A DNA stretch of 64,000 nucleotides from assembly GCA_022578605.1 (NCBI GenBank), contig MU394153.1, positions 30,634-94,633 of the forward strand, read 5' to 3'. This DNA is from Camillea tinctor (taxonomy: Eukaryota > Ascomycota > Sordariomycetes > Xylariales > Xylariaceae). The notes beneath the pieces were generated by a model. The model did no database searches, was not told the origin of the DNA, and saw nothing but the letters and a program-made list of their open reading frames with translations. The translations under genes and the position numbers were made by a program. Positions within the stretch are counted from its first letter, which is position 1, and the number at the start of each line of letters is the position of its first letter. Positions 1-64,000 of this stretch are shown here, piece after piece.

Positions 1-1548
1 AAATTCAGCCTACGTGCAGTCTTGGTAATAGCTGTGTTACTATTTCTTTGCCGAGCAATGTTCACTTTCCAACTCTACCACGATCCCCTTTTCAACTACC
101 TCGGTATTGACCGGAGTGGTGCTGATGTGGACCGAGAAGGTAGTCGAAACGAGCTACAAGAGCATCTTCCGGTGATGCTGCTACCTTTTGAACTACCGAA
201 CAAGCTCAATTACACGATGAATCAATATGGCAGTATTGTGCTGGCCGGCACGGATTGGCTCGTCCGTGAAACAGCTCCTATCATAAGTGAGGTGGCTGTC
301 CAATGCGGTTGCAGTCGTCCACCTAAAGACTTTTACGACAAAAAGAAGTATTCGTCTAAGTTATGCCAAGCTCTCTGTAGTACTGCTGGCTCGGAAAGTT
401 TCCTGCATTTTCCAGGCACGGGACTTCTTCTATCACTCCAGAGCTCTCTGAAAACAATCAAAGGCGCGCGAAAGTTCTGGCTGGAAGATCTCTCACCTCG
501 TTGGCTTGATATGGCCCATGCACAGGAAGGAGAGCTAAAAAGAATGTTCAAGTATTTGGGCAATGCGAACAGCTATCCTGAAGATCCCCAATGCAGTTTG
601 GGTATCATCTCCACGCCCCCTGCTGATCGACTCAACCCCCATGCTACTACCTTGGTTACCTCTACGTCTCTTTCTTCCTCTTATTATTCTAACGGCGCTG
701 AGCAAGGATTTGCATCAAACAGCGGGAAAGAAACGTATCTTTCCCAATCGGAACTTCAGGCACATCTTCATAATCTTATTCAGCTTCTACATCATCTTCA
801 ACCCAACACCCGCGCCTATGTAGACAACCGTGCTAATGCAATATCTATTTTTGAGAATTCGTTCGTCCCTCGCAACGATCGGCTGCTCCATGCTTACGAC
901 CGAGCTATATCCGGTTTCCTTCCTGACATAAACATCATAGACCTGACCTGGAAAGGCACTATCACAACCTTTGTTCATTGGGAAGAATGGCTCGAAGAAC
1001 TGGGGAAAGTTCTGGTGACGGTTAGAAGAGCAGCTACAAACTTCGATAACCGCTCCCTTAACGAAGGCGATGGTAAAAGTCAACCTAGCAAGAGCAACGA
1101 TGGGGAAAAGAAGAATGACGGTGACAAAGACGAAGCACAACTAGCACTACACGTCCAGACAGCTTGCTCAAAAGCTCTGGGTCATGTACGCGATGCGCGT
1201 AACGCAGCAAATGCCGTAGTACAGAGTATGGAAGCTCTACATCGTGTAGCTAAGACGTATTCAACTAGTGGGTGGAGGGTGAGAAAAACTGTGGCGGATC
1301 TGGAACGTGACGGCATGGTTCCTGTGAATATGATTATAGACACGCTGGAGAATCGCATTGGCGCAGGAATGAGCCCCATAGACTCACAAAAAGAGCAAGA
1401 AAATGGCAATGAGAATGAAACAAAAGATAGAGAAGCACGAGTTAGAGAACAGGTTATTGAAGCATGGATCGTATGGCCAGTGGGAGAAGAGGTGAGAGAG
1501 GATATTGAAAAGGTTTCTACCCTCATGTCGCCTAGAAAGGGGTACTAA
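1..1548 (+). CDS. Membrane-anchored protein of unknown function, 5' partial
   Basis: The frame is open to the window edge. The first in-frame ATG (position 58) falls inside a hydrophobic stretch, so the true start probably lies to the left and the first residues here follow an upstream exon or N-terminus. What is visible is one hydrophobic segment (about residues 2-20 of the window translation, LRAVLVIAVLLFLC), then a roughly 320-residue region with scattered Cys and Trp, a charged Lys/Asp/Gly/Asn-rich low-complexity stretch near positions 1063-1140, and a second acidic stretch before the C-terminal SPRKGY. The layout suggests an N-terminal membrane anchor with the rest on one side of the membrane. 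I do not recognise a family. Codon use and length argue for a real gene; the function is unknown. Confidence 0.6.
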   Translation, partial: KFSLRAVLVIAVLLFLCRAMFTFQLYHDPLFNYLGIDRSGADVDREGSRNELQEHLPVMLLPFELPNKLNYTMNQYGSIVLAGTDWLVRETAPIISEVAVQCGCSRPPKDFYDKKKYSSKLCQALCSTAGSESFLHFPGTGLLLSLQSSLKTIKGARKFWLEDLSPRWLDMAHAQEGELKRMFKYLGNANSYPEDPQCSLGIISTPPADRLNPHATTLVTSTSLSSSYYSNGAEQGFASNSGKETYLSQSELQAHLHNLIQLLHHLQPNTRAYVDNRANAISIFENSFVPRNDRLLHAYDRAISGFLPDINIIDLTWKGTITTFVHWEEWLEELGKVLVTVRRAATNFDNRSLNEGDGKSQPSKSNDGEKKNDGDKDEAQLALHVQTACSKALGHVRDARNAANAVVQSMEALHRVAKTYSTSGWRVRKTVADLERDGMVPVNMIIDTLENRIGAGMSPIDSQKEQENGNENETKDREARVREQVIEAWIVWPVGEEVREDIEKVSTLMSPRKGY

Positions 1549-2640
1549 TACCTGGGATACTGTTCATAAAAATAAAAATCAATTATACATTGATATACAT
1601 AACCTACCTAATGATTATTCTAAGCGATTCCTAGTTAATGTTGCGCTTCACTCCGAAAAGGGTCTAGGCATAATTATTAATCATTAGGGGAGCTAAATCT
1701 AAGCTAAATGTAAGGATTTGGCTAGTTATGGTTGCTTATATGAAGTAATGAGGGATATATAGGACCAAAATCATTCAGTTCAGCGTAAATACCTAATAAC
1801 CTTTGTAGTCCCAGTTCAGGTTGACTAAAGTCAAGGACCAAACATGGAAATAGTAGCAACCCCTTATGCTTCTCTATGGGACATGAGAGTCTCATAATGA
1901 ACGACGTATATGACAGGTCATCGTTCTATAGGGAATTCTCTTACGGGATAGGTCGTACTTACGCTGGCTATGTAGCCCAAAGCCTTTACCTATTTGACTC
2001 AATGTCCTTATTAGGGCACACCCACTTATAAAAAATCCGAGGTATTTATAGGCAGCCTGACCGTAGGTATTCAGAATATTTCTATGTGACAAAAATCCCA
2101 ATTTGAGCTCTAGTGTTCTAGGATATATCTCTTTGCATATGCTCCTCTGATAAACTAGCAAGAAACATTTGCGGTTCGCTTAATATTATTTTATTATAAG
2201 CTCATCTAATGGGATATCCTACCAAACCTGTAGATAAAAGACTGAGTAGTCTCCTGAGTTGCGTCTGATTTAATGGAAGGCTAGTTAGTATATAGTTAAA
2301 AATACGAACGTCGCCTTCTATATGAGCACGAAAACATGGGAATGAAAACTTGGACTGATCCAGGCCCTGAATTTGGCAACAATCGACTATGATGGCGAAG
2401 CCTCTGGAATTAGCATGTGTAATATAGAACTAGAAAGTAATGACCGTCTTTTCCATTCTGCGAGCTTTGTCCTTAAGCTTCTACTTAACAAGTTGGAAGG
2501 GTGAGATATAGTTGGGGAGCGGCATCAGAATCTCAAACTCCAAGAGGAACCGAATGAATTAGGGTTTACTGCGACTTGAGAGTTCTGGATTAAAATATTA
2601 GTAGCTTCTATGTAGATATGGCCAGAGCGTAGAAATTAGG

Positions 2641-2702
2641 TGTTGCGGACCATATAAGGGCCAATTGCCTAAAGGCAATTGGCACATGTCTTTTGCTTCA
2701 CA
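2641..2702 (+). mobile_element. Micro-LTR insertion, copy A (62 bp)
   Basis: It starts TGTTGCGGACCATATAAG and ends TTTTGCTTCACA. It is flanked by a perfect 5-bp duplication TTAGG (2636-2640 and 2703-2707). The centre is a palindrome, GCCAATTGCC / GGCAATTGGC. It aligns over its full length with copies at 2838, 28084, 31559, 43459 and 46330. TG...CA ends and a 5-bp target duplication are the marks of LTR-type integration, yet the length is far below ordinary LTRs. Confidence 0.8.
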
Positions 2703-2837
2703 TTAGGATATTGTGATAAGAAGGCGGTCTTATAGTTGCTTCCGTGCCCGCTGGGGATCCCTGCGACCTCGGTGGAATGGATACTAGTAAGGACATAAAG
2801 CTAACCGCCCGGCTATAGGCTGAAGTTAGTAGGATAC

Positions 2838-2902
2838 TGTCACGAACAAAGCATATTCTAATTGGCTTCTGACAATTAGCTCACATATATGGCACTGCAA
2901 CA
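2838..2902 (-). mobile_element. Micro-LTR insertion, copy F (65 bp), reverse orientation
   Basis: On the minus strand it reads TGTTGCAGTGCCATATATG ... GTTCGTGACA, matching the family consensus through the ATATA box and the GAGCTAATTGTC palindrome arm. It is flanked by a perfect 5-bp duplication GATAC (2833-2837 and 2903-2907). It lies 135 bp from copy A in the opposite orientation, with a different duplication, so it is an independent insertion. Confidence 0.75.
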
Positions 2903-3424
2903 GATACTAAGGTCCATCTAAGGATAAAAGGCATGTAGACATCAGTGGTAATGTTATTTATATCCACTCATGTTCGTCCCAAACCACCACCGGATAGGAG
3001 GTAGTCCAGTGTCTGCATAAATAGTATAAACTTTAATGTATAACTTCCAGGTTGCATAAACATATTCTTGCAGCCTAGTATGGGGTGCCATACGAGCTCC
3101 TATGTATACATATTGGAGCTCTTCTGAAATATTATATTTCATCTTATCCCTTCACTATAACCTCTTACTAATACTGAGCGATCTTCTAAACCCATTTTGA
3201 ATGCTATATCGTAGCTAAAATTCATTATGACAATACCTAGGTACATTTGTTACATGATACATATATAGCACTAGTATAACTATGATCGACATTATATTTG
3301 GTTTTAGATTGGATAGTATGTTACGAGATGGGTAGAAGGAACGGTCGTAACGTAGAAGTGAAAGCACAGGTCGAATCTACCGCTACCGAAGCAATAGTCA
3401 TTTTCACCAGGAATCGCTGCTATG

Positions 3425-4773
3425 TTACTTGGATGGGCCGTAGGTTGCTGCCCAAGCATCATATTCAGGGGCCATCATTAATTGCTGTAGGTTTCGCCTC
3501 CGTATACCTATATTGCCTCCATCGAAGATCGGCAACACCATCGCATTATTAAGTAACTCAGCAAATGGCTGGCTACTATCGTAAGCCGTGCTATATTTGT
3601 GAGTCAGCGTTATCCATTGCTCCCCTTTTCGACGAATACTCACATTCCAACCACATTAATCGCATCAGTGACTGCTTTCACAGCAGCATCACTGCAATAG
3701 ATCTTCGCTGCAAGTGCAAGCTCTCTACGAGCACCATAATCCCCTGGGCCAGCATTCAAAACATGAGCTGCCTTCCACGTCAAAGCACGGCAGGCTTCCG
3801 TTTGCATCTTTATCCCCGAGAGCAAATCAGCGACAGCTTGACGTTCAAGCAAAGGCATTACACCACGACGGTTATCGCCCTTCGCAAAAGCTAACGCAGC
3901 GTCGAAAGCGGCGCGCATAAGACCTACACTCATAGCGCCTACTAGCACAGCGCTACAGTCAAACGAGCCGTTGACAATAAGAGCGCCTTCTCCAGGTCCA
4001 CATAGAACGTTTTTCGCCGGCACCCGCACACTAGCATATTTGATATGAGGACCAGATACTGTTGTGTGACCCATAGTCTCTACTTGGCGGATGACCTGAA
4101 AAGCATCCGGACCATTACGGTCAAGGTCCTCTCGAGTCACAATTATAATCATTATCTTCTCCTTGGGGTCGGCATCGGGTGCTTGAGCAGGCGAGTCGGT
4201 GATATCGCGGCAAACCACGCACGCCAAGTCGGCACCCTTAAAATCCCAGCCCGCACTGTTAGTGGCCCAAATCTTTTCACCATTGATAATCCATTCATCG
4301 CCTTCTCTCCGTGCCGTCGTATTGAGCCCTATACCACCTTTCTCTAGCCAGTTTGCCACGCCTCCAGGCTCCCTAAAAACAAGAGAGGCGAGGGGGGCAC
4401 CCTTTCCAGATAGAAAAGGCTCCAAAAACGCTTTTGTTTCGGGTTTCTGACAGAGGTTGAACGGCGTGAGGCCTAAGCCCGTGGCAAATATTGTTAATGA
4501 CGCGGAAGGCTCAACTACGTAGCACTCTTCTACTAGTATAGCAGCCTCGACAAGGGAGCCTCCATTGCCACCGAAACTAGAAGCAATCTGCCCTTTGATC
4601 AAACCTCCCGCTACAGCGGCTTCGTAGATCGACCGGCTGGCTTTAAAGCGCTCATGTTGGGTAGGGTACATAGTATACATGGCTCGAGCGGGCTTAAGTA
4701 TCTTTTCCGCAAAAGATGCAGCCGCAGCCCGCGCGGCAGCTTCGGATGGACAAAGATGGAAGTCAATTGGCAT
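3425..4773 (-). CDS. Nitroalkane oxidase homologue (acyl-CoA dehydrogenase superfamily)
   Basis: A flavoenzyme expected to oxidise nitroalkanes to aldehydes or ketones with release of nitrite and H2O2. Predicted exons are 3644-4773 and 3425-3590. The 53-bp intron has GTGAGT, a CTGAC branch and ATAG, and splicing rejoins INVVG to TAYDSSQPF. The product is 431 residues, close to the roughly 440 of the Fusarium enzyme. FAD-domain blocks such as ANWLEKGGIGLNTTAR and GWDFKGADLACVVCR match nitroalkane oxidase rather than fatty-acid dehydrogenases. Where acyl-CoA dehydrogenases have a catalytic Glu, this protein has FDGGN with Asp400, corresponding to catalytic Asp402, and Arg407 to Arg409. I chose the start MPIDFHL; an ATG 78 nt upstream (4851) is open but adds an atypical extension. 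The family call is firm; the substrate is inferred. Confidence 0.85.
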
Positions 4774-4975
4774 GATATTTGATTTGTGTGTTCTGAATTG
4801 GTTTGGGGGGGTAGATATGAAGGAGAGACGATAAACATTCGATCCTCTCATGAGCCGAGTCGTTGCGATCCTTTTACTTTACGAGTAAGTGTGGTGTACA
4901 ATGAAGTCTGCTGACGCCATCACACCCATTCGAGTTAGAAGCCATGGGAAGCACATCACGAGTTACTGGTTCTTT

Positions 4976-5006
4976 CCCCCTCTTTCTTACCGTAAGAAAG
5001 AGGGGG
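4976..5006. promoter_or_regulatory. Perfect 15-bp-arm palindrome upstream of the nitroalkane oxidase gene
   Basis: The left arm at 4976-4990 (CCCCCTCTTTCTTAC) is the exact reverse complement of the right arm at 4992-5006, with one base between. It lies about 200 bp upstream of the predicted start at 4773. The core TTAC-C-GTAA resembles a half-site pair for a dimeric regulator. It could be an operator-like site or a cruciform; the role is inferred from position and symmetry only. Confidence 0.45.
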
Positions 5007-8000
5007 GGTTTGTAGAAGCGCAGATAACACCCCAAACCTAGTAAGGCATCTCGATTCTGGTCCAATAGAGATATTGTATTCTATCTCCTAATCAGAGTGT
5101 TACTCGCTTGGCGAAAATACATTATCTATTTCACATGCTCTTTTACTCGTGGTATTCAACATCTAGGATAATGATGCTAGCGGCTGAAATAATTATAGTT
5201 GTGTCAAACTCTTACTTGAAAGACGGTAATTTGATGATTAGAATACTGGTAAACCTTATTTGTCTAGTACGCCACTTACTCCAACCTATCAGTGACGGTT
5301 AGGGGGAGTCCCTAATAACTTACAAAAATATGTGCTTGTAGTCTAAATACGTAGTTATCACAATTCGTTCGGGCGACCAACTGAGCAAAGAGAAGTAAAC
5401 GCTTCACTTCACTTAATGAGTGAGTGGTCATTGTGCTCTAATTCTGTATTCACTATATGGTTACCACCTTGACCGGGACATAACAGTATTATCAGATACA
5501 TTTTTGACATGGCTTAATACCTAGTGTTGGAGGAGATCTTCTTGAATCTTGTATGCTCTTTTCGTTACTGGTTCCGCCACCTTCACATTCATAATTTCTC
5601 GTGTGGAGCCGAGTCAATCCTAGAAAACAGATGAAAGATTCTATCTGTTTGCAAATAAGTCAAGCTGCTCGGCATGATTACCATTGTAGCTAAGTTCCTC
5701 ACGCAAAAAAAAAAAAAGACTACATTTTCCTCTATCTGAAGCTCATATCGTGACAGTTATCACTGTGTCCTAGGCAACACTGCCTTTGTGAGAATCCCTT
5801 GGCAAGAGGACCTGGATGGATGAAGCGCCGGAAGAAGCCGTTGTTTTTGTCTCTATTAAATATCGTGAGATAAGTTCCTAGCTTGTTTCGAGGTAGAAAT
5901 GAAACCGTATTTATGGGTAGTAAATAGGTACCAGTTTGATCTTATATCGTTGGCTCGAGCTCAAGGTTTACGGCTTTTTTTTTTCAGCTGTGGACCATGG
6001 CAGGGCCTTGGCTCTCTTTATGGTCTGTTTCGCATCTTTAGTCATGAATCTACTGGTTCAATTAGTAGAGTTATTTCACTGAGAGAATATTTAAGAGGCT
6101 TAGCTTATATCTTATGTGGATCTTTTTATGTTATGCATTTTGACTAAATCAATGAACAGTAAGGAAGACTGAGCCTGGAAAAGACAATTGTTGGGTATAA
6201 ATTAGATATTTGTATTCAATATAGAAAATAGAATGCAAGTAATTGTCGCATGAATAAACTTGCATCTACCTATGCTAATGAAGGATGGATATATCGTGGG
6301 TAAGAGCGGACATCTCGGTATTAAGAAGGAAATTGATTTATAAGAAAACCCCTCCAGTTCGTCGAATGAAAGATGATCACCGAGATATCCGAGGAGGGTC
6401 GTGAGAAATCTAAGATTGTGGAAGGACCACCAACCTAACTGTGCTTTCCAAGGTAATTTTCTGTGGTTGATGAGAGCCGTAAATTATGAGAGATCGGAAC
6501 GAACCCGGTTTACCTAATGAACCCGGCAATCATTTTCATGAGACTGGCCGACTCGGAAGCAGACCTACAAGTACCGGGAAATCACGGCTCGGCATCATGT
6601 AAGAAGTGTAATGAGCTCTAATGGGAAAATAAGAAAAGGTGGACTGGTAGACTCCTACAAGCACAATGCATCTATCTGGAACGCTACGCGTCGTCATTCG
6701 CCAAGTAACTTTATTATATAGTGGAGAAGCTTTATATGGATATATTATCGAATCTTCAATAGGTATAATTGTAGAGCCCATTGATCTTTTTGGAGGTTGG
6801 TATGCATCTTTCAATTCATTTTATTCTTCATTATGATCATGGCCTACATAGTTCTAGTGACTTAAAGCAGTTTCTATTTATAACAATAAGTCATTAGAGG
6901 CAGTGAGTATAGATCACTATAATAGGTGCCACCTCCCAGATGATACGACTATGGGCAGATTATGACAACGAGATATTCAACTCCCGGTCTCCATTCAACG
7001 GAAAAATACAAAAGTATTACGTATCACCCTTGAATTCTGTACAACTGTAGTATATCTTCATCTGCCTAGTTCCACTTAATCTGCCATCCAAAATTGGCAC
7101 ATATGCTCGTGCGCTGGTTTAAACTAGAGGTAACTAGACCCTTAATTACATTATCATCGTTGACGACACGAGGTGATTACCAACAATGACATACATCGAC
7201 TGGGAACAGCATACTCGGTGGCTAAGCAGTAGATCAAACCATCACATCTTGATGAATGGGTCGTCGACGCTGACATGATTAGCCAATTGACGTTGACGTC
7301 GACTTCTTGGGCTGTGTCTAAACTGAAACGAGTTTATCGGGCACAGGCGCCTTGGTAGGAAAAACCAACAATCATCATGACAGAATCTTGTGTTCACTGA
7401 CACTGGTGTATCAATCATTTATTCCATTTTACTATGCAGCCTGGAATGGAAGGATTCTTTGAATAGTGCGCTACCAGTTAAATCTACTCGTATCTATATT
7501 TACTTGACTGCACTATAATGTTCATGCTCATAACTGGGTTTGTCGTAACTTTTACCTGTTCTAGAACCATGAGCATATTCGTCGTGACCCCTTATTAGTC
7601 ACTGTTTATACTCAGGGGTAACTCTTGGACGTTAAAGCAGGGGCATGACACTTCCCTGATGGGCTGACGGAAAGGGGTTTGGCTTGTAGCCGACTTTGTG
7701 TTGGAATAATTCCGCCTTGGCAGGTTTGAGTATACCGGATTGGGTAAACCAGAATACAAAAGTGAACGCCTCATGGTGGTACTTGCGCTTTCACTTTCAC
7801 TATTTTCTTTTACCTTCCCTTCAGGTTTAAAAAACAATGAAATAGAAAAAAAAAAGTAAGACACAGAGAGATGGTTAATCGAGGAATAATCCCACTTATA
7901 CTATATCTCAATGGTGCACGTAGCTAGGTAGTCATGTATAGACTAAGTGCATCTTTTTAGTGTATGTAGGTAGGCAAGTAGATAACCTAAATATGTACAT

Positions 8001-9363
8001 AGTAGTCCCCGTGTTAGTTTAGCTCCCAAGTCCACAAAGCAAGGTTGCTTTCGTTTTCGGTTGAAAACATCCTAGAGCATTAGGTAGCAACTCAGTGCGG
8101 CACCACAGCCGCAAGTCCCATTTAAAGCCCCGTAATTCACTGGAATCTCCAAGCTTAGAAGCACGTGCGTGTGTGGAATATCTACGGATCAGCTGATAAT
8201 CAATCCAGCCATCAAGGGAACCAACAATACCCTACCCACTAACCCCGCGTATAGGTACCGTTACATGCCGCCCACCCGGGTTTTCTCAGGGCAAAAAAAA
8301 ATAAAGTTGGACCTAGATGTAGTGCCAAGCTTTTTACTTGCATCACAATACTCAGGGATATAAAACGTCCCAATCCTTGGGCTACCTAACCAAACCAACG
8401 GGTTCCGAGGCTGCCATGTTCAACGCTTGGGATATCCGAGGCCCAAGATATAGTATCGTAAGTGTAATGGCTGGGTAACTAGGTATTAACCTGTCTGTAT
8501 CTGGCGACAGCCAAGGAAAATCGCAATATCCCCGTGCGCAATTCTTCTTTCTCTCCATTCCTTTCCCCTTCCTCTTAGCGTTCGTAACCGGTTCATAACC
8601 ATTACCTATGTAATACTACTAGGTAGTAGCTTACCCTTGAGATCGCGGACTCGGGACGGATTGCCGAGCAGGTATCCTGAAATAGAGTTAGCGTATACCG
8701 ACCTGGTTGTCTAATTTGAAACGCATTGAGACAAGTCTCAATACCAAATGTTTTATCTGAAAATGTAGCCCTGAGCGGCTTCAAGCCAGCAGAGATACCT
8801 TTGCCGGTTGTAACATGACATTCCCGGGGTTAGTAGGAAGTCTGCTAAGACCCCGGTCGTTACACCTAACCTGGAAAGTAAACCACCTTGTAGGGCAGAC
8901 CCTGTAACATCGGACAAAGAAAACATATTAAGTTTACCTTGCTATTAGGGGTTGGCCTGTAATCGGACTCCGAATATACCAGCTTTTTACCAACCTTTTA
9001 CTTGGTACTTTCCATCTTAGGTACCTACTAATATACAATGTCTCCAAAGGGCTTGACAAATCACGATTCGAACTATAAGACGGCTTATAGGTCTTGGTTC
9101 GACTTGGATAATATATACCATTCTAAAGTATATTCAAGGACACTAATGAGATCTAGATACAGCATAGAACAAAATGTTACAAATTGCAAATTTTATACAT
9201 TGAAAAGCCATCATGTCGTATACATCCTTGATCCCAACTCCCCTTACCACCTCCTTAAACCCCTGTTGACCCCCCTTTCTCGCCCCCCCCCCCTAAACAC
9301 TATATTCCTTGTACATGATGGGTCCCCTCTCCCTCTCCTGGCAACAAATCTTGAGCAAGGAAT
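5007..9363. other. Gene-poor region, 4.4 kb
   Basis: Short frames occur but none shows a family signature, a plausible exon chain or a conserved motif. Homopolymers are present (A-run near 5705, T-run near 5977, C-run near 9283). I see no RNA gene and no insertion with a clear target duplication. Confidence 0.4.
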
Positions 9364-10074
9364 CTAAGAGTGCGAACCCTCTCCAATGCAGTACGGGATA
9401 GGGTAGGTGGTGCTGTTGCAGAGACGGATAACACCCTCAACCCAGGCAAGATTGCCGTAGTTCTGGCTGAAGTATGTGTCGCTTGTAAAGGCAGTCCTGG
9501 TGGGATCGTCGACGCATCCGCTAATGTAGTTGCCTTGAACACGGCGCACCTTAGGCTGGCTCACGACAACGCCAAATTGGCCGTCCGGTACCGTGTATGA
9601 GAATGTTTGTGATTCCTCGGTGGTCCAGGTCTCTGAGTACGATACAGACATAGATAAGGAGAGAATGTCTTCAATAATGCTAACGTCTACTCCCGCGGTG
9701 GCAGAGACACTGTTGCTGATGCTATAGCCACGGCCGATGGATACGGTAGCACTACCGCCCGCAGCAGAAACAACAGGCGAGATGGCAACATCCCAGTTCA
9801 AGAAGGACGTGTCGGAGGTGACCTGAATCTCCTTGGATTCATCGCATCGTCGGTTCTTCTGGGGAGACGAAGAACGAGCAGAGAGTTCAGGAACTGGCCC
9901 CTGGAGAAGATTGTCACGCTCCACAAGAGCAGCGTACTCAGTCTCCTTGATGATGGCAGAAGTGCCATCACCGCTGATAAGGACAACGTCATCGTAGCTG
10001 AGCTGAGTCGGCTTAGGAGCAGCGGACACAGAGCCGATGACGGCAGCGATCTGGGAGAGTTGGCGGAACAGCAT
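9364..10074 (-). CDS. Secreted celp0028-like protein (effector candidate)
   Basis: A 236-residue, intronless protein. It has an N-terminal secretion signal (MLFRQLSQIAAVIGSVSAAP, cleavage after Ala about residue 19) and then a short propeptide-like stretch. The mature part is rich in Ser, Thr and Val with blocks SYSETWTTEESQTFSY and VPDGQFGVVVSQP. Four cysteines lie in the mature region (RRCDES, SGCVDD, RLCNS, PYCIGE), enough for two disulfides. The overall pattern (DDVVLISGDGT, then a Cys, then FLNWD, GYSISNS and TWTT blocks) resembles fungal proteins annotated as celp0028 effector-like; that match is from memory and unverified. It is transcribed away from another secreted gene at 10988, sharing a 0.9 kb upstream region. 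The role is unknown; secretion is well supported. Confidence 0.75.
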   Translation of the reverse strand: MLFRQLSQIAAVIGSVSAAPKPTQLSYDDVVLISGDGTSAIIKETEYAALVERDNLLQGPVPELSARSSSPQKNRRCDESKEIQVTSDTSFLNWDVAISPVVSAAGGSATVSIGRGYSISNSVSATAGVDVSIIEDILSLSMSVSYSETWTTEESQTFSYTVPDGQFGVVVSQPKVRRVQGNYISGCVDDPTRTAFTSDTYFSQNYGNLAWVEGVIRLCNSTTYPIPYCIGEGSHS

Positions 10075-10987
10075 TTTGAAGAGGCTAATTTGATGTGTGA
10101 CCGGTCAAAAATGAGTGACTGATTTCAAATAATAAATGAGTGCGACAAGTTAAAAACAACTTGAGGATAATGAGTGAATCGATGGGAGGTCGAGGAGCGA
10201 ATGAGGAGTGGTGAGTGGTTGGTGTAGACTTCCAGAAAATATCATCACAACCGTGAGTCTTTATACAAATGGCTTCAAAGAGCACAGGCCCCCTGATGTT
10301 GACTGTCTAGCCGATGTCTTGCCTATTGTTTCCTCATCGGATGTCTCTGAGCTGAATAATCGGGCCCCTGCCGTCTGATGCTTCACGCATGGTGCCAAGA
10401 TGGGTCTTCCCAAGATGTTGGCATTCATGCGGGTAAGCAACCTGAGCTCAGCTAAGCCATCTATTAACCAATTAAACATCCATCCAAAGTATAAGATATC
10501 CATTCAACTATATACGGTGGGCCCTGTGTGTGAGGCGGTGCCCATGATGCATCTGGGGAAGAAAGTCACTTCCTGCTCTATATTACTTTATATACCTATG
10601 CAGACCTCGTGTTACCAGGGTTTCTAAGAAATGATAGATTAGAAGGGGTAGAAATGGATATCACTTGGCAATATACCGATATCTATTACTATTTTGGTCC
10701 CGAGTATAGTTGAGTTGGAGAATCTATAGTAGTTCATGGTATCGCAAATGTTGGGTATAAATGAGATCAACTCACAACATAAAATCAATTCTCTTCAACT
10801 ACTGATTCAGACATCCAGTCCTCTCAACAGACTTGTCACTCTTTGTTGTTCGAGTAGCCTTTCACTCACCCTAATCTATAGAACTATCTATATTCGTTCT
10901 TTTCCTCCATTTGGGATACCCTTCGTTCGTTTTAGTAATATCAACACCAAACCTTATTATTATTCCCTAGAAAACGCCGTCAACAAA
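10075..10987. promoter_or_regulatory. Shared upstream region of two divergent secreted-protein genes
   Basis: This 0.9 kb interval separates the start codons of the two secreted-protein genes (9364-10074 minus, 10988-11454 plus), so it must contain both promoters. A pyrimidine-rich stretch with TCTTTTCCTCC lies at about 10903-10919, 70-85 bp upstream of the plus-strand ATG. No conserved binding site could be assigned by eye. Confidence 0.4.
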
Positions 10988-11454
10988 ATGCAATTCTCCA
11001 CTAGTATTGCTCTCGCCCTTGCCTATCTCGCGGCCTCAGTGTATGTCTCATTCAACCTCTGTTTGTCTTGGGGCCAAATACACTAACTAGACTCTCTAGC
11101 AATGCCAACTTGCACCCTGACTGTGTCTGCAACAACGGTGGTACCTATAACTGGCGTATGACTATCAACGCCTGCACTGTATACAACGACGCAGGCTATA
11201 AGTGGGGTGGAAGCGTCTACAACACACCCACAGGCCGAGTAAGTTAACGCCCCAGCTAGTATTTTCTAAAATATAAAGAAATAAAGAGAAGTCACTAACA
11301 CACTAGGCAGTGTGATGCTGCAGCAAACAGCGACATCGCTGGCAAGGAGTGGGAGGCCGCTTGCAGGTCGGTCGCTACCCAGGGATTCCAGTGTGTGGAT
11401 GGCGTTGGCACTTGCTTTGCCGAACCTAGCAGCGTCCGCGGCAGCTGTTCGTAA
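10988..11454 (+). CDS. Small secreted cysteine-rich protein, three exons
   Basis: Predicted exons are 10988-11040, 11100-11238 and 11311-11454. The introns are 59 bp (GTATGT, ACTAAC, TCTAG) and 72 bp (GTAAGT, ACTAAC, GGCAG). The first TAG of intron 2 (11306) would give an immediate stop, so the CAG four bases later is used. The 111-residue product starts MQFSTSIALALAYLAASV, a clear secretion signal. The mature part has eight cysteines (CVC, ACT, RCD, ACR, QCV, TCF, SCS), enough for four disulfides, plus several Trp and Tyr. The length and cysteine density fit small secreted effector or defence-type proteins. I recognise no named family. All three exons and both introns are in phase, which supports the model strongly. 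Confidence 0.8.
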
Positions 11455-12666
11455 GCAACATGCACTATGACTGTCTTATCGATTCTACATTTTAAAATGA
11501 GAATCTGCTTTCATTATTCTTAATCCCACCTGTAGAAGATGGGGTGATGACCTGGGTATTAGGTAGCTGATAGATTCTATCATGTATATATTTTCATATT
11601 AAGTCTCCTGGGATTTCTGTCCTACTCAAAGCCCCCCAAAACAATAAACATACATATAGTTTAATAAGCTACTACGCAGCTTCAGTCTCTGGTCTTTTCA
11701 CTTTCCTATGTGGCTGGTCATCTTACTCACTAGATATAAAATGAGAAACTTTCCCTATCTTGCTACCTGTTAGGAATGGTGTGATAGATCATAGAGTAGA
11801 TGGTTGTAAGTCTCTTGTAGATAATAATGAGACTCTTCCCAGGTATTTCAGTTTCCCGTACAACAATATCGTGATTAACCCGCGTCTTATTCACCCCCCT
11901 CCCCCTTTTATACATAGACAAGTACGGGTACATATATATACAGTATAAGTGTGTGCGCACAGACCACTCACTCCAATAGTTGCTGCATTAGACTGCAGCC
12001 GAAAACAGTCCACAACTTCATTTATTACACACAGAATTAGTGCCGCGAAATATGTCTTCTGATATTATACGTTATTGTATTAGCCATGAATGTATGAAAC
12101 CACTATAGCACTATCTAAAAACCCTTCTCGTATAGAGCATGCACATAGTGCCTTAGATTTTCCACCCAAAGGTGATTAAGAATCTATACTGTTCAATTGA
12201 TAATGTGATATGTATACTATTTTATTTATTCCTAGTAGTTAGTGTACGTTGCATAATGGACCGGGCTTATCACCAACATCGACCATCTCAGTTACGTCCT
12301 TCACCAACAAGCTTGTGTCCCAATATGAGGAATATATTAGAGCATATCATGGCGTATTACAGAACACCTAGATATTACTTCTGGTTCGAATCGCAGTAAA
12401 CCGAAGAAAAATAAGTGAGGTGTGCACAGTCATGCGGCGCCTTCCGCCACGCCGCGTCACTTTCAGCCTCAGTCCCACTTCTGTGATAAGGAGGGAGTCG
12501 GCCGAGGTATCAAGCTAGCCCGAGATGCTCGCTCTCCCGGGGGCTTCGTGTTGGACTATCGGAATAGTTGGTAAGAGACCATATTATAAATAAAGCCGTC
12601 CACCCTAACAATGTTGTTGTCGGGAAACTTCGTTCCTTTATCCTCAGTATTTCTACTGTTTTCACG
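11455..12666. other. Intergenic region with a degenerate LTR-like block
   Basis: Between the secreted-protein gene and the dioxygenase gene. It holds the LTR-like segment at 11768-11978, listed separately, and a G+C-rich patch with GCGGCGCCTTCCGCC near 12433. Frames here do not resemble genes. Confidence 0.4.
11768..11978 (+). mobile_element. Degenerate LTR-like segment
   Basis: It begins TGTTAGGAATGG and ends CACTCACTCCAATA. The last 45 bp (ACAGTATAAGTGTG, GCGCACAGACCA) match the end of the solo LTR at 31337-31483, while both termini resemble the TGTTGGAATATG family. The flanks (CTACC, GTTGC) do not form a target duplication. It is therefore a related but unproven insertion, possibly rearranged. 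Confidence 0.4.
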
Positions 12667-14062
12667 ATGCCGCATTCTACGCAAGCCCCTTCGCTCATCA
12701 CAGTTGTGCCTTTGCCAGCTTCAGAGAGACAGCAGAGTCTCCTGGGAGCAGAAGTCAAACTGAACGGTGCCGACATAGACAACCTGTCCCCTTCAGATGG
12801 TGCCTGTTTGCGCGCTGCTTTATTTGAACATACTGTCCTGGTTGTCCGTAAAGCTGGTATCACCAAGGGCACTACTATTACCAATCTATGCAAGCTTATT
12901 GATCCTGAAGCGATCGATAGCCACAGCTCCGGGAAAAAGCCAATCCGGGAGGTAGATAACGTCCTTAGTCGCAACCAGGCAGGCCGCCTCATCGAAGCTC
13001 CTGATGTTGTCGTGATAGGGAATGGAGAGTATTCTAATTACCGTGGGCGTGATCTATCCCTTCGACATGTGGTACTGTCTCTTCCCTCCCTTACTCTAGA
13101 GGAAATAATTAACTAACCCCCAATAAAATATTTAGACCCAAGCCGAGTTCCACGCCAACCCACTATCTAGCGAGGAGGTAGCAGACGGTCAAACACGGTT
13201 TTATCGCTGGCATATCGACGCCCCTCTATACGAAAATTACCCAGGGGTTGCAACTATAATTAGCTGCCGTGAAACTCCGAGCCATCTTCCAAATCAAAAA
13301 ATACTGTTTGAAGATGGCACCAGCAAAAACATTCCCGCAGGAGGCACAGCTTGTAAGTGTACTATTTGTGGAAAGCCGCATGATAGCCCACACTGACACC
13401 TTGCTAGATATTTCCGGAGCTCGAGCATTTAGTCTCCTGACTGCTGAAGAAAGGGAATGGGCAATGAACACCCGTGTTCAGTACGCACCTCGGGCGTATA
13501 ACTGGATCGGCGATTGCAAAGCAACAGCGGATGGTCTAACCATTGAGAGCCAGGGAAAAGAAAAAGATTTCGACTTCTTGGAACCATGGACATGGGACAA
13601 GGTACATTGTTATCCGGTATTTTTACTCCCTTTCCACGCAGAGAACCTTTTGTAACTGTGACTGATTGGAACTAGCTTGTAATGCGCAACCCAGGAATGC
13701 CGCACCGCCCACATCTAGTAGCTCTAGGCTGCTGCGTCTATCAACTAATTACGACAAATCCCAAAACTGGAGAAGAGATAAGAATTGATGATTTCATTGA
13801 AGCAAGAAAGAAAATACATGGGCTCATGAAGCGTTCCATGAAGCCAGAATTCGTCTATGTGCATCGGTATGAGCCTGATGACCTACTTATCTGGCATAAC
13901 CGTGGGGCCTGGCACTCGATCACCGGGGAGCTGGGTGATGCTAAGAGATTAATGTGGCAAGCTGCCCAGGGAAACCCAGAGCGTCCCGTGGCAGCGAGGT
14001 GGGATGAAGTAGATATAGAAGGGATCTCCTGGTTGGAAGGCACGCGTGTTGAGACCTCATAA
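12667..14062 (+). CDS. XanA-like Fe(II)/2-oxoglutarate dioxygenase (TauD/TfdA family)
   Basis: An oxygenase using Fe(II) and 2-oxoglutarate. The closest family I recognise is fungal xanthine dioxygenase, which converts xanthine to uric acid in the cytoplasm. Predicted exons are 12667-13071, 13136-13352, 13408-13601 and 13676-14062; the introns (64, 55, 74 bp) are all GT-AG and in phase. The product is 400 residues. The metal site is visible as His161-x-Asp163 (YRWHIDA) and His352 (HNRGAWHS). Arg363 (AKRLMWQ) is a candidate 2-oxoglutarate anchor. Other XanA-like blocks are VIGNGEYSNYRG and DLSLRH. I chose the ATG at 12667; an earlier in-frame GTG-type opening adds unlikely sequence. The fold and cofactors are firm. 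Xanthine as substrate is inferred, and a relative acting on another substrate is possible. Confidence 0.85.
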
Positions 14063-14097
14063 GCTAGAGGTAGTTTCTTACCTTATGGTTTGTTTGA

Positions 14098-14241
14098 TAT
14101 TGGAGTGAGACGATAGGTGAGGGAAAGGATGAAGTGTATTGGTCCAGGAGAGAGTCTAGAGGAGGGCGTAAGCCCGATATATATGTACATATGGTAGTAG
14201 TGTAGTACCGTATAGTGGGGTGGTAACCCCATATTCCAACA
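14098..14241 (-). mobile_element. Solo LTR, TGTTGGAATATG family (144 bp)
   Basis: On the minus strand it runs from TGTTGGAATATGGGGT to CTCACTCCAATA. It is flanked by a perfect 5-bp duplication TTTGA (14093-14097 and 14242-14246). It contains a TATATAT box followed by a short hairpin (CGGGC / GCCC). It aligns over its length with the copy at 24696-24841. The element ends in TA rather than the usual CA. It inserted 31 bp past the dioxygenase stop codon. Confidence 0.8.
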
Positions 14242-14436
14242 TTTGACACCTCTGAGTATTACTTCACTCTATCGTGATCTACGTTTCTACGGGTATCAAA
14301 AGTTCACACCAACTGTAGGAAACTTACGGGACATATAGTTGTCAATATCTGGTGTTTAAAACTAACTGTATAAAATGAGATGACACCAGAGAGAATGCTT
14401 CTGTCCCTTTAAGAACCCTTTATAAGCATTATGGCA

Positions 14437-16997
14437 CTAGTCTATATAATTAGGACAACTGGTGCTCCCAGAGTCTTGCCCAAATACATCACGCCCGTAC
14501 CCACTTGTGAACGAAGCATTTTTCAACGGGTCTAAAGCAAAGTCATCCAAGATATTCCATGACATTGACTGGTTAAGCCACTGTTCCAATTCAGTGTCTA
14601 TGTCTAAGCGAAGAGGATCGAAAAAGTCTGTAACCCCAGTACCAGTCTGACCTAGGTGGGGAAATGATGTGGAATCATACCCAACCGAAGCATTATGTTG
14701 CCCACAGGTTTGTGCATGTTCTGCGGCTGTTCCGTCTAGTTGTCTTGTGACTCGGGAAGAAAAGTTATCTGGGACCACATTCCTCTCTAGATTAGCTCCG
14801 CAGCGGCGTCTCTCCTGTTCTTCCCCCAAAAGCGCTGTCAATATGCTTGCACCCCTGACTGCCATTTTGTGCTGCTTTGTCGAAGAAAGAGAAGAAATGG
14901 TTTGAGAGACTAAAAGTCTATTTTTCTCAGCCTGGGCTGTTGGCTCTGGTGTGTAAAGCAGATCGAGAGCCACGATGATGGCAGCGCTGATAGTGAATGC
15001 TGGGACTATCCAAATATTGGATGCTGATGGACTGAGTCTTTGATATTCTTTAAGAATGGTCAGAGAGGCCGAAAGGCACGTCGTCCTCGTATATGCATAT
15101 ACCGGTGATCGGAAGCTCTGTACAAGAAATGCGCGATGGATCATGATGAGCTACGTACTAGTCAGCATGTGGCTAGCTGTAACAGGACCAAGGAAACAGC
15201 ATGATAGCTGAACTAAATACAAACCTTGTCAGCTGCACTGATAGTAAGAGTTTGACGAGCCCAATTCACCCATGGGGGCCAGCTCGGATCTACAGGGCCC
15301 TGTCTCGATAGAAATGGTGGTATATCGGAGACTATCTGGCGCATTTTCAAATCGAGCTCCAACACATGTTCATAGCGTTTGGTAGGACTTGTAGAAGATA
15401 GTCGATGCGCACCATCCACTAATTGTGGCATCAACCACGCCACTTGAGAAACATTAACATTACGAAACCCAATTGTTGTAAGGGAACTAACTCTTAGCTA
15501 GTACAATGCAATAAGAACTAATCGTAGGTTTGTTGCGAGGCATATCTACCAAGTCGTGGTCATCGACGTTACCAGGCATGGCTGTCGAGAAATGATTCGG
15601 ATTTATTGCTGAAGCCGTTAAGACAAGTGCATTCGAAAGTTTCTGAGAGTATTACTCACAGTATGTGTCAACAAATGGGACCGCAAAGTAGTCTTGAATG
15701 ATAAGTTGCCACCACACACGACATTTCACTTCATTTTCTACTGCGTTATCCCACTCCTTTTGTGAGGCCTGGGGCTTTAGATGCGATCTTTCCTGGACTT
15801 TGTCTAGCCCTAAACATTGTGCTATGCGTATCGCCGCACTTAGTAATATGTAATGAGCGTTGCTGTGACCTAGAGGATGAGCAACAAGAATAGAAATTAC
15901 AATCGATTGGACGGAGTAGACTGATATGTTAATACTCAAACTTCTCAATCAGGCTCATCAGCGACATGAGACTTACTCGAGTGGTTTTCCATGAAATCGT
16001 TTTGGTTGAGGGCCGATACCATTGCATCATACCAGACACCGGCTCTTGACTTCAATTCGCTGCTAGGGATTTCTCCATCATCATGAGGATAGCACCATGC
16101 CGCTGACTAGGTACACAATTCTATAAGGAAGAGTTCGGGAAAATAGCTTGATGTATGGGAAACATACTGAAAGAACGGCGAAATATAGGGCCATCCAGCA
16201 GGGGTCAACCACTGATCCCGCCTTCCAGAAGGCTTCGCATTCGTCTAGAAAGGTAGGAGCGTGGATGGCATTATGATGCCAGCAAAGGGATTGGATATGA
16301 TAAAAGACTAGTTTTTTAGCGAGATGAATATGTGGAATATCGGCTTGGATGTTGGTATCCTCTGGAAAATCTATGTTTTTCAGATGGATTGACGAGTTCT
16401 TCTTCCCCTTTGTAATGGTATCATCGTGCTTATTGTAGTTACGACCCCAGGCAAGGTACTCTAATGTAAGCGCCAATCCGTCGTGGTCGAGCGGCGATTC
16501 TTCTAGTTCTTCATGATTCTGGGGCTTAGGAGGTGCCGGGGGGACGGTGAATCTAGACGTTGGCTGTTGTTGTGTTTGTGTTGGTAAAGAGGCTGGGACG
16601 GTAGTCGTGGAACCATTCTGCGTTGTTGATGATATTTCTGCAATCCTATCCTTTACCGAGCGCAACAAGGCTTCGGTATTTGATTGCTCGAGCTGCTTTG
16701 CAATGGTTTGAAGCACGCGTAGCTCTACGCCTTGCTCAATCACAGCACGCCGCGTGCTGAGGCGCGTGGGTTCTCTTGAACACAAATGGGAGCGGCCTTG
16801 TTCGATACATCGAATACAGGGTATGATCTTGTTGCAGCGTACCTTAGACTTGGTACAAGCTGGAGCTCGATGTGTCAGAGATGCAATTTCTAATTATTGT
16901 TCCTTTCCATTTCTTGTTTATTGCTTTGAAGGCAAGACTTACGGATACAAGTCAAAGATGCTCGCTGGGAGACCTTGGTAGCACGATTACTACGCAT
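14437..16997 (-). CDS. Zn2Cys6 transcription factor with fungal-specific regulatory domain
   Basis: A nuclear regulator. Seven predicted exons, 5' to 3': 16943-16997, 16168-16859, 15977-16106, 15660-15920, 15492-15608, 15225-15442 and 14437-15150, giving 728 residues with every junction in phase. The first intron (83 bp, GTAAGT to CTCCAG) splits the zinc cluster between Cys17 and Cys20. After splicing the six ligands are C17, C20, C27, C33, C36 and C45, the full C-x2-C-x6-C-x5-C-x2-C-x8-C pattern. A Gln/Thr/Pro-rich linker follows, then the fungal_trans region (blocks AIRIAQCLGLDK, VKCRVWWQLII, AMPGNVDDHDL, KLIMIHRAF). Intron 5 (49 bp) uses GTTAGT and AAG and is the least certain. The target genes are unknown; the neighbouring dioxygenase is convergent, not divergent. 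Confidence 0.8.
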
Positions 16998-17498
16998 TAT
17001 TCCTAGAAAATTTATTTGGTGCTTACTATGAATAACGGAGATGTTAGAGGATATGGTTTTTGAGTTTCATATCTCATTACCAAAGTTGACACTCGGCTCG
17101 GGCGAGTTGGAATCTCTGCCGACTGTGGCTTTTTAGAGGTTACCCATTTACACTACCCTGGTGTATTGTGGAAGAATTATTCACACTGTGCTAGTGGTAA
17201 GATGAACAGTAGTGTCGTTACCCAATGCTAGGCAATTTACTATAATTCTAGACACAACCAGTACTTGTATAATAACAATACTACAGTCAAGCACCCTTAC
17301 CTGGCATTATCTTGTACAGATATGAAATATGATCAAGTAATACTACCAATGATAGCCTTGATTATGTCACTGAAACTATTAGCTATCTTTTAGGCTAGGT
17401 TAGCCCTTTCTTCATGGACTAGGTACATCTAGATAGGATGGCTAGGATCTATTAGCTGTCGGTCCATATCATAAATCTGTGTCAAGGTGATACTATTT
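16998..17498. other. Intergenic region before the retrotransposon
   Basis: Ordinary-composition sequence between the Zn2Cys6 gene start and the retrotransposon. Nothing gene-like is seen. The last five bases (TATTT, 17494-17498) are the left copy of the retrotransposon target duplication. Confidence 0.5.
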
Positions 17499-17898
17499 TG
17501 TTACGGCCTAACCTAGCCACATACGCACAGACCACCATACATCTATTAGTTAAGCATTCTAGCTAGAGAAGCTAGGATAAAAGGAGTAATTAGTGAGGCG
17601 TTAACGTTAAAACCGTTAACGATAGTAGCTAAAGCTACTATCGTTAATAATAGCTATAGCTACTATTAACGACAGTAATTATAGTTATCGTTAATAGTAA
17701 TTAGCGCTATATTTTATTTATATATATATATAAGCTTGCTAATTTTTATGTTAAAAAAAATTAGCAGCTTAAATTATAACTTAATTACTTAATATATTAA
17801 TATTACTATACGTAACTTATTATTTTTATTATTTAAAAATTTACTATATTTTTATTAATATAAATTTATTATAATTAGTTAAAAAATTAACTATTATA
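17499..17898. repeat. Left LTR of the RIP-destroyed retrotransposon
   Basis: 400 bp. The outer part (from TGTTACGGCCTAACCTAGCC to about 17600) keeps normal composition while the inner part is A+T-saturated. Aligned to the right LTR, this outer part differs by consistent C-to-T and G-to-A changes in the right copy (for example CCTAACCTAGCC against CTTAACTTAATT). Confidence 0.9.
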
Positions 17899-20800
17899 TA
17901 ATTTAAGTTTTTATTTAATAATATTATTAATTTTAAACAATAACGTAAATATTATAAATAAAATAATTAAAATTAAATTTTAAAATAACTTTTAAAATAA
18001 TAACTTTTAAAACTTTAAATATATTGCTATTAAAGCTTAAATAAACACTATTATAACATAAATTTAAAAGTTTAAAACTTAAAATTATATTTATATTAAT
18101 ATTGCAATTTAATTTTTTATTACTTTTTTTATTAATATTAAACTTAAGCTTAAAATGTTTAAAATATATAATAAAAAAATTAATATATAAACTTTTTTAA
18201 TTAATATATATATTTATTTATTTTTTTATTAAAAATATTTTATTAAACTAATTAATTAAATTATTGCAATTATAAAATAATTAGCAAAAAATGTATATAA
18301 ATAGTTTAAATTAACTTTAAATAACTTTTTAAGCTATAATAATAAAAATAAATAATTAAACATTAAAAAAATATTTAATAATTACGTTAACTTTAAATAA
18401 TAATTATGTAATATATATAATAATTTAAATAAAAAGCGTAATATAGCTTAAAAATTACTATTTTTAACATAAAAAAGTATAGCGTTAAGTTATGCTTTAT
18501 TATTTAAATAATACGCATTTAAAACTTATTAAGTTAATAAGTTTTTAAAAATAAATACTTTTTATAAAAAATTAAAAAAGTTAATTAAAAATAAACTTAT
18601 TTATTTAAACTAATTTAAAACTTTTAATAAATATATTAATAATGCAATTAAAATTATTAATTATTAATTTAAATAAAAGCAAAAAAAAAAGCATTATAAT
18701 TTAAAGCTTTAATTTAAAAAAATATTTACTTTTAGCATATTAAATAAAACTATTTTAAGTTTTATAAAGTTAAAAATTATATAAAAACGCAATATATTTA
18801 AAATTAAATATTTTAATTATAATAAAATAAAACATATTATAAAAAACTGTTAATTTTTTTAATATTATAATAATTTTAAAAAATAAACTTTAATTTTTAA
18901 AAGTTTAAATAAAAAAAATAATTAAAAACGCATTTTAAAAATTATACGCATAATATAACAATTAATGTGCAATATATATAAATATTATAAGTTATATATA
19001 TAATTAAAGCATTTTTTAAAAAATTAAGTTTTTATTAAATAACTTAAAAAATATAAAGCTTAAAAAATAAAATTTAATAATTAAGTTAAATAAAATTAAG
19101 TTTAAGCAATTATAATTAAATTAATTAATTTTTTTTATTTAAACTTAAATTATAAATAATAAAAAAACGCTATTAAACTTTTATATAACGCAATATTTTA
19201 TACTAATTTAATATATATTACTTTTATAATATATTAAACTTAATAAAGTATAAAAACTAAATAAAAGCTTATATAATATAAAACTTAAATATAACGCTAA
19301 AAAACTTATTATACTATTATTACATTAAGCACTTTACTTAATATAAACGTTTATATTATACTTAACATACTAATAATTATATTTACATTAATAAATATAT
19401 ATATACTATACGTTAATAAAAATTTAACTTTTATAATTAATATAATAAATTAAAATTAATTAATAAATATTAATACGTAAAAATTTAATTATACAATTTT
19501 TACATGCTAATTGCGTAAAAATAGCTTAAATAGTAAAATTATTTAAAAAAAAATTTAAAGTGTAAATATAATTAATATAACTACTAAATTAATAAAAAGT
19601 TGCTTTAATATATTATAAAAAAATAAGCTTAAAAAAAATATTAAACGCATAAGTTAATTTAATATTTAAAAAAAACTTTAAAAAAAAAACTTTTTAAAAA
19701 ACGCATTAATAACTTAGCTTATTATAAATATACTTTTATATAAAAATATTTAAATAATAACCGTTAATTATAATAAAGCTATAAATTAATAAGCTATAAA
19801 AAAGCAATATTTTTTTATAAATAGCTTTAAGCGCTATATATATATAATAAGCAACTATGCAGCTATTAAAAAAAATTATACTATAAAATATAAAAGCTAT
19901 TATTATAATAAATAGTAAAGCTAAATATAATTATATTTTATTTAAATTAATTAATTAATTATAACTATTATAAAAAAATAAGTTAATTTTAATTTAATTA
20001 AAAAATGTTAAAAAATTTTTATTTACTTATAATAATAAATAAATTAAATAAAAAACTAATTAACTTTTTTTTATTTTTAAAAATATAACGTAATAAGTTA
20101 TTTTTAATATTTTAAACTTATAAAAATATAATATTATTTTTAAATAATTATAGCTATATAACTATAACTTTAATATTAATTAAAAAACTAACTAAATAAT
20201 ATTTTTACTTTTTATATTAAATAACGAAAAAATATAACGTTTAATTTTACTTAATTAAAATAAATATTAGCATAAAAATATAATAAAAACTTTATTATTT
20301 ATAAAAATTAAATATAAATAAGCTAAAAAGCATAATAAACGTATATAATAAACTTTAATATTTATATAAATAAAACTTTAAACTTTTAACAAAGTATTTA
20401 AACATTAATTAAAAAAAAAACGCAATTGCATAGCAAACGTACCGCTAATTTTTTATAAATATATTAAACTATATTAAAAAAAGTTTAATACTAAGTTACT
20501 TTAGTATATTAAATAAAACTATAAAATAATCTTAAAAAAAAAACGCATTTTAAGTTTTATAAAATTTATAACTTAAATATAAAAAAACTTAATAAACTTA
20601 AAAAATATTTAAAAACTAATTTATAAAAAAAGTATATTTAATAATTTAAGTTTTTTACAAAATATTTAATTATATTTATATTTAAAAAAAATAAAAAGCT
20701 ATAAATAATTATTAATTATTAATAACTTAATAAAATTATTATTAAAAATTAAACCTTATTACTTTTTATTATTAAAATAAAAAATAAGCTATATAACGTT

Positions 20801-23800
20801 AAATAGTTTATAAAAATAAACTTTATAAATATATATAACTTAATTTAAATTAAACTAAATAATAAGTAAAAAACGGCATTTTAAATAAAATATAAACTAT
20901 TTAAATACTTAATTATACTTTTTAAACTTATAAATACTTTAATATCCTTTTAAAAAATAATTAATTTTATACTTTAAAAATATTTAAATATATTTGTAAT
21001 TTATTACTTTAATAATATATTAATATATTTTAAAACTAAAAAAAAATATAAAAAATATGTATATAAAATACTTTAAACTTTATAAAACGCTAACTTTTTA
21101 ATTAAACTAAAAAAAAGCGTTTTTATAACATAATATATTAAGTATTTTAAGTATATTATTATACTTAAATATATTTAAATAAATCTTAATAAAATAATAA
21201 TTATTTAAAATTAAAAAATACTTACTTTAACTAAAAAAATATAATTTTTTTTTAAATTAGCTAATTATTACCGAAAATTTATTAAAAAATTTAAAAATTT
21301 TACATTATTTTTTATTAATTTTACATAAAAAAAAAGACTTTTTAATAAATAAACTTTAAAAAATAAGCTTTTTAACTTATTAAAAAAGCAATTATAAATA
21401 AACTTATTTTAATAATATATAATTTTTAATAATTAATAAAATTAAAAATAAACGCATTTAAATTTATATTTAGCGTTTAATTAAAATAAAAAAATAATAA
21501 AAATAAATTATACTTAATAGCTTTTTACTTATATAAATTAATTAAAATTAAACTTAATTATTTTATTTATAATAAAAAATTTTTTATTATTATTAATGCA
21601 TTTAAAAAATTTTAACATTATTTAAAAAGTAATATACATTAAATTAAAATGTTTATAAATTATAAAAATATTTTTTATTTTTTTACAATACAATAATTAA
21701 ACTTTAAATAATTATAATATATTAAATATTTAACTAAGTTTAACTATTTAATTATTTATAAAAAAAGCTTTAATAATAAAAAAGCTAACGTAATTAATAA
21801 ATATTTTACATTTTAAAAATAATAAATACTAATTAATAACATTATTTTTAAACAAATTAAAAAAAAACACTTATAATAACGTATTTTAACTGCAATTTAC
21901 ATTAATTTAAAAAAACTACATATATAAATTTAAAACTTAAACTAATTAATATTATTAAAAAAATTTAATAAGCTTAATATTTTTAAAAAACTATAAAAAT
22001 TATTAATATAAAAAATATATAAATACTTATTATATAAACACTTAAATATTTATAAAACTTTTAAATAATTGTAACAATATTATTTTTTTTTAAAATAAAG
22101 TTAGTAATATAATAAATATTATAATAATGTAATTTTTGCATAAAAGTTAAAACTTAATAATATAAACTTTACAATAAATTATAATTATTACTAGTTTTAT
22201 AACGATTTTAAAAATTTGTTATTTTTAACTTTATTATTAAATTATTACTATTAAAAAACTTTATTATAAGTACTTAATATAATAATATATTTATAATTAT
22301 AAATAAACTTATTAAATTTATATATTTTATACCGTTTATTAAAAAAATTAACGTTAAACAATTATTATTTACGTTTTTTTGCAATATTTTTAATATTTAT
22401 AAGTTATTAGTTAAAATTATTTTAAATTAAAAACTAACTTTTTGCTTAATATTTTAATAAAAATTAATAGCATAAATTAACTTTAATTATAAGTTAATTA
22501 TTACTTTTTAAGTATAAATAAACAATTAAATAAAACAACTTAATTAAATAATAAAAATATATTTATAATGTTATATTAATTATAAAATAAATAATTAAGT
22601 TAAAAAGCTTTTAATAATATAATTAACTTATAATATATTTATTTATAAAAGCATTAAAATTACTTTAATAAACGTAAATTTTAAATTTATTTTTAAAGTT
22701 TTTAAAAATACTTATTAAAAGCTTATTTGTATAAAAGTTATTTTAATTTTTAAACGCTTTAAAAAGCTTTATATAAAACTTAAAATAAAATTAAAATTTA
22801 TACACTAATAAATAAGCAAGTACTATAATTAAAAAAAATTATTAAAGCTAATTTTTAAAAAAGAAAATATAGTTTATTTTTTTACTAAAAATATCGAAAT
22901 AAAAAGATTTAGTAAAAAATTAAACTATAAATATATTAAGCTATATAAAATTATTTAAAAAATTTTAAAAAATAATTATAAATTAAAGCTATTATTTAAA
23001 ATTAAACTTTATTTAATTTTTTATATTTTTTTATTAAAGTTAATAGTAAATATAATTAAAGTTAACATAAAACAAAACAATATAAAAATAAAAAATAAAA
23101 AAAAATATAAAATAAAAAAAATATTAAATATTAAAAAAAAAAATAACTTATTTAGTACTTAATAAAATAAAAAAATTAGCTTAATTTTAAAAACTTTTAA
23201 AAATTAATTAAAAACTTAATAAACGCTTAATATTTATTAAAAAATTTTTATTAATAATAGCAAAAACGTTTGTAATAAATAACTTTTAATTGTTTAAAAA
23301 TGTTAAATAAGCATTAAATAAATAAAATAATAATAAATTTATATTTTAAAATATATTATTTATTATTAATGCAACTTAATGCGCTATTTTTATAATTTAC
23401 GCTTTTTTTTTTTTTAAACGTTTAAACTTTTTAATATTATTAAAACTACAAAACATTATAGCAATAATATATTTATACTATAATTTTTTTTATAAATAAA
23501 CGCAATAAATACATATTAATACTTTTTTTTATTTTTTTAAAGCTTTTTTTAATTTTTATTTAAACTGCATATATTAATTTATTATATAATAAAGCTATTT
23601 TAACAATAAACTTTAAACGTTATAGCCCGCTTTATAATTAATAGTATAATTAATATATTAAATAAAATCTTTTAAATTTACGTAATAATTTATGCTTTAA
23701 TAATTGTAATAAAAACATTTTACAAACATTTTAACTAAATAAAAAAAAATAGCAAAAAATAAATAATTACAATAAAGCTTTTAATAAATAAAATAAATAA

Positions 23801-23912
23801 AAAGCAAAAACAACTTAATAATATAATAAAAAAATATAATAAAAAAAAGTTAAAAGTATAAATTAAAGTTAAAAAACTAAATTTTAAAAATAAAACCTTA
23901 AAAAAAAAATTA

Positions 23913-24312
23913 TATTATAACTTAACTTAATTATATATGCATAAACTATTATATATTTATTAATTAAACATTTTAATTAAAAAAGTTAAAATAAAAAAAA
24001 TAATTAATAAAGCGTTAACATTAAAGCTATTAATAATAATAATTAAAGTTATTATTATTAATAATAATTATAGCTATTATCGACAACAGTAGCTATAACT
24101 ACCATTAACAGTAATTAGCGCTATATTTCATTTGTATATATATATAGGCTTGCTAATTTTTATGTTAAAAAAAATCAGTAGCTTAAATTACAACTTAATT
24201 ACTCGATACGCTAACATTACTATATATAACTTATTATTTTTATTGTTTAAAAATCTACTATACTCTTATTAACATAAACTTATTATGGTTAGTTAAGAAA
24301 CCAACCGTTACA
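23913..24312. repeat. Right LTR of the RIP-destroyed retrotransposon
   Basis: 400 bp, the same length as the left copy. Here the inner side is A+T-saturated and the outer side (about 24090-24312) retains C and G, ending CCAACCGTTACA. The preserved halves of the two LTRs are complementary: left outer and right outer. Confidence 0.9.
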
Positions 24313-24317
24313 TATTT

Positions 24318-25192
24318 AGTATACTAAATCTTTTTTCTAAGTACCTGGGCAGCTAGATACTGTGGCGGTGTGGCGTGGAACGCCACGGTGGCTAGTGCTG
24401 TGGCTTATTTCATGTATACTATATAGTTATCCTAGCTTATGATCACATTTAGCTGATCCGAATTAATCCATACCAATTACTACTCATTCTATACTGTCCC
24501 ATATCATCCTCATCATAACCTAGTACCTATCCACTATCCTAAGTACAGTACTTACTGATTGTAAGAAGGATGGTTAGTGAACACATGAGTTACTTCTCAG
24601 TACCTAAGGCTCTTGCTAACTGGGTAGTTTATAGTGGGTACACCAATAACTACGCTCTCGAGAAATGGTCAATTCATCATTGTGATCAAAAGAAGTGTTG
24701 GAATATGGGGCTACCACCCCACTATAAGGTATGTATTACACTACTGCTACATGTATATATATAGCGGACTTACCCCCTCCTAGACTCTCACCTGGACTAA
24801 TACACTTCATCTTTTCTCTCACTTATCGTCTCACTCTATCAAGAAATCGGATTCATCTACGAATGTTCGTATGTAATAAGTTGAAAGAGAACGAGTCACG
24901 TAGATGCTAAAACAATTTGAACTTATTCGCTAGCGATAAATCAACATTAAATTAGTCTATCTTTCAACTGCCCAATGCCGAGGTTAGCAGGGTGAGATTG
25001 AGCTGAAAGAAAAAAAGAGTAATATCATACTGTAATATAATGACTAATAAGGCGATTGGCTGCTGCCCATGCAACATCAGTTAAATCCTTCGCTATAACA
25101 GCCGCATTGTCTTCGAAACGGTTGATCTTCATCGCCCCCGCTCTGTTCACATTTGTATTCATCGCATCAGTAGAGCAACTTGTGACGACAAA
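24318..25192. other. Intergenic region between retrotransposon and HET gene
   Basis: Normal composition resumes abruptly. It includes a hairpin-forming patch GTGGCGTGGAACGCCAC (about 24370-24386) and the solo LTR at 24696-24841. No gene is seen. Confidence 0.45.
24696..24841 (+). mobile_element. Solo LTR, TGTTGGAATATG family (146 bp)
   Basis: It runs from TGTTGGAATATGGGGCTACC to GTCTCACTCTATCA and aligns with the reverse complement of 14098-14241 along its length (shared CACCCCACTATA, AATACACTTCATC, TATCGTCTCACTC). The flanks AGAAG (24691-24695) and AGAAA (24842-24846) agree at four of five positions, consistent with a decayed target duplication. Confidence 0.65.
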
Positions 25193-27325
25193 ATGGCAGG
25201 ATTCAAAAGCATCCCGGCGAAAATCTCGAATATTATCAATAAGCACAGAAACTCCAGAAATCTATGCGAGATTTGTAAAGGAGTTAATTTTGCAGATGAC
25301 CTAAAAGGTGGTCAACCGGCGCAAATCACGTACAAGTTCGGGACTCTAGGGGACATACGAAAGCGGTCATCCTCCTGTCCCCTTTGCGAACTGATACTAC
25401 AATGCATGTTAGATGATAGGATCCTCCACTGGCAACCAAAAGAGTATTATGAGACGCACGAGATTAGGGTAATCCAACAGTCCCAGCCAAATCAGAAGGG
25501 TCAAAGGAGACTGAGCTGTCAACCGCTGCCACTATCTTCCAGGCTTCTCGTTTCTTCCGACTTGAAAGGTTTCGACAGAATCATATCTGGGGAGCATATC
25601 GAGTTCAACTATATAAGCAACTGGTTGGATACTTGCCGGCATGAACATACAAAATGTTGGCACGAAGCTACTGCTAGCTCCAATGTGGACACTAGTTTCT
25701 TCCGCGCTATAGATGTGCATGAACTTTGCATCGTGTCTATTCCCATCACCTCGAAGTACATTGCCCTTAGCTATGTATGGGGCGGCGCCCCTCCTTACAA
25801 GTTGACGAAAGCCAATAAGGATGAACTTATGAGCCCATTTGGACTAAAGGCCCATTGGGAGGAAATACCACTGACTATTCGCGACTCAATAGACTTAGTA
25901 CGGGGTATAGGGCAGCGATATCTCTGGGTTGATTCAATATGTCTAACCCAGGATGACGGTGAAGATATGGGAAAGGGTATTATGGCCATGGACCTGGTTT
26001 ACGAGCAGTCATTCCTTGCTATCGTAGCAGCTGGGGGGATAGATGCTAACTCAGGGCTACCTGGAGTTAAACCGGGATCTCGCACTTCTTCAAACCAAAT
26101 CATGGCTGAAGTGCTGCCAGAAGTAAAGCTTGTGCTCCGGCACTCTGTGGATGATCTTCTTAGAGCGGCGCGTTATAATAGCCGAGGATGGACGTGAGTA
26201 CATAATATGTTATGATAACTCATCCCGAGCTTAAGTTGTTTGATCTAATCTGAATAAATTCCCAGGTTCCAAGAATATTATTTATCTAGGCGAAAATTAA
26301 TATTCATCAACGATACGGTGTATTTTAAGTGTCATGAGGGATATTGGCCTGAAGTTGAAGATGGGCTTGTCGTCCGGCCTGATGCCGTTGCCGAACAGGG
26401 GCAGGTCTTGCACAAACTGAACGGCGACGTTTTTCATTTGCTTGGTCAGCTTCTTGTTAAGTACTCAACAAGGAGTCTGACTAACCAAAATGATGCGGTA
26501 AATGCTATGCTTGGAGTCTGTCGGCGGATATCAGACTATGCGCAGTGCCCTCTACTTTTGGGCATCCCAGTAATTGCATTCGACTGGTTTATACTATTTT
26601 ACCCGAATATAGATGGAATGCAACGTCGAAGAGAGTTTCCGAGCTGGGCTTGGTCAGGCTGGGTAGGCGAATACTATTATAGCTCTGGGTCTGGAAATGT
26701 AGCTAAATGGCAGGCTACTTGTACTTGGATCATATGGTATAAAAGAGAGCCAAATGGGCGATCGAGCTTGGTACGCGCTGAAAATATGATGGTGGATGAT
26801 TCTGATAGCAACCGTGGGGCTTCAAGCAAAGAACTGTTCGAACAGCTGCGTGATCCATCGCGCGTCCAGCCATCACGATATTTGACGGTTGATAGCCGTC
26901 CTTACCCTATTCTACAGTTTTGGACTATCTCGGTCCATTATGCATTACGTCAAATCGACCGAGATAATGCAGATAAAATGATGTGGGCGTTTGGGATTTA
27001 CTGGACACAAGCAACATATGAGGTCCTGGGTCCGAACGGATCGAATTGCGGATTTGTATCTCTGGATAATGTGAATCGCGTGAAAGGAGCTTACGATAGC
27101 GTGGAGTTGATCGTTATCGCTGATTCTCCAGAGAAGGTCTGCCTACCAGGAGATGGGCAGAAGGCGCAGAGTCAGACGACTGACGTAGCTCGATTCTGCT
27201 GGGTTTTATTAATTGAATGGGAAGGGGAAGTTGCTGAACGAAAAGGTATAGGGAAGATCTATAGAAATGTCCTTACTTCAGAGATTAACCTTGGGGAGAA
27301 ATGGAAGGAAATCTGTCTTGCCTGA
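25193..27325 (+). CDS. HET-domain protein, apparently intact
   Basis: HET-domain proteins take part in recognition of non-self during hyphal fusion and can trigger cell death. Predicted exons are 25193-26193 and 26266-27325; the 72-bp intron (GTGAGT, CTAAT, CCCAG) rejoins SRGWT to FQEYY. The product is 686 residues. HET signature blocks are IALSYVWGG (190-198) and RYLWVDSICLTQDD (242-255), and the SRGWTFQE motif crosses the intron. The N-terminus has two C-x2-C pairs (CEIC, CPLC) typical of this family. The start has the favourable context ACAAAATGGC. The C-terminal half has no recognised domain. It lies 0.9 kb from the RIP-mutated element yet shows no RIP damage. It is the only one of three HET genes in the window without a visible break. 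Confidence 0.85.
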
Positions 27326-28083
27326 AATCAGTGGAGTTATTATGCAGTCAGTTTAGGATAGTTTATTATGCTAGAGTAGTCCAGATTCTGACATGTTAAT
27401 AACACACAGCTAGTCGTTGCGAATGAGTATCGGGAAACCATTATAGCATGAGACAAAGGTTTCCAAAATGACCAAGTGGTCATTGTGGCCCAATTCTGTA
27501 TTATATATCTAAAGCTTTACTCTACCGTTCTACGTTATTCGCTCTGTTCGGTGCATCTATATGAATATATCAATATATGGTGCAAGACGTTCTGTTTAAA
27601 TATTGTGTGTTCGATATCCCATTAGCGGCGAATAAAGCATCAAAAATGCTCTTAAAATTGACTACGAAGAATGAATAATTGCAATTTATAAGTTCATGTT
27701 AATTACCCAGATTTTAGAATTACGTGTGTGTAGATTCCTCAAAGGAGTGGTGCCGCAGCCATATAACATGATACAAGTGGATCATAAAATGATAGGCCTA
27801 TCATTGGTTGCTGTGCCCCCAATTAGCATACTGACCTAATCATTTGTATGCAGTAACCATGATGTCGTATATGAGTAGACTTATGTATGAATCATTTCCA
27901 ACTAGTTCTCTTGTAGATCCCCCTGCCACCATTTCTGTCTCCTCCACCTTAACCGAGGTTACCTAGGTAGGTCCTGTATCCGTGAATCCTCTCTATTTCT
28001 AGACTATATATGTATTTAAAAGTCGTGGTCTCGCTTATTTGATATAACCTACCTAGACATATTCTATTGAGGATATGTATTGA
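27326..28083. other. Intergenic region between HET gene and dehydrogenase gene
   Basis: No gene-like frame. A stretch around 27465-27510 (AGTGGTCATTGTGG, AATTCTGTATT) is also found at about 5421-5455, hinting at another short dispersed repeat, but no boundaries could be fixed. Confidence 0.35.
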
Positions 28084-28146
28084 TGTCACGGACTATATAT
28101 GAGCTAATAGTCAAAAAGCTATTAGCATTTGCTTTTTAGCTTTACA
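28084..28146 (+). mobile_element. Micro-LTR insertion, copy B (63 bp), next to a start codon
   Basis: It starts TGTCACGGACTATATATGAG and ends TTAGCTTTACA. It is flanked by a perfect 5-bp duplication ATTGA (28079-28083 and 28147-28151). The palindrome arms are GCTAATAG and CTATTAGC. The second duplication copy ends 12 bp before the ATG of the dehydrogenase gene at 28164, so the element occupies its core promoter or 5' leader. Confidence 0.8.
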
Positions 28147-28163
28147 ATTGAAAATTGGCCGAT

Positions 28164-29127
28164 ATGCCTAAAACTTGGTTGATAACAGGATGCTCTACTG
28201 GATTTGGTGAGCTGTTTGTCCGACAGCTTCGAAGCTTGGGGGAGAATGTCATCGCAGCAGGACGAAATTCAGAAACAAAGCTATCGCATCTCAAAGACAC
28301 CGGAGCTAGCATTATGGATCTGGATGTTACGGCACCGGAGGATGAAATTGAATCTAAGATGGCTTATGCATGGAACATATACCCGAATGGGATTGATGTA
28401 GTTGTCAACAATGCTGGCTATATTTTGTATGGCACATTTGAGGAGTTGAGGTATGTTGTTGGTATTATATAGACCACACCAATTGCATAGCTAATAGTTA
28501 CTTAGGCAAAAGCATCTTGAAGATGTTTTCAAGACTAATTTCCATGGACCTCTCAATATCACCAGGGCATTATTACCTAAGTTACGCGCCAAGGGAAATG
28601 GCACACTTCTTTATATGGGCTCCCAAGCTGGCTGGCATGCTGATGCGACCGCTACCGGCTATTGCGCGTCTAAACATGCTCTTGAAGGTAGTGAGATTTA
28701 TTTACATTCTATTCATACCACTGTAGCTAATCAAGCCTTTTTAGGTGCTGTTGAATGCCTCAGCCTTGAATTAGCCCTCTTTGCACCTGATATCAAAGTG
28801 CTCATTGTTGAGCCGGGGTACTTCCGTACAAAGGCATTTTATAATATCAGCTATGCAATCCCTGGCACGTCGGAAGTGGCCCAATTTCATGCTACTGTAC
28901 AGGAAGGTGTAAAAGCCCAGTTAGGAAAAGAGCCAGGGAATCCTGAGAAAGCCGTTGGTATCATGATTGACCTTGTCCGAGGCACTGGCATAGCGGCCGG
29001 AAAAAAGGTTCCACTTCGAGTACCACTAGGAAGCGACGGATGGGCAAGAATAAGATATAAGTGTGAGACTGTCATGAATATTTGCGATGACTGGGAGCAA
29101 GTGGCCAAAAGCACAGATTTCGAATAA
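28164..29127 (+). CDS. Short-chain dehydrogenase/reductase
   Basis: An NAD(P)-dependent oxidoreductase of the classical SDR type. Predicted exons are 28164-28450, 28506-28687 and 28745-29127; the introns (55 and 57 bp) are GT-AG and in phase. The product is 283 residues. The cofactor motif TGCSTGFG is at residues 8-15, NNAG at 82-85, and the catalytic Ser135, Tyr148 and Lys152 (GYCASK) are all present with normal spacing. The block VEPGYFRTKAF follows, as in retinol-dehydrogenase-like fungal SDRs. I chose the ATG at 28164; no upstream ATG is in frame. The substrate is unknown. The neighbours (O-methyltransferase remnant, FAD monooxygenase, regulator) suggest a tailoring role in a secondary-metabolite pathway. 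Confidence 0.85.
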
Positions 29128-30032
29128 TGTCTAACTAATACAATAAGCAAAAATAAAGGATACGTATTTTGCCGTACTTGATGGCGAAGGTATTTAAATA
29201 ATGTAAAACCATTTACAGTAGGAACTGTTAATACTTACCATCGCGATCGCGTCTATATATACTAAGAGGGAATGGAGGATATAACATAATGTTGTAAGGA
29301 CCATAGGAACCAAGAACCTGTTTCCTTTTACTTTTACAGGTCACGTCGGCGTTATTAATTAGCTTAAATCAATACATTCCTATATTAATATTCTTTCTAT
29401 ATATCCTACCTAGATACCTAGGTATTTATAAATAAATAGTATAATGGTTAAATGTCGTAAATTGAAGATTATGGTTTTATCGCTTTTATATATGTGTATA
29501 GTTTCGAGGCACATAAGAAATTGATTTTTCAACTATCGATGCGAAGCAGAAGGGGGACAAGCTCTTACCTATATACATGAAATGGTGGAGCTGTAGCTTC
29601 AGGGTAGCAAGATAGTAAGGTCACGTGATCACCCCGTGTGCGTACCTATGCTCATGGGAATGCCTTTACACGCGACAGGTTTCTAATCCCTCATAGCTAC
29701 CGTGGGAATAACAAAGACACTGTAGGAATAGGCAACCAGATTTAAGTTGTTTTTAAGAGAGCTTAATTGTATAGGACTATCCGCAAGAAACAATTGTAAT
29801 GTTTGCAAGTATGTTAGGTATTAGTTAAGTTACGGGACTTGACAATAACCTATCTTTTATCTCCCGTGACCCGTCCTAGTCTTAAGAAAAGGCTCACATA
29901 AAATACAGAATCGGGGTATAGAGACCATTTGGTCATAGTGCGAAACTGATTGATCGCTTGCTTCAGATGATTGCCTAACAAAACTATGATAGGCCTCGGA
30001 GGTTGTAGCTAGAGGCTGCAAGGTCTTGTATG
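29128..30032. other. Intergenic region with a solo LTR
   Basis: Between the dehydrogenase and the methyltransferase remnant. It contains the solo LTR at 29478-29677. No other feature is supportable. Confidence 0.4.
29478..29677 (-). mobile_element. Solo LTR, TGTCGC...GCGATA family (200 bp)
   Basis: On the minus strand it begins TGTCGCGTGTAAAGG and ends TATATAAAAGCGATA. A perfect 5-bp duplication (GGTTT on the plus strand, 29473-29477 and 29678-29682) flanks it. It aligns with the plus-strand copies at 40136 and 41411. The termini TGTCGC and GCGATA are imperfect inverted repeats. Confidence 0.85.
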
Positions 30033-30836
30033 TTATAAAACAACCTCGACCAGGCCTTCGGTACCCTCTTCTTTGTTATAGATACCAGCGACCTTAAGGC
30101 CACAACTCTCAATCAAAGCCAACCACTCGCTTTCTGTTCGCTTCTGGGAAGAAACTTGGGCCCTCATGAACATGTCAAGGGATATATGTTGCCACAAGGC
30201 ATTTTCATTCGCAACAACCTAGAACCTGATGTTAGTAAAAGGAAATGAAATTCAAGTTGAAGAAACTCCACAATATCCTTGCTTAGGTAGTTACTAGAGA
30301 GGCTGGCTGAAGGGCGGATGATTAAGGGTACGTTAATGCTTCATTTTGAAACACATACACATTCATTGATAAGTATCTTTGAATGCCCTGGCTCCATTGT
30401 ATCTTTCAGGTGCCCAAGTATCTTGCAACATTGCTCATCGGGCCAATCATGCAGAACGGAACGCATGATGTAAGCGCGCGCGCCCTTAATTGGCTGTGGC
30501 GCGTAAAAGTCGTGGACTTTGAGCTCAATACGGTCTTCTCCTACACCCATCGACCTCGCAGCAGCTATAGCCTCGGGGATCTCTTGAAGTAACTGCCTAC
30601 CTTTATAATTGGGAACTCTGGCTAGAAAATCTTGCAAAATTGACCGGTCCCGCCGCCAACATCAACAAAAGCGGATGTATCACCATTGTCCTTCAGGCCG
30701 TTGACTAAGTGTTCATTCACGGGGTACACATCAGACCAGCTGGGTCGGTGAATTCGAAGTGTGTAAACATACTCGGGGAAGGCTTGAAACACGTCCGGGT
30801 GATCCGTTAGCCAAGTGAACGCAGAGCCATATTTGT
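30033..30836 (-). pseudogene. O-methyltransferase pseudogene (COMT-like), 5' truncated and frameshifted
   Basis: Remnant of an S-adenosylmethionine-dependent O-methyltransferase. Reading from 30836, the SAM site VDVGGGTGQ is intact, but one base is missing near 30638-30639, shifting the frame before LQDFLARVPNYKG. Downstream, VLHDWPDEQ (with the usual catalytic His) is intact. A 140-bp intron (30219-30358, GTATGT, TACTAAC, TAG) leads to the final exon 30033-30218, ending LVEVVL. The N-terminal dimerisation half expected for the family is absent; sequence upstream of about 30836 is non-coding. With truncation plus frameshift it should be inactive. It probably belonged with the SDR and FAD monooxygenase on either side. 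Confidence 0.8.
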
Positions 30837-31336
30837 ATATATGGATGATTAACTCGTTAACTTTTAAACGCTTTTATTTTCTCTTCCCTTTTCTTTTTAA
30901 TATAACTGCCTTCTAAGCTATATGGGCTTTATAAAGTGTTTTCACGCCACTATTAACAGTAGTTTGCGCACGGATGATAAATAGAAAGTAGGGGGGTTGC
31001 CGACATCTACCTAGTTGTCAAGAGACTTAGTTTCTCAGTCATCGCAATCCAGTTCTATATACTTCAGTTCATTCATTCAGATTGTCAGCGATCCATCGCC
31101 AACTTTCATAGTTGGCGCTGGAATCATTTATTCTTTTCTCGTATTATCTCTAACCAAATAATATGATGGTTAAGTGTCGTCCATTAGGGACTAACTGTAG
31201 TCCCTAGTCCCTCACAACATCCTACAACCGAGTGTAGGGGATCTCCCCTATCTCCAGTTCAATAGCACAATTATTCAGTTGAAGTTAATTCTTAATAATT
31301 TATCTCTCCATTCACCTACAAAGCTATGTTGGAATC

Positions 31337-31483
31337 TGTTGAATTTAGGTAGGTTGCCATAAGGTGTATTAGGATGTTGTGGGAGAGAAGATAGGTAGGC
31401 CTTAAGGGCCTACCAGTAGTACCTAGGTTAGTATCTTATATATACAGTATAAGTGTGGGGCGCACAGACCATTCACTTCAACA
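31337..31483. mobile_element. Solo LTR, TGTTGAA family (147 bp)
   Basis: Its ends are exact inverted repeats, TGTTGAA and TTCAACA. The flanks GAATC (31332-31336) and TAATC (31484-31488) agree at four of five bases. It contains a near-palindrome GTAGGCCTTAAGGGCCTAC and a TATATATA stretch. Its reverse complement aligns end to end with 38203-38337 (shared ACACCTTATGGCAACCTACC), confirming both boundaries. Confidence 0.75.
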
Positions 31484-31558
31484 TAATCCTACACCTGTTC
31501 CCCTATTCCCAGCTCGCAGTTTTTTTTTCTTTCCCCAACATATCTTTCTTGGGTTTTA

Positions 31559-31620
31559 TGTCACGGACTATATAAGACCCAATTGCCTTTGGGCAATTGG
31601 CATATGTCTTTTGCGCCACA
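31559..31620 (+). mobile_element. Micro-LTR insertion, copy C (62 bp)
   Basis: It starts TGTCACGGACTATATAAGAC and ends TTTTGCGCCACA, with palindrome CCCAATTGCC / GGGCAATTGG. The flanks are TTTTA (31554-31558) and TATTA (31621-31625), four of five matching. Alignment with copies A and E is nearly complete, including GGCATATGTCTTTTG. Confidence 0.7.
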
Positions 31621-31658
31621 TATTATCAAGAGTAAATACTCAGAATTCACTCATAATA

Positions 31659-33353
31659 TCATTCTTGGTGTGATTTTGCCCACTTGAACTCAGGGATAGT
31701 GTCTATGAAGGGCTTTTTCAAAAAAACACCTCGTAGCCTTGCCCAGATACAAGCAAGATTAAGTAGCTGCGCAAAAATAAAGAAGAATAGTCGACCAGAT
31801 AATGTGCTTGAATCTATAGGCTGAAAATACGATGTTAACCTAATACGCACATTAAGAAGGGGGAACCTACCACGAAATTATTTCCTCCGCTTTTTTTCAC
31901 CCATGCAAAAGCTCTTGGGACCATTTCGTTTTCATACTTCTTGAGAGCCACTTCGATATGTGCACGAGATATTGGTTTTCCCAGCAATTTTGCTCTTTGG
32001 ACCATCTCGCTAATCAATGGTAGGATCACCGCAGCGTCATACATTGATTGATTGCCACCCATACCCCTTCCATGGTTAGCGTTATGTTTCTGTCTAATAT
32101 GCCGAGGAACTAACCGTGGAGGAAGCATTGCATGAATTGAATCCCCCATTAGCCAAACTCGGGGGTGACCTTTCTCGATTACACCTGATGAGTGTCGTAC
32201 ATTCTCTCTCCAGTGCTTTGCGGGTTTTGTCGCGACTCTAGGTGTGTAAATATGCAAAGGGGCGCCCCTAGCCAGCTCTACTATCTCGCGACTGGTATCA
32301 ATTAGATCTTATTTACCTCATTCATTCGAGGCTTTAATAGAAATCCCCTTACTGTTCAGATGACCAGGAACTAAGACGATCCGCAATAAAATTCCATTGT
32401 TCTTCGTTACTTGCATCTCCGAGTCCATCGGGAATAGTTTGCTTTTCAACATTCAATCCAATCATGCATGATGAGAGGGTCTTGTCATACGCTTCTTCAT
32501 CCTCCTTTTGCGTGACACGGTTTCCATGCTTGTCAAATGTTCTTGGAAGGTAGACTAGAATACGACCATTAGAATTAATACTTCCAGAGCACCGTTTTGA
32601 GCAATGAAAACAAACCCCCGAAGAAAAAAGACATCCCGTCTGCCCAGGTCATGATAGGACCGCCAAATAAACTTTTTGACATTCTTGAAAAACGCTCTGT
32701 GGGGAGGTCGCATTTAGCGGCTAGTGCAACATGCTGCTTGATCGGTTTTATGCTGTTGAGTCCAACTTGGGCGTTCACCTATACACTTTTAGAATCTCAA
32801 GAAACAATACTTGTTAAAGAATGACTCTAAAGCTTACCTTTGAATAGCTACCATCCGCGCCAATCAAGAGGTGGCAATCATCTTTGGACCCATCGTGGAA
32901 CCAAACACGTATGCATTCCTGCGCCATTCCTTCGTTGATAACTTCATAACTGTCGAAACACTTCTCATACTGAACCTTTCCAGCATCAAAAATAGGATCT
33001 GATAAAGCGTCTCTCAAGGTTCCTCGGTTGATTGGCGCGTTCTTTCCATAGGTAGGGTATTTCCCTAGGTCTAGTAAGAGGGTGAAATCTTTATGAACAA
33101 CTCTTGGCGCCTCCGATTCCATCCCACTAGCTGGGCCAAATTTCTCAACAACAGACCGTAGGTGTTCGGGCGAAAGACACGCCCTCATGCCAACTATAGC
33201 CGGGGTTGTGAGGCGGATTTGGAATCCTTCACGCTTCGAGTGACGCTCTTCTCGTTCGTAGACTTGAACATCGATATCGTTACGCATGAGTCCATTGGCC
33301 ATCAGACTTCCAGCGAGGCCGGCACCGATTATAATTACCCTAAAATGTTCCAT
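31659..33353 (-). CDS. FAD-dependent monooxygenase (class A, UbiH-like)
   Basis: A flavoprotein expected to hydroxylate or epoxidise an aromatic or polyketide substrate using NAD(P)H. Six predicted exons, 5' to 3': 32838-33353, 32616-32778, 32353-32554, 32115-32291, 31871-32066 and 31659-31820, totalling 471 residues with all phases consistent. The Rossmann FAD motif GAGLAG is at residues 10-15. The NAD/FAD motif LIGADGSYS closes exon 1, and the FAD-ribityl motif GDSIHAMLPPR and RGMGGNQSMYD follow. A C-terminal hydrophobic segment (RLFFFIFAQLLNLACIWARL) suggests membrane association. An apparent frameshift near 32615 is resolved by a 61-bp GTTTGT-TCTAG intron. It is a plausible tailoring partner of the adjacent methyltransferase remnant and SDR. 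The substrate is unknown. Confidence 0.8.
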
Positions 33354-35152
33354 TATTTTACTAGCATGGGGTTGGAGGGGGGTAACTATTTAGTTTCGGT
33401 TGAAACTGGGAGATGACTTTGGGTTCAATCTTTTGAATAAATGTGGATGATTATCTCACGCTTCTATGTAATAAATATGTAAGTCACATTATGGTTAGTA
33501 CCTACCTAGGTATGTAGACTATCATCTATTATCACGAGTCAGATCGGAGCGGGGCCGGACTCTGGTCTGCACGGAAATGTGGAGGAGGCAGACGCCGGCA
33601 GGAATAACAAACGGCATCAACTTTGTGACACTTCGGCTTATTGAGCAATTTCTATATTGTTGGGTAATGCAACCGTCGTTGTTCTATAAGTAAGTATCTA
33701 TAGCTACTGCTATCATATAGATCGGTTATATAATATACATTCTTCATCGGTATACCCTTTTTACTCCCTAGGAAGTACCTAGCCTGATGCCTTTTTGCCG
33801 CACGACCCCGTGCCACTAAATCTACCTTGACGTACGCAATCGGGAGCAAACTTATGAATGTCCTGATAGAATACGTAAAGATCATGTTGACCATAGGAGG
33901 CATATTTGTAAAATTCACGTATCGAGAGAATGTCCAATATAGTAGTTATTCACATTTATTAGAAGTCGGAATCTATCCGTAGGTGCATATTCATCTATAT
34001 ACCTGTGTACGAACCTAAATCATACCGACACGTACCGCTTAATAAGCGGAAACCACCCTCAATGCCATATTATAATTTGACAAAGCCTCCCTTAGTAGAA
34101 GTATCACATGTTCGACTAGAAATTTAATACTCTTACATATACACTAAAGCAAACTTTCCGAAAATCGCCAAGCCGAACAGAGTTGTGTTTTATCATTTAT
34201 GGAGTATGCAAATATCGGAAATGCCGAGAATGCTTCACTCTATAACTTGAGGACAATCGCCATATTCACTCAAGATGAACTGATTTACCCAAGCCCCACA
34301 TCCCGAAATTGAAGGACTTATTCGAAACTATAATACATAATTGTGGTGTCGGGGGAGAAAATGTATCCCAAAGTTATAGGTTTATGCACTCAATTCTGCC
34401 TTGATATCCTTCAGCAACGTCAGTGGATCCTTTTTGTAACGTCAAGTGTTGAATGAATTATCGGATTCTCCGACAGGTATTAGATTTCTAGAAGGACAAG
34501 ACACTAGGGTAGGACGGTAATAATAGACGTTATCTAGTCGGGGAGTTGCGAATCTTCACCATCGTGAAGTGATAGGAACAAGAGCTGGCAACTACACTAG
34601 CTATCTGTACTCCACGACAAATATAGGTTAGGAAATTTTATAAATTTCATTCTATCTAGGTATGTTTTTCTCCTCTTTCTCATCACAATTCTTGTCATGT
34701 CCAATAGTAGTGTTAAATAGGCTTTCCAAGTTGACCATTATTTCTCAACATATGGGTGAACTAGATTATAATAGAGATACATACAAAACATGTTAGCTAT
34801 CTATTTGATCAAGATATGTCATCCCGGTCTATCAAAGTCGGTTTTCAAGTGCTAGCCAAGGTGACGCTAACATAAACCGGAACATCCGAGTTACATGCGA
34901 ACTACCCCATAATGAACCCCATTTTGCGGGGTTGAACAAGGGTAAAGAAATAGGAAATACACTAGCAACCTGCTTAGTAATTTACCATGTCTTGCGGCCG
35001 GTCTGGCACCGTACCTAGGGATGCCCCTGACTTACCCATCCCTAACATTCTCCATCCCCAACTTATTTTTTACTACTACTACTGGCTGTGAATAAAAATA
35101 CGAATATGAATATTATGAGTGTTGGAATATAGATTTTATTCCTAGATTCACC
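33354..35152. other. Gene-poor region, 1.8 kb
   Basis: No family signature or exon chain is visible in either strand. It separates the monooxygenase from the regulator and contains the promoter of each. Confidence 0.4.
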
Positions 35153-37981
35153 ATGGATGCTAAACTATTGACATTACCGTATCAGTGTTCCATCTGTGGC
35201 AGCAAATTTGGACTTCCGTATGTATACCTATGTACCTCTTCCCTTTTGACATTCGTGGTCTCCAAATCTTAGCTTACCAGCGGTATTAGGGATGCCTTAG
35301 TACAGCACATGGATCTCCATGGAGTGGAAAGGGTATATACCAAAAGACAACGAATCTGCCGTCGCCGGTCTATGCCCCGAGCTATGCAAGCATGTCGGTC
35401 CTGCGCAGCCTCGAAGACAAAATGTGATAACGACCGTCAGTGCAGGCGTTGCAGAATGAAAAATATTTCCTGTATCCGTCCGATTGATATCGAAACCCCA
35501 GATGGCTCCTTTCGCAACCAGCAATCAGTATCGTCAAAAAGTAACATCGAACAGCTCACTGTAGCTACTCCAGGACGTAGTGACTTCAGCCCTTCTGAAC
35601 CAATGGATCAAAGTCGGGATCAAGAGCCCATGGGGGACACATCTGTTCATCCTCAGAAAGATAATATTGGTAAGGCAATTTGTAACTAGTAAAGTCTTTT
35701 ACTTATTATCATATCTTCTAACAGAAAGGAATCATCAACTGCCGACTCCTGCCCCGTCTAACGTATCCTTGGGTGTCATTGATGTTCAAAGGCCGGCAAA
35801 TAGCCCTACCTGGGACATCGACCTTTTACAGGACCATTTCTATTTAGATGCAAACAGTAGCTCTCAAGATACGGACTTTCTCCTCTCGTTACCTAGTATC
35901 ATGTCATATGACGACCTCGACCAAACGGCTCATACGCCGACTGCAATAAGCCCTGTGGTTAAAGAAGAAAAGTCGTTTCTCCTTAAAGAAGCCTTCAGCC
36001 AAGCTACTGGCCGGTGGATACCGGTCGCACGCAACTTCCAGGAAGATGAAGAGAAGAACCTTTCGGAGTCACAGGTTGCTAATATCACAACAGAGAGCCC
36101 CCAGAGATGGAATTTCCAGCTCTTACCAGACGGTTTTCCGTATAATGCTCGTGATCGACTTTTAGTTATGTTAGTAGGAACTTGTAAGTCCGAAAATATT
36201 CGACAAGCTGCCGTTACCTTTCCATCTTGTGAAGCACTAGGCCGATTGTATAGATCATTTCTATCTTGGCACATGCTTCAAGAGGACACATGGATACATG
36301 TACCTACCTTTTCTATCAATAATGCTAGCACTGAGCTGTTAGCCGCCATCATTTCTGGGGGTGCCGTCAGATCCGCAAGTAGCTCTGTTCAAAAGTTTGG
36401 CTTGGCTCTTCACGAGATTATAAAAGAAAAATTACGGGAGACGGTAAGAGTCCTACATATGAATTTTGTATTTCTGGATATATTCTATTTCTATTTATGG
36501 ACTGATCACATATATACCACTTAGTCTCGAAAATCCAATATCATAACCCGGGACTTGCAATTTTTGCAGGCTTATGCATTACAGATCCAAATTGGGTCAT
36601 GGAGCGGTAACAAACGAAAAATGGAGATAGCTGGTGGTGCAGTTGGCAATATTGTCAATGTATGAAACCCACGCTATCAGAAATGGGTGTTATGCCGGTA
36701 GGCGAAATGAAGCTCATAAACCAGCTAACTTATTTTATTCGTAACAACCTAGATTCTCCGCGCTTGTGGTCACTTTAGGCGATTCTCAGTTCCGATGCAG
36801 GCACCGTTGCTCGACGAACCTGGTTTATCACTTGAAACAATCTGGAGGAATTGGGTGGAAAGAGAATCTGTGACAAGGTATGCTTGCGAGTATTTATTTT
36901 GAAACATGCAGTTTACAAACCCTTTAGACTCGTATATCACATTCAGTCCCATTGTAGCCAAGCTGCACTTATGACATCGGTCTCGAGTCCTTTATCTTGC
37001 ACAGAGATTTCTTTACGTCTTCCACAATCGCGGCGCCTTTGGCTTGCTAGTTCCGCAACCGAGTGGAAACAAGTTGTCGAATGCGAGTTTAAAGATCAGA
37101 TCACCCATAGTTCCATTATAGACTGCCTTATGGATTTATCCCAAATTGGCCGCCTTCCGAGCTTCTACGATATAAGACTTGCAAAGTCGGCAGTGCTATA
37201 TAGCCTGTCCATGATGCTTCAAAATTATCGACACTTACATTTAATCACTGCGGAAAGTGGGGAAATAGCTGACCGGGAAGGTATTTTGATGGATGACAGC
37301 CACTATCGTTGGCTCTTCAAGGCATTTGAAAATATTTATCAAATATTAAAAGCGGAGACGGTGAACGCAAAACCACCAGCCTCTATGTTGCTGCTTGTCG
37401 AGCTTCTCTTACTACATCTACACGCTTCAGTTGATCAGATGGAGCTCCTTGCAGGAAAGGAAGGTTATGAAGAAGCCCAAATATCGTATTCAACTCTGCG
37501 ACGACGAGTTGGGACCCCTGAAGCCCGCCGGTCACTCTGGCATGCAGGCCAGGTTTTAAGATGGGCTAGGCTCCTCCCTATTGAGGAGGTGACTGATTTC
37601 CACTGTATGGCAGTATATCATGCTAGCTTATGCTTCTGGGCGTGTGGAGTCATCATGGAAAAGGATTCGAGCAATTCTGAGCACATGTTTCCGGGCGATA
37701 CTAATGCATCTATTGAGGAAACCGTGCTATTAGATGGTGAAGAAACCTTGATAACTCAAGCGTGGATTTCATATAATAATGGCCGCCCAGTTCTTTCCAA
37801 AAATAGGCGCCATGAAGTCGACAAGGAATCTGTTATTCCCATTGAATCGACCAACATTTTGCTCCAGATCTGCATAGATATTGTTCGATGCAAATATCCC
37901 TCTCGGGTTTTGCTGCCACCGACAACAGAGTGTTTATGCAATCTAATGCATGCACTGGCTCATAGCACACGGTCTCAATAA
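35153..37981 (+). CDS. C2H2 plus Zn2Cys6 transcription factor with fungal-specific domain
   Basis: A nuclear regulator with two different zinc modules. Six predicted exons: 35153-35217, 35290-35669, 35725-36443, 36525-36659, 36753-36877 and 36928-37981, totalling 825 residues, all in phase. The C2H2 finger has Cys12, Cys15, His28 and His32 and is split by intron 1; the acceptor TATTAG, not the earlier CCAG, restores the exact C-x2-C-x3-F-x5-L-x2-H-x3-H spacing. The Zn2Cys6 cluster follows with C57, C60, C67, C73, C76 and C83. The remainder is the fungal_trans region (blocks TRDLQFLQAYALQIQIG, ACGHFRRFS, SRRLWLASSATEWK). The ATG lies in a good context (CACCATGG). It may regulate the SDR, methyltransferase and monooxygenase group to its left; this is inferred from position only. 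Confidence 0.85.
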
Positions 37982-38202
37982 AAAGCTTCAAGCAACAGGG
38001 TCTGTCCCTACTTTTAGTTGGAAATGACTTGTGCACCATCCTAGGTCATTTTGTATTTTATATAGCATTAGAAACACAAAAGACGGGAAGTTTCCGTACT
38101 TTGAAGAAGCCAGAACTACAAAGGGTTGGGATCTTGAACACGGTTACATAGGTGGTGATCTAGATATGTCTTGTATATGAGCCTACAAGACACTTATGAA
38201 AT

Positions 38203-38337
38203 TGTTGAAGTAAGTAGTCTATGCGCATCACACCTATATTGTATATAAGACATTACTAGAGGTAGGCGCTTACGGCCTAGTATCTTCTCTCATACAACAA
38301 TATAATACACCTTATGGCAACCTACCTAAAATCAATA
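38203..38337 (+). mobile_element. Solo LTR, TGTTGAA family (135 bp)
   Basis: It runs TGTTGAAGTAAGTAG ... CCTAAAATCAATA and is flanked by a perfect duplication GAAAT (38198-38202 and 38338-38342). It aligns with the reverse complement of 31337-31483. This copy ends in TA. It carries TATATAAG and the near-palindrome TAGGCGCTTACGGCCTA. Confidence 0.8.
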
Positions 38338-38494
38338 GAAATGGTTTCAAGAAGGGTGTATTTAATAAAATTGTTAAAGGCCGTCTCTCGGTCATAAAAG
38401 GACCTAGACTTCATATAGAATAATTTGATTGGTCGTTACTGTGCTCTTTTGGTACTTAGAAAATATTCTTAAGCCCGTTCTTCTGCGAACTGCT

Positions 38495-38576
38495 GCTACT
38501 GGTAGGCCCCTTAGGGGCCTACTATGTCCCCTTCATAACATATACATCTTATGGCAACCTACGTAAAGTCAACAAT
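38495..38576 (+). repeat. Degenerate copy of the TGTTGAA LTR 3' part
   Basis: GGTAGGCCCCTTAGGGGCC followed by CATCTTATGGCAACCTACG and AAGTCAACA matches the second half of the solo LTRs at 31337 and 38203. The first half is unclear and no target duplication was found. It contains a long palindrome (GTAGGCCCC / GGGGCCTAC). Confidence 0.55.
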
Positions 38577-39647
38577 ATCTAGGCATAAATGTTATCCCGA
38601 CTGGTCCATGCGGAGATCCCGAGGTTCAATCGCTGGCAGAAAACCCCATGAAGAATCTGGAAGAATAAATAGTATCCCACAATACGTTAGTATAAACCCT
38701 GTATACATCATAGATCTGTTAGTATGATGGTTTCTGCGTATATCACAGATTATGCTAGGTTTTATTTAGCTGGCGCTAACTCTCAGTAGCTATATTAGAA
38801 TAAATAAAATGGTTCCATATTTCTATTATAATGACAGTTGTAGTTTTAATTATAAACTCCTCGCACAACAACATAGGCTTATCATGAAAATCGAATACTG
38901 CGTGAATCATAATATACTTCAGTTAGTTTCTGATCACTCAGTTGAGCGAGAAAACAATGTGAAACGGTACTGCTATGAGGACCTTAGCAATAAATGTGTA
39001 ACCACAAAAGTATTGAACCTCATAGTCCAGTAGCAGATACATAGAAAAAACTTTATCCTTACGGGTCTAATATGGCGTACAGTTATCCATCGATATGCAG
39101 CCCTTATTTTAATATAGTCACATACATATTCTCATCAGGTGATTACCACGCATCTCGCGTTGAATAGTCTCGGCACTACAGACGGATGACATGACGTAAG
39201 CTCTGAGGAAATAGAGATATTCCATGAGAGGCTACAGTATAGCTAGTACATAAATCCTTTCTGGTTGTTAGGTCCATAGGCATTCATTAGCAGGACCCCT
39301 CCACCCTCCCGGCTTAGGGTAGAAGAACGATGGCCAATTACCCATAATAGTTCCTAGATATCTATATCTAGAATGGCCTCCACATTCCGGGGTTGTCATG
39401 GAGAAGCCGACACAAAATTTCGGCATATACGCTGGTCAGCTGATGCATAACCTGTTTTGCCAATCGTAAGTAATGTAACATTAATACTAAGATAAATGAA
39501 GCCACTGACGATATTGGCTTTATTATAAATGATACCAACGCTCTCTTCGTTTCTTTTTTCTCCTTTCAGGCAATTATAATCTCTAAGACCTTCATGCTGG
39601 CTACTCCATAATATCTTATATCTGAAACTACATATCTCGCTGGCATC

Positions 39648-40133
39648 ATGTCCGTCAAGGTCGACGCGATCAAATTCTTGGATTACATACGCGCCTTCAA
39701 CAACCAAGATTACCCAAACCAGCACGAATTTTATCACGACGAAGTTGAATTATGTCTTCCAGATCCGACTGTTGGAACCTTGAAAGGCAAATCTGCTATC
39801 ACCAAGCATTACACAATGATCCACAATGACGCTGAAGAGGCCGTCATTCCTATAATTGTTCTCAGCGACCGTGGAAAAATATTTCTTTTGATGGAGACGT
39901 ACTTCAAATTCAAGAGAGAGATCGAACATTCAGTGCTTAATCACCATGTGTATCCAGGAGACGTTCTGAAGCTCACCTCCTGTGCAATATACGATATTAA
40001 CGATGAGGGCAAGATGCGCCGCATCACCTGTTACAAGGTTGAAGACAAAATCTTGGGGGATGTTAGCATGAAAGATGCCATAAAGGACAGCGAAACTCGG
40101 GCAGATCCAGATTTGAGACTTTTCAACTACTAA
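39648..40133 (+). CDS. SnoaL/NTF2-like small protein
   Basis: A 161-residue, intronless protein with the alpha+beta profile of the NTF2-like superfamily. It opens with a helix (KFLDYIRAFNNQDYPNQHEFYHDEVEL), then alternating strands with TLKGKSAITKHY, and a terminal sheet (KLTSCAIYDINDEGKMRRITCYK). In fungi such SnoaL-like proteins are often cyclases, hydratases or accessory proteins of natural-product pathways, but many have no known role and I cannot assign a reaction. It has no signal peptide. The ATG at 39648 is the first in frame. The stop codon TAA (40131-40133) is also the first three bases of the target duplication of a solo LTR, so the gene ends directly on an insertion. Confidence 0.75.
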   Translation: MSVKVDAIKFLDYIRAFNNQDYPNQHEFYHDEVELCLPDPTVGTLKGKSAITKHYTMIHNDAEEAVIPIIVLSDRGKIFLLMETYFKFKREIEHSVLNHHVYPGDVLKLTSCAIYDINDEGKMRRITCYKVEDKILGDVSMKDAIKDSETRADPDLRLFNY

Positions 40134-40135
40134 TG

Positions 40136-40322
40136 TGTCGCATATGAGAGCATTGTCATGGGTTTAGGTACACATGGGGGGACCTTGTGATCTTGGTATC
40201 TCCGATAGCAGAGCTCCTCTATTCTGTGTATACAAGGGAGCTCGTCTCCCCTCCGCTTTGCAGATCGATAGTTGAAGAATCAATCTCTTATGTGCCTCTA
40301 AACTGAACTCGTATATAAAATA
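40136..40322 (+). mobile_element. Solo LTR, TGTCGC...ATA family (187 bp), on a stop codon
   Basis: It runs TGTCGCATATGAGAGC ... GTATATAAAATA and is flanked by a perfect duplication TAATG (40131-40135 and 40323-40327). It aligns with 41411-41610 and with the reverse complement of 29478-29677 (shared AATCTCTTATGTGCCTC). It carries TGTATACAAGGGAGCTCG, equivalent to the TATA-plus-hairpin core of the other copies. The left duplication contains the SnoaL-like stop codon. Confidence 0.85.
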
Positions 40323-40327
40323 TAATG

Positions 40328-41237
40328 CTAATGGTCTATCAAAACGACAGTGTATTAGAGAGAAAGTATGTAGATTGTGAGGCATTCTGGAGTTGACGAG
40401 ATGGGTCCACAATACGGGCATCATATTTGATATTTACTATCTGACACCAAGATAGTAGCAGAATGATGAGTGGTCGTTTCCATTACTAATAGTATTCCAA
40501 TGGTGGTATAACGACTCGTTGTCTAGTTGCATTACTACCTAGGTATGTGGAACCAGAAATTCTAAAGAATTTTGGTCGGCAAATGCTAGTATCTATTGGG
40601 CTGCCAACTAAATAATATGAGATCTATAGCGGTCAGTGCTCGCTCTTAGAAAACTTGGCATAAAGCTTCTATATATAGAGCTTTTTTCTCCCATTCCTAA
40701 GAGTTTAGGATACAGGGCTATCTGGTCTACTTGTTCCCCTTATTATATTTCTAGCGGTCACTGATATTGTCCTTACGGACCATACAAGAATACGAACATA
40801 GATAAAGAAGTTTTTCTGTTAGCTGTTGGAACATAGGGTTATCATCTTGCTCTATAGTCTTATACTACCTACTGCGTACACGTATAATTGAATTCTTGCT
40901 TATTCACGAACTCTGCTGGATCGGTATGTTGAATTGTGGGTATAAGGTCGTTAGTTCAGTGTTCATCTGTCCCTAGATTATGAAACAATAGAAAGAATTG
41001 TATTTTATAGACTTGTAGCTGCAGAAATCCCTTATATCGATATATGAAATATTTTTTTTGATCACATGCTTTAGTATAACACTGGATAAACTTTGCCGTG
41101 ATTCCCACATTGGTATCATACCAATACTACAGGTATTAATATTAATCATTATAACATCACGCGTCAGCATCTGGCTGGGACCAATAAACAGAGTAACCTC
41201 GTAAGTACAATGTAGTGCCAATGTGGCCTCAAATATA
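40328..41237. other. Intergenic region between two solo LTRs
   Basis: Nothing gene-like was found between the solo LTR at 40136 and the ATP-grasp pseudogene. The two LTRs on either side carry different target duplications, so this is host sequence and not the interior of one element. Confidence 0.45.
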
Positions 41238-42793
41238 TTACTTGGGTTCCAGAGTTCGCAGAGTCCTCAAAGTGCTCGAGGTTGTTAGAATATTTCCCAC
41301 TAGCTTGGGGAAGTCCCACCCTAAAGCATTCGGAGCCATCAAGGTCAGACTCGCTTAGTTATCTCAGCCAGGCCGTCCAGGACCGGTCATGTTCTGTGAT
41401 ATTGCATATATGTCGCGTATGAGGGCATTCCCAGGAGCATAGGTACGCACATGGGGTGATCACGTGACCTAGAGATCATGGCACCCTGGAGCGTAAGCTC
41501 CACTATTTAGTGTATATAAGGGGGCTCGTCCCCCTTCTGCTTCGCAGATCTATAGTTTACAATTCAATCTCTTATGTGCCTCCAAACCATACACGTATAT
41601 AAAAGCGATAATATATGAAATGGGACGAAACGAGTAGAATAGGGAATATAGGAGGAGGTTATGACATACTGGTTTCATATTAACATAAAAAATCGCAAAG
41701 TCAGATGAAAATGAGTCTTCAAAACGGCGAATATCAATCTGAATTGGTGCTGTCGTGCCAAGGAATTCCGCTACTCTTTCGCACTCTCTCTTTTAGCTTT
41801 TGAATAAATCGGATCTCTCTCGTCGTCGGTAACAACTCTGGAGTTAGCCGTAACAGCCACGACTCTGTTGTACGGGGCTATGCCTTCTTGATGATTAAAA
41901 CGTGATACCACCGGGAGAGACATGTATCCGCTGTTCCCCATTGTTGGTGGCATGACGGTCACAGTTTCTTCTTCTCCTTTGAGAAATTCTTCAACCATAA
42001 CGACTCCTACTTCATCACGTAGTGCTCTTACATGGGCCAAAAGCTGCTCCGGAGAATAGCTAACCTTGACGCCATAGCTACCCTGGCCTCAGGCAGGCTT
42101 AGATACAACCGGGTAAGAAATGTCCTTAATTCAGCCAAAAGTTGTGGATGCTGAGATAGGCCATGATTGAAGTAGAGTGAAACAACCATCACTTCGCAAT
42201 ATATTGTTTACATAGTCCTTATCGTCGTATCTCTCAACAATCCGTGGCCCTTGACCAACCACATGCACTGTCTTGGAAGTCACCAATCGTCTCCGATGTC
42301 TGTAGGGGGTGCGATGTGAAAAGTATAGTATTTGCCCATATATGTGTAGCACCTTTGTTCAAAGCGTGCAGAATTCCTTCTTCAGTATCCGGGAAGGTCC
42401 ATCCATTTAATTCAGCAGGATTCGGCTCCTGAAAAGGGGTGAGGGCAGTAATACTCTTTATCTTGCACAAGTTAAAAGCGATTTCTGCTCCTGAATCTTG
42501 ATAGCCTATTGAGGTACGTAAGCTCAGTATGTTCAACATCGAACTTGATCGATGACGGCTGACCGACCTCCCGGTTTCCGAGGCTTTTTAGTGCCATTAA
42601 TAACGGGGGGTTGAAGCGCTTGATATAGGATAGCAGCATAAGCAATTAGCTGTAGAGTCGAATTAGAATACATTCTTGTAATATGTGTAATCAACGAGGG
42701 GGGTAATTTTTGTTTAGTTCGGGATGTTTCACGCAGCAGGTATCGACTAAACAACATGCTGAAATCAGTCCCCATGCAAGAGAAAAAAAGCAT
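41238..42793 (-). pseudogene. ATP-grasp ligase-like pseudogene with a solo LTR in its last intron
   Basis: Minus-strand remnant of a fungal ATP-grasp protein. Recognisable blocks in order: SIGYQDSGAEIAF, WTFPDTEEGILHALNKGA, TILFTSHPLQTS, VVGQGPRIVERYDDKDYVN, YPVVSKPA, GQGSYGVKVSY, MVEEFLKGEEETVTVMPPT, RFNHQEGIAPYN, IFYVNMKP, NMTGPGRPG and TLMAPNALGWDFPKLV. Frameshifts occur near 42280 and near 41775, with a frame change near 42540. In-frame stops of the kind made by C-to-T change sit before IKDISYP, after SKPA, and twice in the last exon (PG*DN*ASL). The last intron (41394-41669) holds the LTR at 41411-41610; subtracting LTR and duplication leaves 71 bp. The 5' limit is uncertain. The family call rests on the nucleotide-binding and NxN-type C-terminal blocks. 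Confidence 0.75.
41411..41610 (+). mobile_element. Solo LTR, TGTCGC...GCGATA family (200 bp), inside a pseudogene intron
   Basis: It runs TGTCGCGTATGAGGGC ... TATATAAAAGCGATA and is flanked by a perfect duplication ATATA (41406-41410 and 41611-41615). It contains GTATATAAGGGGGCTCG followed by TCCCCC, a TATA box with an immediate hairpin. It is antisense to the ATP-grasp pseudogene and lies wholly within its last intron. Confidence 0.85.
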
Positions 42794-43628
42794 TCATGGA
42801 AGAAGTGAATTATGAACTGATTATTCATCAAAAATATCAATTCAATATTCGAATCGCTCTGAGATGGCCCATATACGTTAGTGGTATATTGAGGGATTTG
42901 GATTTTTCCCTTTAGTCCAAAGCTTGAGGCTTTTTATAATAGCGCGGTCAGAAAAACTAAGCGCAAAGTAGATCTATCAATCAAACCATTACTCTAATCA
43001 TATACCTGTCAGGTAGTTAACTGCCTACTTTGAAGGCTCTACGTTATACCCTGAGGTCAATATCCGCGGAATATGTAATACATCAATCCCTCGATTTACC
43101 AGTCGCAACCAGCCTAGTACGAGTACTTCGTAAATATCAAAGATGGGTACCTGGCTACAAGCTGAATTTCTGATGGCGGTGGCCCCGGTGATTTCAATAC
43201 TGGATAGCGCAGAAGCCATCTCCACCCAGCTTCTGGCCGGTGATACCAACGTATAGTAAGCAACAGAGGCTGATGTGGTTGAAAAATGTCCCCAATAGGA
43301 GGTAAAGAAAATCCCTCCGTTCAATCCCTTATCATACACCACTATCCCGTCGTGAGCTTAGCTTCAAAATCACACCTTCAAGGTTTCTTACTCTTACTCT
43401 TCTCACGCCTCTTGTTGGCAGGTTGGGTAGGGTTTCCCCACATACCCACAATATTTCCTGCAGTGCCATATATATGAGCTAATTGTCAAAGGACAATCAG
43501 CATTTGCTTTTGTCTGCAACAGTACAAGCGTAGTTGACAGCAGGTCTATATTATTTACAGTATTGCTTGCATCCTTTAGAATTCTGGCATCTCTAAGCCT
43601 TTCATTCTCACAATATAATTATTTCTCA
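42794..43628. other. Intergenic region upstream of the second HET gene
   Basis: It contains micro-LTR copy D (43459-43521). A 105-codon minus frame at 43025-43342 has no recognisable motif and I do not call it. Confidence 0.4.
43459..43521 (+). mobile_element. Micro-LTR, degenerate copy D (63 bp)
   Basis: It contains GCCATATATATGAGCTAATTG, GACAATCAGCATTTGC and TTTTGTCTGCAACA, aligning with copies B, E and F. The 5' end is altered (TGCAGTGCC) and the flanks (TTTCC, GTACA) do not match, so the left boundary is uncertain. It lies 107 bp upstream of the HET gene ATG at 43629. Confidence 0.55.
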
Positions 43629-45870
43629 ATGGCCTTCGAATGCGACCCCTGTGCTAAGTTGTCAATCGGCCGCCTAGTCGAGCTAGCCAGGCTTGCTGAT
43701 CAGCAACTTGATAACTTGGAGTATAGCAGCCCAAAAAGGGGATACTATCAACACCATAGATGCCTGAAAGATCTGGAGCTGTCCGCCGAGAAGGGTTGCA
43801 ACTTCTGCCAGTTGATGTTAGAAAGCATCAAAAACTTTACCCAGTCAAGCGGTATCTACGCAACAAGCCCCGTACTGTGGAATGGCCCATCTTATTGTGC
43901 CGACGATTCTCTATATGCTCTAGCTAAAAGCTCACTGGAGTCAGACATCAAACTGTGCATCTGGGCTTCGCATGTTTTTGACTGGGACCCGCTTGATCTG
44001 GTTCGCGTTTTCGACCTCATTATCGTTCAGGTAGGTCCTACGGGGGACCCGATGTCTCTCCCTGGTGACGATGAATTTATAAGACCTATAGCATTTGTCT
44101 TGAAAACTAATCGAGGCATGTTGACTAACTACTCAGAACAAGTAAGGCCGCTAAGAAAATCGCAGACAAACCGATATATTTGGGGAATTACCGAATTGGG
44201 CGCTTTGACCTAGAACCTAATTTGAGCGCAGAAGGGAAATGTGCTATTGCTAAGGAATGGCTTGAATCTTGCCAGAAACAGCATTCGACGTGCCCCCAGA
44301 GACTTCTTCCCGTGCTTCCTACCAGGGTCATAGACGTTGCCCCAACTAAAGAGCTGCATGGTGCGGTTTTGGTAAATGCGCAAGGGCGAAAAGGCGAGTA
44401 TGTTGCGCTAAGCCATTGCTGGGGTGGCCCAATCACGCCAGTCCTAGATGCTACCACATTGGGGCATTTCCAGATAAATATCCCTTATGATGCACTGCCC
44501 TCGAATTTTCAAGATGCCATCACAATTACACGTGGGCTAGGCATCCGCTACTTGTGGATTGACTCGCTATGCATTTTGCAGGATTCGAAAGGGGACTGGG
44601 AGAGGGAGTCTAAGATGATGGGATTGATTTATAGAAACTCAACGGTTACAATTTATGGGTCTGCGTCACGAAAGAGCACAGACGGTATACTCAGGAATAA
44701 GCCGTTTTATCAAGGACCTCGTCCCCTTTATATGAGGATTGCTTCCGGACAGTCCCATCTCGATGGAGTCAAAATCAACATAAATATTACGAATGAAGAG
44801 AATCTTTCAATTCAGGCCCTTTGGCATCACGAGGATGGACACTTCAGGAGTCAGCTCTACCCCCACGCCAGATATTGTACGGCAATAGAGGGTTATTTTG
44901 GAAATGTCCACAGGGATTTCAATGCGCTGAAGGGTTACCGTCCGGAGGACCTCGCAATCCCACCGGGAAATACAGTGCTGTAACCTCTGCCCTACTTCAA
45001 GGCCTTCAGGTCGATATAGATTCACGCATCGATACAAAAACTACGCGCGACGATTACTACCGGCTCGTCATGATTTACTCCCGTCGGAGCCTGACCATGC
45101 GGGATGACAAGCTGCCGGCCTTCTCTGGGTTAGCGCAGAGCCTACACCCTACTTTCGGGGGCGAATACATTGCTGGGCTATGGACTGCCGACTTGAATCA
45201 TGGACTTACATGGCGCTCATTGCACTCTACTTGCCAACATATATCCACTTATCGAGCTCCTTCATGGTCTTGGGCTGTGACGGATGAAGAAGTTCTTTAC
45301 CCTTCACGTCCCTGTCGAATCAGCCCTTTGGACTTAAGGCTAATGGAGTTTGATATAAGAACTCGCGACCCTAGTAATCCTTACGGTGAAGTAACATATG
45401 GTGAACTCATCGTTAGTGGCCGCATTATTCGGCTAGTTAGGAGTTTCCAAACTATTGACATGCTCCCAAACGATGATTGCAGGGGCTCTGTGATGTACGA
45501 CGACGTCGAAATAGAAGGGCAGTCTATCGATGGAAATAGGCAAAGTCTATTCAGAGTCCTTAGCAGTGATAATAGTGAAGATGACTACCTCATATCAATT
45601 AGTAGTCCAGAGTATAACATAAAGAGCTGGAAAGTTGATTCTAACCTCACATCTTCTAAAGATTACCTCCTACTTCTAATCAACTTCGGGGGTCTAGAGG
45701 ATGACAACAAAGGGGACACATTATTTACTGCTGCAGACTTCTTAGCATTGGGTCTTTTGAAGAGTACAGATGGTGTCCCTACTTACGAGAGGGTAGGCTT
45801 TGCTTACCTCGATAATAAGAATACAGACTGGATACGCCGCTGGAAAACAGAGACACTCAGGCTTATATAA
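43629..45870 (+). pseudogene. HET-domain gene with a predicted GC-AG intron and one frameshift
   Basis: A HET-family incompatibility-type protein. Exon 1 (43629-44115) carries the Cys motifs CDPC and CNFC. A 50-bp intron 44116-44165 is needed to join KTNR to KPIYLGNYRIGR; it starts GCATGT and ends CGCAG, so it would be a GC-AG intron. The HET core is intact: YVALSHCWGG, RYLWIDSLCILQD, then SRGWTLQES. Near 44816-44821 one base is missing between the frame ending ENLSIQA and the frame of ASRGWTLQE. No intron explains this, so the frame stops at 44981-44983. After the shift the frame is open to 45870. With that break the protein would end after the core. It could be a sequencing error, so pseudogene status is probable and not certain. 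Confidence 0.7.
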
Positions 45871-46986
45871 TAGCCCTAGTGTTAGGAGAACAACCACGGT
45901 GATAAAATATTAGGCATTCTTGCCTATAGAACCTTTTTAACGGAATCTTCAAACCCGAGCCACATAATATCTTGAGATCAGGTGCCATTTACTACTCCAA
46001 CGACAATACAAAATGGGCAGCGCTAAGAAGAAACTTTGAGGGAGAGTTCGAAAACTGATATCCGAGAGTTGAGCGTGAAGGGTCACTGCCAAGTAAAAAG
46101 ACCATTTGTATATATCATATATATTTAGTCCTAGTTCTTTGCTCAACAAGAACAACTACGATTTCTCATATGGGAATCACACTGTGAAAGACTTCAAGAG
46201 CTCTAGAAACTGGGAAGCTTGAACATGGGGGAAATTTCTGTACCTATGCTATATTTCCTTATACTCATTTTTTCTAACCAATGCGGATATAGGTAGTCGC
46301 TGTGTGAGTCAAGGGGTTAGATGCGAGGGTGTTACGGACCATATAAGAGCTAATTGTCAAACGACAATTGGCATATGTCTTTTGTCTCCACAGAGGGAAA
46401 TTTGTAAGCTCGGTAAAGTAAGCCGTGAGGTTCTGAGCCACTTAATATGTTTGCCCTCTTTTTATGACTAGTAGAAACCAGCGTTTATAAGAATCGCTAT
46501 CATCCTCACTAACCAGAAATCGAATTTATTAAGAAACGATCGATGATGATGGTTCCGTTTACGTTGCAAGAGTGTATAGTGTAAATGCTGATGCTCTGGA
46601 GAGGAAGAAGGAAAGGATTCCTCTCTAGGCAAGCTACTGAATGCCAGCTAATACATGATAACTCTTAAGTGCTGGTCCCATGTGCACGTACCAGAAGTGT
46701 TGCCCTCATGTCAAAAATGGTCCCTCAGATGAAACTATGTCTCTGATTTCGGTTGGCCAATCCAATCACCCCAGAGATACTGGGATGAACACACGTTGCC
46801 CATATCCCACGTTTCAGCCATTTTTTTACCGTACGTTCCTTCACTATTCTGGTCAGATACGATACCTGCTATCACCAACAAGGGGTAGAAATGGTCATTT
46901 GAAGGGTGTGCGAGCTTGTAGTATGGGTGCTCAATGAGCCGTATTAAGGTGCCGGCGAGACGGGGTCCCTACGCGAACATATATCA
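45871..46986. other. Intergenic region with micro-LTR copy E
   Basis: Contains micro-LTR copy E at 46330-46392. An 85-codon plus frame at 46680 shows no family features. Confidence 0.4.
46330..46392 (+). mobile_element. Micro-LTR insertion, copy E (63 bp), best preserved
   Basis: It starts TGTTACGGACCATATAAGAG and ends TTTTGTCTCCACA. It is flanked by a perfect duplication GAGGG (46325-46329 and 46393-46397). The palindrome is CTAATTGTC / GACAATTGG. Its first eight bases TGTTACGG are identical to the start of the 400-bp LTR at 17499. Confidence 0.85.
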
Positions 46987-47781
46987 TTAGTTGAAACCAA
47001 GGTATATTCTATGAAGAAGGAATTCGGGGGAATTTGATACCGAATTATTTTCAATAGTATCGCGCACTGCACGCTCAAACTCTAGAGCCCATTTTTCTTT
47101 TTTGTACCCCGATATAATCGTCTTTCGAGCTCCGCCGAGTAGAAATGGCAACCAAGCAGCTCGAAAGAGGTTGTGTACGATGGAACCGGAGCCGATGACA
47201 ATAATCCCCATGTCTCTGAGTGGCTGTAGGGCCTTTCCTACCTTGACGTGAAAAACAGGATCATATCTCGCATTAATGCTCACAGAGGTCGTTGGAGGAG
47301 TTCCTTCAGGAAACATCCATCGCGATGGAGTTAGAGTGTCGTCGTGCCAGGCAGCATCGGGGTCCTCGTCAACATCAGGGAAACCAGCATCATTCAATAA
47401 TGAAACAACCAATCTCCCGAGTTCCGGTGATACATTTATTGGGTAGTTTTCCCAATATTTGCGGGGAACTATGTCCATCTGAAGAACTTCGGGGTTCTTC
47501 CTCGTGCCCACGCGGATGCGACCATCTAGCTCTTGCCAATGAGAGCAGATGTAAACAACACCTTTCACTCCATTACCCATGGCGGACTTTCCAAACTATA
47601 GTTGTGTCATTATCACTGGTTTCCTATAATTAAGGAGACGGCCATATAAAACGAGAAAATACAAACTCACCTTCTGCCACCAATCAGTTGACTGGCTTTC
47701 CGTGCAAAATGTTAGGGGTGTCCCATGAGACGCAAACACCACCGGGGCTTTGGGGATACTATTAACACTTTGTGGGGGCAT
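46987..47781 (-). CDS. LigB-type extradiol dioxygenase (DODA-like), C-terminally truncated
   Basis: A class III ring-cleaving dioxygenase homologue related to 4,5-DOPA dioxygenase. Predicted exons are 47671-47781 and 46987-47595; the 75-bp intron (GTGAGT to TATAG) joins DWWQK to FGKSAMGNGV. The product is 239 residues. Candidate metal ligands are His19 (FASHGTP), His56 (ICSHWQE) and His178 (SGSIVHNL). The usual LDHG block is replaced by AWHDDTLTPSRWMFPEG. The chain ends EFLLHRIYLGFN and lacks the C-terminal HP...DHF...PL segment, about 60-80 residues shorter than family members. No downstream exon restores it, so it may be a 3'-truncated gene with doubtful activity. Confidence 0.7.
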
Positions 47782-48774
47782 GTTGAAATAGGCTGTTAAG
47801 ATTGTTAAGGAACTTCTCCTTCCCCGCTATACTCTATAAAACGCAGATGGCGGGTTTGTTAAATGCTCAAAACTTGGGGAGGGTTGTACTAATATATTTA
47901 GTGGTAGAGAGGACAAAGAGCCCTATTACCACATACTTGCTTAGTGATCATATCTTTAGAATATGGAGCTATTAATGGATTTAACGTTAACCCCGACGAC
48001 TTAGATATACTACATTACAGACATCTCCACAGCAGGGATGGGAAGGGGTAGGTAGCGTACGTAGCTTTAAAATAAAACCTGTGCTGAGCCAAAGGCAATC
48101 ATTAGGGACCTGATTAACCAATACTCCTTTAACTGAAAAAAAAAAAGGTATTGCGTAGTATTGATATAGTATAATGTGGATAGCAATGTTACGTTTTTTA
48201 TAAGAATGTTGGTGCACTAGTTCTAGTGCCACCTCGTTAGCAATTTATAGAGAACAACCCACTAGGTAGTATATACTACTATATAACACATTGATGTTTA
48301 CCTTAAGTTTAAAGGTGAATTTCGTCTAATATAATGACGGGATCTATACATGACTTCCCCATCGGCTCAATGCAGATAGGCTACCTTCAGTATGGACATG
48401 TCTGATGGATTATTAATTATAGCGGCAGAAACTATCAAACTTGAAATTATCCCAGAAATTCTCCTAGCTCCTTCCTCTTACTCCGAATTACTCTTGTGTA
48501 GTGGAGTCTTGGAGCGCAGACTGCTCTTAATCGACATTCAAGTCACAAGATTAGTAGTATTTAAATTTGCACTCTATTTTAACATGAGAAATCTGCTACT
48601 TCCTGTATACGTAGATAATGTTAATGGGCTATGAAATAAGAGAAAGGCGAACTCAAATTCATACATGGTAATTTAATTACCCTATGAGTGGTTTGCAATA
48701 TGAAATTAATATAATGAAATACGAAAGGTATTATCGTTATTTACTACATGTTCATCTGCTATCGCCTCATAAAT
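47782..48774. other. Intergenic region, about 1 kb
   Basis: No gene or repeat could be supported. A 12-A run lies near 48136. Confidence 0.4.
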
Positions 48775-50422
48775 CTATCGAAACCATCGAAACCACGCTC
48801 CGCCTAAAGCAAAGCAGCCAAGTGCCACACCAAGCAATTTGAAAACTCGATTCATATAACCAAAGAATTCCATGGTTTGATTTGGATCAGACGGTACCGG
48901 CTTTACTACCTCTTTCCCGTATAGTAGGGCTGTACTAATTGACAGTGGGGTCTCTCGTATGCCCGAACTGATTGCGCGAGCCTCCCCAAACAAGGTTGCC
49001 GGAAACAGAGTTTCTGAATGTTCTAGTAACAAAGTCCGTGGGGGCATACAAACTATATGTACCATTAGTTAGAACGAATTCACACATTTTATGGTTGTAT
49101 AAATGCTATGGAAAGATTAAAACGAGGAATAGTGCCCCTAACATACCTGGAACAATTGATCGAATGCTACCGACAGAGAAGGCTTTCGATTTAGTCCATT
49201 TCTCAACATACGACGCAGTCGACCTCGAGTCTGGTGACAGCAAAGCGATTTGGAGAGGTATGATTTCTAGAGTTGATAAAGCGTCCATGACTTGCTCGAG
49301 TGAAGTGTAAAAAAGAATTAGAAGTATACCGGAGTTTCTTGCAGTATTTAGGGCAGAGAACAATGGCGCCCTTCGATTTCCGGAGTTTTGGAGCAACTGA
49401 ACAAGCTCACACTGGTACACGCCAGATTCCCAGTGCCTAAATCCCTCTTTTGTTATTTCCTCTGCAGCAATATTTGAACTCGAATATTGGCGCCCGTGCT
49501 CTTTGAAAACTTTCGTAAATGTCTCCCTATGATCCTTTCTAACAAAAAAGGCAGTTAACCGTTCCGGCGTCAAGCTTTCAGCCTTAGTAAAGCTATGCCA
49601 AATTTCTTCGGTGACCTTATGAACCATCTTTTCTCCATCATCTACAATTGCGAGGCTAAATCCTAGAATTGTACTCTGGAAAGAGGCATTTGGCATCGAT
49701 AGGATATTTCCATAGCGATCAGGTTTCTCATCTAATGAAGTTTATCAAATTGATAGTCAGCGCATAGTCAACTTGATCAGAAACCCGAACCTCCTCGCTC
49801 ACACGATCAACATACCTAAAATAAATATCCGGTCAACCTTAGTAGAGGCCAAATCCTCTAATCTGAATCCTTGCATGACATGAACAGTCTCGGAATCCAA
49901 GTAATGACTAATCTTTTCGCTTAGTAGTGTAAAGAAGCGCGAATTCGTAGACTCAGTCCCCAATATAGTCGAATTCCCCGCAACTATACAAGCAGCGAGC
50001 GGAGCGAGACCGAATCGGAGTGGATTTGATGATTTAGAGAGAATTATAGATACACCAGCTGGAAGGTGAACGGAGACTGGCTTGTTGGTCGCTTTCCAAG
50101 GGGGAATTATCAAGTTATTCTGTGCGTTTAGGTAGTGGTTGGCAATATCTCGTAGCACGATTGCCAGCTCTGTCTCGTAAGCGGCTTTAGTGATATTGAA
50201 ATCTGTCCCCACTAAGTTAGCCCCCGAATCACTGCGAGTTTAAAATAATATCATACCTTGTGATAGGGCCTCTAGAATGTCTCCTCGCAAGTCAAGAAGC
50301 AGCTGATATAAGCCATGAAGTTGAGAAAGTTTCCATTTTTCAGTTCTGAAAGTAACAGATGTAAGGAATCCCTGCCTGCAGGTTTCCACGACTGACTCAA
50401 GTGTATTGCTAACCCTTGCCAT
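48775..50422 (-). CDS. Aldehyde dehydrogenase-like protein lacking the catalytic cysteine, membrane-tailed
   Basis: Four predicted exons, 5' to 3': 50257-50422, 49816-50211, 49147-49731 and 48775-49052 (474 residues, all junctions in phase; introns 45, 84 and 94 bp). The N-terminal half follows the ALDH nucleotide-binding fold (KLSQLHGLYQLLLDLRGDILEAL, then PAGVSIILSKSSNPLRFGLAPLAACIVAGNSTIL and VHVMQG). In the catalytic half the ELGG glutamate motif and the GQxC cysteine loop are not found; the aligned stretch reads FTKAESLTPERLTAFFVRK. The C-terminus has a hydrophobic segment (LLGVALGCFALGGAWF) that could anchor it in a membrane. The frame is intact, so it looks like a maintained non-catalytic relative. 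It is divergent from the C2H2 regulator at 50818. Confidence 0.7.
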
Positions 50423-50817
50423 CGTAGAGACTCAATAAGGTCATGATTCAATGAATGTGTTAGAGCAAAGATTCTAACTAAGAGGAAATGGTGCGTAGAA
50501 AAAAGCAAGAGGTAGAAGGACTCGACGTACAGAATTATCATCCGAACCTAGTAGATATGTATGTACTAGCCCTCGACTGGTCTTCAACAATAGTGGAGCC
50601 AATAGAATATATGGGATGCGGGATGCGGGATGTGGGATGTGGGATGTGGGATGTGGGATATATATGGAGAACAGGGGTTCCTTTTCGGTCAAGCTCACGG
50701 TGATGTATCCAACGTACGTACATGTCACCAACGCTTCAACATTGTCCAGTATTCTTACGGATGTAAAGCTTTCCAGAGTGATGAAGCTAGAACCTACGTA
50801 GCCCCAAATGATACGCC
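50423..50817. promoter_or_regulatory. Shared promoter region with a 7-bp minisatellite
   Basis: 395 bp between the start codons of the ALDH-like gene (minus) and the C2H2 regulator (plus). It contains the GGGATGY tandem array at 50613-50661. A bidirectional promoter is inferred from the head-to-head layout. Confidence 0.5.
50613..50661 (+). repeat. Tandem repeat (GGGATGY)7
   Basis: Seven head-to-tail 7-bp units: two GGGATGC, four GGGATGT and one GGGATAT. It sits near the middle of the divergent promoter. The strand bias (G-rich plus strand) could allow unusual DNA structure; copy number is likely variable. Confidence 0.9.
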
Positions 50818-52218
50818 ATGCCGTGTCATACTCTAGAAAAGCCAACGCGCCACAAATGTGAACATCCTGGTTGCACACGGTCTTATATTCGACGGGAACA
50901 CCTATTCAGGCACGCCCGAGACCATGCCAACCGCAGGCCATTCGCATGTAGGCACTGTTCGTCCAAGTTTAACCGAAAGTAAGATATGATTGATCATTAT
51001 AACAAGAGAAAAATGGTACTTTATTCACTAATAATTCACATACAGAGACACTCTCAACAGGCACATAACACTGAATCACGGCGGGTCAGCTAATAACTCC
51101 AAGTCCAACATTTCTGATGATCAAGATGCCACCAGTGAAAGTATTAGTGATATGTTGGATGAAGCTACACCCCAACTCTTCACTAGCCAGGTCATGGATC
51201 TAGACTTCTCATCAAGCCCCGCTATACATCTTGTTCAGTCACCAAACAACAGGCAATTGAAAAAGCTTTTTTTTAATGAACTTCACCCGCACTGGCCTAT
51301 CTTGCACCGACATACCTTTTTGACTACACCACAACCGTCCGGGCTGGTCCAAATTGTCCTGATTGCCGGTCTATGGCTTTCGAACGATTCCGAGGCCAAG
51401 GCTCAGGCTCGACTCTATCACAACTGGCTGCTCAACTATATAGAAAAGAGATTGGTATGTTTAAATCTCCTTTTGACCTATATTCTATCTGTCCTTTATC
51501 TTACCTTAGCTTTATACCCAGTTCGAGATCGGAAGGGACTCCCATCGGCCCCAGAGCCCTCGGCCTGAATTCCTTCCTGATTTACAAGCCCTTCTTTTAG
51601 CGCTCATCCTCGCGGCGTACAGGGAAACAGAATGCATTCCATTAGCACTCATATGTAACAAACTTCTCATAGATATATTCGGGGGGGCTGGGGTCTACGA
51701 TCAAGCCAGAATTGATAATGAAGAGTACTCCAACAAAGGTATCGAATGTTGGATCATTCGGGAACAGTATCAACGGTGAGTGTATGTGAACTTTGAACTT
51801 GGATGAGGTCCATTCTAATTCGGATAGACTTGCCTTGATTCATTATAAGCTTCACCTTTATTTCAACTCCCTCGTTGCTATAAAATTTCCCATATTCCGG
51901 CCATCACAATTTCTCACACCCCAAATGATGAATATCCGTATCCCGTGCAGTTTGCAATTCTGGGATGCAAGTACTATGGCCTCGACTCCAAATGGAGAGC
52001 AGTCATATGACAGTGTACTCCAAGTGTGTAACCTTTTTTCTTCTGAGACAACCACGAGTTCATATAAAAGACTTTCAGAAGTAGTTGCATGGGACTTTTC
52101 GTTAGGGATGGCATTGGGTTGCTTACTTACTCGTCAACCCAGCGAGAGTGAGAAGGCAATAACCGATAGGATAGCGCCTTTTATGTTCTTACACTTGATG
52201 CATATCTCTCACCCATAA
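50818..52218 (+). CDS. C2H2 zinc-finger transcription factor, short fungal-specific domain
   Basis: Predicted exons are 50818-50978, 51046-51454, 51522-51775 and 51828-52218 (404 residues; introns 67, 67 and 52 bp, all in phase). Two tandem fingers open the protein: Cys14, Cys19, His32 and His36 (C-x4-C type), then Cys44, Cys47, His60 and His65; intron 1 falls inside the second finger. The start MPCHTLEKPTRHKC is the only ATG consistent with both fingers. Downstream, blocks KKLFFNELHPHWPILHRHTFL and LVQIVLIAGLWLS belong to the fungal_trans-type region. The chain stops at MHISHP, well short of the 700-900 residues common for this architecture, so the C-terminus may be truncated or an exon may be missed. 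It could regulate the divergent ALDH-like gene. Confidence 0.75.
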
Positions 52219-53454
52219 TATCATATAGGACTAGTAGTTGATCATATTCACCACATCATAAATGGCCATCGAAGTGAGGGGGTGGTATCACATTTAGACA
52301 CTGCCGGTGTGAAAGGCTAGGTATGTAAAGTATGTTTTCAAGTCAATGTCCATTAATGTGGTCATATTCATTGAAGATGGATATAGCTGCATATAATTCT
52401 GTATAATTAAACACCTTAATGCATAGGGGTATAAAGTTCTGCTTGTATAGATAACATCTCTGTATGAACAAATATTTCCCATGTGTTCGCTTGCTTAGCT
52501 TGTGCACCCCCATTGACTTTGAATGTTGTGATGGATATGTACCAACACTGTGACCATCAATGCCCATTGAAATAGTTACATTTCTTAGACAGGATGAAGC
52601 CTGGTCGGATGAAAATTTCATGCTCTAGAGGTCTGTAAGTACGTCATTACCATGACATTGATGTTATTATAAAGGGATGAATCAATTTGGGTATCTAACA
52701 ATGAGAAGAGGGCCATTAGATTCGTTAACAGTAATGCCAATTATCCTGAATACAATACATATCAGGTTTATGAACGATATATCACATAGTGACTGATCGT
52801 AGAAAAGAATCTAGTTGGTTTATGATCCGACAAGGATCCGTACCCCTCCTATACTACCTAAATACCGGGATCATCAACCCACGGTAAAGGAGCCTGAGTG
52901 AATTGTTATACTCGTATCCTTGTAGCATTGAAATGTATAACCATGCAAGTTATGAAGTCTGTACATAGTAGTAGCATGATGCAAAGTCTAACTCGAAAAG
53001 ATTAGTTCTAGCGAATCAGAGTTGAAGCCCACCGAGATCCTGAGAGATCCTCCTTATTATTGTTCATCGACATCGATCTTGATTTTAAATAATGGCCTAT
53101 ACCAACAGTGGCTTGGGCAACCCCATAACTCTCACCCGAAGATGACTGCAAGGAGTAAATTCGGCTAGATATTTCACCGGCATTTTCTTTTCTATTTGTT
53201 TACCATGCATAGTACTGTTCCTACCAGACCCTTACGAGGGGATTCAGCAATTGTGATCATGGCATCAGCTCTCGGGATCATGCCAGTGGTGTCCTTTCTA
53301 GGGAGCTAAGCATATGCCCGCTTTGGCACTCTACCAGTCTCGTCGGGAGAGGTATAATAATCAAGAAAGCCTTACAAAATCTACCAACAGCAGAGGACTC
53401 GGAACTGTCATTAGTATACCATTTGGTGTGTTCTCGTGGCTGCAAAGTACCGGT
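52219..53454. other. Intergenic region, 1.2 kb
   Basis: No gene, repeat or insertion could be supported. A frame running into the sulfatase from 53314 precedes its more likely start. Confidence 0.4.
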
Positions 53455-55582
53455 ATGAAGCTATTCAATGGCTTGTTTGCAAGCTTGCTGCTTTCCCCCG
53501 CGTACCTAACGGGTTCACTTGCAGAAATACGCAAGCCCAACATCATGTTCATCTTCACTGATGACCAAGACTATCACCATGGTTCCTTAGACCACATGCC
53601 AGACATGCCAGCCCTACAAAAGCATCTTCTAAGCAAGGGCGTGTCGTTTACGAACCATTACGCTACGATTGCAGTTTGCTGTCCCAGCCGTGTATCTCTT
53701 ATGCGTGGCCAGGCAGCCCATAATACGAACAACACAGCTGTTAGTGCACCTGGGTAGGTGATGAATGACAACTAGGGAAATGTTTATTTTTGTCTTTTTA
53801 TCTTTCCAGATCCTTTATGACTAACACTTGTTCTTAGCGGCGGGTACCCTAATTTTGCTGCGGCTGAAGAGGACAACGACTACCTTCCTCCTCACTGACT
53901 GGTACGAGCTAGGTATCAGGCTCAGTGTGCGTAGCATAGGTTTAACTTTACGTGATAATCACGGTATAACGACTGACAAAAATGGATACTTGTAGATATC
54001 GGGAAACTTTATAATGGCAATTCTCTGCTGAATTATCCACCTGCACCTTAGGGATGGAGTCATATCGATGTTCTTGTAAGAGTTTAACTTTTTTCTGTGA
54101 TATATGTCAAGGCTGATAGGACTCCGGCTTTACCCCTATATTAATGTCCATAATAGTATTGTTATGTTAATAAATGGCGGAAGCCGTTATACTACGAGGG
54201 CTGGCAGCAATTGGACGTGCTGCGTATCAAGTCGCTTGCACGGCTTCAGAAATCGACGTCACAGAAGGATCATGACCCCTTCTTCTTGATGATGGCCCCA
54301 TCAGCACCACATGTTGAAAACCTTACTGATCCCCCGACACCCCCTTCTCGTTACCTAGGTAAATTCTCTGATTTAACTGTGCCATACCGGCCGAATTTCA
54401 ACCAACCCGACGAGTTGCACCAGGACAGACCAAGTTGGTGGGCTGGCCTGCTACAGTTGAATTCTACGCAGCTTAAAGTAGTCGACTTGCTATATCAACG
54501 TCGCTCGGAAACGATGCTTGCCGTTGACGATATTATTGCTGATGTCGTGTTCTTGCTAGAGCAGAAGGGCGAGCTGGATAATACATACATCATTTTCTCG
54601 ACGGATCAGGGCTACCATTTAGGAACTCATCGCGATGTGGGCAAACGCTCACATTATATCGAAAATGCTAATATTCCATTAGTAGTCTGTGGCCCAAACC
54701 TGGAACAGGGGGCCGTCTCGCATCTACCTAGTACTGTGACTGATTTTGCCCCGACATTCTTAGACATCGCAGGGCTAGCTAACGAGGATCGCCCGGCCTT
54801 TCTTGATGGAACTAGCATGCTTGCAGGCTGGGAGAACCCTCACGACACCACCATGGGCAAGAGTAAAGAAGCCATCAACGTTGAATTCTGGGGGCGTGCT
54901 TTCAGTGGGATCCCTATTTGGACTGGTGGCGATGGTCGTGCGGGAGTGTATAGGAACAACACATACAAGACGATGCGTATTGTGGGAAACGAATACGCGT
55001 GGGTCTATTCGCCATAGTCCACGGATGATACGGAACTGTTTAACTCGATCGATGATCCGTACGAGCTAACTAATCTCGCGAACTCGACGGATTCGTACAT
55101 CCAACGTGTCAAATCTCGACTAAACGCTCTTCTCATGGTTATGAAGTCGTGCGAATCCGATACTTGTCGCAATCACTAGAGCGTCATTCAGCCACCACGG
55201 CCTAGCTTCCTTCCACGTGGTGCTAAAAATATGTCACAAACAGTTTCTAGTCTTGACGAGGCGTTGGACCCGGCCTATGACAGTTTTTTTCGCTGCTATC
55301 CCGCAGGTAACCATCCTCGAGTGCGTCCAGTACCAGTACGCACCCAACGAGTTGCCGTTCTTCCCACCTGAAGCTCAATATGGCTTAGGTTTGGCCCATC
55401 GTGCTGCCTCCAAACTACTCGAATATCCGGATGTCCAGCTTGTGCAAAAAGTCCCGTATATTCCAGGGGGTAGTTGGGAGCAGAGGAGCGCTACACTGGA
55501 GGTGCTCATGGCTGCAGCGAGAGAGTTGACAGCCGATGAGCTGCAGCAAGCTTGGACCAAAATGACTTGCAATGAAGGATAA
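53455..55582 (+). pseudogene. Secreted arylsulfatase pseudogene
   Basis: Remnant of a type I sulfatase. The ATG at 53455 begins a secretion signal (MKLFNGLFASLLLSPAYLTG), followed by the metal-binding start KPNIMFIFTDDQD and the formylglycine motif CCPSR. After an intron (from 53758 to about 53837) the frame meets TGA at 53896-53898 where homologues have Trp, with a frameshift just after. A TAG follows at 54049-54051 (before GWSHIDVL), a frame change near 54190, and TAG at 55015-55017 and 55177-55179. One extra T sits in the T7 run at 55284-55290, before the C-terminal DSFFAAIPQV. The long central open frame (DPFFLMMAPSAPH, YIIFSTDQGYHLGTHRDVGK) still shows the second metal site and catalytic Lys/His region. 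Four stops and at least three frameshifts make it non-functional. Confidence 0.8.
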
Positions 55583-56019
55583 ACTTGTACTTCTGATCCA
55601 CGGAATCTGTTGCACTGGTCGAAGCTCTCGAAGCCTCCAGAGAGCACGGAATAATAACAAGCTAAACCAAAGCAAAAGCACCTTATCTAGAATCGTCAAA
55701 GTCAATACCGGAGGTCCGGAGCACGGATATGAGGTAGAGGCATCTGTTCGAAATTGGGAGTGATGATAGCTTCGACTACATATAGTTTTGCTGTGAGCTA
55801 ATGTATCATGGCTCTCATAATGTATCTGTTTCTTAACAGTCAAAACTTGGTCCTTGCTAATAAGTGAGGCAATGGATTGACTGGAATTGTGTAGTAACCT
55901 TTCACAAACAACTAGGTCCACATAGGGAGGGCGCTCAACGGGGTTGGCAGGGGTTGCCCTTGGTAGTGGCTTACGGCGTACGTGCGTATTGGTTTGATAT
56001 ATGCATCCAACGGCAACTG
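55583..56019. other. Intergenic region
   Basis: No gene-like features between the sulfatase pseudogene and the convergent coiled-coil gene. Confidence 0.4.
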
Positions 56020-57228
56020 TTAATCGTCATATTCATCTTCTTGTAAACTGTTACTAAGGTTTTGTCTCAATGTGGTGAAACGGTTCCGTATTCGAGCACG
56101 CTCCTCTTCTATCTCGTCCTTGACAAAATCTTGTAGTTCAATCCGAAGATCGATCTTTGCTTCGTCGATTGTTTCATAACGATCTTCAACCACCTCATCT
56201 AGTTGGTCTCTCACAGAGTCTACATTGGCCTGCATGTCCTCAATGGCCTTTTCCAGGCTGGACACACGCTTATCAAGTCCTTCAAAGGATTTCATTATTC
56301 GACTTTCCATGCTAGCCAAACGATTCTCGATAAGGCTGACGAGCCGAGACTCGAAACTCAACAACTGCGGCTTTTCCATGTCCGAGGTGACACTATCGTG
56401 CCGTGCTCTTTTGCGGGGGGGAGGAGGCGGAGATGGGCTAGAAACTACGTCTTCGTAGCAAGGGGGAGGGTTACTACTCCCAGCGGTATGCAGAGAGCCT
56501 ACACTGGCCTCATCACCCAAGGGCTGCGGGTGACCAGGTGGTGAAACCACGTATCCTCCTCGACCAGCATAAAGACTCTTCAGGTCAGCAAGCCGACTAA
56601 GAGACTTTAGTGGATGTTTGTCGCGACGGGAGAAAGATCGTATCAGGAATTCTAAGCGCTCATTCGATAGGCTTGTGCGCGGCAACAATACGGTGAAGGT
56701 GTGTTGACAAGCCAGCGATGCTAATGCGTCGAGTGTGGAACCAAAAGTTTTGTTCTTCGGTATCAAAGACTTGTATTCAGGAACTGGCATAACTAATTTA
56801 GGGGTCCTAGCAAGAACGAAACTCAAACAAACGGATGGATGGGCCCTCGTGGGCGCAGTGTTGGGCCAGGGCGGGTCTAGAGACAAGGAGTGAATGTCTT
56901 CAGGGGGGATAAATAAATATATACGCGTCGTGTAAGATCTTCGAGGAGGATTGGTGGTGGCCTTGACACCTATAGCGCCATGTAGCTTGAAAAGGGCTTC
57001 ATGATCGGAATCATGAAAGTGTAAATCAAAATATAGTTCCGCATATTGTTCCCCTTTTGCCCAGGAGACAGTTATTGGAACATTGGTAATATCGATAGTC
57101 GATCTTCTGAGACCGGTATCCTTATCATCGTGTTTGATGCCGTAGATGTCGCCGTTGTCGTTGTTGTCGCTGTCGTTCGACGTAGAATGGGAGATAGTCG
57201 AGGCCTGTGAGGCGGTAGGGCTTGCCAT
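56020..57228 (-). CDS. Protein of unknown function with C-terminal coiled coil
   Basis: 402 residues, intronless, starting MASPTASQASTISHS. In order: a Ser/Asn/Asp-rich N-terminus; a folded-looking region (about 45-230) with TVSWAKGEQYAELYFDLHFHD and LLPRTSLSNERLEFLIRSFSRR; a Pro-rich linker with PPPCYEDVVSSPSPPPPPRKRARHD that includes a likely nuclear-localisation cluster (RKRAR); and a long charged heptad-like C-terminus (from LLSFESRLVSLIENRL through EDEYDD) predicted to form a coiled coil. I do not know a function. The architecture suggests a nuclear oligomeric protein. The frame is intact and codon use is even, in contrast to the broken genes around it. Confidence 0.75.
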   Translation of the reverse strand: MASPTASQASTISHSTSNDSDNNDNGDIYGIKHDDKDTGLRRSTIDITNVPITVSWAKGEQYAELYFDLHFHDSDHEALFKLHGAIGVKATTNPPRRSYTTRIYLFIPPEDIHSLSLDPPWPNTAPTRAHPSVCLSFVLARTPKLVMPVPEYKSLIPKNKTFGSTLDALASLACQHTFTVLLPRTSLSNERLEFLIRSFSRRDKHPLKSLSRLADLKSLYAGRGGYVVSPPGHPQPLGDEASVGSLHTAGSSNPPPCYEDVVSSPSPPPPPRKRARHDSVTSDMEKPQLLSFESRLVSLIENRLASMESRIMKSFEGLDKRVSSLEKAIEDMQANVDSVRDQLDEVVEDRYETIDEAKIDLRIELQDFVKDEIEEERARIRNRFTTLRQNLSNSLQEDEYDD

Positions 57229-58927
57229 GGTTTAAATCACGCAAAGGGGGAATGGGCGTGGAGGTCGATATGGAATTCAATAGTAGCCTAGCTGTCCGTT
57301 AGTGTATAAATGAAAATCAGCTCTCTCTCTTTCTCTCTCTCTGTCTCTGTCTGTCTCTTTTTTCCCCAAGTCTCTTCAATAGTGCGCCCCGGTGGTTCCC
57401 GCCCTCCCAGGCTTTCCGATGAACGGAGCAGCCTTGACTCCGCAGACGTAGGAGGAAAGTTGACCAGAGAAGGGAGGGGAAAAGGAAAAGAAAAAGAGAA
57501 AAGAACAGCGGCAGAGGTCTTCGTTCCGCCCGCCTCGCCCGACGCATCAAACTAAGCAATCAGAGTATCGCTAGCGGCGGCATCGATCATCACTGAAAGA
57601 CACCCCTTTCCCAAGGCCCTAGTTCTTTCATCGGCCGTAGACGATGAGTGGAAAGCTAGTAGATCTGGCCGAGGTCGCGAGTCACCCGAGATTGAAAAGT
57701 CGAGGTCGAGCAGACGGTGCGCGGCTACCCGCAGAGCGGATACCTTTGAACAATAGAACCTCCTTTGCGGATGTATGAGAAAAATATGATGATGGGAAGG
57801 TAAAAGTAGATGAATAGATGTAGATGGATAGATGGGTAGATGGATGGATGGATGGATCGATGATAGTGAATGACGAGTGATTGGTGAAGGGGAGAAAAGA
57901 GAAGAGAGAGAGAAATTGGAAAAGAGAGGGAATTAGGTTAGGTGTGGCTAGTGCATTAGGTGGCTTAGCAGCTTAGGTAGGAACACTTGGTGAATAGGTC
58001 AGGTGAAATATGGGTCTAGGTAGGGGCTGAGAGCAGGTGGCTGGCTGGTGGCCAGTACTCTTCGTGGGCTGACAGCTGTTATAGAGTGTTGCACACATCA
58101 GGTAGATGGATCAGCTGGCTACAGCTGACACCAGCACTGCTAGTGTAGAGAAGGATTCGTCTCATGAACCACAAGAGCGCCGACCACCGACCACCTTACA
58201 CAATATGTACCTATATGTATGTATGCTTTATTCTCTCTTCTCTTAGGAAAGTCGGCAGCTAGAATTACTATGAGGTTACTCAACGCAACATCACCTAAAG
58301 TGGCCAGTACGGGGATCACCGGCAGACAAAGATACCGGATCATCACTTGGCACTGACCTTTACTATTTAGTTTACATAACAATAATTGAAGAAGGGGAAA
58401 TAATAGTTGGAAAAAGAGGTTGTATTGGGAATACATAGTAAGATAAGGAGGTAGGTTAGTGCACATGATCTGCACATGATCTGCACATGGTCTTGCATAT
58501 ACTCAGTATCTAACTCGTATGGTTCCGTTGACAATGCATATCTACCGTCCTACAAACCTTAGCCTACAAGGTGCTCGAGTGTTGCAATAGAACGCTAATG
58601 GCTAATACATCTTCTGTCTTCTGAGACTCTGAGTACTTATGATATTGATGGGAGAAGGAGTGAACTAGCTCTACGAGTACTGTGGAGGTGATAAATACTT
58701 AATAAATGATACCCTTTGTCTACCTATGTCAGTTGAGCGAGAATAACTATGTACTACCTACAACCATTTAAGAATGTAGGTTATGATAACGTAATTAGGT
58801 ACTTGGGTAAATAAATAACATTCTCAACGCCATAAGAACTTATCAACGGAGTAACTATTGTGTATTAACTACGTATATAGGTGTATTACGGTAGCCACCG
58901 AAGGTTTTTATGACCAGATGTTTCTAA
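57229..58927. other. Intergenic region with simple-sequence tracts
   Basis: Contains a CT-rich tract at 57320-57368, a TGGA/GATG-type microsatellite at about 57808-57864, and three tandem copies of the 11-bp unit GCACATGATCT at 58461-58493 (the third with one change). No gene is supported. Confidence 0.5.
58461..58493 (+). repeat. Three tandem copies of an 11-bp unit
   Basis: GCACATGATCT is repeated twice exactly, and a third time as GCACATGGTCT. Confidence 0.85.
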
Positions 58928-59482
58928 CTATAGTGCCCTCCAAACGAGAGGGGCCCGTTTTGGGTGAAGTATTTGAAGAAGTAGAATAGTGCCCGAGTCC
59001 GCTTCAATAAGGTTCATGATTCTTTTCCGTGCCGCATCGATACTCTCCCCGGGGGTCGTGACCGGATCTACACGCCGGTCTAAAAACAATACCGCCATTG
59101 TTGCTACAAACTCAACCTGGGAGAATTTCCTGCCTGGGTAATCGCGAGTGCCTTCAGACCAACCAATAAAAGCACCACGTACAGGCATATCTAGCTCCTC
59201 GTCACCTGGTGTTCCCGACTTGATCTAGCGTGAGGGCCGCCAGATCAGAGAATCTGACCCCCAGAATCGAGTGTCTGTTTGTATGGAGCTATAACTTGGA
59301 GTGATCATGCTGTGTGGGGGGAGAACAATCGTTCGCTTGCCAACGGTGATTGGCAGTGCGTGGTTGTCGGTCCATTTAATTACGGGCACAGGGGTATATA
59401 AACGCATAGTTTCGAACAACACTGATAAACAGCGCTTGGGACGCGGGAAACTGGTGGTCTGCAAGACTTTGGGAAATCCCAA
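58928..59482 (-). pseudogene. Cytochrome P450 C-terminal fragment with heme Cys changed to Tyr
   Basis: A single frame interrupted by one stop. Present: the ExxR motif (FETMRLYTPV), a proline-rich loop (TIVLPPHSMI), WRPSR followed by TAG at 59225-59227 (Trp in homologues), then IKSGTPGDEEL and the heme-binding loop FIGWSEGTRDYPGRKFSQVE. The invariant heme-ligand Cys of the FxxGxRxCxG motif reads Tyr (TAC, 59138-59140). Both lesions are G-to-A on the coding strand, consistent with RIP. The N-terminal two thirds are missing. It abuts, head to head, an FAD-linked oxidase remnant starting at 59498, suggesting both came from one lost pathway. Confidence 0.8.
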
Positions 59483-59497
59483 AAAAAAAACTAGACT

Positions 59498-60333
59498 ATG
59501 CAGCTACAGTACGACAGCCTGGCTACCTTAGCTTTGACATGGGTAAGCATCTGCCATCTTGCAGCCTCCAATGCTCAAGATCTGAGGGCCATACTCACTG
59601 ACCCGAGCATCGAATGGGCTTCCACAACCACAATATCTTCCCCAAATAGTCAAGAATCTCAGAATGGGCTTGCTATCGATCTGAGTCAGTTGGACTCGGT
59701 TGATATTGACCAAGATGTTGAGACTTTGACTGTTGGCGGAGGAGGGCGAGTTAGCCAAATCTTTGATCCTGTGTACAACGCTGGATTTGAGCCCTCTCTT
59801 TATCCTTTGAACCCCATTCTCCTAATACTAATCTTCGTAGAGACTATAAACTCACATTGTCCCGGAATGGTCGGGTCTACTCTAGGAGCCGGTGTCGGCC
59901 GTGATGAAGGCCGCTACGGCTTGGTGATAGACGCTTTGTTATCTGTTCGCCTCGTAACTGCCGATGCCCGGCTCATCGAAGCGTCGGCACCTCTCATGCT
60001 GATCTCTTTTGGGCTATTCGAAGCGCTGGAGCGAATTTTGGCATCGTTACATCGGCCACGTATAGACTACACAAGATCGCCAATACCGACGACTACTACG
60101 GCCAAGTCACAAGCATTGCTCTGACTTTCCCTGCTAACATGAGCACTGCTTATTTCAACACTGCCGTCGATTCCTACAACGGCTCTCTACCCGCCAATCT
60201 GGCATCGGAGACAATCGTCATGTATGATGTTATGTCTAATGTTGTTAATCCCTTTCCTTCAACTACAATCATCCCCCCCCCCCCCCACACTTTGCTCTTT
60301 ATCGTCCCTTTTCCCAATCATACGAAGAAATAG
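59498..60333 (+). pseudogene. FAD-linked oxidase (berberine-bridge type) pseudogene
   Basis: It starts MQLQYDSLATLALTW with a plausible secretion signal. FAD-binding blocks survive: NGLAIDLSQLDSVDID, TLTVGGGGRVSQIF, HCPGMVGSTLGAGVGR and YGLVIDALLSVRLVTAD. The segment holding the first FAD-attachment region (usually SGGH) is missing. Before ETINSHCPG there is a branch site and TCGTAG acceptor but no GT donor, suggesting a lost splice site. Near 59985 the frame shifts; the continuation (SHADLFWAIRSAGANFGIVTSATYRLHKI) reads in another frame to about YDVMSN, then ends in a C-run and unrelated sequence. The BBE C-terminal domain is absent. It is broken in several ways. Confidence 0.75.
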
Positions 60334-60461
60334 TTTTAACAATAACATGACATTAGCTTTATCTGGTGGCTAATTGGGCTTACTTCGGTTTGGAAGTCGA
60401 GGCGCGCGAGGTTTTAGCTCTGATCTTGGACTTGTAACCAACCACGGTTTCGGTCAATGTC

Positions 60462-61861
60462 GTGCCATGGAATCAGCTCGCGAACACGTTTCTGCTCTGG
60501 ACATCGGACCATCCAGGCTGTAAAGTAATCTCATCCGAATTCCTCCCTGATCGAGTCGTATTTGTCGGCTCCGCGGGTGATCCACGCCTTGTCGAACCTC
60601 AAAGCACTCTAGGGAGATACATAGCCCTAAGCCATCGTTGGGGCGGCCAGCTGCCCATGCAGTTGAACAAAGACACCATCAATGACTTTAAGCGTAGCAT
60701 TCCCTTCTTTTGCCTCCCAAAGTCATCCCAGGACGCCATACACGTATGCCGTGCCCTGGAAGTTGAGTATATCTGGATCGACTCCATTTGCATCATGCAA
60801 GACTGAGCTCAGACTGGGATATCCAAGGGTCTAAGATGGACTAGATCTATGCCAACTGTTTACTCGCCATAGCAGCAGACGCTTCCATGAACTGTCACTC
60901 GGGGCTCATACAAACCACCGCAAGGCAGGAGTTCAAGACATAGACTCGTAAAATGGTCTGCTACGGACCAGGGGGCAAAAGGAGCGAGGTTTTTGCCAGG
61001 CCATGGAGGAAATTTGGGAGCCTGCGTGGATTTGGGCGACACTACGAAAGTTGGGAAGAAGAAGATCTTCAGCCTTCTCAAACATCGAAACAGCAAGGTA
61101 GCTATCTGCTCAGACGTGGCTGGGTGTTGCAGGAGACATTCCTGCCTAGGTGTGCTCTCCACTTCCTTCCAGGCGAAGTCACCTGGAAGTGTGCCTCGGC
61201 GTCTCTGTGTGAATGCCAGCTCCGACCGCCCGACAAACTTCCGCATAGACCTCTGGACCTTGAAGAGCCCAAGCAAATTGATACCAGGAATCTGAAAGAG
61301 TTCTGGAAGGAAATCACCGACCAGTACACGCAACGTCAACTCACCTACCCCTCAGATCATTTAGCAGCCTTGGCGGGGATAGCCAGACACGCTCATTCGG
61401 CCAGTCCAGACATCGAATACTACGCGGGACTGTGGTTAGACACTCTGCCATCTACGCTTCTCTGGGTCGTCATCTGGCCGGTCGAATCTGGGCGAGACGG
61501 CTACGATCGCCGTCCAATAGAGCCGGCTATAGCTCCCACCTGGTCTTGGGCTAGCGTTACAGGCCTCATCGAGTTCTTGTTCTGGAATCGGAACTTTGGG
61601 CGTGGGAGGTGGGCAAACAGCGTTCCTGATTTCACGGACATTCATGTCTGTTGTCCGCCTTCAGGCAAGAATAAGTACGGCACAATCAGCAGCGGGAAAC
61701 TGACGGCTGAGGGATATCTTCTCCAAGTACATATTTCGTTGACGGGTGGGTCCAGACGGCATGTCCCGATCAAGATGGAATCTCGAAAACCCGGGAGTGA
61801 GCCTGAAAAGTCGATTGGTTATTTATATCCTGATACAGAGGAGGTTCGGGCGAGTCTATAA
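60462..61861 (+). pseudogene. HET-domain pseudogene
   Basis: Third HET gene of the window. There is no ATG at the visible start and the N-terminal Cys motifs are missing. The HET core remains: YIALSHRWGG, EYIWIDSICIMQD, then TGA at about 60804-60806. The frame resumes shifted as SDWDIQGSKMD, then has two TAG stops (before IYANCLLAIAADAS and after RQEFKT). From about 60953 the frame is open: RRGWVLQETFLPRCALHF, DHLAALAGIARH and PTWSWASVTG to the end. At least three stops and one frameshift make it inactive. The C-terminal half shows higher G+C than the core of the other HET genes. Confidence 0.8.
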
Positions 61862-62605
61862 CCAAATCCTACATGTGGAATCTCTATGACAGTGACCAGC
61901 GTATACGAATCTCGGCTGTTTCTTGTGCTGAGACGAGTGGAAGATGACCGGTTAGTCTTTGCTAGGATAGGGGTCATACAATGCGAACAAAAGGACAAAG
62001 TAGTTCTTTCAGAGTGGGGATTTAGAGAACGATTCACGATTGTCTGAGTATATCTAGGGTGTTTTGAGATTCTAGAAATGACTAACCTAGTACGTTTAAA
62101 TACACCCTGTTCCACCGTCACTACTAAACTAGTGTCGCGTATAGGTTCAAGCCAGGTATAGCCAGTGTACTAGTATGGGGGAGGGAGACTATGGAGGGAG
62201 GTAGCCCTTATATAAGGTGTAGCCATTAAGGGAGACTATCGCTGGCTTATGCTATGACAATTTTATAATAATTATGAATAATGAAACATTGCATAAATCT
62301 GAACTTAAAACGTATGTGACGAGTTAGCTAGTAGATGGCATATTAGGCTAAAAGGGTGGCTTAGCCAATCGTTGAGGATTAGCTGGTTATAAGCTTCCAA
62401 CCTTCCAACTAGGGGGCCTGACTTATATTAAAAAGAAAAGGGGGCAAACTGTGTCTGTTACACGAAGCCGTCCCTGCCATGCACCACCCTCCGAAGTAAC
62501 GTACTTAAGTAATTCCTACATCGTTGCTCTTGAGATCTGCCATCTCACTTTGCCCCCCCTCAGCCCATTTTCAAGATCCCTTCATCTAACCAACCCACCA
62601 TCGCC
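61862..62605. other. Intergenic region with a candidate LTR
   Basis: Between the HET pseudogene and the isochorismatase-like gene. It contains the candidate insertion at 62133-62407 and, after it, the promoter of the downstream gene with a pyrimidine-rich stretch just before its ATG. Confidence 0.4.
62133..62407 (+). mobile_element. Candidate solo LTR (275 bp)
   Basis: It starts TGTCGCGTATAGG and ends AACCTTCCA, with matching flanks ACTAG (62128-62132 and 62408-62412) and an internal CCTTATATAAGG TATA-like box. Only one copy is seen in the window, and a 5-bp match could arise by chance, so the call is tentative. Confidence 0.3.
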
Positions 62606-63244
62606 ATGACTACTACCCAGGAACCCTGGAAACCATCGAGCTACGGCCCATCCAAGACCGCTCTCCTCCTCCTAGACTACGAGAACGCGCACGTCGGTAT
62701 GATCCAGGATGCTGGGAGAAGAGAGAAAGTCGTACATTCGACCAAGAGGCTCCTAACGGCTGCGCGAGAGAACAACGTCGTTATCGTGCACGGCCTTATG
62801 GACACGGCAAGCGACCCGCCTGCGACGAGCAAAGGGACGGAAAAATGGCAGTCGGTCATTAAACCTATGTTGGCGGCCAACCCCGAATTAGTAGCTGAAT
62901 ATAGTGACTTCGTCCCTCCCACCGCTGACGCTTCCGCTGATGCCCGCGAAATCACCTCCCATAGAAACCCGGGCTACCTGTCCGCCTTGGTAGACGGGGG
63001 GGTCCTGTCGCTTCTGCGTGAGAAGCTAGGCGTGGAACATCTTATCATAAGTGGCATTACGACAAGCGGCCCGGTTCTGGGTACGGCTACGCACGCCACC
63101 GACCTGGATTTCGTCGTTACCGTCGTGGAAGACGCGTGCTGGGACCCCGACGAGCAGGTGAATCGTGTCCTACTCGATACGGTGATCCCGGTTTTGGCTT
63201 GGGTGTCGACGGTGGAGGATGCGGTCGGATATATGACTGGCTGA
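62606..63244 (+). CDS. Isochorismatase-family protein without the catalytic cysteine
   Basis: 212 residues, intronless, intact. The fold of the cysteine-hydrolase/isochorismatase family is clear: TALLLLDYENAHV with the catalytic-type Asp24, a Rossmann-like core, VEHLIISGITTSG, ATHATDLDFVVTVVEDAC and WDPDEQVNRVLLDTVIP. At the nucleophile position, where most members have Cys (TSGCV), this protein has Pro156 (TSGPV). The usual Lys region reads SHRNPGYLSAL. It is therefore either a non-catalytic relative or uses other residues; true isochorismatases of the EntB type also lack this Cys, so activity cannot be excluded. The start (ATG at 62606, after CACCATCGCC) is well supported. Its G+C-rich coding sequence contrasts with the decayed neighbours. 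It is the last gene before the telomere. Confidence 0.8.
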   Translation: MTTTQEPWKPSSYGPSKTALLLLDYENAHVGMIQDAGRREKVVHSTKRLLTAARENNVVIVHGLMDTASDPPATSKGTEKWQSVIKPMLAANPELVAEYSDFVPPTADASADAREITSHRNPGYLSALVDGGVLSLLREKLGVEHLIISGITTSGPVLGTATHATDLDFVVTVVEDACWDPDEQVNRVLLDTVIPVLAWVSTVEDAVGYMTG

Positions 63245-63905
63245 GGGACTTCTTTGTTTTACTTCTACTTGAGACTCCCTGTTAGAAACTAGCCACTGGT
63301 GTCTCGTGAAGTACACGGTCTGGGATCGGGTCGTCTGTGTATCCTGCCCACTCCCACGCCTGGTGTTTACTTGGTGATCAAATACTTCACCGAGGAACTT
63401 GTTGCTTAATATTTGTAATGCTTGCCTTCTTCCACAATTACCTATTAGCTGATACAATTGAAATGTCACTTTTATCTCCTAAGCTAGGACGACACTCGGG
63501 GAACAATTTTGCATTTAAAAAGCGCTCCATTTATCCCGTTGCTAAAATGCAGGACAAGGCTCTATACACACTTCCCACGAATTTAAAACTTCATATTTTC
63601 TCATTTCGTTTCATGAAGAATCTATAAGAATTTCTTTTTTTATAATTTCTAATTAAAGTTTTTAAAGGGGTTTATAGATTTTTTTACAGCTTTTTATTCC
63701 GACGGATTTTTTATTACGCTAAAATCAATTTTCTCCCTTATAAACTTTTTAAAAATATGAGAGTTTTTATATGTTTTTTTTACAAAGGAAGTTTTTATAA
63801 AAATTTATAAAGTTTTAATAGGGTCCCACTGTACGGCCATAATGCGGTATATACTTAAGTTTTATTAACACACCCCAAGCGCGATAGCCATGAAAACAGC
63901 AAACA
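63245..63905. other. Subtelomeric spacer, A+T-rich
   Basis: After about 63400 the sequence becomes T-rich on the plus strand, with repeated AGTTTTTATA-type runs and no gene. A more balanced patch (GGGTCCCACTGTACGGCC, about 63822-63839) precedes the telomere repeats. Confidence 0.5.
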
Positions 63906-64000
63906 TTAGGGTTAGGGTTAGGGTTAGGGTTAGGGTTAGGGTTAGGGTTAGGGTTAGGGTTAGGGTTAGGGTTAGGGTTAGGGTTAGGGTTAGGGTTAGG
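63906..64000 (+). repeat. Telomere repeat array (TTAGGG)n
   Basis: An uninterrupted TTAGGG array of 95 bases (15 full units and 5 bases) to the window end. The G-rich strand runs 5' to 3' towards the right edge, as expected for a right chromosome end. Confidence 0.97.

Follow-up and report, generated by a model that had tools for sequence, protein, structure and literature searches.

Plant TRIMs and SMARTs, as excerpts of two accounts describe them, are non-coding elements with two tiny LTRs that are moved in trans (PMC4717578, PMC3281118). The excerpts record LTRs down to 52 bp, in CcaRetroS9, a TRIM of 233 bp with 10 complete copies (PMC4717578), and describe a SMART of 292 bp whose LTR bears a TATA motif (PMC4717578, PMC3281118). 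Among fungi, TRIMs are mentioned for Venturia and for Coniophora and its relatives, again in excerpted text. The closest known system is Helenus, a set of fungal TRIMs whose defining trait is an LTR that contains a tRNA-like sequence and which in most fungal families carry a half-tRNA primer-binding site (PBS) (PMC10886601). Of some Helenus families nothing survives but fragments and solo LTRs flanked by 5-bp duplications, which Kojima 2024 ascribed to LTR-LTR recombination (PMC10886601). A third relevant group is the fungal GalEa Copia elements of Pezizomycotina with their Conserved Hairpin Site, a hairpin that in the excerpted description follows the LTR and replaces the PBS (PMC5445492).

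The sequence-only reading of the window (the whole 64-kb stretch of DNA analysed here) had described six short insertions that align over their full length. All six were recovered, and the reversed window, used as a control, gave four matches, all at E 0.47. The copies are listed here as the solo LTRs that they very probably are:

2641..2702, + strand: solo LTR, group 1, 62 bp; target-site duplication TTAGG at 2636-2640 and 2703-2707
2838..2902, - strand: solo LTR, group 2, 65 bp; target-site duplication GATAC (+ strand) at 2833-2837 and 2903-2907
28084..28146, + strand: solo LTR, group 3, 63 bp; target-site duplication ATTGA at 28079-28083 and 28147-28151; same sequence as in the two LTRs of the complete element described below
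31559..31620, + strand: solo LTR, group 1, 62 bp; flanks TTTTA and TATTA, 4/5 matching
43456..43521, + strand: solo LTR, group 2, 66 bp as defined by alignment; flanks ATATT and GTACA, no target-site duplication; 5' end altered, TCC for TGT
46330..46392, + strand: solo LTR, group 1, 63 bp; target-site duplication GAGGG at 46325-46329 and 46393-46397

The duplications claimed for these copies were found at 5/5 letters at 2641, 2838, 28084 and 46330 and at 4/5 at 31559; there is none at the homologous ends of the copy first placed at 43459. The statement that every copy starts with TG likewise stands for the other window copies and not for this one, whose homologous end lies three bases further left. 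A complete element within the window was considered and rejected, because the nearest same-strand copies, 2869 and 3475 bp apart, belong to different groups.

Sequence searches of the window's own genome (44.7 Mb) located the family at 171 distinct places, which leaves about 160 single copies after subtraction of the two LTRs of one complete element and about eight chance matches. From these places 127 copies were read out, and the family statistics rest on these 127. They fall into four groups of 59-67 bp, with one deleted copy of 51 bp. Copy ends were fixed by alignment, ignoring the flanks, before duplications were scored, and the mixed alignment A1, in which the 5' end of group 2 is off by three columns, was excluded from the end statistics. 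Perfect 5-bp duplications flank 85 of the 127 copies and a further 24 match at four of five letters, so that 109 match at four or five. Randomly dealt right flanks gave a mean of 1.0 perfect 5-mers, and with the right flank displaced by -4 to +7 there were 0-2; the duplications noticed in the window thus hold across the genome far above chance. BLAST matches end at or near the element ends and do not continue into a larger repeat. Both results that the sequence-only reading had named as refuting it, chance-level flanks and embedding in one larger repeat, were thus absent. Among the 85 copies with perfect duplications, 84 start with TG, and the claim that all copies end in CA fails for the family as a whole (CA 63, TA 14, GA 7, AA 1).

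A single two-ended element was found, in locus L089 (C14:446515-446895, 381 bp), in which two identical 63-bp LTRs enclose 255 bp. GGAGA lies on both outer sides of the element and is absent from the inner LTR ends. Its primer site abuts the 5' LTR and complements the genome's initiator-type tRNA-Met along the 5' half of the tRNA, for which ARAGORN and Rfam confirmed four genes: 14/14 letters are complementary just 3' of the anticodon and 21/22 over a longer run. With two 3-base gaps the pairing reaches tRNA nucleotide 2 (score 43, against a top score of 29 among 2000 shuffles). A PPT-like stretch, CTTGGGGGGTG, recognised by sequence only in this one element, precedes the 3' LTR, and a G6 run adjoins that LTR. 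The internal part has Pol III-type A and B boxes, at 49 and 125, and Rfam at E up to 1 gave no match in L089. The longest stop-free stretch in six frames is 65 codons; the element codes for nothing long and would therefore have to move in trans. The genome search showed the internal part to be single-copy, and 11 single LTRs are identical to the LTRs of this element.

The complete element thus combines direct terminal repeats round a short interior, a PBS and a PPT with the absence of retrotransposon proteins, as in TRIMs. A TRIM criterion, as given in an excerpt of its source, asks for at least one complete element and one solo LTR with different target-site duplications (PMC4717578); here the complete element has GGAGA and the single LTRs identical to its own have other duplications, for example ATTGA. 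The suggestion that the insertions are solo LTRs of exceptionally small size, or else a miniature element that depends on mobilisation in trans, is therefore supported by the two-LTR copy. We conclude that the repeats of about 63 bp, almost all of them now solo, are very probably the LTRs of a TRIM-type family of non-autonomous LTR retrotransposons. Some observations sit less easily with the TRIM reading, namely that only one two-LTR copy was found, in one of the four groups, that the 3' ends vary (CA, TA, GA) and that three or fewer flank letters match in 18 of the 127 copies.

The sequence-only reading knew of no named fungal element of this form. That was only partly right: Helenus, a published fungal TRIM group, is of closely similar design (PMC10886601). 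Among the matches listed in the open-licence PubMed Central literature there was no account of the family itself. The element in L089 and Helenus are both short, non-coding two-LTR elements with a PPT, a 5-bp duplication, solo LTRs bearing duplications, a PBS whose complement is the anticodon part of tRNA-iMet, and Pol III-type boxes (PMC10886601). In contrast to the tRNA-like sequence in the Helenus LTR, a motif search of our LTRs found a B box in 0/127 copies and an A box in 1/127, and the boxes lie between the LTRs of the only complete copy. The family further differs in its hairpin LTR, in its CA, TA or GA 3' end and in the ratio of single copies, about 160, to complete elements, of which there is one; moreover, the fungi in Table 1 of Kojima 2024 are Basidiomycota (PMC10886601), whereas this host has HET-domain genes. 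From the excerpted plant TRIMs and SMARTs, which it resembles in general design, it differs in the dominance of single LTRs, the covarying LTR hairpin and the fungal host. With GalEa Copia, as excerpted, it has in common TGT...CA LTRs, the 5-bp duplication, a hairpin with a CTAATTAGT-like palindrome and a host among the Pezizomycotina (PMC5445492), but here the hairpin lies inside the LTR, a PBS is present, and the LTRs measure 59-67 bp against 138-311 bp with one outlier of 545 (PMC5445492). The kind of element is already known, and what is unusual is its size, its hairpin and its almost wholly one-ended state. The LTRs are close to the smallest in the compared literature, and the family extends half-tRNA-primed TRIMs to a fungus that its HET-domain genes place, by their indication, among the filamentous ascomycetes.

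Features of the four LTR groups are a T-run, a TATA motif and a 10-bp hairpin with compensated changes. The ATATA box noticed near the 5' end corresponds to a TATA motif in 125 of the 127 genome copies, and the central palindrome to a hairpin supported on 57 cores, with 93.2% of cells paired and 37 double changes, where shuffled data gave 13.9. Such compensated changes, together with the intron-like size, could suggest an introner-like element or a structured RNA family in which selection keeps the hairpin and transposition is incidental. We regard this as extremely improbable: of the 59 long-flanked copies, only 3 fall within a reading frame of at least 100 aa at the emptied site, against a frame cover of 20.5%; Rfam at gathering cut-offs gave no match within the window; and the hairpin mismatches (G-T 29, A-C 26) give no sign of one RNA strand mattering, leaving RNA-level selection on the hairpin unsupported. 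The copy ends are partly inverted repeats, and three copies (L014, w2641 and L040) fold back past the hairpin. Ginger-type elements have TGT...ACA ends and short duplications, and the copies could accordingly be imagined as MITEs, DNA transposon remnants whose inverted ends are imperfect and which an integrase-like (Ginger-type) transposase would move. This is very unlikely, since a Ginger-type MITE has inverted repeats without PBS or PPT and the two-LTR copy has a primer site and a G-run, and since the integrase-core search, which would miss a decayed transposase as it missed the copia integrases, scored two loci only, both chromodomain gypsy elements with LTRs.

These gypsy elements are candidate helpers of the TRIM-type family. 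The one at C26 (L072) has 264-bp LTRs that start TGTCACGGACC and end TAACA, with the 5-bp duplication ATCCA; that at C14 (L071/L149) has 379-bp LTRs that start TGTTACGACC and end TTACA, with the duplication TCTAG. The first 11 letters of the C26 LTR also begin 7 of the 127 short copies, and TGTYRCGGAC begins 62. The 5-bp duplications are alike too, but the gypsy LTRs are far longer than 59-67 bp, BLAST aligns the two kinds over 12-30-base stretches only, some of them within flanks, and the priming appears to differ: the C26 element looks self-primed, since two bases past its LTR a stretch of 9 bases matches that LTR. A 61-bp gypsy-LTR match at C2, considered as a possible intermediate, proved to open a longer gypsy-like LTR. 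The copia elements of this genome are ruined in a RIP-like manner: all 13 RVT_2 matches contain stops and the six that were excised have 11-16% GC. The sequence signals for a helper conflict, in that the primer type points to copia and the LTR start to gypsy. The TATA motif within the LTR would drive RNA synthesis; an autonomous LTR element would supply the enzymes that take up this RNA and reverse transcribe it, primed by a tRNA-Met half, and the integrase of the same element would insert the product. RIP is said to act on lengths from about 400 bp, and a size below this may be why the copies stay intact, unlike the copia copies in the genome.

In the usual view, the single LTRs would arise by deletion between both LTRs after insertion. 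If so, recombination through 63-bp repeats must be nearly complete, and 63 bp is short for recombination. An alternative is that most copies entered the genome already single: reverse transcription would yield a short LTR-only duplex with both integrase-recognised ends, which is itself integrated, so that the solo LTR is a product and not a scar. It would account for one two-LTR copy against about 160 single ones, for intact duplications and for the fact that none of the other copies read, 127 in all and from four groups, has a primer-site remnant next to it (best at most 8/14 within 7 bases). To our knowledge, however, no step leaves the U5 end clean and free of the primer site; repeats only 255 bp apart may often undergo slippage; and the Helenus solo LTRs with 5-bp duplications were ascribed to recombination (PMC10886601). 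We therefore consider direct insertion possible but rather unlikely. Its bolder form, a retrotransposon lineage spreading mainly as bare 60-bp LTRs that are inserted by a trans-acting integrase, tolerate non-CA 3' ends and stay below the RIP length limit, is a speculation that we doubt. With so short a unit, the family offers a clean test of two questions: what minimum direct-repeat length still suffices to reduce almost all insertions to solo LTRs, and whether direct integration of LTR-only DNA is possible.

The roughly 100 duplicated sites can also be used to read the target choice of the integrase. Targeting to tRNA genes was rejected, as ARAGORN, run on the window and on 59 loci, each about 3 kb long, placed tRNAs near one copy only. 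The target is weakly palindromic and A/T-centred, with a mirror correlation of 0.59 that was equalled in 3 of 2000 permutations and a central A or T at 97 of 109 sites.

All six repeats of about 63 bp that the sequence-only reading had described in the window exist and align end to end, whereas the reversed window yields only four matches, all at E 0.47. Of the 5-bp flanking duplications proposed for them, four are perfect and one is 4/5, but the sixth copy has none, and the TG start is absent from the homologous 5' end of the copy at position 43459. Across the 44.7-Mb, 154-contig genome that holds the window, merged BLAST and pattern matches gave at least 171 distinct repeat places on 68 contigs. 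The queries were three copies for BLAST (whose counts are lower bounds), two IUPAC patterns and later a two-LTR query. The first pattern gave 116 matches (100 of them among the matches listed) versus 8 when read backwards, and the second 35 versus 0. Copy statistics rest on the 127 copies read, a sample biased towards good matches because the best places were fetched first; the remaining places are known from match lines only. This set excludes L058, a locus at a contig end, and eight duplicate loci, and retains L129 (61% identity; probably a chance match) and the doubtful copies L037, L105 and L122. It comprises four groups of 43, 31, 42 and 11 copies.

The identity of the repeats is best seen in a complete element on contig C14, within the extracted locus L089 (C14:445950-447000).

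C14:446515-446895, minus strand: complete element with two identical group-3 LTRs
Internal part, position 49: Pol III-type A box
Internal part, position 125: Pol III-type B box

The two LTRs share one orientation and lie 318 bp apart; GGAGA precedes the first and succeeds the second, and the inner flanks are unlike. Directly adjoining the first LTR, GTTATGAGCCCGGC... is complementary to tRNA-Met up to linear nucleotide 38, C39 in standard numbering. A pattern search for the primer tRNA (18 matches versus 10 in the control) pointed to four genes, which ARAGORN identified as tRNA-Met and Rfam as tRNA and which are presumably of initiator type; a fifth matching stretch is no tRNA. The primer site matches tRNA-Met at 21/22 positions ungapped. 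For three of these genes, allowing two 3-base gaps carries the pairing on as far as nucleotide 2, the gapped match scoring 43 against a maximum of 29 in 2000 shuffles. A G6 run stands ahead of the second LTR. The LTR sequence of this element recurs without any change in 11 single copies, one of which is the copy at 28084 in the window. The two-LTR structure, with its primer site, G-run and LTR-identical single copies, thus identifies the repeats as LTRs.

The internal part occurs once in the genome searches, and the element has no long coding frame. Its A box followed by B box was matched in 0 of 20,000 letter shuffles, although the boxes were sought only once the sequence had been seen. ARAGORN and Rfam found no tRNA in the locus; the boxes may derive from the head of a tRNA or SINE that the element captured. 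The element's sole run of four or more T sits in the LTR. Among known systems, plant TRIMs have LTRs as short as 52 bp (PMC4717578), SMART is 292 bp long (PMC3281118), and fungal Helenus shows the same priming and duplications as our family (PMC10886601). That last paper names the 5' tRNA half as the primer used by copia, by Ty5 and by most Helenus families of fungi. Judged by sequence features, the family counts as a TRIM and falls outside the Helenus definition.

With copy ends defined by alignment of ten representative copies, flanks disregarded, the 5-bp duplication is perfect in 85 of the 127 copies, 4/5 in 24 and lower in 18, the last including both LTRs of the complete element. Randomly reassigned right flanks gave a mean of 1.0 perfect duplications, and right flanks offset by -4 to +7 gave 0-2. 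The duplication centre is A or T in 97/109 copies, with T at the third outside position on the left in 62/109 and A at the third on the right in 59/109. The mirror correlation is 0.59 versus 0.016 (sd 0.216) for permuted columns, with 3 of 2000 permutations as high; the target site is weakly palindromic, which fits a dimeric integrase or transposase. The 85 perfect-duplication copies end in CA (63), TA (14), GA (7) or AA (1), and TA ends all ten group-4 copies with 4-5/5 duplication (group size 11). Since a CA terminus is considered near-invariant for retroviral-type integrase, these other ends count against a strictly canonical retroviral-type reading.

All four groups carry a 10-bp hairpin; they also share a TATA motif (125/127 copies) and a run of T, which reads CTTTT in 118/127 copies and TTTT in 121/127. 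The hairpin was tested on 57 of 65 distinct cores (at least 84% identity, 4-5/5 duplication), eight of differing length or start being dropped. In these, 93.2% of cells are paired versus 16-44% in slid versions, and double changes (37 versus 13.9, sd 2.6) and covariation (0.247 versus 0.136) exceed shuffles, which kinship among sequences can also achieve without any structure. Pair count and pair-type count are not above shuffles (matched by 355/500 and 357/500), the mismatches (G-T 29, A-C 26) give no sign of preservation as RNA, and the energy-only fold of a group-3 copy differs from the hairpin. One 51-bp copy, L091, lacks a hairpin arm and has 4/5 flank letters duplicated; the hairpin may be dispensable for insertion, or the arm may have been lost afterwards.

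Nearly all copies are single. The only same-strand pair closer than 600 bp among the census places listed is that of the complete element, the next being 677 bp apart, and the primer site is absent beside all other copies read (best 8/14 letters versus 14/14). LTR-LTR deletion is the ordinary account, and Kojima describes Helenus families that lack full-length copies (PMC10886601). That account is strained by 63-bp repeats and by some 160 single copies per complete one, figures that favour direct insertion of LTR-only DNA, a route we nevertheless consider unlikely.

As candidate helpers, an integrase-core search scored two loci, one below the family cut-off, both chromodomain gypsy elements with frames of about 1200 codons. 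An RVT_1 (reverse transcriptase) search found both and three more, one adjoining an endonuclease domain. The gypsy direct repeats span 265 bp (C26) and 382 bp (C14), or 264 and 379 bp from TG to CA.

C26:33400-43399 (locus L072): gypsy LTR starting TGTCACGGACC, duplication ATCCA
C14 (loci L071/L149): gypsy LTR starting TGTTACGACC, duplication TCTAG

The opening 11 letters of the C26 LTR also begin 7/127 of the short copies. Nine bases from two bases past this LTR match the LTR itself, so that the element looks self-primed. Both gypsy elements have identical LTRs and long open frames, and their insertions are likely recent; the C26 LTR has at least 21 further genome match rows, full and partial. 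A copia helper would fit the primer type of the complete element. All 13 matches of a copia RVT_2 search contain stops, and six of these loci (L138-L143), cut out, have 11-16% GC versus 43% in the short-LTR loci, with abundant TAA stops, a combination that reads as a very strong RIP-like signature. RIP targets typically exceed 400 bp (PMC4522978), and the 381-bp complete element is shorter.

Only 3 of 59 long-flank copies lie inside a frame of at least 100 aa at the emptied site, versus 20.5% frame cover. Among the census places listed, 23 pairs lie within 6 kb versus 3.9 expected under uniform scatter, for example:

C49:187175 and 187379: close pair of copies
C103:33269 and 33481: close pair
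C132:8767 and 8941: close pair
C1:493682 and 494136: close pair

Below 1 kb, opposite-strand pairs outnumber same-strand pairs 9 to 1 (omitting the complete element's own LTR pair and counting its neighbour once), which suggests hot spots or an orientation preference. Two HET-domain (heterokaryon incompatibility) frames at 25193-26197 and 44180-44983 of the window presumably indicate a Pezizomycotina host. At locus L056, two tRNA-Ile genes, at 1262-1356 (95 bp) and 2451-2547 (97 bp), flank a copy at distances of about 145 and 890 bp.
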